Part shown: positions 1-64,000 of the stretch, piece after piece
How positions within the stretch are numbered: the first letter of the stretch is position 1
Layout: each line of letters begins with the position of its first letter
DNA from: Sinohyriopsis cumingii
Lineage: Eukaryota > Mollusca > Bivalvia > Unionida > Unionidae
Direction: 5' to 3'
NCBI GenBank assembly: GCA_028554795.2
Contig: CM068842.1
Span: 22,230,590-22,294,589, forward strand
DNA: 64,000 bases
The notes under the pieces: generated by a model
Seen by the model: only the letters and a program-made list of their open reading frames with translations
Told to the model about the DNA's origin: nothing
The model's database searches: none
Made by a program: the position numbers and the translations under genes

Positions 1-342
1 CGCATTGGCAAAACCAAACGCACTTTCGACAAAGGTTACTTACCTAACTGGACGACCGAACTGTTTCGCGTCACTGGACGAGTGCATGGCCGTCATCCTG
101 CCGTCTATAAATTGGAAGACATGAACGGAGAAGTGCTCAAAGGAACGTTTTATTTGCCCGAGTTACAACGTGTCACCAAAAAAGAAGACGACGTGTACGA
201 CATCGAAAGCATTCTCGAACGCAGAACCCGTAAAGTGGGCAAACGACGTGTCAAAGAAGTCAAAGTACGTTGGAAAGGATATCCACCCAGTTTTTATTCT
301 TGGATCGACGCTTCGCAAGTCATCGACTATAAAAAGAAGTGA
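1..342 (+). CDS. INT: Integrase, C-terminal part with chromodomain (copy A, 5' cut by window)
   Basis: The reading frame is open from base 1 to the TGA at 340-342, and its 113 residues match the C-terminal third of the integrases in copies B and C. An SH3-like stretch (around WTTELFRVTGRV) is followed by a chromodomain containing VYDIE, the VRWKGYPPS strand and a closing W. The family uses this domain to tether integration to modified histones; that role is inferred. One chromodomain residue differs from copy B (Tyr replaces Asp just before SWI). The catalytic core is off-window. The next gene starts 5 bases after the stop. Confidence 0.9.
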   Translation, partial: RIGKTKRTFDKGYLPNWTTELFRVTGRVHGRHPAVYKLEDMNGEVLKGTFYLPELQRVTKKEDDVYDIESILERRTRKVGKRRVKEVKVRWKGYPPSFYSWIDASQVIDYKKK

Positions 343-347
343 CCATC

Positions 348-761
348 ATGCCCTTTCACACAGACGCAGCTACGTCGACCACTCCTCCTTCACCTAGTTC
401 TTCTGTGCAAGATTTACAAAAACAACCCTTGTGGCTGTGGTGTGGAGAACGTGTGCCTAAAACGCAAATCGTCTTTTTCTGCCAAATCTTCGTGGTGTAT
501 TGTGTCATCGGGGCAGCCATTGCCAATTTGAGTTTGCAACAAGGAGACAAACAATTGTGGACCATTTTATTGAGCAGTTGCATCGGTTACCTGCTTCCTA
601 ATCCCTCCCTGAAATTCACCTCGAACGGGAACCCCGGGAACCTTGTGTCCAGTGTCAGTGCCAGTCACCACTTCAACCACAATCAGAACCCCATTTTAGA
701 CGGAGACACGCCTCTGACGTCCACTAACCCCTCGGACAGCCACAGAACTCTGGAATTATGA
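348..761 (+). CDS. Two-pass membrane protein of the Polinton core block (copy A)
   Basis: This gives 137 residues from the ATG at 348. An in-frame GTG nine bases upstream is not a plausible eukaryotic start. A short polar N-terminus with Pro/Ser/Thr leads to CGERVPKTQ, then a hydrophobic segment (about residues 40-60, FFCQIFVVYCVIG), a polar loop, a second hydrophobic segment (LWTILLSSCIGYLLP) and a polar Asn/His/Ser-rich tail. Small two-helix proteins with this layout recur between integrase and penton in animal Polintons, as I recall. The function is unknown; a membrane or virion-associated role is a guess. Its TGA overlaps the next ATG as ATGA. This frame is intact here and in C, broken in B. 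Confidence 0.85.
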   Translation: MPFHTDAATSTTPPSPSSSVQDLQKQPLWLWCGERVPKTQIVFFCQIFVVYCVIGAAIANLSLQQGDKQLWTILLSSCIGYLLPNPSLKFTSNGNPGNLVSSVSASHHFNHNQNPILDGDTPLTSTNPSDSHRTLEL

Positions 762-1423
762 GTCGCCAAAGCCAATTTTACTTAACTTTACCCAGTGACA
801 GTTCCATGGAGGTGTTTCCCAAGAACACGTTGTGCTGTTACACGGCCAAATTACCTCAGGCCATCCAGTTAGATCACGAAGCCCATTGGGAAGTGGCTTT
901 AGTAGAAATGATTCACCCGACCCAAGTCCTCAATGTCCTTCCCAATCAAAATTTTTTTGATGTGGAAGTTCATGACGAGCAAATGCAACAGTGGATGGAT
1001 AGCAATGTCAAATATGACAAGAAAACCCGTACACAAAATCAAAAGTACACCACCTATCACTTGTTCATTCCCCCAGGCTATTATTTTAGTGGTCAACATT
1101 TGGTCAGCACCATAGCCTCCAGGTTTAATGTCGTGTTTCTGAAAGCTTTGGAGCATGTCAACAAAAGTGTCACCATGGAGTACCACAAAGCAGCTCGTCG
1201 CTTCTTGATGAAATTTGAACGAAGTAAAATCATGTCCATTTTATTTTGTCCTGAATTGTTTGACATGTTGGGCGGAGACATGGACATGAGAAAGACCATG
1301 CTCAAGAAAAACGAATTACCCATCGTTTACGACAACGAGTCTTTTAGCAAGTTATTTCGTGCCCCGGTAGAACTGAACCAAGGACTGAATTTGATGTTCG
1401 TGTACTTCAATGTGGTGGAGTAA
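758..1423 (+). pseudogene. mCP: Penton-like minor capsid protein, C-terminus deleted (copy A)
   Basis: The first 220 or so residues match the 307-residue minor capsid protein of copy B and the 310-residue one of copy C. They begin with the family signature (FYLTLPSDSSMEVFP) and continue through WEVALVEMIHP, both typical of the Polinton single-jelly-roll penton. After FNVVE the frame runs into a TAA at 1421-1423, because the gene is joined by deletion to the middle of the major capsid gene. About 85 C-terminal residues, the small basic protein and the first half of the capsid gene are missing. Start and stop overlap with the preceding gene is ATGA. It is probably non-functional as a penton. 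Confidence 0.88.
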
Positions 1424-1997
1424 AACGTTGAGCAGAACGACCGCCAAGTATCCCATACGACGCGTGGAAGTGAAAACCTTCACCATTCCCAAGGGACAGC
1501 GATCCATGATCGAAGATCATCTGTTCCAAGGACAGTTACCCAAACGTTTGATCGTTGGTATCGTCGAGAATACAGCCTTCAACGGAGCTGCCGAAAAAAA
1601 TCCTTTCTACTTTCAACACTTTGGCGTGTCCAAAATCGAAGTCAGTCGCGATGGCAAAACCTTGTGTACCCGACCTTTCGAACCTGACTTTACCAAGAAG
1701 AATTACTTGAGATCGTACTTGTCCCTGTACGAAGCCACCGGACAGTTAGGAACCAATACCAGTCACGGTATTACGTACGAGGATTATTCAGGAGGCTACG
1801 CTTTGTGGGCTTTCGATTTCACTCCAGACCAAGGCAGCGACGAGGGACATTTCCACCCTATAAAATCCGGCCAGATTCGTGTGGAAATTCAGTTTAAAGA
1901 CCGAGACCCTGATGAAACGGTGAACGTCATCCTGTATGCAGAATTCGATAATACCATAGAAATCAACAGTTTGAGAGAAGTCATCCTAGATTACTAG
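1424..1997 (+). pseudogene. MCP: Major capsid protein, C-terminal fragment (copy A)
   Basis: From about 1428 the sequence is homologous to the last 190 residues of the major capsid protein (SRTTAKYPIRRV to LREVILDY), with the frame open to the TAG at 1995-1997. It has no start codon of its own. The upstream half was lost in the deletion that also truncated the penton gene. ACGT is shared by both parental sites at the junction (around 1426-1430), which fits microhomology-mediated joining. Unlike copy B, the final 35 residues are in frame here. Confidence 0.9.
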
Positions 1998-2002
1998 AAA
2001 CC

Positions 2003-2089
2003 ATGGAAGACTGTTATCCCTCTTTACCTAGTGGAGAAACTTTTAGTGTTGGATTATTGTTAAAAAATGTTAGAGTTGTTGTTGTTTAG
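2003..2089 (+). pseudogene. Remnant of the acidic MED-family gene (copy A)
   Basis: The ATG at 2003 and the next 12 codons (MEDCYPSLPSGET) match the start of the gene following the capsid gene in B and C. A deletion then joins it to the repeat region that lies 3' of the protease in copy B, and a stop follows at about 2089. The rest of this gene and the entire protease are absent from copy A. Confidence 0.8.
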
Positions 2090-2245
2090 TGTTAAGTGAT
2101 TTTTGAATAAAAAATGTTGTGTTTTGAAAAAATTGTTTGATGTTATATTGTTGGATTATTGTTAAAAATGTTAGAGTTGTTGTTTAGTGTTAAGTGATTT
2201 TTGAATAAAAAATGTTGTGTTTTGAAAAAAATGCCTTTGTCTTTT
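2045..2245 (+). repeat. Two tandem ~103-bp units with poly(A) signals, 3' of the core gene block
   Basis: Two near-identical units begin with GTTGGATTATTGTTAAAAA at about 2048 and 2151. Each contains TTTTTGAATAAAAAATG, so each carries an AATAAA signal on the + strand. Copy B has a shortened version at about 30365-30500 and copy C at about 42370-42515. In B the block lies directly 3' of the protease, so it plausibly supplies the poly(A) site for the core block. The stretch up to the next promoter module (to 2334) shows no other gene. Confidence 0.7.
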
Positions 2246-2334
2246 GTTTAGCTATAAGAATGTTGGATTGATGCTCTTTCATTTCTTACTATCCCTCTCA
2301 TGACACTCATTGAACGTTGCGACTCGAAAACCGT

Positions 2335-2376
2335 GGGGATGTTTTCCTTCACGTCCGCGCTTTGACTTTAAGAACC
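2335..2376 (+). promoter_or_regulatory. Shared accessory promoter module, before accessory gene 1 (copy A)
   Basis: GGGGATGTTTTCC is followed by TTCACGTCCGCGCTTT and a weak TATA-like run (ACTTTAAGAAC), about 50-60 bases before the ATG at 2427. The same block stands before each of the three accessory genes in all three copies, while the sequence around it varies. That conservation argues for a promoter rather than chance. Confidence 0.7.
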
Positions 2377-2426
2377 GGAGTTGTTTCCAGTCTAACCATC
2401 CATTGTCGACTCATCCTCCTACGAAG

Positions 2427-2783
2427 ATGTGCTCCAAACTAGCTAAGCTCAACGAAGCCTACGTGAATTTGCATAGGGTCAGACACAGTCTGATACCGAA
2501 GCCAGAAGAAATAGAGAATGTGAGAATGTTAAAAATCACTGAAGACCTGATAGAAGAGCTCTTCAGAGAAGAAATGAACAGGGAAAAAGAAGAATGGACA
2601 GAGAAGTACAGACTTCAGAGACAGCAGCAACAACAACAACAAGAGCAGCAGCAGCAACCTGAAGCTGACAGAGGCTTTGTCGATTGTCGTATCGACACCA
2701 AAGAGTTCTTCTTCTCTTTCCGAAGAAGCAGACCTATCGCCAGAAAGTCTATCCTCAGAGGACATCGCATTCTTAGAAACTAA
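2427..2783 (+). CDS. Accessory protein 1, coiled-coil with polyglutamine (copy A)
   Basis: A 118-residue protein starting at MCSKLAK. The frame is open further upstream, but the ATG at 2310 would lie 5' of the promoter module, so 2427 is preferred. The N-terminal 75 residues form a charged helix (EEIENVRMLKITEDLIEELF, then EEMNREKEEW), followed by a polyQ run broken by one Glu and a basic C-terminus (FRRSRPIARKS, then RGHRILRN). B and C have the same protein with different Q counts. I know no family. The + strand frame shifted by one is also open over the 3' third. A histone-type 3' signal lies 28 bases after the stop. Confidence 0.75.
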   Translation: MCSKLAKLNEAYVNLHRVRHSLIPKPEEIENVRMLKITEDLIEELFREEMNREKEEWTEKYRLQRQQQQQQQEQQQQPEADRGFVDCRIDTKEFFFSFRRSRPIARKSILRGHRILRN

Positions 2784-2810
2784 AAAGAATGCCATAGCAA
2801 ACAAAAAAAC

Positions 2811-2826
2811 AGCCCTTTTCAGGGCT
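2811..2826 (+). terminator. Histone-type 3' stem-loop after accessory gene 1 (copy A)
   Basis: AGCCCTTTTCAGGGCT forms a 6-bp stem with a UUUC tetraloop. It fits the metazoan replication-dependent histone mRNA consensus (GGYYYUUHUHARRRCC) except that the outermost G-C pair is A-U, a compensated change. ACCCA follows, as in histone genes. A purine-rich element TAGAAAAGAAATAA starts 11 nt downstream, at the place and with the composition expected of the histone downstream element that pairs with U7 snRNA. By analogy SLBP and U7 snRNP would generate a non-polyadenylated 3' end here. This is inference from sequence only. Confidence 0.8.
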
Positions 2827-3188
2827 ACCCAATACTCTAGAAAAGAAATAACAATCGATTTGCCAATGTGTGTAGGTAGAGTAGTGTGAAAATAAACACT
2901 AACTCCTTTTTTAAAAAATTGTGAGGGTATGTGTTTGTGTGTTTGTGTTTGTAAGTGGTTAAGTAAGTTGGTATGGATAGTAGATTAAAATGATGTCTTT
3001 TTTTGGTGTTTGAGGTGTAAATTTGGGGTTAGATTGGATTGCTTTGCGTATGTGGATAGTCTATTGAAGTGATTTATAAAAAAAATTTAAAATAGTGATG
3101 GGTAGCATAAAAAGTGAGTGAGTGTTTCTTTTAGGTCCGCGCGTTGTTTTTTGGTCATGATGTAGGTAAGATCAATTTTATGTTTTTA

Positions 3189-3229
3189 GGGGATGTTTTC
3201 CTTCACGTCCGCGCTTTCACTATAAATTG
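3189..3229 (+). promoter_or_regulatory. Shared accessory promoter module, before accessory gene 2 (copy A)
   Basis: GGGGATGTTTTCC, TTCACGTCCGCGCTTT and CACTATAAATTG stand in order, with a good TATA box about 55 bases before the ATG at 3279. A second, shorter match (TTTTAGGTCCGCGCGTTG) lies at about 3132-3150, separated by a conserved spacer with GGTCATGATGTAGG. The stretch 2850-3188 otherwise holds only T/G-rich sequence and no gene. Confidence 0.75.
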
Positions 3230-3278
3230 AAACTCGTTCGGCAGTCCAGCTACCCTTGTTGATTGATCAACACCAAAA

Positions 3279-3656
3279 ATGAACACGAGACTGGAGAAAC
3301 TGTTGGAACTTCATGTGCATCTTGAATATGCCAGGCGCATATTAAATGAACTGGCCGCGGAAGCCATTGTGGAGGAGGGAAGGATAAGAGAGGAGGAGGA
3401 AAGAAGAAACAAAGAAGAGGAGGAGAGAAGATATAAAGAAGAAGAGGAAAGAAGATACAAAGAGGAGGAAAGAAGATACAAAGAAGAGGAGGAGGAGGAA
3501 AAGGAGATAAGAAGAAGAAATTTCAGAATCCCAGAGAGCGAAAATTGGGATTCTGAAGCGACATATCCTGCCTCTGCTCTCTCCCCCAAAAAGGTAAAAA
3601 GTAACTGGGGGACAAGATGTGTATGTGGCGCCAGGCCTGGAAGGTGCCACCATTAA
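3279..3656 (+). CDS. Accessory protein 2, Glu-rich coiled coil with Cys/Gly tail (copy A)
   Basis: A 125-residue protein. A conserved N-terminal amphipathic helix (LEKLLELHVHLEYARRILNE) leads into a low-complexity repeat of EEERRYKEE type (residues 37-75), then a conserved PESENWDSEA-type segment and a C-terminus RCVCGARPGRCHH. Only the two ends are conserved between copies A, B and C; the middle differs in length and sequence. The Cys/His tail (two CxC-like cysteines plus Cys-His-His) could bind zinc, but no known fold is recognised. It has its own promoter module and its own histone-type 3' signal. Confidence 0.8.
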   Translation: MNTRLEKLLELHVHLEYARRILNELAAEAIVEEGRIREEEERRNKEEEERRYKEEEERRYKEEERRYKEEEEEEKEIRRRNFRIPESENWDSEATYPASALSPKKVKSNWGTRCVCGARPGRCHH

Positions 3657-3685
3657 CCAGGTGTCCATGAAGTTCCAAAAAAGAC

Positions 3686-3701
3686 AGCCCTTTTCAGGGC
3701 T
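3686..3701 (+). terminator. Histone-type 3' stem-loop after accessory gene 2 (copy A)
   Basis: AGCCCTTTTCAGGGCT lies 30 bases after the stop codon, followed by TACCCA and, 11 nt on, TAGAAAAGAAATAAC. The downstream 50 bases are nearly identical to those after accessory gene 1. Confidence 0.8.
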
Positions 3702-3809
3702 ACCCAATACTCTAGAAAAGAAATAACGATCGATTTGCCAATGTGTGTAGGTAGAGTAGTGTGATTATAAACACTAACTCTTTTTTAAGATAGTGTGAGG
3801 GCATGTGTT

Positions 3810-4057
3810 TGTGTGTTGGTGCTTGTAAGAGCTAAGGTATGTTTGTGGGAATAGTAGATTATAGGTTTCTTTATTGTTTCTTAGCGTAGGTGAAGAGTAT
3901 AGTTAGGGTTCTGTAAGCGCTCACGTACGATTGTGTGGATAGTAGATTATGGATTTTGTTAATTGTTTCTTAGCGTATGTGGAGAGTATAGTTTGGGTTT
4001 TTATTATATGAAATGAGAAAGTATAGTTTGGGTTTTATTATATGAAATGAAAAAGTA
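3810..4057 (+). repeat. Degenerate copies of the ~89-bp accessory-spacer repeat (copy A)
   Basis: Two or three diverged units contain CTCACGTACGATTGTGTGG, then ATAGTAGATTATGG and TTGTTTCTTAGCGTATG. A shorter duplication of TATAGTTTGGGTTTTATTAT follows at about 3990-4045. Copy B has five clean units at 32082-32495. No gene lies here. Confidence 0.65.
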
Positions 4058-4098
4058 GGGGGATGTTTTCCTTCACGTCCGCGCTTTTCGTATAAGAA
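4058..4098 (+). promoter_or_regulatory. Shared accessory promoter module, before accessory gene 3 (copy A)
   Basis: GGGGGATGTTTTCC, TTCACGTCCGCGCTTTTCG and TATAAGAACCC stand about 50 bases before the ATG at 4148. Confidence 0.75.
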
Positions 4099-4147
4099 CC
4101 CACAGTATTCGTCGTTCAAACCATTCTGCAAAGAATAAAAAAAGAAG

Positions 4148-4507
4148 ATGGCTTCTAACCAAATGGACAAAATGGAAAAATTGCAAAACGTCCTCGACAA
4201 TTTAGGAATGATAGAGCAAATGTTGGTTAACCTAAACAAGGATCACTATTCTTATAGTCCCCATCGAGTGAAGATGGAGATAAACAATTTACGAAAAATG
4301 AAGGTAATCATCAGTGATCTGTTGAAAGAAATAAAGGAGGAGAAGGAGGATGAAGAGGAAAGGATAAGGATGAGAGCATGGAATGAAAAAATTGAAAAAG
4401 AAGAAGAAAATGAAAAGAGGAAGAAAGAAGAGGAGGAAGAGAAGAAGAAAGAAGAGCAGGAGAAAAAAAGAAAGAAAAGAAGAGAAAGAGTGTTGGAGAT
4501 AAAATAA
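4148..4507 (+). pseudogene. Accessory protein 3, Lys/Glu coiled coil, C-terminus frameshifted (copy A)
   Basis: The 119-residue frame begins MASNQMDKMEKLQ and shares a conserved first 60 residues with B and C, including DHYSYSPHRVKMEINNLRK. A long Glu/Lys coiled coil follows. Within the A-run at about 4462-4469 copy A has seven A where B has eight, so its last residues (RERVLEIK) are out of frame. The basic C-terminus seen in B and C, which ends in two Trp-spaced Arg clusters, is lost. Function unknown. The lesion is a homopolymer indel and could be a sequencing error. Confidence 0.75.
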
Positions 4508-4554
4508 GAACTTGGTGGAGAAAAAGAAGAAACTAGAAGCAGAAGAAGAAGAAG

Positions 4555-4882
4555 AAAACCCAAAGGCCCTTTTCAGGGCCAGCCATATTTCTCGAAAAGA
4601 GATAGCCTTTCCATTGCCTACCCCTTTTTTTAAATTTAAATTTAAATTTAAATTTAAATTTTAAAAAAATTTAAAAAAAAAAAAAATCCCAAAAGCCCAA
4701 ACTCTATTCCCCCTGTTAATTTCCCTTGTCCCTAGACAGACCCAAACTCTATGTTAAATTCCCATTGTCCCTAAAGTGACCCACGATTTCTCTCCATGTT
4801 AAATTTCCATTGTCCCTAATCTGACCCAGGGGTCTTTTTAATGCTAAGTCCCATTGTCCCTAATGTGCCCCACTTTACTACT
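4555..4882 (-). repeat. Right terminal inverted repeat of copy A
   Basis: It starts at the histone-type stem-loop and includes an AT-rich block (repeated AAATTT) and about four tandem units of roughly 50 bp with the core TTGTCCCTA. It ends CACTTTACTACT at 4882. Its layout equals the TIRs of B and C, but the core motif differs (B: TTGAGGCTA; C outer units: TTGTCGCTA). The partner repeat is off-window. Confidence 0.85.
4565..4580 (+). terminator. Histone-type 3' stem-loop inside the right TIR (copy A)
   Basis: GGCCCTTTTCAGGGCC is a perfect consensus stem-loop. It is preceded by CCAAA, as in canonical histone genes, and followed 13 nt later by GAAAAGAGATAG. It serves the outward-transcribed accessory gene 3. 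Confidence 0.85.
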
Positions 4883-5578
4883 CCCACCTCCACTGATTGT
4901 GCTTGCCGGCGCTTATAAAAGTTGTTAGGACCAGCAGAGTACAAAGGGCCGGGGGTGGAGTGGACGGTTGCCCAGGGCGCCCAATTTCTTGAGGCGCCAA
5001 TATCATTATTGCCACAGGTCTTGGAGTTCCAAATGCACTTTGTGTCATCATCGTCGCCTTTGGCGCAAATGACCCTTATTACGCCAGTGGTCACAACTAA
5101 TGTTGTTACAAGTTCTACTGCAACCAGTACTACTTCTACTACATCTACTACTACTGCTAATACTGCTAGTACAACTGCAGTAACTTAATTGTCAATTGCT
5201 CGCTCGATATATCGCATACAGAAACTCCCATCATGCCCTGCGATGAGTACTTTGTGAGCTAAAAAATATAAACGTAAACCGCATTGCCTTACTGACATGT
5301 ATTTCATCTTTCGTTGAAGAAATTTCACACGACACCGTTCATGTCTCTACGAAATTTTGTCTTCTGTACTGCCAAAAATTAAAAAACCCAGCATGCTTCA
5401 TTTTCTAAATCGGACTAGCTTTGTGGTCAAAAAGGGTGAAATAGCTGACGAAGTGTCAAAAATATGATTTCTTTCAGCATAGTAGGGCATGGAGACCCAA
5501 CCGCTCTCTTAAAGTGGTGATATTTTATATAATCAGCCAGCGAATCCAGTTCTAACAAGGTGTTCTTAACTTTGGATG

Positions 5579-5610
<32 letters not shown>

Positions 5611-5780
5611 AAGAGTTAGCTATATTTAATAAGCCTCGACCCAGGAACACATTCGACATTTAACACAAACAGAATTTTTTGTTAGTACCGGATATGTTTC
5701 ATTTTGTGGGGTTTTGGAGTGGGTGGATTGGTTTGTACCCAGAATGAAATATATCCAATAGCCTATGAAATATAATATTA

Positions 5781-5832
<52 letters not shown>

Positions 5833-7407
5833 CATACAGGTAGTTACAATAGCAAACATGTGCGTGAGGACGGACGGACGGACAACATGCTAATTTATAG
5901 ACATTTTTAGTGTATTTTGGTGTATGACCATTAGATATAAAAAGTCCCAAAGATTGTTAAAAAATATAAAACAAGCAATTAAAAATTGTTTTTTAATATT
6001 TTCTGGCTAAGTGTTTGTTATTATGTGCTTCTAAGTTAATAGTTTCTGCACTACTAAAACTTATGGAATCACAGACAAAAACCAAACACAGACAAATACC
6101 AATCACAGACAAACACCAATTAAAAACACCAAAACAGTAAGTTCCGTTCTCTTTACCAGCGGTGGCACAATACACATTTGAGAAAAATGCAAACTTCTGA
6201 AAATCGTTTGTGGTTATTGACGATCTAATATAACTGAAGAAATGTTTATCTTACTTTACGAAAATTGATTTTTGACGATCGATGCGTGACAAAATTACCA
6301 TGAACCTCACCACCACCACCCAAGGACAATTCTTGCACTTTGGAGTAACTGAAAGAACTTAAAGTATTTTAAACCTTGATAAATTAGTAAAAATCTGTTT
6401 TTGTTATTCCATCGTGGCTAAGTGGTGCCAAAGTTACGCCATTAGCGAGCGTAGTCAGGCATTAAATAAGTCACGAAAGAAGACATGAAATAAAAGCTCA
6501 GGTTAATTCAAACTAAACGATAATTAGTTATTTTCAACAATTGGTTACACACTAGATAACGTAGGGAGAATTACTGCAGATGGTAGATAAGTGACAAAAA
6601 GGTCCAAGGACTATATTGATCCTTCTATGTAAATATTTGCTTTTGAACATTTATTTATTGGGCATCGTTTCAAGGTCGTCTGTTAATTTATCTGTATTTG
6701 AAAAGAAGGAATAGGTCACAGAATGTGAACAACGTCTTTAATAATCTGGTTTGCCTAGTTCATCTATCAACACTTTTAGACCGGCTAGAAGCAAAGACGT
6801 CGAAACTGGGAACAAAGTGGCAGCGAAATTTTGTCTCTGTGTCTCATAACTATATTAACTAATGGATGTCCCTCTCATTTTACGGACTGTACAATGGCAT
6901 CGAATGAGACCGAAAATACAAAAAAATCCATTACTGCCAATGTTCAACTCCCCCCCCCCCAAAAAAAAAGAAAGTAATATTTTCACGATGTTCGCAATAC
7001 TTATGCTCTTAGAATATTCGCAGTACTTTTCCGAATCTTCGCAATACTTTTGTAAATATTCATAAGGGATCATTGCGAATTTTCGCAATACATTTAGAAA
7101 ATATTTTCCCGGTAATTTTGAGAATCTTCGCAAATATTTGTGTCATAGTGTTTACTATGCATATCTTTATGCATTTATTTACACATGTATGTCGGTTTGT
7201 TTCTGTTTATGTGCATAGCTGTCTCGGTACATGTCTGGTAATCTATTTCTATGTATCGCTGTACTTAAATATGTGGTAATTGTAGTGATTAGGTGCATTA
7301 AGTCCATTAGAAAATCGTATATAATCATAAAATGATCGTATAATACTCAAGCACACACACACACATACATGCATGCACACATACATACATACATACATAC
7401 ATACATA
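4883..7407. other. Host intergenic DNA, no gene seen
   Basis: AT-rich sequence with microsatellites: (GT)n at 5580-5608, (CT)n at 5786-5827 and (CATA)n at 7381-7406. The interval 6230-6720 is a diverged paralogue of 14030-14510. Short open frames here are low-complexity or lack any recognisable domain. Confidence 0.7.
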
Positions 7408-7570
7408 GCGCTCCTGTTGCCTAAGTGCTTAGAGTGTCCGCCTGGGATGCGGGATGTCGCGGGTTGAACCCCGGCCGAGTAACCGCATTCTAGGGGAATA
7501 AACTAATCCAGATGACGTTTTTTACTAGTGTATTGTGGATTCTCACATATTTCCCAAACACTTGCCTAAA
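7408..7570 (+). mobile_element. tRNA-derived SINE
   Basis: The head resembles a tRNA gene with A-box-like (TTGCCTAAGTGCTTAGAG) and B-box-like (GGGTTGAACCC, 7461-7471) pol III promoter elements about 30 bases apart, followed by a non-tRNA body. It lies next to a (CATA)n run. It would not fold as a complete tRNA, so it is read as a SINE rather than a tRNA gene. Confidence 0.6.
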
Positions 7571-8594
7571 AAAAAAGAAATTGACCTAGATCTAAAAACT
7601 TGAAATTCCTGCAGGTTTAGCTAATCTATCACAGAGGAGCACTTGAGCTGGAGGATTCTCAGTTGACGATACATAGAACTGTTACCAGTTATCGGTCGGT
7701 TGCTCGTGAACTGAATGTCTTCTATTTCTGGTTTTCAAAAATTTCCCCCTTTTACGTCCGTCCAGCCGGGCTCGCCATTGTAGACCAGGTGATTGAATAA
7801 TATGATTCATTCACTAGTTAATATAAATGTATTCGCTGACGTAGGGAAGTAGCAATTAAACCTACAACATATAAATCATACAAGTACAAATACAAGGAAG
7901 AAAAGAAAGTACCAAAACAAAAATAGTATTGGACGACTTGATGGAAACAATGGTGGCCAAAGAAGAAGTAGAACTATCCCACATGGCCTTTCAGGGAAAC
8001 TCACTTGCCTAGAAAATATACTGTTTCGCTATTGCCAAAACGTTGTATGCGTGCGCGTCCGAGCGTGTGTGTGGTTGAACGCATATGAAGTGTTTAAGAA
8101 TATGTCTACCAAACCTAACACGATCACAATTTAGTCAAATATCGTCTTGATATAACTACTGAAAACGGCGTGCTTGTACACTGTAAACACGTACGAGCTG
8201 TGTAACAGGTCAATCATGAAGTATCTGAGCTAAGCCCAGTTTGATGTTAAATGTCGGAAAAGTAAAGTAGAAGTCAATGTTCCTCTACAGTTAAGCTGAA
8301 TAAAAACAAAATACACATTTCTTTCGGTCATTTTGTTATAAAGATACGTGAGGAGAGTATTACATATATTTAAGACTGATACATTGTAACACCAGCCTGT
8401 CATTCTTCGCCTTCTTATTATAAAATCTTGAGGATAATATGATCTACATGTGTTTTCATGTTTATTTGGATATCATAGATGTTGGTGTAACTTGGTGCTG
8501 GAAAACTTTAGATATTATAGATCACCGTCTGGGGGTTAGTTCAAGTGGGTTAGAAAATATTAAATCTTTGCATTTAGATATCAGTGGTATAAAC
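7571..8594. other. Host intergenic DNA, no gene seen
   Basis: No open frame with recognisable content. It contains GT-rich and A-rich stretches only. Confidence 0.6.
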
Positions 8595-8763
8595 TATGGT
8601 CCTCCAATGTGGGTATGTGAGAAAGCTTGCCAGTAGCTTCTCGATGGTCGATGGTTCTTTCCGAGTTTTTCCTGGGTTCTTCCTCCACCATTAAAACTGG
8701 CCGCCATGTATAGCCTATCGTGTGCTGAAAAATGGCGTTAAACCCTACAACAACAACAACAAG
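8595..8763 (+). mobile_element. SINE 3' body with mollusc-like conserved domain
   Basis: The segment CCGAGTTTTTCCTGGGTTC, a TCCTCCACCATTAAAACTGG stretch, GCCGCCATG and TGGCGTTAAACC, ending in (ACA)n, resembles the conserved 3' domain of SINEs I recall from bivalve genomes. The 5' tRNA head is not clear. The family call rests on memory of such repeats, not on a search. Confidence 0.5.
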
Positions 8764-9855
8764 TATGGTCCTGTACAGCACGTGCCACTAGCTTTATAGT
8801 TTGATACATGAAACAAATGTGACATAAAATAATAATAAAAATGATTTTATGATTATCGCAAAGGTGATTGCACTCTCGCATTATAGCCGCAGTAATTTCA
8901 ACTATACCTGTTCCATGCGTATGCAAAGCTAACCATGTAGACGTTCGTAAACGTTCGCCTTTTGTGTACATATATAACCCGGTCAAAAAATTAGTCGGTG
9001 CTGAAAACATTTTTAGTACAAGCAAACACACATTCCTGATTTAACAGTCACCTCATTATCATAGTAAGTATTAGTCAGTCGCTGGTGTGCATGTCTTATT
9101 ATTATTATTATTATTATTGTCTATTTTTACCGTACGTTTTAAATATGTTGTATTATTAATGCATCTTTGACTTTATATATTTTTCAAAGTTTTTCTATCA
9201 AATACATTATTCATATTTTATCTTATCAGTATGTCTTAATGAGTTACTGACTTAGTTCGTACGTCTGTCTTTCTTCAAATATATTGTATGGCAAATTTTT
9301 CTATATTTTATTTCTGTAGTCCTTATGTCGTTTAATCATTCTATGTTTGAAATTTTTAGCCGTTTCTTTTTTCTTTCTTCCTTGCCTGCATTTGCAGGTC
9401 TATTGCACACTGCCGTGGTACCTTCAGAGCTTCCTGCGATTTGTTCACGGACTGGTTTTGTAAAGCTATGAATCAAAACGTTGTTGCGAGTTCTATAGTA
9501 TAGAATCATATGTTTAGTTTACAGATTGAACTATCTCTAAATACAATCTAAAAGTAACAATGTTTACTTTGTATTTCAAAACTGCCATTTATCTTTGTTT
9601 ATGTGTGGCATCTACTTCCATAATTAACATTATCCTGTTTGTCTTGATCATGTAAGTGTCAGCAATCTATAAACTCATTTGTAATTACTTTAATTATTTT
9701 GCATATCTTTCATCTTAAAGAATGAAACAAAATACGGTACTCAAATATCAAAACGTAAAGAATTATCTAATAATGAAAATAGTTTTAGCACTAAATGGTA
9801 ATTCTTCTTGCAACAAAGACAGGTATGTATGCCCTTCGCAAATAGCATTGATCGT
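8764..9855. other. Host intergenic DNA, no gene seen
   Basis: AT-rich with a (TTA)n run near 9097-9117. No coding signal. Confidence 0.6.
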
Positions 9856-10075
9856 GGCAATGGGCCAAACAAAATTGATCTGTGGCAATCGGCCGAACGA
9901 AATTGATCTGTGGTAATGGGCCAAACAAAATTGATATGTGGCAATGGGCCAAAACAAAATTTATCTGTGGCAATGGGCCAAACAAAATTGATCTTTGGCA
10001 ATGGACCAAACAAAATTGATCTGTGGCAATGGGCCAAACAAAATTGATATGTGGCAATCGGCCAAACAAAATATG
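9856..10075 (+). repeat. 28-bp tandem repeat, about eight units
   Basis: Units read GGCAATGGGCCAAACAAAAT followed by TGATCTGT, with scattered substitutions and one 29-base unit. Because 28 is not a multiple of three, all frames give repetitive peptides; none is a real protein. Confidence 0.9.
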
Positions 10076-10997
10076 TATCTGCTAACAAGATATATATCTT
10101 TTATTTTCCAGCTCGACCGAGAAAACTTCCCTACGTCCACTCATTTTTTACCAAGGTTGTTGAAGATAATTATTGCCGGAGCAGGCATGGCCGTGATAAA
10201 TTTCGCAATGTGGCAGTGTGCAAAAAAATAATAGTAGTAGACAAAATACAATAGTAAAACAAAAATGACAAACCGGGCTCTAAACTGCATACCGCTGAGC
10301 TGAATAAGTTGAATGGATAATTACGTTGTGCATACACTAGAACGATTAGAGGTGTTACGTGCCACGGTACTTTTTCACTGTACGGTTTCGGTAGTTTCCG
10401 TCAGTAATAACGGAACGAAAGTTCCCAAGAAATCTTGTTAAAACTTTAATGATATTAAAATAATGTTTTCATCTCTCACGACAAAATAATTCAAATTTTT
10501 TTTTACTGTTTTCTTATAAAATAAAGTATTATCTGTCAAAAATTAATTTGGAATATTAAAGATATAACTATATCAATCCTTAAGTACGATTGACACGTGT
10601 CAAATATGCCAACACTTCGGCCGAATAGGGTGTTGTGAAACATATTTGTGCCAAATGCAACTGTTGGAAAATGTTCGGATTAAAACAAGACAAAAAATGT
10701 CATTTCGTTTCGTTATTTACTAGCTTAAGTTAATGTGTTAAATACCTGTATAAATTGGCAAGAGTAAGAATCACCCGAAGAAGTTCAGGAAAGCATCAGT
10801 TTTGTGTCTGAGTTTTACATAATTTCTCCAATCCACTAAATATTTTGTTATGTGCTGTGTTTTTGTGCTTTATGCTTACTGGATCTCCCTGATACACTTC
10901 TTGTACCAGGTGTTAGAATCCCATTTAAATTTTGTCTACCTGTTACATCTATAGCGTAGCTGGAAATTCAGTTTTCAGTGTCAACACTTCCTGTTAT

Positions 10998-11169
10998 TGT
11001 CAATAATCATTGTAATGTCAGCAAAATGACATTCACCGATTGTCAACAATCATTGTAATGTCAGCAAAATGACATTCACCGATTGTCAACAATCATTGTA
11101 ATGTCAGCAAAATGACATTCACCGATTGTCAACAATCATTGTAATGTCAGCAAAATGACATTCACCGAT
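10998..11169 (+). repeat. 43-bp tandem repeat, four units with internal hairpin
   Basis: Four nearly identical 43-bp units start at 10998, 11041, 11084 and 11127. Each contains AATGTCAGCAAAATGACATT, an inverted repeat with 7-bp arms and a 6-base loop. The preceding stretch 10076-10997 and the following 11170-11970 contain no recognisable gene. Confidence 0.9.
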
Positions 11170-11971
11170 TGTCAGCTATACTTAACATACACATAACAAA
11201 TTCATCTACGTTAAGTGTATTGCACTGACCATTTAATTTTCCTCGGGGGGTGGGGGTAGGGAGATGCCAAACTGGGCTGCAATTTTCCTTTGAGCCGAGA
11301 TAGTTTATTTTCTTTTTTCTCAACAATTAAATTGTTGGTACCTAATTTAAAATACTGCGGTATACCATTATACAAAAATTTGTCATGGTACCAAGCTCTA
11401 GTATTCACCATATACCATATATTATTGGAAATATACTTTTGGCTGCATAACCCAATTTTGTATATTTATTTTCGTAGTTTTTATGAACTTCTTGTAGGAT
11501 TTCATTTCTATCTACGAGCAATTTTCTTTTCATCAATAAATTATAAGTTGTTGTTTCCTTTCCTATCTTAATTTTCTCCCTCATCCTCCGTCTTTTACCC
11601 TTGTTTTAGATTTTGTTTATTATTATGCGTGTTTCTGATTTCTTGTATACGTTTGGGATCTCTCACTAGAGAGTTTCCCTTCGTTCTGCATATTCTATTG
11701 CTTGTTTGGGTATTTCTCGCAGGTCCATTTGCCTGGAAGAGTTGTTCTTTTTCTCCTCTTTTCTTATTTTCGTTTGGATTTGAATTATTTCTTCCACCTC
11801 GCATCCTGACGCCGTTAATGTTTTTCTCCTGGTTTTCCGCTAACTCCGTCTTCGAGCCAGGGAATATGTATGGGCTTCTCGAAAATATAAGACAATACAG
11901 AGGATGTGTTGTTTGTTTTCTACTTTTCTGGTCTTTCTAACGGATTTTGCTTTCCTTCCATCAATTTTATA

Positions 11972-12205
11972 TATGTCTCTCCGCACGATATACCCCCCCC
12001 CCCTTCAGCCCCTTAATGCCTGTGTTTAAAAAAAACTCTAACATGTTCTTTGTACAAAAAAGTTTCAATAGATTATAGCGCATCAATTGGGTCTTCTCTT
12101 TACCAGTATTTTGCAAACGCTTAGTCACGCATTTTATTTAAACTTGCATTCCTCGAGATCTCTCCGCACGATATACCCCCCCCCCACCTTCAGCCCCTTA
12201 ATTAA
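11972..12205 (+). repeat. Direct repeat flanking an inverted-repeat arm
   Basis: A ~45-bp sequence (TCTCCGCACGATATACCCCC, then TTCAGCCCCTTAAT) occurs at 11977-12018 and again at 12160-12203. The left arm of the 125-bp inverted repeat lies between the two copies, which suggests insertion with local duplication. Confidence 0.75.
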
Positions 12206-13071
12206 TACGATGCCAATGGAACAACAACAACTAGTACTACGATGACAACAACTCATATTACTGTTAATGCTATTACTACTGCTGCTTGGAAAACGCATCG
12301 ATTTTGTCACCGTCGTAGTGCACACTAAATTATGAAAAGATCTGCACACATAAATAAACTTTAGCGAATCCGTATTTATAACTAATATTCATCTCGGAAA
12401 ACGCGATGATCGAAAACAACCGACCAGAGCTACGCTCTATTTGTAACAAATATTTAAATATAAGAACCCGTTTAACTCCTAAATTATATCCATACCTTCA
12501 AAACATTTCAACATTGTGCCACAAATGGCTTCATAAGATTAAGATTTCTAACTACTATAGTCTTTTAAAACACAGACTGAATGTATTCGTTTGTGAAATG
12601 CTTTTTGAACGGTTAACATCAAAGATTTGTATCGAGTGTTTGCTCATACTTGATGTATTTCATGAGAGTGAGCCTATGCCCTTCTTTTAAACTGATTTCC
12701 CTTCAACGCTCTAATACGTACATAAAAATAAATGAATTCAATAAACATTTAGAAGACCTTGGGAGGGGGAAAACATAAAAGCATTAGAATCGATTGAAAT
12801 AGTTTGTAAAACATGAATACGTTAGAGGTCTGTTAATATTAAAGTTGAGGCGTCTCCTTAAGTGCAGATTGTTTCAAGGAAATACCTGTTTATTTTTATT
12901 TCAATGGAGAACTGATCTTACAAAAATCTCTAAAACTTATTCTTCAAGTTTAAATAAAATGCGTGACTAAGCGTTTGCAAAATACTGGTAAAGAGAAGAC
13001 CAATTGATGCGCTATAATCTATTGAAACTTTTTTGTACAAAGAACATGTTAGAGTTTTTTTTAAACACAAA
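12022..13071. mobile_element. Possible foldback/MITE-like element with ~125-bp inverted repeats
   Basis: 12022-12146 reappears in reverse complement at 12947-13071 with only a few differences, including the stretch from GTGTTTAAAAAAAACTCTAA to GTCACGCATTTTATTTAAAC. The ~800 bp between the arms encode no recognisable transposase. A non-autonomous DNA transposon is the simplest reading; no clear target-site duplication was identified. Confidence 0.55.
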
Positions 13072-15000
<1,929 letters not shown>

Positions 15001-15311
15001 AGATTGACTATGTTGTTCTGGATTTTATCATTTCTTTTTTAGCTTTATCTTTGTTGCGTGTCTTTTTGGGGTAACTAAACTTACACGGTACTGTATAGCC
15101 GGGATTGTACATTCATACCTATCAAGTCTAGCGAGCAGGCCTAGGTAGAATACGCCTCAAGTTTAGTCAAATCGCGTATTCATTGTTTGAATAACAGTGT
15201 GGAATAAAGAAAAAATAAATCGATAAAAGTTGATATTTTGATCAGTTTGTACAATTAAGATTTAAGGACATTATTGGACTCACTTAATAACTGGAACTTG
15301 TCCTAGTGGTC

Positions 15312-15664
15312 AGTAGTGAATGGGGCCACCCTAGCCTCAATGGGAATTAGCATTACAGAGACCCCTGGGCCACTCTAGCCTCAATGGAAAATTAACATGG
15401 AGAAAAATCGTGGGCCACTCTAGCCTCAAGGGGAATTTAACATGGGAAATAGTCTTGGGCTACTCTAGCCTCAAGGGGAATTGAACATGGAGAAAAAACC
15501 CTGGGCCACTCTAGCCTCAAGGGGAATTGAACATGGGATTTTTTTTTTTTTAATTTTTTTTAAAATTTAAACTTAAATTTAAATTTAAAAAAGGGGTAGG
15601 CAATTGAATAAAATCATTCTCTTTTCGAGAAATATGGCTGGCCCTGAAAAGGGCCTTTGGGTTT
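15312..15664 (+). repeat. Left terminal inverted repeat of copy B
   Basis: Five tandem units of roughly 50 bp with the core CTAGCCTCAA are followed by an AT-rich AAATTT block and the histone-type signal. It matches the right TIR (33130-33433) almost exactly apart from one extra unit on the left. Confidence 0.93.
15640..15655 (-). terminator. Histone-type 3' stem-loop inside the left TIR (copy B)
   Basis: On the - strand it reads GGCCCTTTTCAGGGCC, preceded by CCAAA and followed 9-10 nt on by TCTCGAAAAGAGAATGA (15615-15631). It lies 24 bases past the stop of the 77-residue outward gene. Confidence 0.85.
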
Positions 15665-15679
15665 ATGTTAATGTATCCA

Positions 15680-15913
15680 TTAACATAAAGGGCACCGCAT
15701 TGGTCTTCTTCTTGTCCTTAGGCTGCGTTTCACTGTAGGACCGTAAATCAGGACTCTTTTGAGGCATCCTTGTCTTTCTACGTAGATCCTACGTATCCAC
15801 AGACTGGTGTTTGTCCTGTGGACAACGGTCCACTTGGATCGGACATACATGGGTATGTCCGTCCGGAACATCATGGAAGACACAAGCGTAGAAGATTGCA
15901 CATCGGTCCACAT
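15680..15913 (-). CDS. Small Arg-rich left-end protein (copy B)
   Basis: A 77-residue protein starting MWTDVQSSTL. It is rich in Arg, with a CPLC-type Cys pair at the C-terminus. The copy C version (56039-56266) keeps the length, the MFRTDIPxYVRSKW core, the RRxYxERQGCLKxVL segment and the terminal Cys motif while differing at many positions, which supports a real coding frame. It may bind nucleic acid through its basic C-terminus; this is a guess. A TATA box (CTATAAATAAG on the - strand) lies at 15956-15967. It is transcribed outward, toward the element end. Confidence 0.75.
   Translation of the reverse strand: MWTDVQSSTLVSSMMFRTDIPMYVRSKWTVVHRTNTSLWIRRIYVERQGCLKRVLIYGPTVKRSLRTRRRPMRCPLC
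15840..15861. repeat. Palindrome inside the left-end gene (copy B)
   Basis: CGGACATAC and GTATGTCCG are 9-bp arms separated by four bases. In copy C (56091-56112) the arms are 10 bp with a two-base spacer, so the palindrome persists despite local change. Confidence 0.7.
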
Positions 15914-16132
15914 CTTGAAGCGACGAGAACAAGTGAATCAATGCACTGAACTGCGCTTATTTATAGGTAGAGGTAGGATTGAAACGGATTGAGTTCATTC
16001 ACCAATCCAAACACGCGTTACAAAATTCAGTCAGCCCGCATCCAATCCGAGGAGATTAGTCTGTGACGTCAGTTGGTCTATATAGATTCGCTAGCGCTTG
16101 TGTGTAGTCAATCTATGCGACAGTGATTCAAC
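15914..16132. promoter_or_regulatory. Divergent CRE/CCAAT/TATA promoter region (copy B)
   Basis: Between the two divergent left-end genes stand a perfect CRE TGACGTCA (16064-16071), CCAAT boxes (CACCAATCC near 16000 and ATCCAATCC near 16040), a TATA box for the + strand gene (CTATATAG at about 16078) and one for the - strand gene (15956-15967). Copy C keeps the same elements at 55818-56005. Confidence 0.65.
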
Positions 16133-16693
16133 ATGACGGAAATTCAGAAAAAGATCCATTGGGGTGTACCAGCAGGGGAGACCGCCCAAGGGAACCCGGA
16201 CTTACTTTCAGAAGAGGTACATTGGGATTTTGTGGATTTTCTTACCTCGCAAGAATTTGTTCCGGAACCTTCGTCTCATTCTTCATTACCGCAAGTGGAG
16301 AATTTTAGACAGAGACAGAAAGAAGAATTGGAGAAATTTATGCAACGACAAAAGGAAGCGGAACAAGCTTTTCTCCTACAGCAACAGCAACAGCAACAAG
16401 AAGAAGTAAGAAAAAAACAACAGCAATAACAGCAAGAAGAAGTAGCAGCAAAGAAACAAGAGGGTGAAAATCAAACGGCTACGGTACTGTTGGACATTTT
16501 AGCGGAGTTAAGCAGTCTGAAACAAATGTATCAGACTTCTTTATCACGACCGAAGAGAATACGACCTTCCCGAGCTAAACACGCCAACCCTGTGACTAAG
16601 CCTATCGTACCACCCTTAGTGATTTCAACCCAATCATCAGAAGTAGGCCTTGGCCGTGGCAAAGGCTTAAGGCAGTTAAAGTTGATTGGTTAA
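16133..16693 (+). pseudogene. Gln-rich coiled-coil protein, one premature stop (copy B)
   Basis: The frame matches the intact 185-residue protein of copy C end to end. An acidic N-terminus (EEVHWDFVDFLTSQEFVPEP) leads into a helix with a polyQ run (QRQKEELEKFMQRQKEAEQ), a linker, a short leucine-rich helix (LLDILAEL, then LKQMYQ) and a basic tail (RPKRIRPSRAKH). A TAA at 16427-16429, inside the Q repeat, interrupts copy B. Function unknown; the layout suggests a self-associating, possibly DNA-bound or transcriptional protein. It ends in a histone-type signal. Confidence 0.8.
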
Positions 16694-16720
16694 ACTCACT
16701 CCTACACCATAAAGAAAAAA

Positions 16721-16736
16721 GGCCCTTTTCAGGGCC
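16721..16736 (+). terminator. Histone-type 3' stem-loop after the Gln-rich gene (copy B)
   Basis: GGCCCTTTTCAGGGCC starts 28 bases after the stop and is followed by ACCCACATTTCTCG and the purine run AAAGGAAATAC. Unlike the other sites, the U7-like element has AAAGGAA in place of AAAAGAG. Confidence 0.8.
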
Positions 16737-16985
16737 ACCCACATTTCTCGAAAGGAAATACAATTTCAATATGCCAATAACTCAAAAATAAACCCCACCC
16801 ATTTTACCCTTATAGTACGTGTCTGTGTATGAGTGCGTGAGTGTAGCTTCTTATTTTAAAATCAAAACTCAAAGACACTTACCTTATATCATTAATGTAT
16901 TCTTTTCTCCATAGTTACAATCCAATTCACAATTCACAACAGAACACTTTAATTAAAAGTTCATTGACTTCTTCTTTCTCCTTGT

Positions 16986-17478
16986 TTAGTCTCTCTGTTT
17001 TTTGAATTTCTTCACCGTTTTTTCCTCATTTTCTTCCCTTCTTCTTTTCTTCTCCTGTTTCTTTGCCTCTTTTAAACAGAATTGTCTTCTTTCTTCCTCT
17101 TCTTCCTCTGAAGAATCCCTCTCTTCCTTCGAAGAATCCCTCTCTTCTTCCGAAGAATCCCTCTCTTCTTCTGAAGAATCCTTCCTTTCTTCTGACTCCT
17201 CTTGTTTCTTTTTTGGGCAATCTGGAGACCAATGTCCTTTTTCTTTACAATAATAACAGGTATCTTGACTTTTATCTTTTCTAGCCCCTGTTTTTTTTTC
17301 TTTTTTGACGGTCTGGACACTCTGAAGACCAATGCCCTTTCTTCTGACAGATATAGCAAGTATCCTGACTTTTATCTCGAAAGGAAGGAGAGTAGTCCGT
17401 AGGCTGGTCTGAAGAGAATTTTCTAATGACCCCTCGCAAAGCTCTGACGAAACGTTCCATCTGGGTAGTCTCTTCCAT
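16986..17478 (-). pseudogene. Double CCHC zinc-knuckle protein, frameshifted (copy B)
   Basis: The start MEETTQMERF is at 17478. The first CCHC knuckle (CYICQKKGHWSSEC) is in this frame. A run of nine A on the coding strand at 17291-17299 is one base longer overall than the equivalent copy C segment, so the second knuckle (CYYCKEKGHWSPDC) and the acidic Ser/Glu repeats plus basic tail continue in another frame. In copy C the gene is intact. It lies head to head with the polymerase gene, sharing an ~130-bp promoter region with TATA boxes in both directions. A single-stranded nucleic-acid binding role is expected for tandem knuckles. Confidence 0.85.
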
Positions 17479-17612
17479 CGTTGTGCTCGGTTTGAGAGTG
17501 AAATGAATAGTGAAAGGACAAGACACACACCCTTTTATATACGCTGGTTTGCCATGACTATAAATTAGTCTATGGTGTTTAAACTTTAGTCATTTGACGT
17601 TTTTCACTCAAG
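17479..17612. promoter_or_regulatory. Divergent promoter between zinc-knuckle and polymerase genes (copy B)
   Basis: CCTTTTATATAC (17531-17542, TATATAAAAGG read on the - strand) and CTATAAATTAG (17559-17569 on the + strand) are back-to-back TATA boxes, each placed upstream of one of the two genes. The arrangement is kept at 54416-54522 in copy C. Confidence 0.65.
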
Positions 17613-20600
17613 ATGAAACGATCCTATTCATTCGAGAAGAAAGAAGAAGAAGAAGAAAGTAAGAGGCAGAAACGTGATCTATCGCCTCGTACTAGGGCTG
17701 AAATCTTGGCACAAATTCATGCCAGTGATTTTGAAGAGGACATGAGTGAACCAGAATCAGAACCCTCTAAACCAAGTTCACCACCCTTAGTCAACCCTGA
17801 AAAGTACTATTCCATTCGAGAGACGGAAAAGCACTCCTCTAGAAAATTTAGAACCACGGCTTACACCTACACAGTGAAGTTTAAAGATTTCAAGGCCGAC
17901 ATACCATTGGAGAAAGCAGAAGGGTTTATCACCGAGATGTGGGATTCTTTGCTCACCGCACTCAAGCGACAATGTCAACCCAAAGAAGACGATCGCTTGA
18001 CACTATCCATAGATCACGACGGTTTGAAATCCCCTGTTTGGATCGAGTTTAGCAGACCCGCAGAACTAACCCCTTCCAAAGTCATGGACAAGATTCAACA
18101 CGTACAACAATCTAATGACTAGTTTGACATCACCGATGGTAAAGCCACACTGAAAATGGCCCACGTCTCTCCTCCTCAAGGGACTGGACGCAAAAAGATG
18201 TTATTGGTGGACGACCTTCGCAACACCAAAACAAGTCTCGTCCGAATTAACAACCCTCAAGACCAGATGTGTTTAGCTCGAGCCATCGTGGTGGGACGAA
18301 CCTATGCCAACAAGAACGACACGGTAGAATGGAAAAGAGCCTGGAAAACTATTCGACAATCGGACCGAGCCAAACAACGAAACGAGGCAGAACTCCTGTT
18401 GCAACAAGCTGGTCTGTCCAAAGACACACCCTGTGGCATTCCTGAGATGCAAAAATTGCAAGATGCCCTAGCTCCACGATACACCTTGAAAGTGCACCCT
18501 CAAGAAATGCGCGGACCTCTGTTGTTTCGAGGCCAAGACTTTAAGGACGGAAAATACATTCATGTTTATTATCACGATGACCATTTCGATAGCATTACCA
18601 CTATCACCGGATTCCTGGGATACAGATATTACTATGAGAAATGTGATTATGGTTATAACAATCGAGAGCAACACAAGCATTGTGGATGGAAATGCCCAGG
18701 ATGTTTGGCCTCTCCACCCTGTCTGAGCGAAGAACCAGTGCCTTGTTCGACTTGTCTGCGCACGTTTGTCAGCCCTACCTGTTACCAACAACATTTGAAA
18801 ACACAAGGTTCACAGAAGAAATGTGCTTGTCAACTCCTGAGATTGTGCCCTACGTGTGGACAAGGCATACGTACCAACAGTACCAAGGCACACGTATGTC
18901 GAGGAAAGAAAAAATGTCACATTTGTCACCACATCGTCGACTTGGAACACCAATGCTACGTGCAAAAATACCAACCCCCACCAGAGAAAAAGGACGGTCA
19001 CAAGAAGAAAAGCAATTTCATCTTTTTCGATTTCGAATGCATGCAAGAGACCGGCATTCACATTCTTAATTTCTGCGTGGCTCATCGAGCGTGCGAGAAG
19101 TGCATTCAAGAACCTATCTTCAGTCATTGCCCTCACTGCAGCAAAATTCCTGGAGGGCGTGAAAAAATCTTTCGAGGACCGAACACGTTAGCCGATTTTG
19201 CCCAATGGGTCTTAGATCCCATCGACAAGACGTGGAGCCAAGAGGACATCGAACGTTACGGAGATTGTCATCGTCATGCCACAGTGATGGCTCACAATTT
19301 CTCCGGATACGATGGACAGTTTCTTCTCAGATACTATACGGAACAAGGCACCGAGCGTCCTAAAGTGACTTTGAACGGAGCCAAAATCATTTTCATGCAA
19401 GTGGGACAAGTGCAGTTTAAAGATTCGATGAGTTACTTGGCCATGCCTTTGAGTCGAATGCCTAAAACGTATGGAATGACAGAAATGGCTAAAGGGTACT
19501 TTCCTCACTTTTTCAATACGGAAGCCAATCAACATGCCGTTCTACCCCATTTACCTGAGGCTCACTATTACGACCCCGACAACATGCGTACCGAACAACG
19601 AGAAGCTTTCTACGCTTGGTACCAAGCTCACGCCTCGGACCCTTTCGACTTTCAGGAAGAAATGCTAAAGTATTGTCGTTCCGACGTGGACATTTTACGG
19701 CGTTGCTGTGGAAAATTTCGAGAACTGTTCATGGAACACGGAGGGGTCGATCCTTTGAAAGAAGCTTGCACCATTGCCAAAGCGAGTTCCTTAGTGTATC
19801 GACAACGATTCATGCCTGAAAACACTGTGGTTGTCATCAGTCCTCAAACGACCCACTTTGTCAAACGTCAATACTCGGTCAAAGCCCTACGTTGGTTACA
19901 TTACTTGTGCGACAAGGAAGACAAGTGGATTCAGCATGCCCGCAACGGAGGGGGTGAAAAGACCATCGGAACGTATTCGGTCGATGGCTGGGACTTAGAA
20001 AACCCCAAGATCGTGTACGAGTTTAACGGTTGCTTATTTCACGGATGTCCCGTCTGTTACCCTGACCGTGACACTAAAAATCAGTTTTTGCAACGAACCA
20101 TGGAAGACTTGTACCAGGACACTTGTCAGCGGCGCCTAAAGTTAGAACAGGAAGGATACCAAGTGGTGGAAATGTGGGAACACGAGTACGATCACCGTAT
20201 GAAAACCGATCCCGAGTTTAAACGCCTCGTGGAAGGTTACCAGTTCATGGACCCGCTGAACCCGAGGGATAGTTTGTACGGAGGAAGGACCAATGCCACC
20301 TGTTTGCTGTACCAAGCCGACGAAGAGAAAGGAGAAGAAATCAAATACTTGGACGTGTGTTCGCTGTATCCCTACGTGTGCAAATATTGTCGCTTTCCTG
20401 TAGGGCACCCGCAATTGTTAACGGAACACATCGACCTGAAAAACATTCGACAATACGAAGGCTTGATCAAGTGTAAAGTTTTGCCTCACACGAACCTATA
20501 CCATCCCGTCTTACCTCACCATTGTCAAGGCAAACTGATATTTCCATTGTGCCATACTTGTGCCGAAACGTGTAACCAAGATCAGCATTGTCAGCACACC

Positions 20601-21680
20601 CAGGAAGAACGGACCTTGACGGGAACCTGGGTCAGCGTGGAATTGTTCAAAGCTCTGGACATGGGATACCAACTGTTAGAAGTGTACGAAATTTGCCACT
20701 TTCCCAAGACACAACAATGCCACAAGGGTGACCCTACTCAGAAAGGCATTTTCGCCGACTACGTGGATGCATTTTTGAAACTGAAACAAGAAGCCAGCGG
20801 CTATCCTTCGTGGTGTCACACTCCCGAAGACCAAATAAAATTCAAAGAGAAATACTACCAACAAGAAGGCATCTCTTTAGACCACATCGAAAAAAACGAA
20901 GGCAGGCGATCGTTTGCCAAAGTGATGTTAAATTGCTTGTGGGGTAAAATGGCACAACGACCGTGTTTACCCAAGACGGAATATTTGACAGAACCTTCCC
21001 GCTACTTCCAGATGATTCACGACAAAACCAAATACATGAAACACGTGGACGTCGTTCGAGAGGATTTGATCTTGGTCAATTACGAAGAAGATCTGGACTT
21101 TGTACAAGACGACCCTTTTGGAAATGTCATCATTGCGGCTTACGTGACAGCTCATGCTCGCTTAAAATTGTACGAAGCTTTAGAACTGTTAGAAGAACGC
21201 GTCCTGTACTTTGACACGGACAGTTGCATTTACATCCATCACCCGATTCAACAGCACCCTGACATCGAAGGAGACCGTTTAGGAGCCTGGACAGACGAGC
21301 ATCCCGACGACAAGATTCTAAGTTTCGTCAGTGGCGGCCCCAAAAATTACGGCTACGAATACCGGGACAAACAAGGAGAAGTGCACACGACGTGCAAAGT
21401 GAAAGGACTGACTCTGAATTATCGTACCAGTCGAGTGGTCAACTTTGGGGTATTGAAAGAAGCCTTGCAATCGGGAGAGGATGGAAACTTTAAAGTGACC
21501 ACCTATCAACCGAACAAGATTGTACGTTTACCCACTCACCACATCGTCAGTCGACCCTTGGAAAAAGTCTATCAAATTGTATACCAGAAGCGAGTGCGAC
21601 TTTCCAATCACTTGACGTTGCCGTACGGTCACGTCGGTATTGGTCTGTATATAAAAAGGAACCCTAGGCAAGATCGATAG
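17613..21680 (+). pseudogene. PolB: Protein-primed family B DNA polymerase, single in-frame amber (copy B)
   Basis: Two open segments in one frame, 17613-18122 and 18156-21680 (1174 residues from its ATG), are separated by TAG at 18120-18122; copy C has CAG there and reads through. The N-terminal part is acidic/basic and unrecognised. A Cys/His-rich region then precedes the catalytic core. Counting from 18156: Exo I DFE about 292, Exo II with NFSGYD about 380, Exo III YCRSDVD about 506, Pol motif A DVCSLYP about 733, motif B KVMLNCLWG about 922, motif C YFDTDS about 1019. All catalytic aspartates are present. It would replicate the linear element by protein priming. Downstream ATG use could still yield a polymerase. 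Confidence 0.93.
21648..21659 (+). promoter_or_regulatory. TATA box at the 3' end of the polymerase frame
   Basis: TATATAAAAAGG lies inside the last codons of the polymerase gene, about 145 bases before the next ATG. The same element is present in copy C. Confidence 0.5.
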
Positions 21681-21804
21681 TTCATTGTTCATTGAAGTAA
21701 CTTACCATGTCGTTGACGAAGAAGAAACCAGATTGGTTAGGAGTCAAATGTTGGACATCACCGAGACCAGGGTTTTGAGGCTTGGACACTAGAGGTAGCC
21801 CAGT

Positions 21805-22098
21805 ATGCAGGAGAGTTATTCAAGGAAAAAAGTTACTTTTCAACCTGTGTTAGTGACGGTGCCAGAAGAACCCGTCACCCAGGACAGGACTGTCGTGGAC
21901 AGGCCTGAAAGACCCTTTCGGGAGGACACTTGTGTGACCTTACCCCCTACTATAGAACTGGTTAGAACTTTACCCAAAACATGTGGTTGTTGTACAGACA
22001 CTTGTTTTTATTCCACGTTCATGGTTATCATGTGCCTTTTATTCTTGTACTTAAGCCTTTGGCTTTTATGTATTTTTGTCTTTCGTATTCATGTTTAA
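21805..22098 (+). CDS. Single-pass membrane protein (copy B)
   Basis: A 97-residue protein starting MQESYSRKK. A polar, Pro-rich region (VTVPEEPVTQDRTVVDRPER) is followed by a short Cys-rich stretch (TCGCCTDTC) and one C-terminal hydrophobic helix (about residues 69-92, MVIMCLLFLYLSLWLLCIF), with almost nothing after it. This is the layout of a tail-anchored membrane protein. Copy C carries the same core. AATAAA follows at 22112-22117. I recognise no family; a role in virion envelope or membrane exit is speculation. Confidence 0.7.
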   Translation: MQESYSRKKVTFQPVLVTVPEEPVTQDRTVVDRPERPFREDTCVTLPPTIELVRTLPKTCGCCTDTCFYSTFMVIMCLLFLYLSLWLLCIFVFRIHV

Positions 22099-22134
22099 AA
22101 AAAAAACATTCAATAAACGTGTTCTGAAAAAAAG

Positions 22135-22142
22135 TATATAAA
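22135..22142 (+). promoter_or_regulatory. TATA box of the packaging ATPase gene (copy B)
   Basis: TATATAAA lies about 47 bases before the ATPase ATG and just after the AATAAA of the preceding gene. Confidence 0.55.
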
Positions 22143-22188
22143 CTCTTGTCTTGTTTGTTTTCGTGTCACAAGTGACATTTCTCACACT

Positions 22189-22932
22189 ATGGCTACCTCT
22201 GCTGTCTCTGCTCCCTCTTCCTCTACTGTCAAAGTCATCGACGAACACTTAGATCATGCCAGCTGGGAGGCTTTGTATCTTCGCCGTCCCTTTAACATGC
22301 TCATTGCTGGACCTAGCGGTTCAGGCAAAACCGAATTCGTCAAACGTTTGATCGAACATAAACATCATTTGATCGATCGACCCCCTCAACGAATCGTGTG
22401 GTGTTACAAAGAGTGGCAATCGGCGTACAGCCTCTTGCGAGAAAGTCAAGGCGATTCCATCGTGTTTGTGGAAGGCATTCCTAAAGAAGACGACGGCATT
22501 GTCTCTGACTCCCGTCTAACCCATTTGGTCATTTTTGACGACATGTTAGGAGAAGACGAAGAAGAAATTAAACTGTGGTTCACGCGCAAAGGGCATCACC
22601 GTAATGCCAGTGTCGTTTACATCACCCAAAATTTGTTTCAACAAAGTAAAGCCCATCGCACCATCAGTCTCAATGCGCATTACGTGGTCTTGTTTAAAAC
22701 CCCTCGAGATAAATCGCAAGTGCAAGTCTTAGCCAAACAGTTAGGAACGCCTTGGCTGACTCAGGCGTACGACGATGCCACTCAAACTCCACACGCCTAT
22801 TTACGCGTCGATTTGAAATCTACGACCCCCGAGTATTTGCGATTTCGTACCCACTTGTTTCACCACTGGTGCCAAGACGGAGGGCCTGTCCTGTACACGT
22901 CTCCGTCCTCGACTTCATTTTACTCCACATAA
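22189..22932 (+). CDS. ATPase: FtsK/HerA-type DNA-packaging ATPase (copy B)
   Basis: A 247-residue protein. Walker A GPSGSGKT is at residues 41-48, and Walker B (LVIFDDML) has the acidic pair at about 117-118. A sensor-like ITQNLF follows at about 145-150. Size and motif spacing match the A32-like genome-packaging ATPases of Polintons and related double-jelly-roll viruses, which drive DNA into the capsid. It is one of the few core genes open in both B and C. It has its own TATA box upstream, and AATAAA at 22933-22938 right after the stop. Confidence 0.95.
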   Translation: MATSAVSAPSSSTVKVIDEHLDHASWEALYLRRPFNMLIAGPSGSGKTEFVKRLIEHKHHLIDRPPQRIVWCYKEWQSAYSLLRESQGDSIVFVEGIPKEDDGIVSDSRLTHLVIFDDMLGEDEEEIKLWFTRKGHHRNASVVYITQNLFQQSKAHRTISLNAHYVVLFKTPRDKSQVQVLAKQLGTPWLTQAYDDATQTPHAYLRVDLKSTTPEYLRFRTHLFHHWCQDGGPVLYTSPSSTSFYST

Positions 22933-22988
22933 AATAAATCTGTAAAAACCTCAGACCCTTTTACGTCTGTCTCACTCTCAGTGCGAAC

Positions 22989-23936
22989 ATGACGTCCCTT
23001 CAGTCGCATCTTCCCGTCAAATTGATTCGTGCCTTGTATGGCATCAGTCGAGAAAAAGATCCACAAACACGAGCCCGTGTCTTAGAAGCTAGTCTCAAAG
23101 AAGTCTTACGATGGTTCACGGTGACGGCACGTCAAATACTCCAAGGAATCATTCAGATTCCTCATCAAACCAAACGCTTTTTCGATCGAAACAAAGTCGC
23201 TTTGGTCCAACTGGCCGATCCCCGCATCGACACTCAAACCAAAAAACAAATCATTTTGAAACCTGGAGGGAGCGGTACTCTAGGAGGGGTCATCATTCGC
23301 TCACTCTTAAGATGGGATCCTAATGCCCCCAAACTTCTCCCCAAGAAAAAAGTCCAACGAAGCCCCAAGAAGAAAAAGAAAAAGACCAGGTCCCCAAGGA
23401 GAACTTCTCCAGTGGCAGGACCCTCCTCTTACCAGACACCACCCCGGAAAAAGAAAAGAAGCCCCCAGAAAAAGAAACAGAGAAAAAGTCCCCAGATAAA
23501 GAAAAGTCCACAGAAAACTAGTCGCAAGAGAGGCACTTCGGCCAGGACGCAACCTTACACTCGCAAACCACGACCTGCCACGGCGGTGACTGCGTCTCCG
23601 GCAGCTTCACGTTCATCCACTTCTCCGTTAATGACACCCAGAACTGAAGAGTACTTGGAGACGTTGATCACACCAAGAACTTCTCAGTTGATGACCCCCA
23701 AAAGAACTTCCCCAGAGGCAGGACCTTCCAATTTAGTGGCAGTGGCTGCTGCTCACAAAGTACCTTCTCCCAAAATCAAAGTTCAAGAAAGATCGGGCAT
23801 GTTACAAAGTTTACTGGATTTGTCCAAGCAAGAACTGGCTCGATTTAGTCCGTTACGTACCCCAGCACGACGTGTCATGCCTGTCCTCAAACTAATACGA
23901 CGTGAAGACAATCAGTGGCGACGCGTTCCAGTATAA
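22989..23936 (+). CDS. Lys/Arg/Ser/Pro-rich putative core protein (copy B)
   Basis: A 315-residue protein. The N-terminal 110 residues appear folded (helical, ending in PGGSGTLGGVIIRSLLRWDP). A very basic low-complexity domain of KKK, SPKKKKKK and TPRTS type follows, and then a short conserved C-terminal helix (MLQSLLDLSKQELARFSPL) and a basic end. The composition resembles DNA-condensing virion core proteins, but I cannot place it in a family. Phosphorylatable SP/TP repeats are abundant. Copy C has the same protein with one in-frame stop. Confidence 0.8.
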   Translation: MTSLQSHLPVKLIRALYGISREKDPQTRARVLEASLKEVLRWFTVTARQILQGIIQIPHQTKRFFDRNKVALVQLADPRIDTQTKKQIILKPGGSGTLGGVIIRSLLRWDPNAPKLLPKKKVQRSPKKKKKKTRSPRRTSPVAGPSSYQTPPRKKKRSPQKKKQRKSPQIKKSPQKTSRKRGTSARTQPYTRKPRPATAVTASPAASRSSTSPLMTPRTEEYLETLITPRTSQLMTPKRTSPEAGPSNLVAVAAAHKVPSPKIKVQERSGMLQSLLDLSKQELARFSPLRTPARRVMPVLKLIRREDNQWRRVPV

Positions 23937-23942
23937 AAAAGG
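23932..23942 (+). promoter_or_regulatory. TATA box overlapping the end of the Lys-rich gene (copy B)
   Basis: TATAAAAAAGG overlaps the stop codon of the preceding gene and lies 53 bases before the next ATG. A similar GATAAAAAGG overlaps the following stop at 24374-24383. Confidence 0.55.
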
Positions 23943-23994
23943 CCTGTGACCAAGTCGGGTATCAGTGTTTTTTGGTGCTCCTGAAGACTCAAAG

Positions 23995-24378
23995 ATGTCA
24001 CCCTCCAGAAAACCCCAAGGAAAGAAAAGGAAAGGACTGCCACCACGTTTAGCCAAACATGGGGACATGTTATCTGTCCTGTCCAAAGCTTCTCCACCCC
24101 TACGAAAAAAACTCATTCAAACAGCCTCCAAAGAGGTCATCGATACCGTGTGCGAATGTTGTTTGAACGTTTTGAAAGGCACGATCCCTTTGTCCAAACA
24201 CCAGAAACAATGCTTAGGCAAACATCGTCACGTTCTTCGCCAAATGGTTCAAAAGAAAATTCCCATTCGTCAAAAAAAGATGTTAGTGCAACGTGAAGGT
24301 ATTTTACCTCTCTTGTTAGGCCCCATACTGAAAGGAGTCTTGGGAACCATGTTGGGAGGACTGGTGGGAGCAAGATAA
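23995..24378 (+). CDS. Small basic protein with hydrophobic Gly-rich C-terminus (copy B)
   Basis: A 127-residue protein from ATG 23995; the ORF extends upstream to 23965 without an ATG. A basic N-terminus (KPQGKKRKGLPP) and a helical middle with CECCLNVLKGTIPLSKHQK lead to KKMLVQ and a C-terminal stretch GILPLLLGPILKGVLGTML. That last segment looks like an amphipathic or membrane-active peptide. Similar small proteins recur beside the ATPase in animal Polintons, as I recall, and some authors compare them with adenovirus minor core or membrane-lytic peptides. I treat that as unproven. Confidence 0.75.
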   Translation: MSPSRKPQGKKRKGLPPRLAKHGDMLSVLSKASPPLRKKLIQTASKEVIDTVCECCLNVLKGTIPLSKHQKQCLGKHRHVLRQMVQKKIPIRQKKMLVQREGILPLLLGPILKGVLGTMLGGLVGAR

Positions 24379-24426
24379 AAAGGCCTCGGAAGTCCCAAGA
24401 TCTCAGAATCGACCCTTGACAACCCC

Positions 24427-25062
24427 ATGGATGGACGAAAACTAGCTTTAGTGCCTTACAAACGATGGATGGAATACCATCGGTGGCAAGAACAACGCAC
24501 CCCGCATTTACCTCCCAATCCCAATTTGAGCGAGATGTCCCAGTTACAACACGAATTGCAGTCTTTGATGGATCGCCAAGATTTGTCCGAAACAGAAAAA
24601 TCGCAAAAGTACGGTCAACTCTTGCAACGACTGCAACTCTTTCACCAGAAAGCTTTAGACGAAACAGCTCTACCCACTCTGAAAGATTTTAAGACCTTGA
24701 TGAAAAGTCCAGCACCATCACCAGTACCAGTACTAGTACCAGTGTCCAAGACAGAAAAAGGAAAAGAAGAAGAAGAAGAAGGGTTTCAAACTCCACCAGA
24801 AAAAGTACGCAAGTTAACAACACCACCTACCTCCAGAATTGGATGGATTAAAAAGATGATGGCCACCCCTTCTTCATCACAAGAGAAAAAGAAAGTGAAG
24901 ACAGAAGTGAAGACAGAAGTGAAACAAGAACCGATATCCCCCGCTCAGACATCCTCCTCCTCTTCAACACCTATTGCCGGTCGCACACGTAAAGCATTGC
25001 AATCCAAGAAAATACCCCAAGAGAAAAAGAGTAGCATCCTCCAAGAGTGGGTGCCTTATTAA
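24427..25062 (+). CDS. Coiled-coil / PxP-repeat protein with LVPY start (copy B)
   Basis: A 211-residue protein. It opens MDGRKLALVPYKRWMEY and continues as a helical, Gln/Leu-rich coiled coil (residues 38-80). Then come PVPVLVPV repeats, an acidic KEEEEE run, a basic helix (IGWIKKMM), KTEVKTEVK repeats and a basic, Ser-rich tail ending LQEWVPY. Proteins with an LVP N-terminus recur just upstream of the Polinton integrase, as I recall; their function is not established. The integrase ATG follows 21 bases after the stop. Confidence 0.75.
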   Translation: MDGRKLALVPYKRWMEYHRWQEQRTPHLPPNPNLSEMSQLQHELQSLMDRQDLSETEKSQKYGQLLQRLQLFHQKALDETALPTLKDFKTLMKSPAPSPVPVLVPVSKTEKGKEEEEEGFQTPPEKVRKLTTPPTSRIGWIKKMMATPSSSQEKKKVKTEVKTEVKQEPISPAQTSSSSSTPIAGRTRKALQSKKIPQEKKSSILQEWVPY

Positions 25063-25083
25063 CACACCAACCAACACAAAAAA

Positions 25084-26191
25084 ATGGAAAAAGTCTTAGC
25101 CAGCATTTACTACGATCCCTCCCATCCTGCAGGTTACGCAGGAGTTCAAGAATTGTATCGTGCTGCCAAAACACGACTGAAAAGTCTCCGTTTACCTCAA
25201 GTGCAACGATGGTTACAAGAACAAGCTACCTACACTTTACACAAACCCATTCGACGCAAGTTTGCCAGAAGTCGCACCCGAGTGGAAGGCATCGATCATC
25301 AATGGCAAGCCGATTTAGCCGATGTCTCTCATTTGGCCAGCTACAATCGTGGCTACAAATATTTGTTTTGTGTCATCGACGTCTTTTCCAAATTTGCTTG
25401 GGTCGTACCCTTGACTTCCAAATCGAGCAGCGAGTTAGTGCGAGCCCTGCAACGGGTGTTGAACAAAGCGGTCGTCACCCTCTTCGATGGCAAACGGACA
25501 AAGGTACCGAATTTCTGAACCAAGCTTTCCAAAAAGAATTAAAGAAACGTGACATTCATTTTTTACCACCGAGAATCCCGAAACCAAAGCCAGCATCGTG
25601 GAACGTTTTCAACGCACTTTGAAAGAACGCATGTGGAAATATTTTACGCATCACCACACTCTGAAGTACATCGACATCTTACCGCACCTGGTGCAAGCGT
25701 ACAACCAATCTTACCATCGAAGCATTGGACGTGCCCCGCAAGACGTGACTCCCGACAACGAAGTGTTGGTGTTTGAGCGCCTGTTTGGTACGTCCCCGAC
25801 GAGGGCTGTCCCCAAGAAAAGTGGAGAGTTGGCCGTAGGAGATTGGGTGCGCATTGGCAAAACCAAACGCACTTTCGACAAAGGTTACTTACCTAACTGG
25901 ACGACCGAATTGTTTCGCGTCACTGGACGAGTGCATGGCCGTCATCCTGCCCTCTATAAATTGGAAGACATGAACGGAGAAGTGCTCAAAGGAACGTTTT
26001 ATTTGCCCGAGTTACAACGTGTCACCAAAAAAGAAGACGACGTGTACGACATCGAACGCATTCTCGAACGCAGAACCCGTAAAGTGGGCAAACGACGTGT
26101 CAAAGAAGTCAAAGTACGTTGGAAAGGATATCCACCCAGTTTTGATTCTTGGATCGACGCTTCGCAAGTCATCGACTATAAAAAGAAGTGA
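25084..26191 (+). pseudogene. INT: Retroviral-type integrase with chromodomain, two frame breaks (copy B)
   Basis: Homologous over its whole length to the 386-residue frame in copy C. The catalytic core (QADLADVS with the first Asp, then TDKGTEF with the second, and KASIVERF with the Glu) is followed by an SH3-like part and an intact chromodomain (WKGYPPSFDSWI). Relative to C, one A is missing in GAACAAAG near 25462 and one T in the T-run near 25560, so the middle of the gene lies in one frame and the end in another. Both are homopolymer losses and could be assembly errors. The enzyme would insert the element and create the 6-bp duplication. Confidence 0.93.
26177..26185 (+). promoter_or_regulatory. 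TATA-like box at the integrase 3' end (copy B)
   Basis: TATAAAAAG is inside the last integrase codons, 20 bases before the ATG of the two-pass membrane gene. That is too close for that gene, but it would suit the penton gene downstream. It is also present in copy A (329-337) but changed in C. Confidence 0.35.
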
Positions 26192-26196
26192 CCATC

Positions 26197-26606
26197 ATGC
26201 CCTTTCACACAGCAGACGCAGCTACGTCGACCACTCCTCCTTCACCTAGTTCTTCTGTGCAAAATTTACAAAAACAACCCTTGTGGGTGTGGTGTGGAGA
26301 ACGTGTGCCTAAAACGCAAATCGTCTTTTTCTGCCAAATCTTCGTGGTGTATTGTGTCATCGGGCAGCCATCGCCAATTTGAGTTTGCAACAAGGAGACA
26401 AACAATTGTGGACCATTTTATTGAGCAGTTGCATCGGTTACCTGCTTCCCAATCCCTCCCTGAAATTCTCTTCCAACGGGAACCTTGTGTCCAGTGCCAG
26501 TGCCAGTCACCACTCCAATCACCACAATCAGAACCCCATTTTGGGCGGAGACACGCCTCTGACGTCCAGTAACCCCTCGGACAGCCACAGAACTCTGGAA
26601 TTATGA
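26197..26606 (+). pseudogene. Two-pass membrane protein, frameshifted (copy B)
   Basis: Homologous to the intact frames at 348-761 and 46252-45836. One G is missing in the G-run near 26360 (GTCATCGGG versus GTCATCGGGG), exactly at the end of the first hydrophobic segment, so the second transmembrane helix and the Asn/His tail continue in another frame to TGA at 26604-26606. The ATGA overlap with the penton gene is kept. Confidence 0.85.
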
Positions 26607-27526
26607 GTCACCAAAACCAATTTTACTTAACCTTACCCAGTGACAGTTCCATGGAGGTGTTTCCCCACAACACGTTGTGCTGTTACACGGCCAAATTACC
26701 TCAGGCCATCCCCTTAGATCACGAAGCCCATTGGGAAGTGGCTTTAGTAGAAATCATTCACCCGACCCAAGTCCTCAATGTCCTTCCCAATCAAAATTTT
26801 TTTGATGTGGAAGTTCATGACGAACAATTGCAACAGTGGATGGATAGCAATGTCAAATATGACAAGAAAACCCGTACACAAAAGTACACCACCTATCACT
26901 TGTTCATTTCCCCAGGCTATTATTTTAGTGGTCAACATTTGGTCAGCACCATAGCCTCCAGGTTTAATGTCGTGTTTCTGAAAGCTTTGGAGCATGTTAA
27001 CAAAAGTGTCACCATGGAGTACCACAAAACACCTCGTCGCTTCTTGATGAAATTTGAACGGAGTAAAATCCTGTCCATTTTATTTTGTCCTGATTTGTAT
27101 GACATGTTGGGCGGAGACATGAACCTGAGAATGAGCATGATGAAGAAAAGCGAATTACCCATCGTTTACGACAACGAGTCTTTTAGCAAGTTATTTCGTG
27201 CCCCGGTAGAACTGAACCAAGGACTGAATTTGATGTTTGTGTACTCCGATGTGGTGGAGTATAACGTGGTGGGACACACCTCCGTACCGTTATTGCGTGT
27301 CATTCTTTTCAAAGTGGATTCTGCCACGAACACTGACGAGGAAGGTGGAAACACTTACCACGTCCACCGCGAATTTGTACATCCTCACTATTTGCCTGTC
27401 AGTAAGTCGTATTTGGACACGGTCAACATTACTATAAAAGGAGATTTGGGACAAAATATTCCATTCACCAAAGGAAAAGTCACGGTGAAACTCCATTTTC
27501 GAAAACGGTTTTCTCACGATTCGTAA
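26603..27526 (+). CDS. mCP: Penton-like minor capsid protein (copy B)
   Basis: A 307-residue protein. It begins FYLTLPSDSSMEVFPHNTL, the recognisable start of the Polinton penton family, followed by WEVALVEIIHP, FFDVEV, YTTYHLF and GYYFSG. The C-terminus ends VTVKLHFRKRF. The expected fold is a single jelly-roll that forms capsid vertices. The ATG overlaps the previous stop, and the stop is three bases from the next ATG. An internal TATAAAAGG (27433-27441) may drive the next gene. Confidence 0.93.
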   Translation: MSHQNQFYLTLPSDSSMEVFPHNTLCCYTAKLPQAIPLDHEAHWEVALVEIIHPTQVLNVLPNQNFFDVEVHDEQLQQWMDSNVKYDKKTRTQKYTTYHLFISPGYYFSGQHLVSTIASRFNVVFLKALEHVNKSVTMEYHKTPRRFLMKFERSKILSILFCPDLYDMLGGDMNLRMSMMKKSELPIVYDNESFSKLFRAPVELNQGLNLMFVYSDVVEYNVVGHTSVPLLRVILFKVDSATNTDEEGGNTYHVHREFVHPHYLPVSKSYLDTVNITIKGDLGQNIPFTKGKVTVKLHFRKRFSHDS

Positions 27527-27529
27527 GTC

Positions 27530-27946
27530 ATGTATCCAGTGTACCGAGGGGTTGCTCGACAGCGAGGACACGGTTTAGGAGATATGTCAAAATCGGCCTT
27601 TCGTTCGGTGGCCCCGGTGTTGAAACCGATGGTGACACGCGGATTGCACGCATTGAAAGATGCGGCACTGACGCAAAGCAAAGAATTTCTCCAAAATGTC
27701 ATCATCGACAAACAAAACCCTAAAGAAGCCTTCATGAGGGCAGGCAAAAATGTCTTGCTGCAAACGGGCAAAGACATTTTGGGTCACCGAGAAACACCTA
27801 CAAATGCCCTGCACGCTACCGAGTCAAGCATTCAGCAAGGACAAGGCAGAAAGAGACGACGAAGAAAACACCCTTTCACCAGACTTCAAGCTAGAAAGGC
27901 CAAAAAAAGAAGAACCGTTCGAGACTTAGACGTTTTCGATTATTGA
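27530..27946 (+). CDS. Small basic virion-type protein between penton and capsid genes (copy B)
   Basis: A 138-residue protein. It begins MYPVYRGVARQRGHGLGD, continues with an amphipathic helical region (FRSVAPVLKPMVTRGLHALK) and ends with KRRRRKHPF and a second basic cluster before DLDVFDY. The xPVYRGxxxQRGxGLG start followed by helices and a basic tail is a recurrent feature of a small gene next to the Polinton capsid genes, as I recall. It might be a DNA-binding or membrane-active minor virion protein. Intact in B and C, deleted in A. Confidence 0.8.
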   Translation: MYPVYRGVARQRGHGLGDMSKSAFRSVAPVLKPMVTRGLHALKDAALTQSKEFLQNVIIDKQNPKEAFMRAGKNVLLQTGKDILGHRETPTNALHATESSIQQGQGRKRRRRKHPFTRLQARKAKKRRTVRDLDVFDY

Positions 27947-27963
27947 GAAAGAACAAAAAAAAA

Positions 27964-29276
27964 ATGATGCACCGAGAGTCTTGCGCTTGTTCCAAGACGG
28001 AACTGGATCTGTTTGCCATGCCCCCCACGATGATGACGATGCAAGAATCCCAGTGGGTGGAATTTCATCCCGTCTCCTCATTGGCCGATTCCGCTCCCAT
28101 CGAGTTTGAAATCAAAGGACAGCCCGAAGATTACATCGATCTGAATAGCAGTTACTTGTACCTGAAAGTCAAAATTCTAGATAAGACTGGAGGTGCTATA
28201 GACGATGAAGCAGTAGCTCCCGTCAACAATTTCATGCATTCCTTGTTCAGTGGAGTGGACTTGTACTTGAATAACAAATTGGTCAGTAGCAGCATGGATA
28301 CTTACCCTTATCGTGCCTACCTGGAAAATCTCTTGACGTACGGAATAGATGCCAAGAACACTCATCTCAATGCCTGTGTGGTATGGGAAGCTGACGAACC
28401 TACCAAGTTTGAAATATTGGAAACTGATGAAAAGAAAGACAACAATGATGGATTTGTAGAACGAAGAAAGAGAATCACGGGAGTCGACACAAGTTTAGAA
28501 CTGATGGATCGTTTGCATTTGGACATGTGGTTGCAAGAAAAGTATTTGCTGAACGGGGTGGATGTCCGCCTGAGACTGAATCGTAGCAGTGCCGCTTTCC
28601 ATTTATTGGCTGATAGTGACGGTTACAAAACCAAAATCCTAGAAGCCAGACTCTACGTACGCCGTGTGGAAGTGTTACCTAAAGTGGGAAACGACATCAA
28701 TCAGACGTTGAGCAGAACGACTGCCAAGTATCCCATACGACGCGTGGCAGTGAAAACCTTCACCATTCCCAAGGGACAGCGATCCATGATGGAAGATCAT
28801 CTGTTCCAAGGACAGTTACCCAAACGTTTGATCGTTGGTATCGTCGAGAATACAGCCTTCAACGGAGCTGCCGAAAAAAATCCTTTCTACTTTCAACACT
28901 TTGGCGTGTCCAAAATCGAAGTCAGTCGCGATGGCAAAACCTTGTGTACCCGACCTTTCGAACCTGACTTTACCAAGAAGAATTACTTGAGATCGTACTT
29001 GTCCCTGTACGAAGCCACCGGCCAGTTAGGAACCAACACCAGTCACGGCATTACGTACGAAGATTATGCAGGAGGCTATGCTTTGTGGGCTTTCGATTTC
29101 ACTCCAGACCAAGGCAGCGACGAGGGACATTTCCACCCTATAAAATCCGGCCAGATTCGTGTGGAAATTCAGTTAAAGACCGAGACCCTGATGAAACGGT
29201 GAACGTCATCCTGTATGCAGAATTCGATAATACCATAGAAATCAACAGTTTGAGAGAAGTCATCCTAGATTACTAG
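27964..29276 (+). pseudogene. MCP: Major capsid protein, 3'-terminal frameshift (copy B)
   Basis: About 437 residues starting at the first ATG after the previous stop (MMHRESCACS). Features include WVEFHPV, PIEFEIKGQPEDYIDL (early strands of jelly-roll 1), VDLYLNNKLV, MDRLHLDMW and, in the second half, GHFHPIKSGQIRVE. It matches the double-jelly-roll capsid protein of Polintons. One T is missing in TTAAAGACC near 29173, so the last 35 or so residues are in another frame and the continuous frame ends at 29202. In A and C the tail is in frame. Confidence 0.93.
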
Positions 29277-29281
29277 AAACC

Positions 29282-29767
29282 ATGGAAGACTATTATCCCT
29301 CTTTACCTAGTGGAGAAACTTTGGACATGAAATGTGAGGAGACCGTGGAAAAAGAAGAAGTGATCATGATGAAGTCAAGATGGCCAGAACAAGAAGCCCA
29401 TTTAGTCTCCTGTTTTGCCAAACACTTGGTCGACAAAATGACGGAATTGATCAAGAAAAATTGCTATGGATGTCAAAACGATCATCCCAGTCAAATTCAA
29501 CACGATAAATGCCTGATGTTGAGTCAAGAAGAAAAATTGGACGAGTATCTGGACGAAGCTTGGAGTCTCATCTCGAACAAAGACGAGTTGCATCAGTGGT
29601 ATAAAGACTTGCGTAAACATTCTTGTCCACTATTAACCACTCAAGAGATCCATCGTATCGAAGCTCTCCTGAATCAGAGTGAGGAAACAGAACGAATAAC
29701 CGTTTATTCGTCAGACATTTTCAAGCAAAAAGTCAGGATCGAATTGACGACTTATTATTACCTGTGA
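29282..29767 (+). CDS. Acidic MED-family protein between capsid and protease (copy B)
   Basis: A 161-residue protein starting MEDYYPSLPSGETLDM, five bases after the capsid stop. It is acidic, helical and moderately rich in Cys/His/Trp (CYGCQNDH; LHQWYKDLRKH). Copy C has a 160-residue homologue whose last 20 residues come from the protease. I recognise no family. Position suggests a virion or assembly function; the sequence itself does not show one. Confidence 0.75.
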   Translation: MEDYYPSLPSGETLDMKCEETVEKEEVIMMKSRWPEQEAHLVSCFAKHLVDKMTELIKKNCYGCQNDHPSQIQHDKCLMLSQEEKLDEYLDEAWSLISNKDELHQWYKDLRKHSCPLLTTQEIHRIEALLNQSEETERITVYSSDIFKQKVRIELTTYYYL

Positions 29768-29793
29768 AGAAGAAAAAAAACACACACAAATCA

Positions 29794-30354
29794 ATGGATA
29801 CCTGGGAACTTTATTACCTTTTGAACCACAGTTCGTATACGGCTTCTTGGAATCCTGTCGTCTGTGCTAAAGATGAACTCCCTCATCGCAAACCTCAAGA
29901 CCATCAAGCTTACGTGATCAACACGGACGACAGTCATCTCCCAGGAACCCACTGGGTAGCCGTCTACTTTCCTCAAGAAGGATGTGTGGAATATTTCGAT
30001 TCGTACGGATTGCCCCCTTTGGAAGACGATATCATCGACTTTATGAGAAGAAATGCTCAGACCACCCGATTCAATAATGTGAAATTACAAGGCACAGATT
30101 CCTTGGTGTGTGGACAATATTGCGTGTATTTTCTGCATCATCGAAGCCTGGGCTATTCCTTAGAACATTTAGTGACTCATTTTGATCCTCGTTCTTCTTC
30201 AAGAAATGATGTGAAAGTAGATCGATGGTTTTATGACCATTATGCTTATCTTTTGTCTCAAGCTAGGAAACGTAGTGTCCATCAATGGCCTAATGATTTC
30301 CAACAGTGGAAATCACAATTTCATTCACAACGTTGTCAGCCCTGTTTAAAGTAG
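29794..30354 (+). CDS. PRO: Adenain-like cysteine protease (copy B)
   Basis: A 186-residue protein from the ATG at 29794; an upstream GTG is unlikely to be used. The order of catalytic elements is that of adenovirus protease: His in GTHWVAVYF (53), acidic residue in YFDSYG (Asp69), oxyanion Gln in LQG (99) and Cys in LVCGQYC (106), with the Q-to-C spacing of seven as in adenain. It would process capsid precursors during maturation. It is the only intact protease in the window, since copy A lacks it and copy C has only its tail. The AATAAA-bearing repeat follows. Confidence 0.92.
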   Translation: MDTWELYYLLNHSSYTASWNPVVCAKDELPHRKPQDHQAYVINTDDSHLPGTHWVAVYFPQEGCVEYFDSYGLPPLEDDIIDFMRRNAQTTRFNNVKLQGTDSLVCGQYCVYFLHHRSLGYSLEHLVTHFDPRSSSRNDVKVDRWFYDHYAYLLSQARKRSVHQWPNDFQQWKSQFHSQRCQPCLK

Positions 30355-30364
30355 ATTGTGAATT

Positions 30365-30500
30365 GAGAAAAAAATGTTGGTGATTTGAAAAAATTGTTTG
30401 ATGTTATAGTGTTGGATTATTGTTAAAAATGTTAGAGTTGTTGTTGGTTAGTGTTAAGTGATTTTTGAATAAAAATGTTGTGTTTTGAAAAAAATGCCTT
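30365..30500 (+). repeat. Poly(A)-signal repeat 3' of the core block (copy B)
   Basis: One full and one partial unit of the family seen at 2045-2245, with GTTGGATTATTGTTAAAAA and a TTTTTGAATAAAAATG poly(A) signal. No gene lies between here and the next promoter module. Confidence 0.65.
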
Positions 30501-30600
30501 TGTCTTTTGTTTAGCTATAAGAATGTTGGATTGATGCTCTTTGACTTCTTACGATCCCTCTCATGACACTCACTGTACATTGCGACTCGAAAACCGTGTG

Positions 30601-30642
30601 GGGGATGTTTTCCTTCACGTCCGCGCTTTGACTTTAAGAACC
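30601..30642 (+). promoter_or_regulatory. Shared accessory promoter module, before accessory gene 1 (copy B)
   Basis: GGGGATGTTTTCC, TTCACGTCCGCGCTTTG and ACTTTAAGAACCGG, about 50 bases before the ATG at 30692. Confidence 0.7.
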
Positions 30643-30691
30643 GGTTTGTTTCCAGTCTAACCATCCATTGTCGACTCATCCTCCTAAGAAG

Positions 30692-31045
30692 ATGTGTTCC
30701 AAACTAGCTAAGCTCAACGAAGCCTACGTGAATTTGCATAGAGTCAGACACAGTCTGATACCGAAGCCAGAAGAAATAGAGAATGTGAGAATGTTAAAAA
30801 TCACTGAAGACCTGATAGAAGAGCTTTTCAGAGAAGAAATGAACAGGGAAAAAGAAGAATGGACAGAGAAGTACAGACTTCAGAGACAGCAGCAACAGCA
30901 GCAACAACAACAACAGCAACCTGAAGCTGACAGAGGCTTTGTCGATTGTCGTATCGACACCAAAGAGTTCTTCTTCTCTTTCCGAAGAAGCAGACCTATC
31001 GCCAGAAAGTCTATCCTCAGAGGACATCGCATTCTTAGAAACTAA
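30692..31045 (+). CDS. Accessory protein 1, coiled-coil with polyglutamine (copy B)
   Basis: A 117-residue protein, nearly identical to copy A over the helical N-terminus and basic tail. The Q tract is uninterrupted here and differs in length from A and C, as expected of a CAG/CAA repeat. It is preceded by the shared promoter module and followed 28 bases later by the histone-type stem-loop. Function unknown. Confidence 0.78.
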   Translation: MCSKLAKLNEAYVNLHRVRHSLIPKPEEIENVRMLKITEDLIEELFREEMNREKEEWTEKYRLQRQQQQQQQQQQQPEADRGFVDCRIDTKEFFFSFRRSRPIARKSILRGHRILRN

Positions 31046-31073
31046 AAGATTGCCATAGCAAACAAAAAAAAAC

Positions 31074-31089
31074 AGCCCTTTTCAGGGCT
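31074..31089 (+). terminator. Histone-type 3' stem-loop after accessory gene 1 (copy B)
   Basis: AGCCCTTTTCAGGGCT with TACCCA and downstream TAGAAAAGAAATAAC. Confidence 0.8.
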
Positions 31090-31460
31090 ACCCAATACTC
31101 TAGAAAAGAAATAACTATCCATTTGCCAATGTGTGTAGGTAGAGTAGTGTGAAAATAAACACTAACTCTTTTTAAAAAAATGTGACGATATGTGTTTGTG
31201 AGTTTGTGTGTTTGTAAGTGATCAAGTACGTTGGTGTGGATAGTAGATTAAAATGATCTCTTTATTTGGTGTTTGAGGTGTAGATTTCGGGGTTAGATTG
31301 GATTGCTTTGAGTATGTGGATAGTCAATTGAAGTGATTTATAAAAAATTTTAAAATAGTGATGGGTAGAATATAAAAGTGAGTGAGTGTTTCTTTTAGGT
31401 CCGCGCGTTGTTGTTTTTTTTTTTGGTCATGATCTAGGTAAGATCAATTTTATGTTTTTA

Positions 31461-31500
31461 GGGGGATGTTTTCCTTCACGTACGCGCTTTCACTATAAAT
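31461..31500 (+). promoter_or_regulatory. Shared accessory promoter module, before accessory gene 2 (copy B)
   Basis: GGGGGATGTTTTCC, TTCACGTACGCGCTTT (one change from the A version) and CACTATAAATTG. The upstream 31090-31460 is T/G-rich spacer with the TTTTAGGTCCGCGCGTTG half-module near 31394. Confidence 0.75.
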
Positions 31501-31550
31501 TGAAACTCGTTCGGCAGTCTAGCTACCCTTGTTGATTGATCAACACAAGA

Positions 31551-31862
31551 ATGAATAGTAGCAGAATAAGCAAACTTCTTGAACTCCAGATACATCTGGA
31601 ATATGTCAGGCGCCTGGTAAATGAACTGGCTGCGGAGGCTATAATAGAAGAAGAAAGAATAAAGAAGGAAGAGGAGGAGAGAAGACAGAGGGAAGAGGAG
31701 GAAAAGAAAAGAGAAGAGAGGATGTCGTTCAATATTCCCGAGACAGAGGATTGGGGTGCTGAAGCGAATCATCCTCCCTCTTCGCTCCCCAGAAGAAAGG
31801 TGAAAGGAGACTGGGGAAGAAGATGCGTGTGTGGCGCCAGGCCAGGAAGGTGCAATCATTAG
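31551..31862 (+). CDS. Accessory protein 2, Glu-rich coiled coil with Cys/Gly tail (copy B)
   Basis: A 103-residue protein from ATG 31551. The N-terminal helix (ISKLLELQIHLEYVRRLVNE) and C-terminal RCVCGARPGRCNH are conserved with A and C. The middle is shorter and has its own Glu/Arg repeat. The conserved ends with a freely varying middle suggest two functional ends held by a spacer. Confidence 0.8.
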   Translation: MNSSRISKLLELQIHLEYVRRLVNELAAEAIIEEERIKKEEEERRQREEEEKKREERMSFNIPETEDWGAEANHPPSSLPRRKVKGDWGRRCVCGARPGRCNH

Positions 31863-31890
31863 ATAGTTGCATCTGGAGTTTAAAAAAAAC

Positions 31891-31906
31891 AGCCCTTTTC
31901 AGGGCT
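31891..31906 (+). terminator. Histone-type 3' stem-loop after accessory gene 2 (copy B)
   Basis: AGCCCTTTTCAGGGCT, 28 bases after the stop, then TACCCA and TAGAAAAGAAATAAC. Confidence 0.8.
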
Positions 31907-31945
31907 ACCCAATACTCTAGAAAAGAAATAACTATCGATTTGCCA

Positions 31946-31947
<2 letters not shown>

Positions 31948-32007
<60 letters not shown>
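31948..32007 (+). repeat. (GT)n microsatellite in the accessory spacer (copy B)
   Basis: About 30 GT dinucleotides expand the TGTGTGTAGGTAG motif that follows each stem-loop. Copy A lacks the expansion; copy C has a (CA)n run at 40687-40721. Confidence 0.95.
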
Positions 32008-32009
<2 letters not shown>

Positions 32010-32081
32010 GTAGAGTAGTGTGATTATAAACACTAACTCTTTTTTCATAGTGCAAGGGTATGTGTTTATGTGTTTGTGTTT

Positions 32082-32495
32082 GTAACTGCTCACGTAAGTT
32101 TGTGTGAATGGTAGATTATGGGTTTCTTTATTGTTTCTTAGCGTATGTGAAGAGTATAGTTTGGGTTTTGTAACCGCTCACGTACGATTGTTTGGATAGT
32201 AGATTATGGATTTTGTTTATTGTTTCTTAGCATATGTGGAGAGTATAGTTTGGGTTTTGTAACCGCTCACGTACGATTGTGTGGATAGTAGATTATGGAT
32301 TTTGTTTATTGTTTCTTAGCGTATGTGGAGAGTATAGTTTGGGTTTTGTAACCGCTCACGTACGATTGTGTGGATAGTAGATTATGGATTTTATTTATTG
32401 TTTCTTAGCGTATGTGGAGAGTATAGTTTGGGTTTTGTAACCGCTCACGTACGATTGTGTGGATAGTAGATTATGGATTTTGTTTTAATGATTTG
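32082..32495 (+). repeat. 89-bp tandem repeat, five units (copy B)
   Basis: Units start at about 32082, 32170, 32259, 32348 and 32437. Each contains GTAACCGCTCACGTACGATT, GTGTGGATAGTAGATTATGG and TTGTTTCTTAGCGTATGTGG. The three central units are almost identical, which implies recent expansion. Copies A and C have two to three diverged units at the same place. It may be a regulatory array or simply spacer. Confidence 0.9.
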
Positions 32496-32576
32496 CGTGT
32501 GTAAATAGTAGATTTGGGGTTTGTTTATTGTTGCTTCACTTATGTGGATAGTATATTATATGAAATGAGAAAAGTA

Positions 32577-32684
32577 GGGGATGTTTTCTTTCACGTCCGC
32601 ACGATGTTAGGTCATGATCTAGGTAATATCAATTTTATGTTTTAAGGGGATGTTTTCCATCACGTACGCGCTTTCACTATAAGA
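32577..32684 (+). promoter_or_regulatory. Duplicated accessory promoter module, before accessory gene 3 (copy B)
   Basis: A degenerate module (GGGGATGTTTTCTTTCACGT at 32577) and a full one (GGGGATGTTTTCC at 32646, then CACTATAAGAACCC) flank the spacer GGTCATGATCTAGG. The ATG at 32724 follows about 40 bases later. Confidence 0.7.
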
Positions 32685-32723
32685 ACCCGCAGTATTCGTC
32701 GTTCAAACCATTCTACAAAGAAG

Positions 32724-33113
32724 ATGGCTTCTAACCAAATTGACAAAATGCAAACATTGCAAGACGTTTTGGACAATTTAGGAATGATGGAGCAGATGTT
32801 AATAAGACTCGTTGAAGACCACTATTCCTATAGTCCCCATCGTGTAAAGATGGAAATTAATAACTTAAGAAAGGTAAAGGATAAGATAAGTGGTGTAATG
32901 AAAGAGATAAAGGAGGAGAAGGAGGATGAAGAGGAAAGGATAAGAATACGCAAATGGAACGAAAAAATTGAAAAAGAAGAAGAAAATGAGAAGAGGAAGA
33001 AAGAAGAGGAGGAAGAGAAGAAGAAAGAAGAGGAGGAGAAAAAAAAGAAAGAAAAGAAGAGAAAGAGTGTAGGAGAGCAAATAAGAAGTTGGTTGAGAAA
33101 AAGAAGAAATTAG
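32724..33113 (+). CDS. Accessory protein 3, Lys/Glu coiled coil (copy B)
   Basis: A 129-residue protein starting MASNQIDKMQTLQ. Residues 1-60 form a conserved helical domain (VLDNLGMMEQML; DHYSYSPHRVKMEINNLRK). They are followed by an acidic/basic coiled coil and a basic C-terminus (VGEQIRSWLRKRRN). The intact copies in B and C agree at both ends. It is transcribed toward the element's right end and finishes at the stem-loop inside the TIR. Function unknown. Confidence 0.8.
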   Translation: MASNQIDKMQTLQDVLDNLGMMEQMLIRLVEDHYSYSPHRVKMEINNLRKVKDKISGVMKEIKEEKEDEEERIRIRKWNEKIEKEEENEKRKKEEEEEKKKEEEEKKKKEKKRKSVGEQIRSWLRKRRN

Positions 33114-33129
33114 AAGCAGAAGAAGAAGA

Positions 33130-33433
33130 AAAACCAAAGGCCCTTTTCAGGGCCAGCCATATTTCTCGAAAAGAGAATGACTTTATTCAATTGCCTACCC
33201 CTTTTTTAAATTTAAATTTAAATTTAAATTTAAAAAAAATTTTTTAAAAAAATCCCATGTTCAATTCCCCTTGAGGCTAGAGTAGCCCAAGACTATTTCC
33301 CATGTTAAATTCCCCTTGAGGCTAGAGTGGCCCACGATTTTTCTCCATGTTAATTTTCCATTGAGGCTAGAGTGGCCCAGGGGTCTCTGTAATGCTAATT
33401 CCCATTGAGGCTAGGGTGGCCCCATTCACTACT
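33130..33433 (-). repeat. Right terminal inverted repeat of copy B
   Basis: Reverse complement of the left TIR, with four tandem core units (TTGAGGCTAG), the AAATTT block and the histone-type signal. Ends CCCATTCACTACT at 33433, directly followed by the duplicated GTGGTC. Confidence 0.93.
33139..33154 (+). terminator. Histone-type 3' stem-loop inside the right TIR (copy B)
   Basis: GGCCCTTTTCAGGGCC preceded by CCAAA and followed 13 nt later by GAAAAGAGAATG. Mirror image of the signal at 15640-15655. Confidence 0.85.
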
Positions 33434-36003
33434 GTGGTCGTCAAAACATTAGGTGAAATAATGAGCAGAATCTAGCGATGTGAGTCATAGAGAAGTACTG
33501 AAAGTACTTTTTGACGGAAGTTAAGGACGATAAACCATGTTAACATGAATAAATATAATTATGAAAGTATATCTCCTTTTCAAGGTCTTGTAAACGTTAT
33601 TCGTTTTCTTTATGTTTATGATTTACAAAATTAGAGTGTTTAAGTTGAAGAAACTTGAAAGCTGACACGGGCTCACAATCATGAAATATATGAAGTATGA
33701 CCAAAACACTCCATATAAATCTTTGCAGTTTACCGTTCAAAGCGCATCGCACTGTGTCGAACTATATGGTTGGAGTGGGGTGCTATCAAAATTGTATTTA
33801 AACTATTATAGAAATCCCACCCAGGTTCTATTTTGTTGGAAGTTAAATTTAGTGAAAGATAGACGTAAAGCTCTGAGGCCCCAGTCAGCAATGCCGACGT
33901 TTAGATGGTTAAATATACCGAAAAAGGTTTAAATTCAATGAATAACAATTTAATAACAATTCAATAATCAAATGACTCCAATTTCCAATTACACTAATTC
34001 CGCTCGACCCCTTAATAAGCCTATTGCATCACTTGATGGCAGTGTGAGATTTATTTCCACCCGTCCTTGTATTTCTACTCATATGTTGTAACCTTTCCCT
34101 CTCTTATTTCTCCCAATTTATTCTCCTCTTCCTCCCTGACCTTTTTCCAAATTCATTCTCTTCCTCATCCTCGACCTTCTCTAGGCTCTTCCTCCTCCTT
34201 TTCCACGTTCTCCCCAACGACTACACTTCTGTCGAGTTCGACCGTCTCGGCTACAGTCTCATTTCCGACTCCAACTCTTGAAGACTTTGGACCCAATGGA
34301 ACCGGAAGTTCTCTGTCCCCTAAAATGCTTCCTGTGAAAACACAAGTACGGTTCAATCTTTTTCCTTAGCCCTCTCATCTCACACTACACAATGCCTCTC
34401 ATCAGCTAACGGCTATTAAATTTCTTTGGTCACGCATTCGTCAACATCGAGATATCCATACGTTCTTGTTTACTAAAACAAACGTCATAATACCGTACGG
34501 TATTGATTACTTCTTATACATACATCAATAAATTCCTTCACATCAGTACATATTATACTAAACAATATCACAATAATCATACGCATTATCTTACAAGTCA
34601 TACAAAGTACACAAACATTCAAATATATGCACTTATCCATTGTTACTAATTTTACATACTTCAGCCATGTTTCCAAATTCACAATTCAAGCATGTGTAAA
34701 TTCTAACATAACGCATTAATAAATGTATTGGTTTACTACGAAATAACCTAACAGCGAATTATAAGATTAATTCTGACCACAAGCTAACAATGTACATAAT
34801 TCCGCCTCGCATCTAATTATTCTCTACGTAAAACTCAAGCCTACTTCTCAAATACGCATTTGAATGAAACACTACAAAGATAATTCTACATACTAAAAAA
34901 TCCTAGTAATTAAGAGTACATACCACAAATAATTACAATTATGATGTAATATTCTGCAAAAATAGAGCAAATAACTTACTGACCTTTTCGAAGCTTTGTC
35001 TTTCCTTAGAATCTACGTCTAAGTTCTGCCCCAGCTTTTGTTTTTTTTTTTTTTTTGGGGGGGGGCACCAGACAGATGCCAACCCCCCACTGAACCCCAA
35101 AAATAAAGTGTTTTCATGTATTCTTGTATACCCCAAGATGTGTGTCGTTGTTTAAGTTTTTAAAAAAGAATTTTGATCATAATTTAAATTTATAACTAAA
35201 TTTTGACGGGGAAGTTATTGAATCCTGGTGTTTTCTAAAGGGTAGTAGTCTGAAACATGGGTCTCATCCCCATTTCCGGATTTTCTGTCCTTGAATTTTA
35301 GTGATGTTTGCCAAGGATCTCCTATGTCCCGTGTATGCTATGTGTATCAATGCTATAGTGTGGGTATGCTATATAGTCTGTATGTAGGGACAGCAAAACT
35401 ATTTGCCAAATTTGTCCCAACTGTCTTATTATATATTTTTATATGGACTTTACAAATTCATTTGTAAGTCCTGGTATAAATTTACTTAATTTTGAAATTA
35501 TTTGCAATTTAGAATTTGGCGAGATGAACGGTGTACTACAAGTTGAAATTAAAATAAAACCAAGTGTTTTATGTGAGTGACTATGGTGTGGCGTTTCTCG
35601 CATTAAAGTCTATTTCCAAAATGAGGCAGACTGTATTCGAGTCGGGGTCCGCACTTGTTTTATTTATTTGTGTTTCTCCCGATTCGAGTTAGGTCTTCTA
35701 TCTATTATTTAATTTATAATCTAAAAGAAGTTCCAAAATGGTTTATAGACTTGTTAGTTGGTTTAATAGAGGGTATCTTATAAGTGCCCGTGTGTTTGTT
35801 GTATTGTTTAATTACTTCATGTGGGTTTTTCTGATACTCTTTCGCAGGTCTGTCCACTTCGCGTAGCGCCTTGTGACATAGCCCTGCAATGTTTATGCAT
35901 CGTACTTTATCCACAAGAAGGCCGCCTGTTTCACTCCTAATACTAAAAAAATTATATTTTGTATTTTGTTAGTCCTATGCTATTGAGTTACCCTTTATAT
36001 TTT

Positions 36004-36034
<31 letters not shown>

Positions 36035-36809
36035 CAGAGAGAGAGAGAGAGAGAGAATACTAATATTCCTAAAAAATTTTTAGAAGTTTAGTTATGTTCA
36101 AGGGAAGCTGTATATCCGATCTGAGGGATGAGATGAGGGCTGCAGCTAGCGCTCTGGCGGTGGTACACCCCTAGTGGGTAGCAAACCAAAGCCTCTCATC
36201 CCATCCCAGCCCCCTTGTTCCCGTTCAACACCCCACCCCACCCACGTAACACTTTACATTTAATGTTGTAATTTAATTGAATTATAAATTATACAGAATT
36301 GACAGATTCTTAGTTTGTGTATTGGTTTGCAAAATCCTGAGGTAATTGAGATTTAATAGTTTACGATCATATTGTTACAAAACCCAAACATTGCTTAAAG
36401 TATAAGCATCCGGTCAGTCTTGAAAACTTAATGTCATTTGTTAAACGAATTCTAGAATGTTTTAAAATAAAGTTCGTAAACTTTGAAACCGCAATTCCGA
36501 GGCCATTTATTTATATAGGTAATAAAGCTTAAGATTTTAAGTTATTTTTTAAAATCCAATACTAGAAAGTGTGGCTGTGGATTTTTGTATTAGAAACTTT
36601 TATTAAAACATTTTTTAACCGTGAGGAGAGAGAGAGATGAAACTGGGGCTCCAGCCCGTGCTTGACGGAACGCACCACTACATGTGCGGTAAACCGAAGC
36701 ACCATTCCCATCCCCCTCCCCTAGTATAGTATGAGTCATTCAACTACTTTATTATTCTTATTACTAGACCACATGATAGCATAGTTTTAATAATGTAATC
36801 TATTATTTT
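33434..36809. other. Host intergenic DNA between copies B and LINE
   Basis: No gene recognised. A poly-T/poly-G stretch lies near 35040 and a GA-rich microsatellite at 36007-36056. Tract 36120-36260 is GC-richer but shows no open frame of interest. Confidence 0.6.
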
Positions 36810-39419
36810 TCAAATTACCTTAGTTTCATATTGTACATTTAAATATAAGATATTGTTTCTATGATGTTTGTATACTTTGCATATTTCCATGATTATTAGT
36901 AATCTATTATTTTTAGCTTTGTCACATTGTGCTATCGTTTGTAGTTTGGTGAAGTTTTCTATTTTACATAGCGGACATTTAGGTATTGTTCTAATCATGC
37001 GACGTCTAACAGCTTCTTCGCCCGTGCGCCAAGCGTTGTGTAAATATTTAAAAATTAGACTTTGTGTTTTTAAAGACCTTAATTTTGCCTAATTTGCCCA
37101 AGTTTGAGTCCAGTTTATTCCCTATTTATCCTGTTCTACTCTACATTTTAATTTTTAGTTATGTCTTCTCTTATCCTTTGGTAAGTGTTCTTTGTGTATA
37201 GTTGCCATAGTTCTATTTATCCCTATACTTTAATAATATTTCTTTTATATATCTAAATCGTCTTGGAACTTCTAGTTTTTTGTAAATTTCTTATTTCTAT
37301 ATATTTCCGGTCTGTTTCTCATTGTGAAACCAAATCAGTAGATATGTAATACCTCCCAAGCTGTTTTAGGTTCAGGTTGTACTTTTTTAAATCTATTAAT
37401 TACATTTGAAACCTTTAATAATAGAGTTCTGGGCATCCCCAGTCCCCCTCTATTATTTGCTCTTTATTAATGTTTCTTTAATAATGTAGTGCATTTTATA
37501 ACTCCATATGTAGTCTATTATGTATTTATCGATTTTATTCAGATTTTTATTTTCCATGTCTTTTGATTTAATGGTGTAGTTTATATTTGAGTAATAATAT
37601 GTTTTTGCTACTTGTGCACGCTCCATGATGCATAGTGGCGTTAGAGCCCAGGTATTTGCAGTGTCTTTAAATCTTTTTTTACTAAGTGTTTATAGTTCTC
37701 TAGTTCATTATTTTTCCCAAAGAAAACTCCTAGAGTTTTCACTTTATCTCCCAGTAGGTGTGTGGTTTCCGCGCCAGTTACCTAATTTTAGTATTTCGGT
37801 TTTGTCATGATTTTATTTTGGAACCAGATGCTTTACCGAAATTTTCCAATTCTTCCTGTAAATAAACGTAAGATTTAGCATCTTTTATAAAGATGGTTCA
37901 ATCATCAGCATGTTGGAGCATTTTAAGTTCTTTGAAATTAGGAATTTGAATACCTTGTACTTGTGTGTTATTTCGGATTTTGTGGCTTAGAATTTCAATT
38001 GCTATTAGGTATAATAGCACTGACAGTGGGGATCCTTGCCTCGCTGATCTTTGTTTATCAAATTATTTCGTGCATTTTCCATTTACCTGTACACGTGAGG
38101 TTATTCCCGTGAAGATTTCAGTCCACTTACGGAAATTTGTCACCAAGCCAAATTTATCAAGTACTTTTTGTATATAGTTGTGTTCTAATCAGTCAAAAGC
38201 TTTTTCTTGATCGAAAAGTACTACGGCACCTTTCGATCCTGTTTCGTTTATATAATCAAAGATTGTTTTTATATTTAAAATGTTACTTTGTATGTCCCGC
38301 CTTGTTTCCCCGCATGTTTGATTTACATTTATGATTTTTCCTAATCCAGTCATTACTCTTCTGCTTAAAATGTTGTAATCTGTGTTTAAAAGCGAAATTG
38401 GCCTCCAGTTTTTAATATCCTCTCTATCACCCTTCCCCTTATAAAGAATTGTTATGATTCCCTCCCGCATTGACTTTGACATCTGTTTCCTTTTGCTTAA
38501 GAAAATATTATTGTACAAAGCATTTAGTATCGGCGTTAGCTAACCGTGGAATTTGTTTATAGAATTCCGCGGTGAGACCGTCCTTCATTTTTCCCCAGTG
38601 ATTTCTTCTTTGTAAGTGCAGCAATATTGTTTGATATTTCTTCATCGAACATGACATCATCACATACGTTATTACGTTCTGTTGATATCATCTCACATTC
38701 GACTTCATTTAGGTAGCTGTCGATTGTGTCAGGATCAGTATTTTGTGTTGTATATAGATTTTTATAAAATTAGTAGATGCTATTTAGGATATCGGATTTT
38801 CCTCTATATGTTACATTTACAACTCTATTTTTTCTTCTAATATTTCCCCCTCCTTACCTTAATTCTTCCCGTTTGTATAAGCTATGGGCTTTTTATATTA
38901 TATATTTCGGTAAATTTCCCTGTCTTGATTATTATCCCTTTAGTTTCTTCTTCTTCGATTTCTTTTATTTTTTGTTCAATTATTTTCCTATCTTCCTCAT
39001 TTGTTGTTATACCTAAGGTTATTTTTAGTTGGTTTTTATATTTCTTTAGTTTTTCTGCCCTTGTATTAGAATACTGGATTGCTTTCTTTTGTATTGTGTC
39101 TTTTAAAATATTCCATTGTTTTATTATGTCCGCAGTTCCATCATTTTTAAAATCTTCAATTACATTTTGTATTATATCCACAAATTCTGCATCGTTTAAA
39201 ATTATGTTAATTTCCAATGTCCCGGATCCCACTTACACCTATTCCGAACTTTTTAATTCAATATAAACTATTTTGTGATCAGATAATTAAAAATCGGATA
39301 TTATAGCGTTTTCATATATCAATGGATTGAAATTTGCTCGTAAAATCTATATATCATGCTTCACTGTCCCTGTTTGTATTGATATGTGTGTTCGCGTCAA
39401 CCAGATTTAATTTCCTATA
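36810..39419 (-). mobile_element. LINE (non-LTR retrotransposon) ORF2, 3' part: endonuclease end and reverse transcriptase
   Basis: Read on the - strand, several frames joined by stops and frameshifts give the C-terminal endonuclease motif (LSDHKIVYIEL near 39260), a helical linker (38882-39232), reverse transcriptase with NWRPISLLNTDYNIL and FDQEKAFD (38189-38518), RQGSPLSVLLYLIAIE and the degenerate HADD box near 37900. A C-terminal Cys segment (CPLCKIENF) lies near 36970. The RT motifs resemble L1/Tx1-type LINEs; the clade is not certain. Many stops show it is dead. Its 5' part continues at 56789 beyond copy C. Confidence 0.88.
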
Positions 39420-39924
39420 AGTAGTGAATGGGGTGAGATTAGCGACAATGGAAATTAGCATTAAAAACACCCCCTGGGTAAGATTAGCGACAATGGAAAT
39501 TTAACATTAACCACCCTGGGTAAGATTAGCGACAATGGAAATTTAACATGGGCAAAAAACCCTGGGTAAGATTAGCGACAATGGAATTTAACATTGGAGA
39601 AAGGAAAAAAAAAGGAAATATCCATTCTAGCGACAAAGGCATTCGAACAATGAAAACAAAATATCGATTCTAGGGACAAAGGCAATTGAACATGGGGAAT
39701 AGAGTTTGGGTCTGTCTAGGGACAAGGGGAATTGAACATGGGAATAGAGTTTGGGTTTGTCTAGGGACAAAGGGGAATTGAACATGTTAGAAAAAAAAAC
39801 TACTTTAGGGACAAGGGGAATTGAACATGGGATTTTTTTTTAAAAAAATTAAAAAAGGGGTAGGCAATGGAAAGTCAGTCTCTTTTCGAGAAATGTGGGT
39901 GGCCCTGAAAAGGGCCTTTGGGTT
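39420..39924 (+). repeat. Left-hand terminal inverted repeat of copy C
   Basis: About 500 bp, longer than in B. The outer units carry TAGCGACAATGG and the inner ones TAGGGACAAGGGG, the latter resembling copy A's core. The innermost part is the histone-type signal. Confidence 0.93.
39901..39916 (-). terminator. Histone-type 3' stem-loop inside the TIR, after accessory gene 3 (copy C)
   Basis: GGCCCTTTTCAGGGCC on the - strand, with CCAAA before and ACCCACATTTCTCG then AAAAGAGACTGAC after. Confidence 0.85.
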
Positions 39925-39934
39925 TCTTCTTCTT

Positions 39935-40324
39935 CTAATTTCTTCTATTTCTCCACCAGCTTCTTATTTTCTCTCCTACACTCTTTCTCTTCTTTTCTTT
40001 CTTTTCTTCCTTCTTTTTCTCTTCTTTCTGCTTCTCCTCCTCTTCTTTCTTCCTCTTCTCATTTTCTTCTTCCTTTTCAATTTTCTCGTTCCATACTCTT
40101 ATCCTTATCCTTTCCTCTTCATCCTCCTTCTCCTCCTTTATTTCTTTCATCACAGCACTTATCATTTCCTTTACTTTTCTTAAGTTGTTAATCTCCATCT
40201 TCACTCTATGTGGGCTATAAGAATAGTGATCCTCGTTTAACCTCACTAACATTTGCTCCATCATACCTAAATTGTCCAGGACGTCTTGCAATGTTTTCAT
40301 TTTATCGAGCTGGTTCGAAGCCAT
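39935..40324 (-). CDS. Accessory protein 3, Lys/Glu coiled coil (copy C)
   Basis: A 129-residue protein, the same length as in B. The N-terminal domain differs by a few conservative changes (QLDKMKTLQDVLDNLGMMEQ), the coiled coil has a different Glu/Lys pattern, and the tail is VGEKIRSWWRNRRN. Retention of both ends while the middle drifts argues for selection on the protein. Confidence 0.8.
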   Translation of the reverse strand: MASNQLDKMKTLQDVLDNLGMMEQMLVRLNEDHYSYSPHRVKMEINNLRKVKEMISAVMKEIKEEKEDEEERIRIRVWNEKIEKEEENEKRKKEEEEKQKEEKKKEEKKEKKRKSVGEKIRSWWRNRRN

Positions 40325-40371
40325 CTTCTTTTTTTATTCTTTGTAGAATGGTTTGAACGACGAATACTGTG

Positions 40372-40415
40372 GGTTCTTATAGTGAAAGCGCGGACGTGAA
40401 GGAAAACATCCCCCT
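40372..40415 (-). promoter_or_regulatory. Shared accessory promoter module, before accessory gene 3 (copy C)
   Basis: - strand: GGGGGATGTTTTCC, TTCACGTCCGCGCTTT, CACTATAAGAACCC, about 50 bases before the ATG. Confidence 0.75.
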
Positions 40416-40479
40416 ACTTTCTCATTTCATATAATATACTATTCACATAAGTGAATCAGCAATAAACTAACCCCAAATC

Positions 40480-40686
40480 TACTATCCACACAATCGTACG
40501 TGATCGGTTACAAAACCCAAACTATACTCTCCACATACGCTAAGAAACAATAAACAAAATCCATAATCTACTATCCACACAATCGTACGTGAGCGGTTAC
40601 AAAACCCAAACTATACTCTCCACATACGCTAAGAAACAATAAACAAACCCAAATCTACTATCCACACAAACATACGTGAGCGCTTA

Positions 40687-40721
<35 letters not shown>
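40480..40721 (-). repeat. 89-bp spacer repeats and (CA)n microsatellite (copy C)
   Basis: Two to three units with CTCACGTACGATTGTGTGG (- strand), followed by a (CA)n run at 40687-40721. Counterpart of the B array at 32082-32495. Confidence 0.8.
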
Positions 40722-40723
<2 letters not shown>

Positions 40724-40810
40724 GAAAAAAAGAGTCAGTGTTTATATTCACACTACTCTACCTACACACATTGGCAAATCGATTGTTATATCTTTTCTAG
40801 AGATTGGGGT

Positions 40811-40826
40811 AGCCCTGAAAAGGGCT
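40811..40826 (-). terminator. Histone-type 3' stem-loop after accessory gene 2 (copy C)
   Basis: AGCCCTTTTCAGGGCT on the - strand, 26 bases after the stop; CTAGAAAAGATATAAC lies downstream. Confidence 0.8.
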
Positions 40827-40851
40827 GTTTTTTAACTCCAGATGCACCTAT

Positions 40852-41304
40852 CTAATGCTGGCACCTTCCTGGTCTGGCACCACACACACATCTTCGACTC
40901 CAGTCTCCTTGCCAATTCACCCTTGTTGCTGTAAGCGCAGAGGCGGGTTGAGTGGCTTCACTATTCCAATCTTCTGTCTCTGGAATAGTGAAGACTTCCC
41001 TTTCTCTTCTTCTATTTCTTATTCTAGGATGAATTGGCATCCTTACCTCCTGTTGTAAATGTGGTGTAGCTACAGGTTGGGGAGATGTTCTTGCCTTAGG
41101 TGTCACCTTGCACACAGGGTTCATCATAGGGTGACACCTGATCTCTCTCTTTCTTTCCTCCTCTTCTTTCATTTTTCTCTCTTCCTCCTCCTGTTCTATC
41201 CTGGCTTCTTCCACAAGGGCCTCCGCAGCCAGCTCGTTCAGGAGGCATCTGGCATATTCCAGGTGCATCTGGAGTTCAAAATGTTTTTCAAGTCTGCTAC
41301 TCAT
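40852..41304 (-). CDS. Accessory protein 2 with extended middle (copy C)
   Basis: A 150-residue protein, 25 to 47 residues longer than in A and B. The N-terminal helix (LEKHFELQMHLEYARCLLNE), the PETEDWNSEA segment and the C-terminal RCVCGARPGRCQH are conserved. The extra middle is not Glu-rich but Pro/Thr/Arg-containing (VTPKARTSPQPVATP, then RIRNRRRERE), so the linker has been replaced rather than just expanded. Confidence 0.8.
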   Translation of the reverse strand: MSSRLEKHFELQMHLEYARCLLNELAAEALVEEARIEQEEEERKMKEEEERKREIRCHPMMNPVCKVTPKARTSPQPVATPHLQQEVRMPIHPRIRNRRREREVFTIPETEDWNSEATQPASALTATRVNWQGDWSRRCVCGARPGRCQH

Positions 41305-41354
41305 TTTTATTGTTGATCAATCAACAAGGGTAGCTAGACTGTCCAGCGAGTTTC

Positions 41355-41394
41355 AATTTATAGTGAAAGCGTGGACGTGAAGGAAAACATCCCC
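41355..41394 (-). promoter_or_regulatory. Shared accessory promoter module, before accessory gene 2 (copy C)
   Basis: - strand: GGGGATGTTTTCC, TTCACGTCCACGCTTT (one change), CACTATAAATTG. Upstream spacer 41395-41740 contains the half-module AGGTCCGCGCGTTG and no gene. Confidence 0.75.
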
Positions 41395-41764
41395 ACTAAA
41401 AACATAAAATTGATCTTACCTAGATCATGACCAAACAACGCGCGGACCTAAAAGAAACACTCACTCACTTTTTTATACTACCCATTTCTATTCTAAAAAT
41501 TTTTTTCATTAATCACTTCAATATACTATCCACATATGCAAAGCAATCAAACCCCAAATCTACTCTCCCCACACGTCAAACAGCCCAAAAAACATGATCT
41601 TAATCTACTATCCACACCAACGTACGTGAGCATTTACAAACGCACAATCCTATACACAAACACATACCCTCACACTATAAAAAAGAGTCAGTGTTTATAT
41701 TCTCACTACTCTACCTACACACATTGGCAAATCGATTGTCATTTCTTTTCTAGAGTATTGGGGT

Positions 41765-41780
41765 AGCCCTGAAAAGGGCT
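41765..41780 (-). terminator. Histone-type 3' stem-loop after accessory gene 1 (copy C)
   Basis: AGCCCTTTTCAGGGCT on the - strand, separated from the stop by a long A-rich run; TAGAAAAGAAATGAC follows downstream. Confidence 0.8.
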
Positions 41781-41825
41781 GTTTTTTTTTGTTTTTTTTT
41801 TTTTTTGTTTGCTATGGCATTCTTT

Positions 41826-42191
41826 TTAGTTTCTAAGAATGCGATGTCCTCTGAGGATAGACTTTCTGACGATAGGTCTGCTTCTTCGGAAAGAGAAGAA
41901 GAACTCTTTGGTGTCGATACGACAATCGACAAAGCCTCTCTCAGGTTCAGGTTCCTGCTGCTGTTGCTGCTGCTGTTGTTGTTGTTGTTGCTGCTGTCTC
42001 TGAAGTCTGTACTTCTCTGTCCATTCTTCTTTCTCCCTGTTCACTTCTTCTCTGAAGAGCTCTTCTATCAAGTTTTCAGTAACTTTTAGCATTCTCACAT
42101 TCTCTATCTCTTCTGGCTTCGGTATCAGACTGTGTCTGACCCTATGCAAATTCACGTAGGCTTCGTTTAGCTTAGCTAGTTTGGAGCACAT
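41826..42191 (-). CDS. Accessory protein 1, coiled-coil with polyglutamine (copy C)
   Basis: A 121-residue protein from MCSKLAK. It has the longest Q tract of the three copies, and the following segment reads EPEPERGF instead of PEADRGF. N-terminal helix and basic tail are otherwise those of A and B. Confidence 0.78.
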   Translation of the reverse strand: MCSKLAKLNEAYVNLHRVRHSLIPKPEEIENVRMLKVTENLIEELFREEVNREKEEWTEKYRLQRQQQQQQQQQQQQQQEPEPERGFVDCRIDTKEFFFSFRRSRPIVRKSILRGHRILRN

Positions 42192-42243
42192 CTTCGTAGG
42201 AGGATGAGTCGACAATGGATGGTTAGACTGGAAACTCCCACCG

Positions 42244-42284
42244 GTTCTTAAAGTCAAAGCGCGGACGTGAAGGAAAACATCCCT
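42244..42284 (-). promoter_or_regulatory. Shared accessory promoter module, before accessory gene 1 (copy C)
   Basis: - strand: GGGATGTTTTCC, TTCACGTCCGCGCTTTG, ACTTTAAGAACCGG. The following 42285-42515 holds the AATAAA-bearing repeat family and no gene. Confidence 0.7.
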
Positions 42285-42526
42285 CCACGGTTTTCGAGCC
42301 GCAACGTTCAATCAGTGTCATGAGAGGGATAGTAAGAAGTCAAAGAGCATGAATCAACATTCTTATAGCCAAACAAAAGACAAAGGCATTTTTTTCAAAA
42401 CACAACATTTTTATTCAAAATCACTTAACATTAACCAAGAACTCTAACATTTTTTAACAATAATCCAACAATATAACATCAAACATTTTTTTCAAATGAC
42501 AAACATTTTTTTCAATTTACACTCTA

Positions 42527-42710
42527 CTTTAAACAGGGTTGTCAACGTTGTGAATGAAATTGTGATTTCCACTGTTGCAAGTCATTGAGTCATGGATGGA
42601 CACTACGTTTCCTAGCTGAAGACAACAAAATAAGCATACTAGTCACAAAATCAACGATTTACTTTCTCATCGTTTCTAGAAAAATCATGATCAAAATAAG
42701 TCACTAAATG
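42527..42710 (-). pseudogene. PRO: Protease remnant, catalytic part deleted (copy C)
   Basis: Sequence matching the last third of the copy B protease (from EHLVTHFDP onward, through the QQW/FHSQRC region to the stop) is present, but the His, Asp, Gln and Cys catalytic elements are gone. A deletion joins the acidic MED-family gene directly to this tail. A stop after NDEKVNR and further changes follow. Confidence 0.85.
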
Positions 42711-43133
42711 TTCTTTTGCTGATAATAAGTGATCAATTTCGATCTCGACTTTCTCTTTGAATTTGTCAAAGAGGGCTTTGATGTAATGGATTTCTTGAGT
42801 CGTTAATGGAGGACAGAAATGTTCACGCAAGTCTTTATACCACCAATGTAACACGTCTTTTTTAAACAGACTCCAAGCTTCGTCCAGATATTCGTTGAAT
42901 TTTTCTTCTTGACTGATGTTTTGACATTCATAGTAATCATGCTTCATCCATATCGTAACTGTGTCTGCCAGGTATGTAGCACAGTAGGAGACCAATTGCT
43001 GTTCTTGTTCTGGACATCTCGACTTGATCATGATGTCCTTTTCGTCTTTGTCTTCGGATTCTCCTTCCACGGTCTCCTCACATTTCATGTCTAAAGTTTC
43101 TCCACTAGGCAAAGAGGGATAACAGTCTTCCAT
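42651..43133 (-). CDS. MED-family protein fused to protease tail (copy C)
   Basis: A 160-residue frame. Residues 1-137 correspond to the copy B MED-family protein (MEDCYPSLPSGETLDM; CQNISQEEKFNEYLDEAWSL; LTTQEIHYIKALF), with clear divergence. The last ~20 residues (EHLVTYFDHDFSRND) come from the protease gene through deletion. Whether the chimera is functional is unknown. Starts five bases after the capsid stop. Confidence 0.75.
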   Translation of the reverse strand: MEDCYPSLPSGETLDMKCEETVEGESEDKDEKDIMIKSRCPEQEQQLVSYCATYLADTVTIWMKHDYYECQNISQEEKFNEYLDEAWSLFKKDVLHWWYKDLREHFCPPLTTQEIHYIKALFDKFKEKVEIEIDHLLSAKEHLVTYFDHDFSRNDEKVNR

Positions 43134-43138
43134 GGCTT

Positions 43139-44464
43139 CTAATAGTCTAGAATGACTTCTCTCAAACTGTTGATTTCTATGGTATTGTCGAATTCTGCAT
43201 ACAGGAGGACGTTCACTGTGTGATCTGGAGGTGGATATGCAAACTGAAGTTCCACACGAATCTGGCCCGATTTTATAGGGTGGAAATGTCCCTCGTCGCT
43301 GCCTTGGTCTGGAGTGAAATCAAAACCCCACAAAGCATAGCCTCCTGCATAATCGTCGTACGAAATACCGTGACTGGTGTTGGTTCCTAACTGTCCCGTG
43401 GCTTCGTACAGGGACAAGTACGATCTCAAATAATTCTTTGCGACACCAAAGTTGGGCTCAAAGGGTCGGGTACACAAGGTCTTGCCGTCGCGACTGACTT
43501 CGATCTTGGACACATTGTAATGTTGAAACTCAAAAGGATTTTGATCGTGGGTTCCATTGAAGGCTGAATTCCTGACGATACCAACAACCAAACGCTTGGG
43601 TAACTGTCCTTGAAACAGATGATCTTCGATCATAGATCGCTGTCCAGCGGGAATGGTGAACGCTTTCACTTCTACGCGTCGTATCGGATACTTGGCGGTC
43701 GTTCTGCTCAACGTCTGACTGACGTCGTTTCCCACTTTAGGTAACACTTCCACACGACGCACGTAAAGTCGGGCTTCTTGAATGATAGTTTTGTATTCGT
43801 TGGCATGGGCCATCAAATGGAAAGCGGCACTGCTACGATTCAGTCTCAGACGGATATCCACCCCGTTCAGCAAATACTTTTCTTGTAACCACATGTCCAA
43901 ATGCAAACGATCCATCAGTTCTAAACTTCGCCCTTGCAGAATTTTCTTACGACGTTCGTTAAACCCCACATTGTGAGGATTGTCATCTTCTGTCAAGACT
44001 GTGTCGCTAAACGTGCCTACACCTGCCGTGTCAGGTTTCCATACCACGCAAGCATCCAGATGAGTATTCTTGGCTTCTTTTCCGTACGTCAAGAGATTTT
44101 CCAAGTAGGCACGATATGGGTAAGTAACCATGCTGCTGATGACCAGTTTGTTATTCAAGTACAAGTCCACTCCACTGAACAAGGAATGCATGAAATTGTT
44201 GACAGGAGCTACTCTAGCATCGCCTCCTGGATTGGTGTTGTCCGTTTTGATCACTTTCACTTTCAAATACAGGTAACTGCTATTCAGATCGATGTAATCT
44301 TCGGGTTGTCCTTTGATTTCAAACTCGATGGGAGCGGAATCCGTCGAAGAGGAGACGGGATGAAATTCCACCCATTGGGATTCTTGCATCGTCATCATGG
44401 TAGGGAGCATGGCAAAGAGATCCAGTTCCGACTTGGAACAAGCACAAGACTCTCGGTGCATCAT
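43139..44464 (-). CDS. MCP: Major capsid protein, intact (copy C)
   Basis: A 441-residue uninterrupted frame from MMHRESCACS to LREVILDY. It keeps PIEFEIKGQPEDYIDL, VDLYLNNKLV, MDRLHLDMW and GHFHPIKSGQIRVE, and diverges from copy B mainly in two surface-like loops (about residues 70-85 and 155-185), as expected of exposed capsid loops. It would form the hexameric shell as trimers of double jelly-rolls, by analogy with the family. Confidence 0.95.
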   Translation of the reverse strand: MMHRESCACSKSELDLFAMLPTMMTMQESQWVEFHPVSSSTDSAPIEFEIKGQPEDYIDLNSSYLYLKVKVIKTDNTNPGGDARVAPVNNFMHSLFSGVDLYLNNKLVISSMVTYPYRAYLENLLTYGKEAKNTHLDACVVWKPDTAGVGTFSDTVLTEDDNPHNVGFNERRKKILQGRSLELMDRLHLDMWLQEKYLLNGVDIRLRLNRSSAAFHLMAHANEYKTIIQEARLYVRRVEVLPKVGNDVSQTLSRTTAKYPIRRVEVKAFTIPAGQRSMIEDHLFQGQLPKRLVVGIVRNSAFNGTHDQNPFEFQHYNVSKIEVSRDGKTLCTRPFEPNFGVAKNYLRSYLSLYEATGQLGTNTSHGISYDDYAGGYALWGFDFTPDQGSDEGHFHPIKSGQIRVELQFAYPPPDHTVNVLLYAEFDNTIEINSLREVILDY

Positions 44465-44477
44465 TTTGTTCTGTGTC

Positions 44478-44903
44478 TCAATAATCGAAAACGTCTAAGT
44501 CTCGAACGGTTCTTCTTTTCTTTGTCTTTCTCGCTTTAGACGTGTGAAGTCTGGTGAAAGGGTGTTTTCTTCGTCGTCTCTTTCTGCCTTGTCCTTGCTG
44601 AATGCTTGACTCGGTAGCGTGCAGGGCATTTATAGGTGTTTCGCGTCGGTCCAAAAGGTCTTTGCCCGTTTGCAGCAAGACATTTTTGCCTGCCCTCATG
44701 AAGGCTTCTTTAGGGTTTTGTTTGTCGATGATGACATTTTGGAGAAATTCTTTGCCTTGCGTCAGTGCCGCATCTTTCAAGGCGTGCAATCCGCGTGTCA
44801 CCATCGGTTTCAACACCGGGGCCACCGAACGAAAGGCCGATTTTAACATATCTCCTAAACCGCGTCCTCGCTGTCGAGCAACCCCTCGGTACACTGGATA
44901 CAT
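44478..44903 (-). CDS. Small basic virion-type protein (copy C)
   Basis: A 141-residue protein. MYPVYRGVARQRGRGLGD start, amphipathic helices and a basic tail (KRRRRKHPF) as in copy B, with three extra residues in the tail. Lies three bases after the penton stop and 14 before the capsid ATG. Confidence 0.8.
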   Translation of the reverse strand: MYPVYRGVARQRGRGLGDMLKSAFRSVAPVLKPMVTRGLHALKDAALTQGKEFLQNVIIDKQNPKEAFMRAGKNVLLQTGKDLLDRRETPINALHATESSIQQGQGRKRRRRKHPFTRLHTSKARKTKKRRTVRDLDVFDY

Positions 44904-44906
44904 GAC

Positions 44907-45839
44907 TTACGAGTCGTGAGAGAACCGTTTTCGAAAATGGAGTTTCACCGTGACTTTTCCTTTGGTGAATGGAATATTTTGTCCCAGAACTCCTTTTATA
45001 GCAATGTTGACCGTGTCCAAATACGACTTGCTGACAGGCAAATAGTGAGGATGGACAAATTCGCGGTGAACGTGATAAGTGTTTCCACCTTCCTCGTCAG
45101 TGACCGTGGCAGAATACACTTTAAAAGGAATGACACGCAGTAACGGTGCGGAGGTGTGTCCCACCACGTTGTACTCCACCACATCGGAATACACAAACAT
45201 CAAATTCAGTCCTTGGTTCAGTTCTACCGGGGCACGAAATAACTTGCTAAAAGACTCGTTGTCGTAAACGATTGGTAATTCGTTTTTCTTGAGCATGGCC
45301 ATTCTCATGTCCATGTCTCCGCCCAACATGTCAAACAATTCAGGACAAAATAAAATGGACAGGATTTTACTCCCGTCAAATTTCATCAAGAAGCGACGAG
45401 CTGCTTTGTGGTATTCCATGGTGACACTTTTTTTGACACTCTCCAAAGCTTTTAGAAACACGACATTAAATCTGGAGGTTATGGTGCTCACCAAATGTTG
45501 ACCACTAAAATAATAGCCTGGAGGAATGAACAAGTGATAGGTGGTGTACTTTTGATTTTTTGTGCCAGGGGTTTTCTTGTCATATTTGCCATAGGTATCC
45601 AAGTACTGTTGCAATTGTTCGTCATGAACTTCTACATCAAAAACATTTTGATCGGGAAGGACATTGAGGACTTGGGTCGGGTGAATGATTTCTACTAAAG
45701 CCACTTCCCAATGGGCTTCGTGATCTAATGGGATGGTCTGAGGTAATTTGGCCATGTAACAGCACAACGTGTTGTTGGGAAACACCTCCATGGAACTGTC
45801 ACTGGGTAAGGTTAAGTAAAATTGGTTTTGGTGACTCAT
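44907..45839 (-). CDS. mCP: Penton-like minor capsid protein (copy C)
   Basis: A 310-residue intact frame with the FYLTLPSDSSMEVFP start and WEVALVEIIHP, and the same C-terminal VTVKLHFRKRF as copy B. The main differences cluster at residues 85-100, a probable surface loop. Its ATG overlaps the previous stop as ATGA. Confidence 0.93.
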   Translation of the reverse strand: MSHQNQFYLTLPSDSSMEVFPNNTLCCYMAKLPQTIPLDHEAHWEVALVEIIHPTQVLNVLPDQNVFDVEVHDEQLQQYLDTYGKYDKKTPGTKNQKYTTYHLFIPPGYYFSGQHLVSTITSRFNVVFLKALESVKKSVTMEYHKAARRFLMKFDGSKILSILFCPELFDMLGGDMDMRMAMLKKNELPIVYDNESFSKLFRAPVELNQGLNLMFVYSDVVEYNVVGHTSAPLLRVIPFKVYSATVTDEEGGNTYHVHREFVHPHYLPVSKSYLDTVNIAIKGVLGQNIPFTKGKVTVKLHFRKRFSHDS

Positions 45840-46252
45840 AATTTCAGAGTTCTGTGGCTGTCCGAGGGGTTACTGGACGTCAGAGGCGTGTCTCCGCCCA
45901 AAATGGGGTTCTGGTTGTGGTTGTTGTTGGAGTGGTGACTGGCACTGGCACTGGACACAAGGTTCCCGTGGTTCCCGTTCGAAGAGAATTTCAGGGAGGG
46001 ATTAGGAAGCAGGTAACCAATGCAACTGCTCAATAAAATGGTCCACAATTGTTTGTCTCCTTGTTGCAAACTCAAATTGGCAATGGCTGCCCCGATGACA
46101 CAATACACCACGAAGATTTGGCAGAAAAAGACGATTTGCGTTTTAGGCACTCGTTCTCCGCACCACAGCCACAAGGGTTGTTTTTGTAAATCTTGCAGAG
46201 AAGAACTAGGTGAAGGAGTGGTCGACGTAGCTGCGTCTGTGTGAAAGGGCAT
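45836..46252 (-). CDS. Two-pass membrane protein (copy C)
   Basis: A 138-residue intact frame from MPFHTDAATS, with two hydrophobic segments (FFCQIFVVYCVIG and LWTILLSSCIGYLLP) and the Asn/His/Ser tail. Further upstream in-frame codons belong to the frameshifted end of the integrase gene. Confidence 0.85.
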   Translation of the reverse strand: MPFHTDAATSTTPSPSSSLQDLQKQPLWLWCGERVPKTQIVFFCQIFVVYCVIGAAIANLSLQQGDKQLWTILLSSCIGYLLPNPSLKFSSNGNHGNLVSSASASHHSNNNHNQNPILGGDTPLTSSNPSDSHRTLKL

Positions 46253-47366
46253 GATGGTCACTTCTTTTTTTAGTCGATGACTTGCGAAGCGTCGATCCAA
46301 GAATCAAAACTGGGTGGATATCCTTTCCAACGTACTTTACTTCTTTGACACTTCGTTTGCCTACTTTACGGGTTCTGCGTTCGAGAATGCGTTCGATGTC
46401 GTACACGTCGTCTTCTTTTTTGGTGACACGTTCTAACTCGGGCAAATAAAACGTTCCTTTGAGCACTTCTCCGTTCATGTCTTCCAATTTATAGAGGGCA
46501 GGATGACGGCCATGCACTCGTCCAGTGACACGAAACAATTCGGTCGTCCAGTTAGGTAAGTAACCTTTGTCGAAAGTGCATTTGGTTTTGCCAATGCGCA
46601 CCCAATCTCCTACGGTCAACTCTCCACTTTTCGTGGGGACAACCCTCGTCGGGGACGTACCAAACAGGCGCTCAAACACCAACACTTCGTTGTCGGGAGT
46701 CACTTCTTGCGGGGCACGTCCGATGCTTCGATGGTAAGATTGGTTGTACGCTTGCACCAGGTACGGTAAGATGTCGATGTACTTTAGAGTGTGGTGATGC
46801 GTAAAATATTTCCACATGCGTTCTTTCAAAGTGCGTTGAAAACGTTCCACGATGCTGGCTTTGGTTTCGGGATTCTCGGTGGTAAAAAAATGAATGTCAC
46901 GTTTCTTTAATTCTTTTTGGAAAGCTTGGTTCAGAAATTCGGTACCTTTGTCCGTTTGCCATCGAAGAGGGTGACGACCACTTTGTTTCAACACTCGTTG
47001 CAGGGCTCGCACTAACTCGCTGCTCGATTTGGAAGTCAAGGGCACGACCCAGGCAAATTTGGAAAAGACGTCGATGACACAAAACAAATATTTGTAGCCA
47101 CGATTGTAGCTGGCCAAATGAGAGACATCGGCTAAATCGGCTTGCCATTGATGATCGATGCCTTCCACTCGGGTGCGACTTCTGGCAAACTTGCGTCGAA
47201 TGGGTTTGTGTAAAGTGTAGGTAGCTTGTTCTTGTAACCATCGTTGCACTTGAGGTAAACGGAGACTTTTCAATCGAGTTTTGGCAGCACGATACAATTT
47301 TTGAACTCCTGCGTAACCTGCAGGATGAGAGGGATCGTAGTAAATGCTGGCTAAGACTTTTTCCAT
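46206..47366 (-). CDS. INT: Retroviral-type integrase, catalytic core intact, chromodomain frameshifted (copy C)
   Basis: A 386-residue frame. Catalytic residues are Asp77 in QADLADVS, Asp139 in WQTDKGTEF and Glu174 in ASIVERF, the last two 35 residues apart as in DDE integrases. No clear HHCC zinc domain precedes them. The chromodomain begins (VYDIERILERR) but a one-base loss near 46344 shifts the frame before the WKGY strand, so the last 42 residues are unrelated and run past the normal end into the next gene. The core may be active but the chromatin-reading end is lost. Confidence 0.92.
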   Translation of the reverse strand: MEKVLASIYYDPSHPAGYAGVQKLYRAAKTRLKSLRLPQVQRWLQEQATYTLHKPIRRKFARSRTRVEGIDHQWQADLADVSHLASYNRGYKYLFCVIDVFSKFAWVVPLTSKSSSELVRALQRVLKQSGRHPLRWQTDKGTEFLNQAFQKELKKRDIHFFTTENPETKASIVERFQRTLKERMWKYFTHHHTLKYIDILPYLVQAYNQSYHRSIGRAPQEVTPDNEVLVFERLFGTSPTRVVPTKSGELTVGDWVRIGKTKCTFDKGYLPNWTTELFRVTGRVHGRHPALYKLEDMNGEVLKGTFYLPELERVTKKEDDVYDIERILERRTRKVGKRSVKEVKYVGKDIHPVLILGSTLRKSSTKKRSDHHALSHRRSYVDHSFT

Positions 47367-47393
47367 TTTTTTGTGTTTGTGTGTTAATCAGAC

Positions 47394-48027
47394 ACCCACT
47401 CTTGGAGGATGCAACTCTTTTTCTCTTGGGGTACTTTCTTGGATTGCAGTGCTTTGCGTGTGCGACCGGCAATAGGTGTTGAAGAGAAGGATGTCTGAGC
47501 GGGGGATATCGGTTCTTGTTTCACTTCTGTCTACACTTCTGTCTTCACTTTCTTTTTCTCTTGTGATGAAGAAGGAGTGGCCATCATCTTTTTAATCCAT
47601 CCAATTCTGGAGGTAGGTGGTGTTGTTAACTTGCGTACTTTTTCGGTGGAGTTTGAAGCCCTTCTTCTTCTTCTTCTCCTTTTTCTGTCTTGGTCACTGG
47701 TAGTGGTGGTACTGGAACTGGTACTGGTACTGGTGATGGTGCTGGACTTTTCATCAAGGTCTTAAAATCTTTCAAAGTGGGTAGAGCTGTTTCGTCTAAA
47801 GCTTTCTGGTGAAAGAGTTGCAGTCGTTGCAAGAGTTGATCGTACTTTTGCGATTTTTCTGTTTCGGACAAATCTTGGAGATCCATCAAGGACTGCAATT
47901 CGTGTTGTAACTGGGACATCTCGCTCAAATGGGGATTGGGAGGTAAATGCGGGGTGCGTTGTTCTTGCCACCGATGGTATTCCATCCATCGTTTGTAAGG
48001 CACTAAAGCTAGTTTTCGTCCTTCCAT
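47394..48027 (-). pseudogene. Coiled-coil / PxP-repeat protein, broken (copy C)
   Basis: Homologue of the 211-residue copy B gene, from MEGRKLALVPYKRW to a SCILQEWV-like end. The frame is continuous for 133 residues, then a one-base loss near 47643 shifts it, and a TAG at 47531-47533 lies in the KTEVKTEVK repeats. The PVPVPV repeat is longer than in B. Confidence 0.85.
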
Positions 48028-48076
48028 GGGGTTGTCAGGGATCGATTCTGAGGTATTGGGACTTCCGAGGGCCTTT

Positions 48077-48481
48077 TTATCTTGCTCCCACCAGTTCTCC
48101 CAACATGGTTCCCAAGACTCCTTCCAGTAAGGGACCTAACAAGAGGGGTAAAATGCCTCCACGTTGGACCAACATCTTCTTCTTTTGACGAATGGGAATT
48201 TTCTTTTGAACCATTTGGCGAAGAACGTGACGATGTTTACCTAAGCATTGTTTCTGGTGTTTGGACAAAGGGATCGTGCCTTTCAAGACGTTCAAGCAGC
48301 ATTCGCACACGGTATCGATGACCTCTTTGGAGGCCGATTGAATGAGTTGTTTTCGTAGGGGTGGAGAAGCTTTGGACAGGACAGATAACATGTCCCCATG
48401 TTTAACTAAACGAGGAGGCAGACCTTTTCTTTTCTTTCCTTGGGGCTGTTTAGAAGAGGGATGTTTTCTGGAGGGCGACAT
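48077..48481 (-). CDS. Small basic protein with hydrophobic Gly-rich C-terminus (copy C)
   Basis: A 134-residue intact frame. It differs from B by seven additional residues in the basic N-terminus (HPSSKQP region) and by single changes in the hydrophobic end (ILPLLLGPLLEGVLGTML). Confidence 0.78.
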   Translation of the reverse strand: MSPSRKHPSSKQPQGKKRKGLPPRLVKHGDMLSVLSKASPPLRKQLIQSASKEVIDTVCECCLNVLKGTIPLSKHQKQCLGKHRHVLRQMVQKKIPIRQKKKMLVQRGGILPLLLGPLLEGVLGTMLGELVGAR

Positions 48482-48536
48482 CTTTGAGTCTTCAGCACCA
48501 AAAACACTGATACCCCTACTTGGTCACAAACCTTTT

Positions 48537-49457
48537 TTATACTGGGACGCGTCGCCACTGATTGTCTTTACGTCGTATCAGTTTGAGGACAGGCATGACA
48601 CGTCGTGCAGGGGTACGTAACGGACTAAATCGAGCCAGTTCTTGCTTGGACAAATCCAGTAAACTTTGTAACATGCCCGATCTTTCTTGGACTTTGATTT
48701 TGGGAGAAGGTACTTTGTGAGCAGCAGCCACTGCCACTAAATTGGAGGGTCCTGCCACTGGGGAAGTTCTTCTTGGGGTCATCAACGGAGATGTTCTTGG
48801 TGTGATCAACGTCTCCAAGTACTCTTCAGTTCTTGGTGTCATCAACGGAGAAGTGGATCAACTTGAGGCTGCCGAAGACGCAGTCACCGCCGTGGCAGGT
48901 CGTGCTTTGCGAGTGAAAAGTTGCGTCCTGGCCGAAGTGCCCCTCTTGCGACTAGTTTTCTTCTGTGGACTTTTCTTTTTCTGGGGGCTTCTTTTCTTTT
49001 TCCGGGGTGGCGTCTGGTAAGAGGAGGGTCCCGCCACTGGAGAAGTTCTCTTTGGGGACCTGGTCTTTTTCTTCTTCTTGGAGCTTCGTTTGACTTTTTT
49101 CTTGGGGAGAAGTTTGGGGGCATTAGGATCCCATCTTAAGAGTGAGCGAATGATGACCCCTCCTAGAGTACCGCTCCCTCCAGGTTTCAAAATGATTTGT
49201 TTTTTGGTTTGAGTGTCGATGCGGGGATCGGCCAGTTGGGTCAAAGCGACTTTGTTTCGATCAAAAAAACGTTTGGTTTGATGAGGAATCTGAATGATTC
49301 CTTGGAGTAATTGACGTGCCGTCACCGTGAACCATCGTAAGACTTCTTTGAGACTAGCTTCTAAGACACGAGCTCGTGTTTGTGGATTTTTTTCGCGACT
49401 GATGCCATACAAGGCACGAATCAATTTGACGGGAAGATGCGACTGAAGGGACGTCAT
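48537..49457 (-). pseudogene. Lys-rich putative core protein with one in-frame stop (copy C)
   Basis: The frame from MTSLQSHLPV runs 199 residues to a TGA at 48858-48860 within the Ser-rich linker (copy B has TCA there). It then continues in the same frame to the conserved C-terminal helix. The basic low-complexity block is shorter than in B. An apparent upstream start at 49463 is TTG. Confidence 0.85.
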
Positions 49458-49525
49458 GTTCAAAATGTGTGTGAGACAGACGAAAAGGGTCTGAGGTTTT
49501 TATAGATTTTTTTTGTGGAGTGAAA

Positions 49526-50254
49526 TTAAGTCGAGGACGGAGACGTGTACAGGACAGGCCCTCCGTCTTGGCACCAGTGGTGAAACAAGTGGGTACGAAA
49601 TCGCAAATCCTCGGGGGTCGTAGGTTTCAAATCGACGAGTAAATAGGCGTGTGGAGTTTGAGTGGCATCGTCGTACGCCTGAGTCAGCCAAGGTGTCCCT
49701 AACTGTTTGGCTAAGACTTGCACTTGCGATTTATGTCGAGGGCTTTTAAACAAGACCACGTAATGCGCATTGAGACTGATGGTGCGATTGGCTTTACTTT
49801 GTTGAAACAAATTTTGGGTGATGTAAACGACACTGGCATTACGGTGATGCCCTTTGCGCGTGAACCACAGTTTAATTTCTTCTTCGTCTTCTCCTAACAT
49901 GTCGTCAAAAATGACCAAATGGGTTTGACGGGAGTCAGACACGATGCCGTCGTCTTCTTTAGGAATGCCTTCCACAAACACGATGGAATCGCCTTGACTT
50001 TCTCGCAAGAGGCTGTACGCCGATTGCCACTCTTTGTAACACCACACGATCCGCTGAGGTGGTGGATCGATCAAATGATGTTTATGTTCGATCAAACGTT
50101 TGACGAATTCGGTTTTGCCTGAACCGCTAGGTCCTGCAATGAGCATTTTAAAGAGATGACGAAGATACAAAGCCTCCCAACTGGCACGATCTAAGTGTTC
50201 GTCGATGACTTTGACAGTAGAGGAAGAGGGAGCAGAGACAGCAGAGGTAGCCAT
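49526..50254 (-). CDS. ATPase: FtsK/HerA-type DNA-packaging ATPase (copy C)
   Basis: A 242-residue intact frame with Walker A GPSGSGKT (41-48) and Walker B LVIFDDML (about 117-118). It differs from B at some ten positions and in the last few residues. Its survival while the polymerase of the same copy has decayed is notable. Confidence 0.95.
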   Translation of the reverse strand: MATSAVSAPSSSTVKVIDEHLDRASWEALYLRHLFKMLIAGPSGSGKTEFVKRLIEHKHHLIDPPPQRIVWCYKEWQSAYSLLRESQGDSIVFVEGIPKEDDGIVSDSRQTHLVIFDDMLGEDEEEIKLWFTRKGHHRNASVVYITQNLFQQSKANRTISLNAHYVVLFKSPRHKSQVQVLAKQLGTPWLTQAYDDATQTPHAYLLVDLKPTTPEDLRFRTHLFHHWCQDGGPVLYTSPSST

Positions 50255-50267
50255 AGTGTCTGGAATG

Positions 50268-50711
50268 TCACTTGTGACACGAAAACAAACAAGACCAGAG
50301 TTTATATACTTTTTTCAGAACACGTTTATTGAATGTTTCAAACATGAATACGAAAGACAAAAAAATACATAAAAGCCAAAGGCTTAAGTACAAGGATAAA
50401 AGGCACATGATAACCATCAACGTGGAATAAACACAAGTGTCTGTACAACATGTTTTGGGTAATGTTCTGACCAGTTCTATAGGGGGTAAGGTCACACAAG
50501 TGTCCTCCCGAAAGGGTCTTTCAGGCCTGTCCACGACAGTCCCGTCCTGGGTGATGGGTTCTTCTGGCACCGTCACTAACAGAGGTTGAAAAGTCGCAAG
50601 GCTCACAATCGCATTCCACTTCAGAAGCCCCACACTTGAATTGTGCCTGTCTAAACTTGTTTTGAGTTTCTCTAAAAGTATGCATCTTGTTCGCTCGGTC
50701 TTGGTAGTCAC
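50268..50711 (-). pseudogene. Single-pass membrane protein, N-terminus frame uncertain (copy C)
   Basis: The core (VTVPEEPITQDGTVVDRPER to MVIMCLLSLYLSLWLLCIF) is homologous to the 97-residue copy B protein. The open frame begins with a GTG codon. The nearest ATG, near 50685, is in another frame, so the N-terminus looks frameshifted relative to B. Length variation in an A-run extends the C-terminus by about 20 residues past the B stop. Confidence 0.65.
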
Positions 50712-50726
50712 AATGAACTATCGATC

Positions 50727-53700
50727 TTACCTAGGGTTCCTTTTTATATACAGACCAATACCGACGTGTCCATACGGTAAGGTGAAATGATTGGAAAGTC
50801 GCACTCGCTTCTGGTACACGATTTGATAGACTTTTTCCAAGGGTCGACTGACGATGTGGTGAGTGGGTAAACGTACAATCTTGTTGGGTTGATAGGTGGT
50901 CACTTTAAAGTTTCCATCCTCTCCCGATTGCAAGGCTTCTTTCAATACCCCAAAGTTCACCACACGACTGGTACGATAATTCAGAGTCAATCCTTTCACT
51001 TTACACGTCGTGTGCAATTCTCGTTGTGGGTCCCGGTATTCGTAGCCGTAATTTTTGGGACCACCACTGACGAAATTAGAATCTTGTCGTCGGGATGTTC
51101 GTCTGTCCAGGCTCCTAAACGGTCTCCTTCGATGTCAGGGTGCTGTTGACTCGGGTGATGGATGTAAATGCAGCTGTCTGTGTCAAAGTACAGGACGCGT
51201 TCCCCTAACAGTTCTAAAGCTTCGTACAATTTTAAGCGAGCATGAGCTGTCACGTAAGCCGCAATGATGACATTTCCAAAGGGGTCGTCTTGTACAAAGT
51301 CCAGATCTTCTTCGCAATTGACCAAGATCAAATCCTCGCGAACGACGTCCACGTGTTTCATGTATTTGGTTTTGTCGTGAATCATCTGAAAGTAGCGGGA
51401 AGGTTCTGTCAAATATTCCGTCTTGGGTAAACACGGACGTTGTGCCATTTTACCCCACAAGCAATTTAACATCACTTTGGCAAACGACCGCCTGCCTTCG
51501 TTTTTCTCGATGTGGTCTAAAGAGATGCCTTCTTGTTCATAGTATTTCTCTTTGAATGTCTTTTCGTCTTCGGAAGTGTGACACCTGGAAGGATAGCCGC
51601 TGGCTTCTTGCTTCAGTTTCAAAAAGGCATCCACGTAGTCGGCGAAAATGCCTTTCTGCGTGGGGTCACCCTTGTGGTATTGTTGTGTCTTGGGAAAGTG
51701 GCAAATTTCGTACACTTCTAACAGTTGGTATCCCATGTCCAGAGCTTTGAACAATTCTACGCTGACCCAGGTTCCCGTCAAGGCCCGTTCTTCCTGGGTG
51801 TGCTGACAAGGTTGGTACTCGTGTTCCCACATTTCCACCACTTGGTATCCTTGCTGTTCTAACTTTAGGCGTCGCTGACAAGTGTCCTGGTACAAGTCTT
51901 CCATGGTTCGTTGTAAAAACTGATTTTTAGTGCTACGATCAGGGTAACAGACGGGACATCCGTGAAATAAGCAACCGTTAAACTCGTACACGATCTTGGG
52001 GTTTTCTAAGTCCCAGCCATCGACCGAATACGTTCCGATGGTCTTTTCGCCCCCTCCGTTGCGGGCATGCTGAATCCATTTGTCTTCCTTGTCGCACAAG
52101 TAATGTAACCCACGTAGGGCTTTGACCGAGTATTGACGTTTGACATAGTGGGTCGTTTGAGGACTACGTTTGACATAGTGGGTCGTTTGAGGACTGATGA
52201 CAGCACGGTGTTTTCAGGCATGAATCGTTGTCGATACACTAAGGAACACGCTTTGGCAATGGTGCAAGCTTCTTTCAAAGGATCGACCCCTCCGTGTTCC
52301 ATGAACAGTTCTCGAAATTTTCCACAGCAACGCCGTAAAATGTCCACGTCGGAACGACAATACTTTAGCATTTCTTCCTGAAAGTCGAAAGGGTCGGAGG
52401 CGTGAGTCTGGTACCAAGCGTAGAAAGCTTCTCGTTGTTCGGTACGCATGTTGTCGGGGTCGTAATAGTGAGCCTCAGGCAAATGGGGTAGAACGGCATG
52501 TTGATTGGCTTCCGTATTGAAAAAGTGTGGAAAGTACCCTTTAGCCATTTCTGTCATTCCAAACGTTTTAGGCATTCGACTCAAAGGCATGGCCAAATAG
52601 CTCATCGAATCTTTAAACTGCACTTGTCCCACTTGCATGAAAATGATTTTGGCTCCGTTCAAAGTCACTTTAGGACGTTCGGTGCCTTGTTCCGTATAGT
52701 ATCTGAGAAGAAACTGTCCATCGTATCCGGAGAAATTGTGAGCCATCACTGTGGCATGACGATGACAATCTCCGTAACGTTCGATGTCCTCTTGGCTCCA
52801 CGTCTTGTCGATGGGATCTAAGACCCATTGGGCAAAATCGGCTAACGTGTTCGGTCCTCGAAAGATTTTTTCACGCCCTCCAGGAATCTTGCTGCAGTGA
52901 GGATGCACTTCTCGCACGCTCGATGAGCCACGCAGAAATTGGGAATGTGAATGCCAGTCTCTTGCATGCATTCGAAATCGAAAAAGATGAAATTGCCTTT
53001 CTTCTTGTGACCGTCCTCTTTCTCTGGTGGGGGTTGGTATTTTTGCACGTAGCATTCGTGTTGCAGGTCCACGATGTGGTGACAAATGTGACATTTTTTT
53101 CCCCTGAACATACGTGTGTCTTGGTACTGTTGGTACGTAGGCCTTGTCGACACGTAGGGCACAATCTCAGCAGCTGACAAGCACATTTCTGCTGTGAACC
53201 TTGCGTCTTCAGATGTTGTTGGTAACAGGCAGGGCTGACAAACGTGCACAGACAAGCAGGACAATGTACTCTTTTTTGTCCTTCGCTCAGACAGGGTGGA
53301 TAGGCCAAACATCCTGGGCATTTCCATCCGCAATGTTTGTGTTGCTCTCGATTGTTATAGCCATAGTCACATTTCTCACAGTAATAACTGTATCCCAGGA
53401 ATCCAGTGATAGTGGTAATGGTATCGAAATGGTCATCATGATAATAGACATGAATGTATTTTCCGTCCTTAAAGTCTTTCCCTCGAAACAACAGAAGTCC
53501 GCGCATTTCTTGAGGGTGCACTTTCAAGGTGTATCGTGGAGCTAGGACATCTTGCAATTTCTGCATCTCAGGATTGCCACAGGGTGTGTCTTTGGACAGT
53601 CCGGCTTGTTGTAACAGGAGTTCTGCTTCGTTTCGTTGTTTGGCTCGATCGGATCGTTGAATAGTTTTCCAGGCTCTTTTCCATTCTACCGTGTCGTTCT

Positions 53701-54387
53701 TGTTGGCATAGGTTCGTCCCACAACGATGGCTCGGGCTAAACACATCTGGTCTTGAGAATTGTGAATTTGGACGAGACTCTTTTTGGTGTTGCGAAGGTC
53801 GTTCACCAATAACACCTTATTGCGTTGTCCGGTCCCTTGAGGAGGAGAGACGTGGGCCATTTTCAGTGTGGCTTTACCATCGGTGATGTCAAACTGGTCA
53901 TTAGATTGTTGTACGTGTTGAATCTTGTCCATGACTTTGGAAGGGGTTAGTTCTGCGGGTCTGCTAAACTCGATCCAAACAGGGGATTTCAAGCTGTCGT
54001 GATATATGGATAGTGTCAAGCGATCGTCTTCTTTGGGTTGACATTGTCGCTTGAGTGCGGTGAGCAAAGAATCCCACATCTCGATGATAAACCCTTCTGC
54101 TTTCTCCAATGGTACGTCGGACTTGAAATCTTTAAACTTCACTGTGTAGGTGTAAGCCGTGGTTCTAAATTTTCTAGAGGAGCGCTTTTCCGTCTCTCGA
54201 ATGGAATAGTACTTTTCAGGGTTGACTAAGGGAGGTGAACTTTGTTTAGAGGGTTCGGATTCTGGTTCACTCATGTCCTCTTCAAAATCACTGGCATGAA
54301 TTTGTGCGAAGACTTCAGCTCTGGTACGAGGCGATAGATCACGTTTCTGCCTCTTACTTTCTTCTCGAATGAATAGGATCGTTTCAT
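50727..54387 (-). pseudogene. PolB: Protein-primed family B DNA polymerase, multiply broken (copy C)
   Basis: Homologous to the copy B polymerase throughout. Visible lesions, 5' to 3': loss of 16 bases just after the start; a one-base loss near 53099; a 25-base deletion near 52895; a 30-bp tandem duplication and a one-base loss at 52133-52205; an in-frame deletion of about 400 bp near 51810 that removes the whole of Pol motif A; a one-base loss near 51085. Exo motifs and motif C remain recognisable. The N-terminal extension and the polymerase are one frame here (CAG where B has TAG). Confidence 0.93.
52131..52195 (-). repeat. 30-bp tandem duplication in the copy C polymerase
   Basis: GTTTGACATAGTGGGTCGTT followed by TGAGGACTAC occurs twice head to tail. 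Copy B has a single unit at the same place. Confidence 0.9.
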
Positions 54388-54415
54388 CTTGAGTGCAAAA
54401 CGTCAAATGACTCAA

Positions 54416-54522
54416 GTTTAAACACCATAGACTAATTTATAGTTATGGCAAACCAGCGTATATAAAAAGGGTGTGTGTCTTATCCTTTCACTATTCATTT
54501 CACTCTCTAACCGAGCACAACG
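54416..54522. promoter_or_regulatory. Divergent promoter between polymerase and zinc-knuckle genes (copy C)
   Basis: TATA boxes in both directions (TATATAAAAAGGG on the + strand at about 54459 and CTATAAATTAG on the - strand at about 54430), as in copy B. Confidence 0.65.
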
Positions 54523-54972
54523 ATGGAAGAGACTACCCAGATGGAACGTTTCATCAGAGCTTTGCGAGGGGTCATTAGAAAATTCTCTTCAGACCAGCCG
54601 ACGAACTACTCTCCTTCCTTTCGAGATAAAAGTCAAGATACTTGCTATAGCTGTCAGAAGAAAGGGCATTGGTCTTCAGAGTGTCCAGACCGTCAAAAAA
54701 TAACAAAAACAGGGGCTAGAAAAGACAAAAGTCAAGATACCTGTTATTATTGTCAAGAAAAAGGACATTGGTCTCCAGATTGCCCAAAAAAGAAACAAGA
54801 GGAGTCGGAAGAAAAGAGGAATTCTTCAGAAGAAGAGAGAGATTCTTCAGAGGAAGAAAGCAGCCAGGTGAAGAAAAAGAAACAGAAGAAGAAAAGAAGA
54901 AGGGAAGAAAGTGAGGAGGAAGAGGAGGAAAAGACTGTGACGGTGAAGAAATTGAAGAAAAAGAGAGAGTAA
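54523..54972 (+). CDS. Double CCHC zinc-knuckle protein, intact (copy C)
   Basis: A 149-residue protein. A helical N-terminus (METTQ-like, QMERFIRALRGVIRKF) precedes two CCHC knuckles, CYSCQKKGHWSSEC (about 42-55) and CYYCQEKGHWSPDC (about 75-88), separated by about 20 residues. The C-terminal half is Ser/Glu repeats followed by Lys/Arg clusters. Zinc knuckles of this kind bind single-stranded nucleic acid in retroviral Gag and cellular proteins. Divergent transcription from the polymerase suggests a replication partner, perhaps an ssDNA-binding protein; that is inference. Confidence 0.88.
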   Translation: MEETTQMERFIRALRGVIRKFSSDQPTNYSPSFRDKSQDTCYSCQKKGHWSSECPDRQKITKTGARKDKSQDTCYYCQEKGHWSPDCPKKKQEESEEKRNSSEEERDSSEEESSQVKKKKQKKKRRREESEEEEEEKTVTVKKLKKKRE

Positions 54973-55222
54973 AAAAAAGAAACAGAAGAAGTGAATGTAA
55001 TTTATAAAGTGTTCTGTTGTGAATTGTGAATTGGATTGTAACTATGGAGAAAAGAATACATTAATTATATAAGGTAAGTGTCTTTGAGTTTTGATTTTAA
55101 ATAAGAAGCTACACTCACGCACTCATACACAGACATGTACTATAAGGGTAATATGGGTTTTTTTTGTTGATTTTTGAGTTATTGGCAAATTGAAAGGCTA
55201 TCTCTTTTCGAGAGAAGTGGGT

Positions 55223-55238
55223 GGCCCTGAAAAGGGCC
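55223..55238 (-). terminator. Histone-type 3' stem-loop after the Gln-rich gene (copy C)
   Basis: GGCCCTTTTCAGGGCC on the - strand, 22 bases past the stop, followed by ACCCACTTCTCTCG then AAAAGAGATAG. Here the U7-like element is the full AAAAGAG, unlike the copy B counterpart. Confidence 0.83.
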
Positions 55239-55259
55239 TTGTTTGGTGTAGGGGTGAGT

Positions 55260-55817
55260 TTAAGCAATCAACTTTAACTGCCTTAAGCCTTTGCCACGGC
55301 CGAGGCCTACTTCTGATGATGATGATTGGGTTGAAATCACTAAGGGTGGTACGATAGGCTTAGTCACAGGGTTGGCGTGTTTAGCTCGGGAAGGTCGTAT
55401 TCTCTTCGGTCGTGATAAAGAAGTCTGATACATTTGTTTCAGACTTCTTAACTCCGCTAAAATGTCCAACAGTACCGTGGCCGTTTGATTTTCACCCTCT
55501 TGTTTCTTTGCTGCTACTTCTTCTTCTTCTTGTTTTTTTCTTACCTCTTCTTGTTGCTGTTGCTGTTGCTGTAGGAGAAAAGCTTGTTCCGCTTCCTTTT
55601 GTCGTTGCATAAATTTCTCCAATTCTTCTTTCTGTCTCTGTCTAAAATTCTCCACTTGCGGTAATGAAGAATGAGACGAAGGTTCCGGAACAAATTCTTG
55701 CGAGGTAAGAAAATCCACAAAATCCCAATGTACCTCTTCTGAAAGTAAGTCCGGGTTCCCTTGGGCGGTCTCCACTGCTGGTGCACCCCACTGAATCGTT
55801 TTCTGAGTTTCCGTCAT
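55260..55817 (-). CDS. Gln-rich coiled-coil protein, intact (copy C)
   Basis: A 185-residue protein. Acidic N-terminus (EEVHWDFVDFLTSQEFVPEP), helix with a Q7 run, EEEEVAAKKQEGENQ linker, LLDILAELRSLKQMYQ helix, then a basic RPKRIRPSRAKH segment and a Gly/Leu-rich end. No family recognised. It is divergent from the small Arg-rich end gene across a CRE/CCAAT promoter, which may mean both are early or S-phase-linked products. Confidence 0.82.
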   Translation of the reverse strand: MTETQKTIQWGAPAVETAQGNPDLLSEEVHWDFVDFLTSQEFVPEPSSHSSLPQVENFRQRQKEELEKFMQRQKEAEQAFLLQQQQQQQEEVRKKQEEEEVAAKKQEGENQTATVLLDILAELRSLKQMYQTSLSRPKRIRPSRAKHANPVTKPIVPPLVISTQSSSSEVGLGRGKGLRQLKLIA

Positions 55818-56038
55818 GTTGAATCACTGTCTCGCATCGATTGACTGCACACAGGCGCTAGCGAATCTATATAGACCACGTGACGTCACAGACTGCTCTC
55901 TTCGGATTGGATGCGGGCTGACTGAATTTTGTAACGCGTGTTTGGATTGGTCAATGAACTCAATCCGTTTCAATCCTTCCTCTCCTTATAAATAAGCGCA
56001 GTTCAGTGCAGTCACTCACCTGTTTTCGGAGCCTCAAG
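55818..56038. promoter_or_regulatory. Divergent CRE/CCAAT/TATA promoter region (copy C)
   Basis: CACGTGACGTCA (E-box overlapping a perfect CRE, 55881-55888), ATTGG boxes at about 55916 and 55947, and TATA boxes CTATATAG (- strand gene, near 55868) and TTATAAATAAG (+ strand gene, near 55986). Same elements and order as B although the intervening bases differ. Confidence 0.68.
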
Positions 56039-56266
56039 ATGTGGACCGACGTTCAATCTTCCACCCTTGTGTCAACAATGATGTTCAGGACGGACATACC
56101 CAGGTATGTCCGATCCAAGTGGACTGTTGTCGATAGGACAGATACTAGTCTATGGATGAGAAGAGTTTACATAGAAAGACAAGGATGCCTCAAGAAGGTA
56201 CTTGTGTATGGACCTGCAGTTAGAAGGAGTTTAAGAAGAAGATGTGACAGATGCCGTCTATGTTAA
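56039..56266 (+). CDS. Small Arg-rich left-end protein (copy C)
   Basis: A 75-residue protein from MWTDVQSS (an ATG 33 bases upstream is in frame, but lies close to the TATA box). It retains MFRTDIPRYVRSKW, RRVYIERQGCLKKVL and ends RCDRCRLC, a CxxCxxC-like tail. Compared with B it is shorter by two residues and differs in about a quarter of positions. It is transcribed outward to the element end. Confidence 0.75.
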   Translation: MWTDVQSSTLVSTMMFRTDIPRYVRSKWTVVDRTDTSLWMRRVYIERQGCLKKVLVYGPAVRRSLRRRCDRCRLC

Positions 56267-56278
56267 TATTAACATAAA

Positions 56279-56788
56279 ACCAAAGGCCCTTTTCAGGGCC
56301 ACCCACATTTCTCGAAAAGAGACTGACTTTCCATTGCCTACCCCTTTTTTAATTTTTTTTTTTTTTTTAAATCCCATGTTCAATTCCCCTTGTCCCTAAA
56401 GTAGTTTTTTTTTTCTAACATGTTCAATTCCCCTTTGTCCCTAGACAAACCCAAACTCTATTCCCATGTTCAATTCCCCTTGTCCCTAAAGTAGTTTTTT
56501 TTTTCTAACATGTTCAATTCCCCTTTGTCCCTAGACAAACCCAAACTCTATTCCCCATGTTCAATTGCCTTTGTCCCTAGAATCGATATTTTTTTCCATT
56601 GTTCGAATGCCTTTGTCGCTAGAATGGATATTTCCTTTTTTTTTCCTTTCTCCAATGTTAAATTCCATTGTCGCTAATCTTACCCAGGGTTTTTTGCACA
56701 TGTTAAATTTCCATTGTCGCTAATCTTACCCAGGGGGGTGTTTTTAATGCTAATTCCCATTGTCGCTAATCTCACCCCATTCACTACT
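56279..56788 (-). repeat. Right-hand terminal inverted repeat of copy C
   Basis: Mirror of 39420-39924. The inner unit around CTATTCCCATGTTCAATTCC is duplicated relative to that end. Ends CCCATTCACTACT at 56788, followed by the duplicated CCTATA. Confidence 0.93.
56286..56301 (+). terminator. Histone-type 3' stem-loop inside the TIR, after the Arg-rich gene (copy C)
   Basis: ACCAAA, GGCCCTTTTCAGGGCC, ACCCACATTTCTCG, then AAAAGAGACTGAC. Taken in this order it is the best overall match in the window to a canonical animal histone 3' end. Confidence 0.87.
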
Positions 56789-57319
56789 CCTATATATATC
56801 ATATAAATTGTGTTTGTTAAATAGGTTTAACATTTCAGATTTAAAAAGTTTATCATTCACTGTTAAGTCAGTTGTCCTATCAATTTCGTCACATACCCAG
56901 TTAAAATCCCCCTCAAATCAAATTTTTCGTTGAAAAAAGTAACAAATAGTTGAATAAGTTTTCAATAAAAGCTATATTTATTTTACTTCTGTTAGCTGGA
57001 AATATACGTTGGTTATATGCCAATGATATATCTTAATATGTAATATGCGTCCCTACATCCATTAATTCCCAACTTAAGCCCTGTTTATTTTTTATTACTA
57101 TGGCCACCCGTCCTCTGGTGTCTTCATTAATGTAATCACTACAAATATCTACTGAATTTTGTTTGTCTTCCAAAGGTATTTTAATTCCGGTGTAATCCCA
57201 TTATGAATTTCCTATAGCAAAATCACGGCAATGTTCGTTTCTTTGGTCAGTTTGTCTACTTTTGTTTTGTCTATCCCATTGCTATTGATTGTCATAATTT
57301 GGAAGTTTATTCCCTCCAT
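56789..57319 (-). mobile_element. LINE ORF2, 5' part: endonuclease N-terminal portion
   Basis: From the ATG at 57319 the - strand reads an AP-endonuclease-like start (IMTINSNGIDKTKVDKL, ETNIAVILL), then, after frameshifts, RGRVAIVIKNKQGLSW and GDFNWVCDEIDRTTD, the GDFN motif of LINE endonucleases. The domain breaks off at 56789 where copy C begins and resumes at 39419. Stops and frame changes show it was already, or has since become, inactive. Confidence 0.85.
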
Positions 57320-57339
57320 TTTTGCTACACTTTACCAGG

Positions 57340-58262
57340 TGCCGTATCACTTAATAATATTTTCCTATTCAAAATTGTGTTAGAATATATATAAGTTGCC
57401 TGGAATCAAATTATTTATATTTTTGGAAAGCTCTGGTCTATTTCCAGAGTGTCTTTAGATCTCTGAATTTCCTCATCAGTTATTTCTTCGATTATTAAGT
57501 TAAAATCATTTTCATGTTCTGTGTCTGTTTCGTCCGTCGTGCTCAATTCCAGCTTGTCTTTTACCAAATCGTTGTTCTTGTCGTTGTCTTTGTCCGTGTC
57601 ATTTGTTTATTTTTTGGGGTTTTTTTTGTTGTCTAGTCATGATTACTGTCTTAACCGGCGGAATGATGGTTTGTTGGGTTTTGTTATGACAAACGTATCC
57701 CCACTCATTTCCTCTTCTAGGGAGGGGCTCTAGGATGAATTTGTCAGTTTTCTTTTCTGTTGGGGTGTGTGTGTCGATGTGAGGGGTTTCAGCCCTATCA
57801 GATAGACCGGTCTATCTCCTGTTTTGTGTCCTTGAATTTAATCCTCCTCCTCCACATGGAGGAGGTTGTAGGGGTTTATTTTTAATATGTCCCCTTCTTT
57901 TTCAAAGACCACAGACTTTAACGTTTTTCTAGGGGGGTGGGGGTAAAGTCCTCCCATTCGAGATTTTTCATCCCCAGAGATCCCGTTGTGTCACTTTGGG
58001 CTTGGACGCTGTTTGCGTCTGTTGTGTCAAAATTTGTAGTTGTGGTTATTTGGAAGTTCCCATCATGGACATAGTTTTGGTCATTGGTTTCCTGGTCATT
58101 CTTTGCCTCTATTTGGGCTTCTTGAACATAGCTTAACTTGTGATATCCTGTTCAATAAGTGCCGAAGCGGTTTCCAGTCGTGTGGGTCCTACTACTAGTG
58201 ATGCTGCTGTAGCATATGTGCCAGGCACGTAAGGTTCCTTATAGTCCCTTGGTGCATGGCCT

Positions 58263-58304
<42 letters not shown>

Positions 58305-58815
58305 TCCAGATCATGCCCTTTCTAGCTCGTATCCTCTGTACCAGGATTTCAATAAGAAACCTAGCACATATAATAATATGGGTAACTTCGCCTAATCTTC
58401 GTTTACCATTGTGAGTATTCTCACGCCTGTTTTGATAGTCCCATACCACGGCCATTTTTGTTTTCGGCTTTAACCGGTACTTTGAATTTGTGTTGTATTT
58501 TCTTTACTAAAATTTCACTGTCAACTTCTAGAGGGAGCCCCGAGATGAATATTTCACGGGTTTTTGGTTAAACCTCTCGTAAAGGTTCGTTTGATACCGT
58601 AGCTTTTAGTCTATTGACTTCTAGCTGGTCAAAGCCTACCACGGGAGAGTCAAAATCTTTTGGGTAGATCACAAACTTGTTTTTCCCACCAATTTGTATC
58701 CCTTCAATCTTGTCTACTGCAATTCCCTTCAGTTTTAGGGCAGTTAGAATGTCAGAATGTCGGTGGCAGTCATTCACTGTCCAGAAGTTGACAACATTTA
58801 GGGTGGTCTGCAACT
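57340..58815 (-). mobile_element. LINE ORF1 region, degenerate
   Basis: The 81-residue frame 58568-58813 (FWTVNDCHRHSDILTALKL) and its continuation after one stop (REIFISGLPLEVDSEILVKK) look like the N-terminal and RRM-like part of a LINE ORF1 product. Further 3', segments such as LELSTTDETDTEHENDF and LIIEEITDEEIQRSKDTLE precede ORF2. A poly-T run at 58267-58304 and several stops interrupt it. Confidence 0.65.
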
Positions 58816-60832
58816 AAATATTCTCTTTCCTTCCTTTCTCTACCCTTACTGCAAAATATTCATCTATAATTGTTCCTTTGTACATAATTAGTTTTGGTAT
58901 GTTATCCATACTAATTGATGTGGAGATAATCATATGCACCGAATGTATGAGAATAGAGCTCAGTGATAAGTTGAAGTGAACTTAACTGAGTGGATCTCTC
59001 ACCAAACTTTGTTGAAATGGCAAAATCAAAAGGTCAGGTGCAGATTTATGCAACTAACAAAGCTAAAAAATATTACAAGATAACAACAACAGCAAAAAAG
59101 AACATGAAAATTGTCATCAAAAAGTTTTAAAATTGAAATTTGAAAATCTGCAGAAGTGGCAAATCAAAAGGTCAGGTGCAGACTAAATATTCTTCAACTG
59201 ACAAAATCAAAATTTGCAAAATGAAAAAAAATAGATGGAAATGATGAAAATAAAAATGAAATAGTACGCAAAAGGCACAAAAAACAAAAGGCTCTAACAA
59301 AACGTATACCTCAACCCTTAGAGTACGCTCTTACGAGCTGACTTAGTTACCAAATTCTTCCTCACTGTGCTACTTATTCTCATGCAGTGGTTTCTTTCTC
59401 GGAGTAAACCCTTTTGATCTGCAATCTTTCCATGCGAATACTACATTACTCTTAAGATTTCAGAAGGTATCATTCGGGTCTGAGTTGTAATCATGCCATC
59501 TATCTCAATTTTGATTGGATATCGCTGTGGTCTGGTCCAGTCAAACTTAGCGGACAATGTCAATGTCTGTCAATGTGGGGACGGATAAGAACATGCCCCG
59601 TTCACACCGTGGACTTTCCTTTTGATTCCTGAACTAACGTTTCATATAAAGGTGTGATAACGGAAATTCTTTGTTAAGTGACGCGACAGGTCACCTTTGC
59701 CGACTCAAGTTTCCGGTCTCTGGCCGGTCAGGGTAACCTTGAATAATAGTTCAACAGTAATCCCGCGGCAATCTTTAGAGATGAAACACAAGGCTGCGGC
59801 AATATTCACAAGACAGGTAGATTATAGCTTACACATGACTTTATAGCTGGGTGGTTAGCAAACGTGACACACACACACAAACAAACGCATTCTATGTTTT
59901 CAAAGATTCTAGTACTTAGAAATCTTAGCTTCTTAAGCCATTTTGTGACATTCGCTTTAACAAAATTTCAATGTATGGATAGAAGTTTTTAGTTCCATAG
60001 GATCGGATATTTAAATATTTCTTCAAACGGTGCTTGGGTCTGTTTCCGTTGTTTTCGGTCACCGCTTTTCCCCGGATGAACATACGTTGTATATACGATA
60101 AGCTCGTGTGTGTGTGTGTGTTTAGATCTTTTCATAATTTGGTGTGTTTTATGACGTTCACAAAATAGATGATTTTTTTCCTAGCAACAGCGGTAGTAGT
60201 ACTATTAGGAGTAGTAGTCGTCGAAGTACTAGTTGTTGTTTTTGTGGCATTGTCATATTTCAGGGGCTCATCCAGGATACCCTAAAGGAAGGGGGTACAT
60301 CAAGGGTAGGGCCAGGTCTCAAGGTTACAACGTAGCCTGCAGAATACGAATCATGCTAACGTTTGAATGCCGCGTAATTTGATGTTATCTCTGACTGTCA
60401 TTGACTATAGTTTAAGAGAGAAGTTGAGGTCCGATTTTTTTATATGCTATTAACTTTCCTAAGTCCCAACCCTTTCATCCCCAATCCCATGAATAGCACG
60501 GTAAGCCAAAGGCGTAGCATGAGGAGAGACCTTGTCCAGCCAAATATAAGCTTTTAAACATACTGCCATACTAATATTTACAATAAATTTTTTAAGTAAG
60601 GTGTTGGAGTTTTTCTTTTCATTTTATTTATAACATAAGAATCGCATGCTATTTTATTTTAATTTAATAGGTGAATCTATGAAATTTGTCTGGCTCATTT
60701 ATTGCAGCTTCACGTTTGAGCAGCATAGCAGCAGTATTTTTTATAGTAGTAGCAATTGTAGTGGCAGTAGTAGCGGTGTTAGTAGTAGTAGTTGTTACAT
60801 TTAGATACAGATTAAATATGATATGACGATTG
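58816..60832. other. Host intergenic DNA, no gene seen
   Basis: AT-rich with two AAAATCAAAAGGTCAGGTGC repeats near 59023 and 59163. Open frames are short and featureless. Confidence 0.6.
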
Positions 60833-61080
60833 CTCCGGTGGCCTTTAGGTTAGAGCGTTCGCCTCGGATGCTGGAGATCGCCAGTTCGAACCAAAGGCTC
60901 ATAAATATGGTGCTAACAGCTGTCTCACTAAGAGGGTAGTGTTAGGACTGGTCGGTATGGAGTCAGGATAATGTTACTGGGTGGGACATGATGCTACATG
61001 TCTCTGGCATGATGCCCCGGTACTAGACATCACTACAAACTGCCACAACGCACACATCGTAGCGATATGAGTGAAAAATT
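60833..61080 (+). mobile_element. tRNA-derived SINE, mollusc-like body
   Basis: tRNA-like head with A-box TGGCCTTTAGGTTAGAGCG and B-box AGTTCGAACC (about 60883-60892), then a body containing GGACTGGTCGGTATGGAGTC, ACTGGGTGGGACATGATGC and CTGCCACAACGC. The body resembles SINEs I recall from mollusc genomes; no database check was possible. Confidence 0.6.
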
Positions 61081-62999
61081 GATAAAGCTACTTTATAAAT
61101 TCAAATCACACATACATACGATATGACAAATTTATATTTTTATGGAAAATCTCAGTAATACAAACCAAAACAATCTAGTTAAATTAGCCTCCCAATCCAA
61201 TTTAACAAAAACTACCACTGATTTGTACTGATTCTAGAACTGCGTTAACATCGCATAAAGTGATAATTTGTTGATAATTGTTAATGGTCTATTGAACACT
61301 GGATATTATTACAGCTGTTCCTAAGGATGTGGGTCAGATTGTCATGAATAAATATGCAAATAACTATCCAGAGAAATTCAAAGTTTGAAAGCCTATGTAG
61401 CTAAAAATCTTGCAGGACTTGATAAGAAGGATAGCAAAATTGAGTTGCTCGATAACCTGTTAACGACGCCTACATCAATACTCACGGCGAGAATTGCGTG
61501 CCTGAGACCAAGCCAAATCCTAACTCTAACCCTTAAATTGAATATAACGAGGACAGTGAAGATTCTGAAGAAAAGAAAGCAAATAATGAAGAAAAGAAGA
61601 AACGGAAGAGAAAATAAACTGTTTTTGCTTAAGCTTGCAAAGGATCTGTATGTATGCCTGACAAATGATGGCAATGACGGGTTCCATTAAATTGGGACAT
61701 CTAGTGAGAAACATAGGCTAGTCTTTGTTATATTTGATCCTGCCCTAAGTGGAAATGATCAAAGTACGATCTGAATTAAAAATCCTCAAACTGCCATTTT
61801 AAACGTGTTTAAATGAGGACATATCACAAACAAGAGCTAAGATAATCAAGCAAGGAAGAATTCTAAAAAAAAGGTTGCGGAAATAAAAGATACCCAAGCT
61901 CTGCACTGGGGGTAATCGTCATCAAAATGAAGGCTGAATTGATCACCCGAATCACATCATGGACAGTTGTGCTGGAATTGATGGAAGATCTGCCTTACAT
62001 TTTGCATTGGCACACAATCCACAAAAGCACCGTTACCGACTCAGTCCCTGGATTCTCACATCTCACCTACTGTTTTATCTGATGATATTCTATGCATTAT
62101 CTACGAATTATCGGTGTGTTGAACGTACAGCTACATTTGATAAAATATATTTTTTAACCCAAAATATCAATGTGTTTGATATGTAATTCACTTACCTGTA
62201 TGACTGACTATACATGCTATAGTACTCAACTAAAAAATCAAATATAAATGACCTGTATCCCAAATGAAAATTGCCCAGAAGTGATTCACCAATTCGGTAT
62301 TTTTTTTTTATTACTTCTTATAATTTGGTTCTCTTTGTTGGAAGTTTTTCAGGGACATTATGTCACCGTTATTTTCAATGTTGTCAGCACAATCAAAAGT
62401 TCATATTCAGATCCAAGTCCAAGTATACATGCAACAAACCAGTTGTGATTTAAAGACGTGTTTGCAAGTACTTGCAGCCACCCATACAGTCTGCACGTGC
62501 AGACGCGGTCAGCAGCTGTTGAACATTTGCCTAATCCCGACCATAAGGGCAAAACTTAACGCAAATCTCAATTATGTGGTACAGATAGGCATATATATGC
62601 TCCACCGTGTCAGACGTGGAAACATCTGCAGTTGTCTTTCCTTTGTAACTTGCACTAACGGTGCTACGGTATGTATGAAAATATGGTATTATTTACTTAT
62701 TTAACGTCTTTCAGACCTGTGTTGTGTAATCAGTACAACTTGATTCTAATTGTTAATAACTGTTAATTTTGTTTGGATGATTTGATACACCATAAAACAT
62801 ATTTACTGCTTTAAGTTTTACTTTACCAGCAACATAGTATCCGAGTGTTGTATTAATGTACTGGTTAAGTATCCTTCCGCTCACATCAGAGATACAACCT
62901 AAATTTGATCTTAAAGCCTAGAGAAATCCTTGCAATATTAAACATCGTAATATACAACCTTTAACAGATATGATGTGTTAAATCTAAGTAAATGTGAAG
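61081..62999. other. Host intergenic DNA, no gene seen
   Basis: No convincing gene. The 101-residue frame at 61385-61690 has a Lys-rich end but no recognisable domain. Confidence 0.55.
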
Positions 63000-64000
63000 G
63001 AGTTGATGCAATTCACTTATAAATGGCTTTAACGGAATAATGAAATAGCTCTTTGTGTCTGCTCCCAATCAACTAGAAAGAAGAGGACTACACGTAAAGG
63101 ATGGGGTTACTATTTATGTAAACAAACATTTTTCCAGTAATGCATAGGTCTTCCTGTGATCTTTATCATCTTAAATGTATCTCGATAGAAATAACCATTA
63201 CAGGAAAGAAATTGCTAGCTGAAGGAATATATATACCGCCATTTGGAACGCCATAAATTCTGTATAGAGTGAGCATTAATCCTGACTAAAAAATTGTAAA
63301 GGGAGATTTTAATTAAACCTTTCTCCTTCCAAACAGCAAAAGTTAACTACAATTTCAGTCACATAATCTTATAACAGATAGTAACAATCAGAATTTTTTT
63401 TTACGAAGAATGCTGGGATGCTGGTTGCTCTTTTTGGGGTCAAATCGCAATCTCGTCTACTCTGCTGACGGATTCGATCTGTTTCATGCCAAGTACTCAT
63501 ATTCATCTCCTGGAACAGTGTAATTAGCGAAAATGATATCAATATAAGTGCTGAAAATTTTATAGACATAATACAGGATGCAGTAAGGAAATGTGCAAGA
63601 CAAAAATAATATTCACAATAACAAGCCACACTGGATGCCTAATGAAATTAAAAATCTATCTGGCAAAGGATTATACTGAATGATGAAGCAAAACGTTTGC
63701 AAAATCCCAGCACTGGTTTCATTACAAGCAAACTAGAAACCTGGTTATTACTGAAGTTAGGAAGTCTAAATGTAATCAGCATGACATGCTGATGGAACGA
63801 ATTGGGCTTTCTGATGGTAACTTGAAAGTACTGGTGGCAATTAATTAGAGAAACTCAAGAAACTTAAAAAAAGGAATCTCCCGAACCTTTGATCGTAAAT
63901 GACAGTTAAAATCGATGGTAAGGAAAAGGCAAACATATATTAAGGATTTCTTTTGTGAACTATCAATTTAAAAAGTGGAAAAGGTTTACTCGAATCCCCC
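63000..64000 (+). mobile_element. Degenerate non-LTR retrotransposon fragment (endonuclease to linker)
   Basis: Joining frames by eye on the + strand gives fragments such as GVTIYVNKHF, GIYIPPFGT, KGDFN, then a segment with KPHWMPNEIKNLSGK and TEVRKSKCNQHDML. These follow the order of a LINE endonuclease and the linker before the reverse transcriptase. It is heavily decayed and runs off the window. Confidence 0.45.

Follow-up and report, generated by a model that had tools for sequence, protein, structure and literature searches.

In animals, the SLBP/U7 pathway is, to our knowledge, regarded as exclusive to replication-dependent histone genes. Human H2AX, a histone gene, has a stem-loop site together with a poly(A) site, and GGCCCTTTTCAGGGCC is among the human histone hairpins given, both according to PMC7807067. 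An earlier note on the DNA described here knew of no report of such 3′ ends for Polintons. Among the papers listed by our literature search, which leaves subscription papers mostly outside, none describes Polinton genes with promoters or 3′ ends of histone type, except that PMC12220804 tallies six histone 3′UTR hairpins in Polinton-like virus and virophage genomes, without comment.

Here we analyse a window of 64,000 nucleotides, meaning the whole stretch of DNA under study, from a mollusc genome, most likely that of a bivalve, and confirm that the histone-type 3′ ends observed on its Polinton accessory genes are real. Histone-type signals are found at the 3′ ends of all five types of accessory gene and at the starts of three, which suggests that the accessory genes may be expressed during replication of the cell's DNA.

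Polinton copies and their accessory genes

As the earlier note had it, the window holds three Polinton copies, with element 1 represented by its right part only (Table 1). Pfam matches in the elements include PolB (1e-43), Pox_A32 (2.4e-7) and Chromo (8.1e-9), while rve (0.015) and Peptidase_C5 (0.0099; adenain) are weak matches below the curated cut-offs; the chromodomain protein adjoins the weak integrase match. The matches to PolB, an A32-type ATPase, a chromodomain protein and, weakly, integrase and adenain are the reason for calling the elements Polintons. Judged from these matches and from the element ends, the Polinton set of PolB, A32-like ATPase, integrase, adenain-like protease, TIRs and 6-bp duplications appears to be present.

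There are five types of small gene, accA, accB and accC at the right end and L1 and L2 at the left end. Their dN/dS is at most 0.20 in 3/3 pairs of accA, 0.15-0.24 among the window copies of accB (dS 0.8-2.1), 0.08-0.11 among those of accC (dS 1.0-1.2) and 0.11 for L2 (dS 1.1), values which indicate that the accessory coding regions are under purifying selection. The C-terminus of accB is conserved (RCVCGARPGRC.H). With curated cut-offs, Pfam gave no match in the 8 of 13 ORF copies scanned (two of accA, two of accB, one of accC, one of L1 and two of L2), and the accessory genes are predicted to encode small Polinton proteins, not histones.

Table 1. Features of the window, by type (bits, RF00032 score)
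Feature	Element	Position	Strand	Remarks
Polinton, right part	1	1..4882	+	cut by window start; end placed by hand, repeat comparison
Polinton	2	about 15312..33433	+	approximate ends by hand; 6-bp duplication GTGGTC; gene matches
Polinton	3	about 39420..56788	-	approximate ends by hand; 6-bp duplication TATAGG
accA ORF	1	2427..2783	+	
accA ORF	2	30692..31045	+	
accA ORF	3	41826..42191	-	
accB ORF	1	3279..3656	+	
accB ORF	2	31551..31862	+	
accB ORF	3	40852..41304	-	
accC ORF	1	4148..4507	+	
accC ORF	2	32724..33113	+	
accC ORF	3	39935..40324	-	
L1 ORF	2	16133..16429 and 16526..16693	+	split into short ORFs
L1 ORF	3	55260..55817	-	
L2 ORF	2	15680..15913	-	divergent from L1
L2 ORF	3	56039..56266	+	divergent from L1
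accA 3′ end	1	2806..2851	+	31.0 bits
accB 3′ end	1	3681..3726	+	24.6 bits, lowest of the 13
accC 3′ end	1	4560..4605	+	35.6 bits; in right TIR
L2 3′ end	2	15615..15660	-	33.9 bits; in left TIR, outward-pointing
L1 3′ end	2	16716..16760	+	40.2 bits
accA 3′ end	2	31069..31114	+	31.0 bits
accB 3′ end	2	31886..31931	+	31.0 bits
accC 3′ end	2	33134..33179	+	33.9 bits; in right TIR
accC 3′ end	3	39876..39921	-	40.4 bits; in right TIR
accB 3′ end	3	40786..40831	-	29.3 bits
accA 3′ end	3	41740..41785	-	29.8 bits
L1 3′ end	3	55198..55243	-	35.7 bits
L2 3′ end	3	56280..56325	+	40.4 bits; in left TIR, outward-pointing
accA promoter block	1	2338..2363	+	
accB promoter block	1	3192..3217	+	
accC promoter block	1	4062..4087	+	
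accA promoter block	2	30604..30629	+	
accB promoter block	2	31465..31490	+	
Second block copy upstream of accC	2	32580..32605	+	weaker, 4 mismatches
accC promoter block	2	32649..32674	+	first 17 nt equal host H2B promoter
accC promoter block	3	40385..40410	-	
accB promoter block	3	41366..41391	-	
accA promoter block	3	42256..42281	-	
accB, 21 bp equal to host H4 promoter	1	3125..3145	+	
accB, 21 bp equal to host H4 promoter	2	31389..31409	+	
accB, 21 bp equal to host H4 promoter	3	41437..41457	-	

Hairpin sites in the elements and in host histone genes

Exact matches to GCCCTTTTCAGGGC number 13 in the window, where shuffles expect none, and a search of the window with up to two mismatches gave no site beyond these. 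All positions and strands listed in the earlier note proved correct, as did the five sites it had placed in TIRs. Its statement that the sites lie downstream of small genes, in the sense of the gene, also holds for every one of them: the small ORF before each hairpin stops 18-57 nt ahead of it (for L1 of element 2 this ORF is broken into two short ones), and all 13 hairpins are followed by the purine element that the note had described. For example, the accA 3′ end of element 1 has an A-rich flank, then the hairpin AGCCCTTTTCAGGGCT, ACCCA and the purine element TAGAAAAGAAA. Five of the sites are within TIRs, where they point outward, and eight are outside.

The note had proposed the Rfam model of the histone 3′ UTR as a check. 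In an Rfam scan of the window, RF00032 matches all 13 sites (E<=0.016) and, at E<=1, nothing else; five sites score above the gathering score of 34 and eight score 24.6-33.9 bits. Other Rfam models matched at E<=1 in the window are mir-297 (once, in repetitive sequence) and SBWMV1_UPD-PKh (two weak matches).

The same layout of hairpin and purine element is shared by the host's H3, H4, H2B, H2A and H1 genes, in agreement with the histone 3′-end architecture that had been claimed. These five genes score 35.0-39.4 bits with RF00032, a range overlapped by that of the elements (24.6-40.4), and have the hairpin 27-38 nt past the stop codon and GAAAAG 13-14 nt past the hairpin; core and spacing of the purine element are equal in element sites and host genes. 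The 16-nt hairpin of host H2B is that of the elements, and the likeness of element sites to host histone 3′ ends (H2B, H2A) extends past the hairpin. About 32-35 nt past the hairpin, host histone genes and elements also have a TTGYC-like motif in common.

Within 14 sites (nine of the 13 in the window plus the five host histone genes), standard pairs occupy 84/84 pair cells and the second stem pair is always G-C; the remaining four window sites have the same core. Two hairpin pairs are changed on both sides in these 14 sites, a number of two-sided pairs that 26 of 500 shuffles reach. The hairpins appear to take the RF00032 form, with a 6-bp stem, a G-C second pair and a 4-nt U-rich loop. Despite a synonymous divergence of about 0.8-2.1, the hairpin is identical at 16/16 positions in all seven copy pairs of accB, accC and L2.

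Across the host genome, the 14-nt hairpin core has 56,759 copies and the reversed pattern three. At this copy number, the element sites may far outnumber host histone genes and might rival them for SLBP and U7. We compiled 61 distinct sites from the window and from a genome sample chosen by exact core. The closing pair pairs in all of them (35 G-C, 26 A-U), the purine element is present in 60 and lacking in one, and the 3′-end layout recurs in the genome sample. All six places seemingly without the exact core hold a site with one change, three of them with the loop variant used by host H2A and three with a change in the stem that disrupts base pairing.

For host U7, an Rfam search of the genome gave no match among the 65 of 801960 candidates scored, and we treat U7 as not found rather than absent. 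A U7-like pattern (pairing and Sm site) gave 572 matches in the host genome versus 914 for the reversed control; among the matches listed, five candidates were inspected and none has, in our judgement, a convincing U7 3′ hairpin. The SLBP Pfam domain had no match in the host genome at E<=0.001, and of four weak matches at E<=10 the three inspected are not SLBP-like. The SLBP domain of the host may be split by introns.

Scans of viral_contigs with PolB, the capsid-like alignment and the accB alignment gave no relatives, and DNA patterns gave 0, 0 and 4 matches there. The four are without histone-type flanks, have a G+C of 0.46-0.62 and were taken as chance from their surrounding sequence alone. 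The single-protein scan of genome_contigs likewise gave no relatives; the scan with the capsid-like alignment gave four fragments with distant relatives of the capsid-like gene in microbial MAGs, which we take for host contamination, and the hairpin was not found in these fragments, which are short or degraded.

Promoter block of the right-end genes

The promoters of accA, accB and accC, the three right-end genes, have a 26-bp block in common, which matches the host H2B promoter at 23/26 positions and the H1 promoter at 22/26, compared to 18 for the best of 200 shuffles. The window contains nine strong copies and one weak copy, each upstream of accA, accB or accC. In addition, each of the three accB copies is preceded by 21 bp that match the host H4 promoter without a mismatch. 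No block is found upstream of L1 or L2 in the window and the genome sample; in the latter it precedes 20/20 right-end sites and 0/18 left-end sites. Based on these matches, accA, accB and accC seem to share promoter elements with host histone genes, and L1 and L2 do not. These promoter matches, present for three types of accessory gene out of five, give independent support to the idea of S-phase expression.

The shared promoter block is an addition to what the earlier note had described. Together with the TTGYC-like motif, it is one of two shared elements revealed by the host-element comparison for which we found no explanation. The elements also have 16 nt in common with the H3 coding sequence (window positions 338, 26187 and 46247); this match falls at the beginning of a core ORF and was taken as chance.

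Probable expression through the host histone programme

The earlier reading, that the element uses the host histone 3′-end machinery, is supported by the sequence comparisons. We consider it very probable that all five accessory genes are expressed via the signals of host replication-dependent histone genes, including SLBP/U7 processing and expression in S phase. Transcripts of accA, accB and accC would start from promoters built like those of host H1 and H2B (for accB also H4), and each of the five genes would finish with a 3′ processing site of histone type, composed of A-rich flank, hairpin, ACCCA-type tail and a purine element 13 nt on. Host SLBP would bind the hairpin of the pre-mRNA and the host U7 snRNP would pair with the purine element, with cleavage 4-5 nt past the hairpin leaving an mRNA without poly(A). 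The proteins would be made in S phase, when the replication state of the cell may be usable by the element, and the accessory mRNAs would be destroyed after it. We also think it likely that the accessory genes have come entirely under the host histone programme, with regard to promoters as well as 3′ ends, and that their mRNAs are S-phase, poly(A)-minus and controlled by SLBP, perhaps with expression at or close to histone locus bodies.

At three of the 13 sites an AATAAA follows 50-64 nt past the hairpin, therefore polyadenylated transcripts are possible there. A poly(A) signal near some sites, the outward direction of the TIR sites and the lack of a histone promoter block at L1 and L2 would all be consistent with a hairpin that serves 3′-end formation only (SLBP/U7-processed or mixed ends), replacing a poly(A) signal or blocking read-through out of the element, with no S-phase control. 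This explanation is unlikely in our judgement, as it leaves both the promoter block of three gene types out of five and the H4 element of accB unaccounted for.

Promoters that resemble those of H2B, H1 and H4, and 3′ ends that resemble those of H2B and H2A, would fit pieces of histone genes that were captured once and then copied passively as inert relics without function. Against such relics, the hairpin does not vary in the window, where divergence at synonymous sites approaches saturation, layout and sense orientation are kept at 13/13 sites with the layout recurring in the genome sample, and the coding regions appear to be under purifying selection; we hold this origin to be very improbable. 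A hairpin acting at the DNA level, as a replication or recombination signal of the TIRs with a histone likeness due to chance, would suit the five TIR sites but deserves almost no credence, given eight sites outside the TIRs, 13/13 sites that run in gene direction and have the purine element after them, and a likeness to host histone 3′ ends that continues past the hairpin.

If the accessory genes do use the host histone programme, this would show how Polintons couple to the cell's DNA replication, via both histone-programme ends on non-histone genes. SLBP and U7 would also gain a new class of clients, and transposon expansion would be tied to S phase in a directly testable way.

Like other Polinton/Maverick elements, those in the window have PolB, an A32-type ATPase, a chromodomain protein with a weak integrase match, TIRs and 6-bp target duplications; they differ in that their accessory genes carry histone-gene control signals. 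With metazoan replication-dependent histone genes (RF00032; SLBP/U7 processing) they share the hairpin, the A-rich flank, the ACCCA-type tail and a short 3′ UTR, as well as the purine element spacing of this host and, for accA, accB and accC, a host-type promoter block, whereas the products here are predicted small non-histone Polinton proteins on a very-high-copy mobile element. The dual 3′ ends of human H2AX could apply to the element copies with AATAAA downstream, although H2AX is a cellular histone gene.

Histone-type hairpins in the window

The earlier note had placed 13 histone-type hairpins in this stretch, each downstream of a small gene and in its sense. We found GCCCTTTTCAGGGC 13 times, at those same places (0 expected), with no further site in the window at up to 2 mismatches, and all 13 lie 18-57 nt past the stop codon of a small ORF. 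The Rfam model of the histone 3′ UTR stem-loop (RF00032), which the note had suggested as a check, matches every one of these hairpins and, at E≤1, nowhere else in the window. Five of the 13 reach its gathering score of 34 bits; the other eight score 24.6-33.9.

Five types of small accessory gene carry the hairpin. Three of them, accA, accB and accC, stand one after another at the element's right end, and the other two, L1 and L2, form a divergent pair at its left end. The terminal inverted repeats contain the sites of L2 and accC (5/13), which point outward. In all 7 pairs of accB, accC and L2 copies the hairpin is identical (16/16), while coding and downstream sequence has diverged.

Neither AATAAA nor ATTAAA is present within 400 nt downstream at 8 of the 13 hairpins. 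AATAAA is found 50-64 nt past the hairpin at three sites (2812, 16722 and 31075) and 393 nt downstream of site 33140, beyond the end of the element; site 15641 has ATTAAA 85 nt downstream. Each of the three copies also has AATAAA past the core genes, 134-136 nt upstream of the accA promoter block.

Polinton copies and their genes

Features of the three Polinton copies and their surroundings (window positions)
Feature	Position	Strand	Remark
Element 1, right part	1 to ~4882	+	end derived by hand
Element 2	~15312-33433	+	target duplication GTGGTC; ends derived by hand
Element 3	~39420-56788	-	target duplication TATAGG; ends derived by hand
accA	2427-2783
accB	3279-3656
accC	4148-4507
L1/L2 promoter	15913-16133; 55817-56039
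AATAAA upstream of accA block	2204; 30468; 42415
Zinc-knuckle gene	16986-17528; 54523-54972	-; +	between L1 and core genes
419-aa ORF	27943-29202		putative capsid protein
Possible reverse transcriptase fragment	38189-38518	-	between elements 2 and 3

Among the window ORFs, Pfam identifies PolB (1e-43), a Pox_A32-type ATPase (2.4e-7) and a chromodomain protein (8.1e-9), together with weak matches, under their own cut-offs, to an integrase core (0.015) and an adenovirus-type protease (0.0099). The 419-aa ORF is named by no Pfam model and has 1283 relatives in a protein search; in the best 120 of these, the named species are the bivalves Mercenaria, Crassostrea, Ostrea and Saccostrea, plus one bacterial MAG. 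The zinc-knuckle gene (zf-CCHC, 1.5e-6 for the element 2 copy) is without a histone-type hairpin. The reverse transcriptase fragment matches RVT_1 (E 2.5e-6) at 27.8 bits, just under the cut-off of 29.6.

Between window copies, dS is ~0.8-2.1 and dN/dS 0.08-0.24 for accB, accC and L2, and dN/dS is at most 0.20 for accA. By these values, accA, accB, accC and L2 are real genes. Element 3 has an intact L1 and element 2 a broken one; the part compared gave dN/dS of 0.55 on 10 changes. A search of public sequence, with scoring confined to the candidates with most words in common, gave at least 15 relatives of accB, in which the C-terminus is highly conserved.

Elements 2 and 3 have similar ATPase genes (dS 0.06), compared to a dS of ~1 for accB, accC and L2. 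Judging from these sequences, the Polinton ends look to have been swapped between element lineages, making the copies mosaic. By eye, accA, accB and accC have a similar, coiled-coil-looking N-terminal stretch, and may be old duplicates of one another.

Abundance of the sites in the genome

Across the 2.9-Gb genome (1138 contigs), the exact hairpin core is found 56,759 times, a count that takes in the host H2B genes with their identical core, compared to 3 for the reversed control pattern. At five sites per element, Polintons would number around 10,000 as an order of magnitude, suggesting a very large expansion. Among 100 places listed, all within the first 3.1 Mb of one contig, 41 neighbouring pairs are less than 1300 nt apart: 18 are minus-plus at 1066-1104 nt (divergent L1/L2), 23 same-strand and none plus-minus.

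We defined 61 distinct sites from the window and 28 loci chosen by exact core among those 100 places, excluding repeats and stretch-edge sites. The purine element, a U7-like element past the hairpin, is present in 60 of them. The stem is closed by G-C in 35 sites and by A-U in 26. To look beyond selection by exact core, we inspected six places at which an element seemingly lacked one of its hairpins. The site was found in all six with one change each, three in the loop (TTTTA) and three in the stem, breaking a pair.

Comparison with host histone genes

With 150 of 662 candidates scored, the host's histone genes were found as an 8.3-kb unit repeated in tandem arrays, of which four stretches were read. 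The closest of the best 120 of 4689 relatives of host H1 stands at 98%; the named ones include Mytilus, Saccostrea and Crassostrea and, further down, a gastropod and a chiton, from which we take the host to be a mollusc, most likely a bivalve. In the unit L067, the H3, H4, H2B, H2A and H1 genes all have a histone hairpin 27-38 nt past the stop codon, with GAAAAG 13-14 nt beyond it, and the host sites score 35.0-39.4 with RF00032. The 16-nt hairpin of host H2B is identical to that of accC, L1 and L2, and H2B has CTCTAGAAAAGA in common with accA and accB. Human histone hairpins include GGCCCTTTTCAGGGCC and GGCCCTTTTAAGGGCC, according to PMC7807067. In a joint alignment of nine of the 13 window sites and the five host sites, 84/84 pairs are standard, two pairs being changed on both sides; of 500 shuffles, none reached this percentage paired and 26 reached the number of two-sided pairs.

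Past the purine element, a TTGYC-like (TTGCC-like) motif starts 32-35 nt after the hairpin in 60/61 Polinton sites. Host genes have TTGYC (H1, H2A, H4), CTGCC (H3) or TTGTT (H2B) at 33-35 nt. By sequence, this motif is a third element common to host and Polinton sites, and may be a further histone 3′ processing element in this lineage.

The likeness extends to the promoters. Upstream of accA, accB and accC the window has nine strong copies and one weak copy of a block, GATGTTTTCCTTCACGTCCGCGCTTT, the strong ones beginning 75-90 nt ahead of the ATG; it is found nowhere else in the window at up to 5 mismatches and in none of 10 shuffles. The host H2B and H1 promoters carry the block at 23/26 and 22/26, respectively, both 105-107 nt ahead of the ATG, compared to a best match of 18 in 200 shuffled histone units. 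An inverted, weaker copy (20/26) lies between H2B and H2A. In all three copies, accB has TTTCTTTTAGGTCCGCGCGTT, 21 nt identical to the host H4 promoter and the longest exact match between window and histone unit (all words ≥15, one unit, simple sequence excluded). The block core, ACGTCCGCG, resembles the motif of HINFP (HiNF-P), a factor of the H4 gene. According to PMC5706932, HiNF-P acts with NPAT at H4 promoters.

In a non-random genome sample, restricted to sites for which 750 nt or more of upstream sequence was available, the block precedes 20/20 right-end hairpins (9 accA/accB, 11 accC) and 0/18 left-end hairpins (9 L1, 9 L2). L1 and L2 diverge from a common short promoter with CCAAT and TGACGTCA boxes and without the GATGTTTTCCTTCACGTCCGCGCTTT block, an arrangement somewhat resembling divergent histone gene pairs.

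Apart from a bare list of six histone 3′ UTR hairpins among Polinton-like virus and virophage genomes (PMC12220804), nothing among the matches listed by a literature search with little subscription content described Polinton genes with histone-type promoters or 3′ ends. The cryptophyte elements in PMC12220804 had only tRNAs and group I introns. Searches of the host genome with the Rfam U7 model (65 of 801960 candidates scored), a U7-like pattern and the Pfam SLBP domain (E≤0.001) identified neither U7 nor SLBP genes; the host is likely to have both, because its histone genes bear the same sites.

Judged from promoter and 3′ end together, these sequences are best explained by accessory genes that use the host replication-dependent histone programme, a reading based on sequence, conservation, arrangement and the match to host genes. 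For the accessory genes we infer SLBP binding, U7 pairing, cleavage, absence of poly(A), S-phase timing and a benefit. It is most likely that their histone-type signals were either captured from the histone genes of the host or shaped to resemble them.
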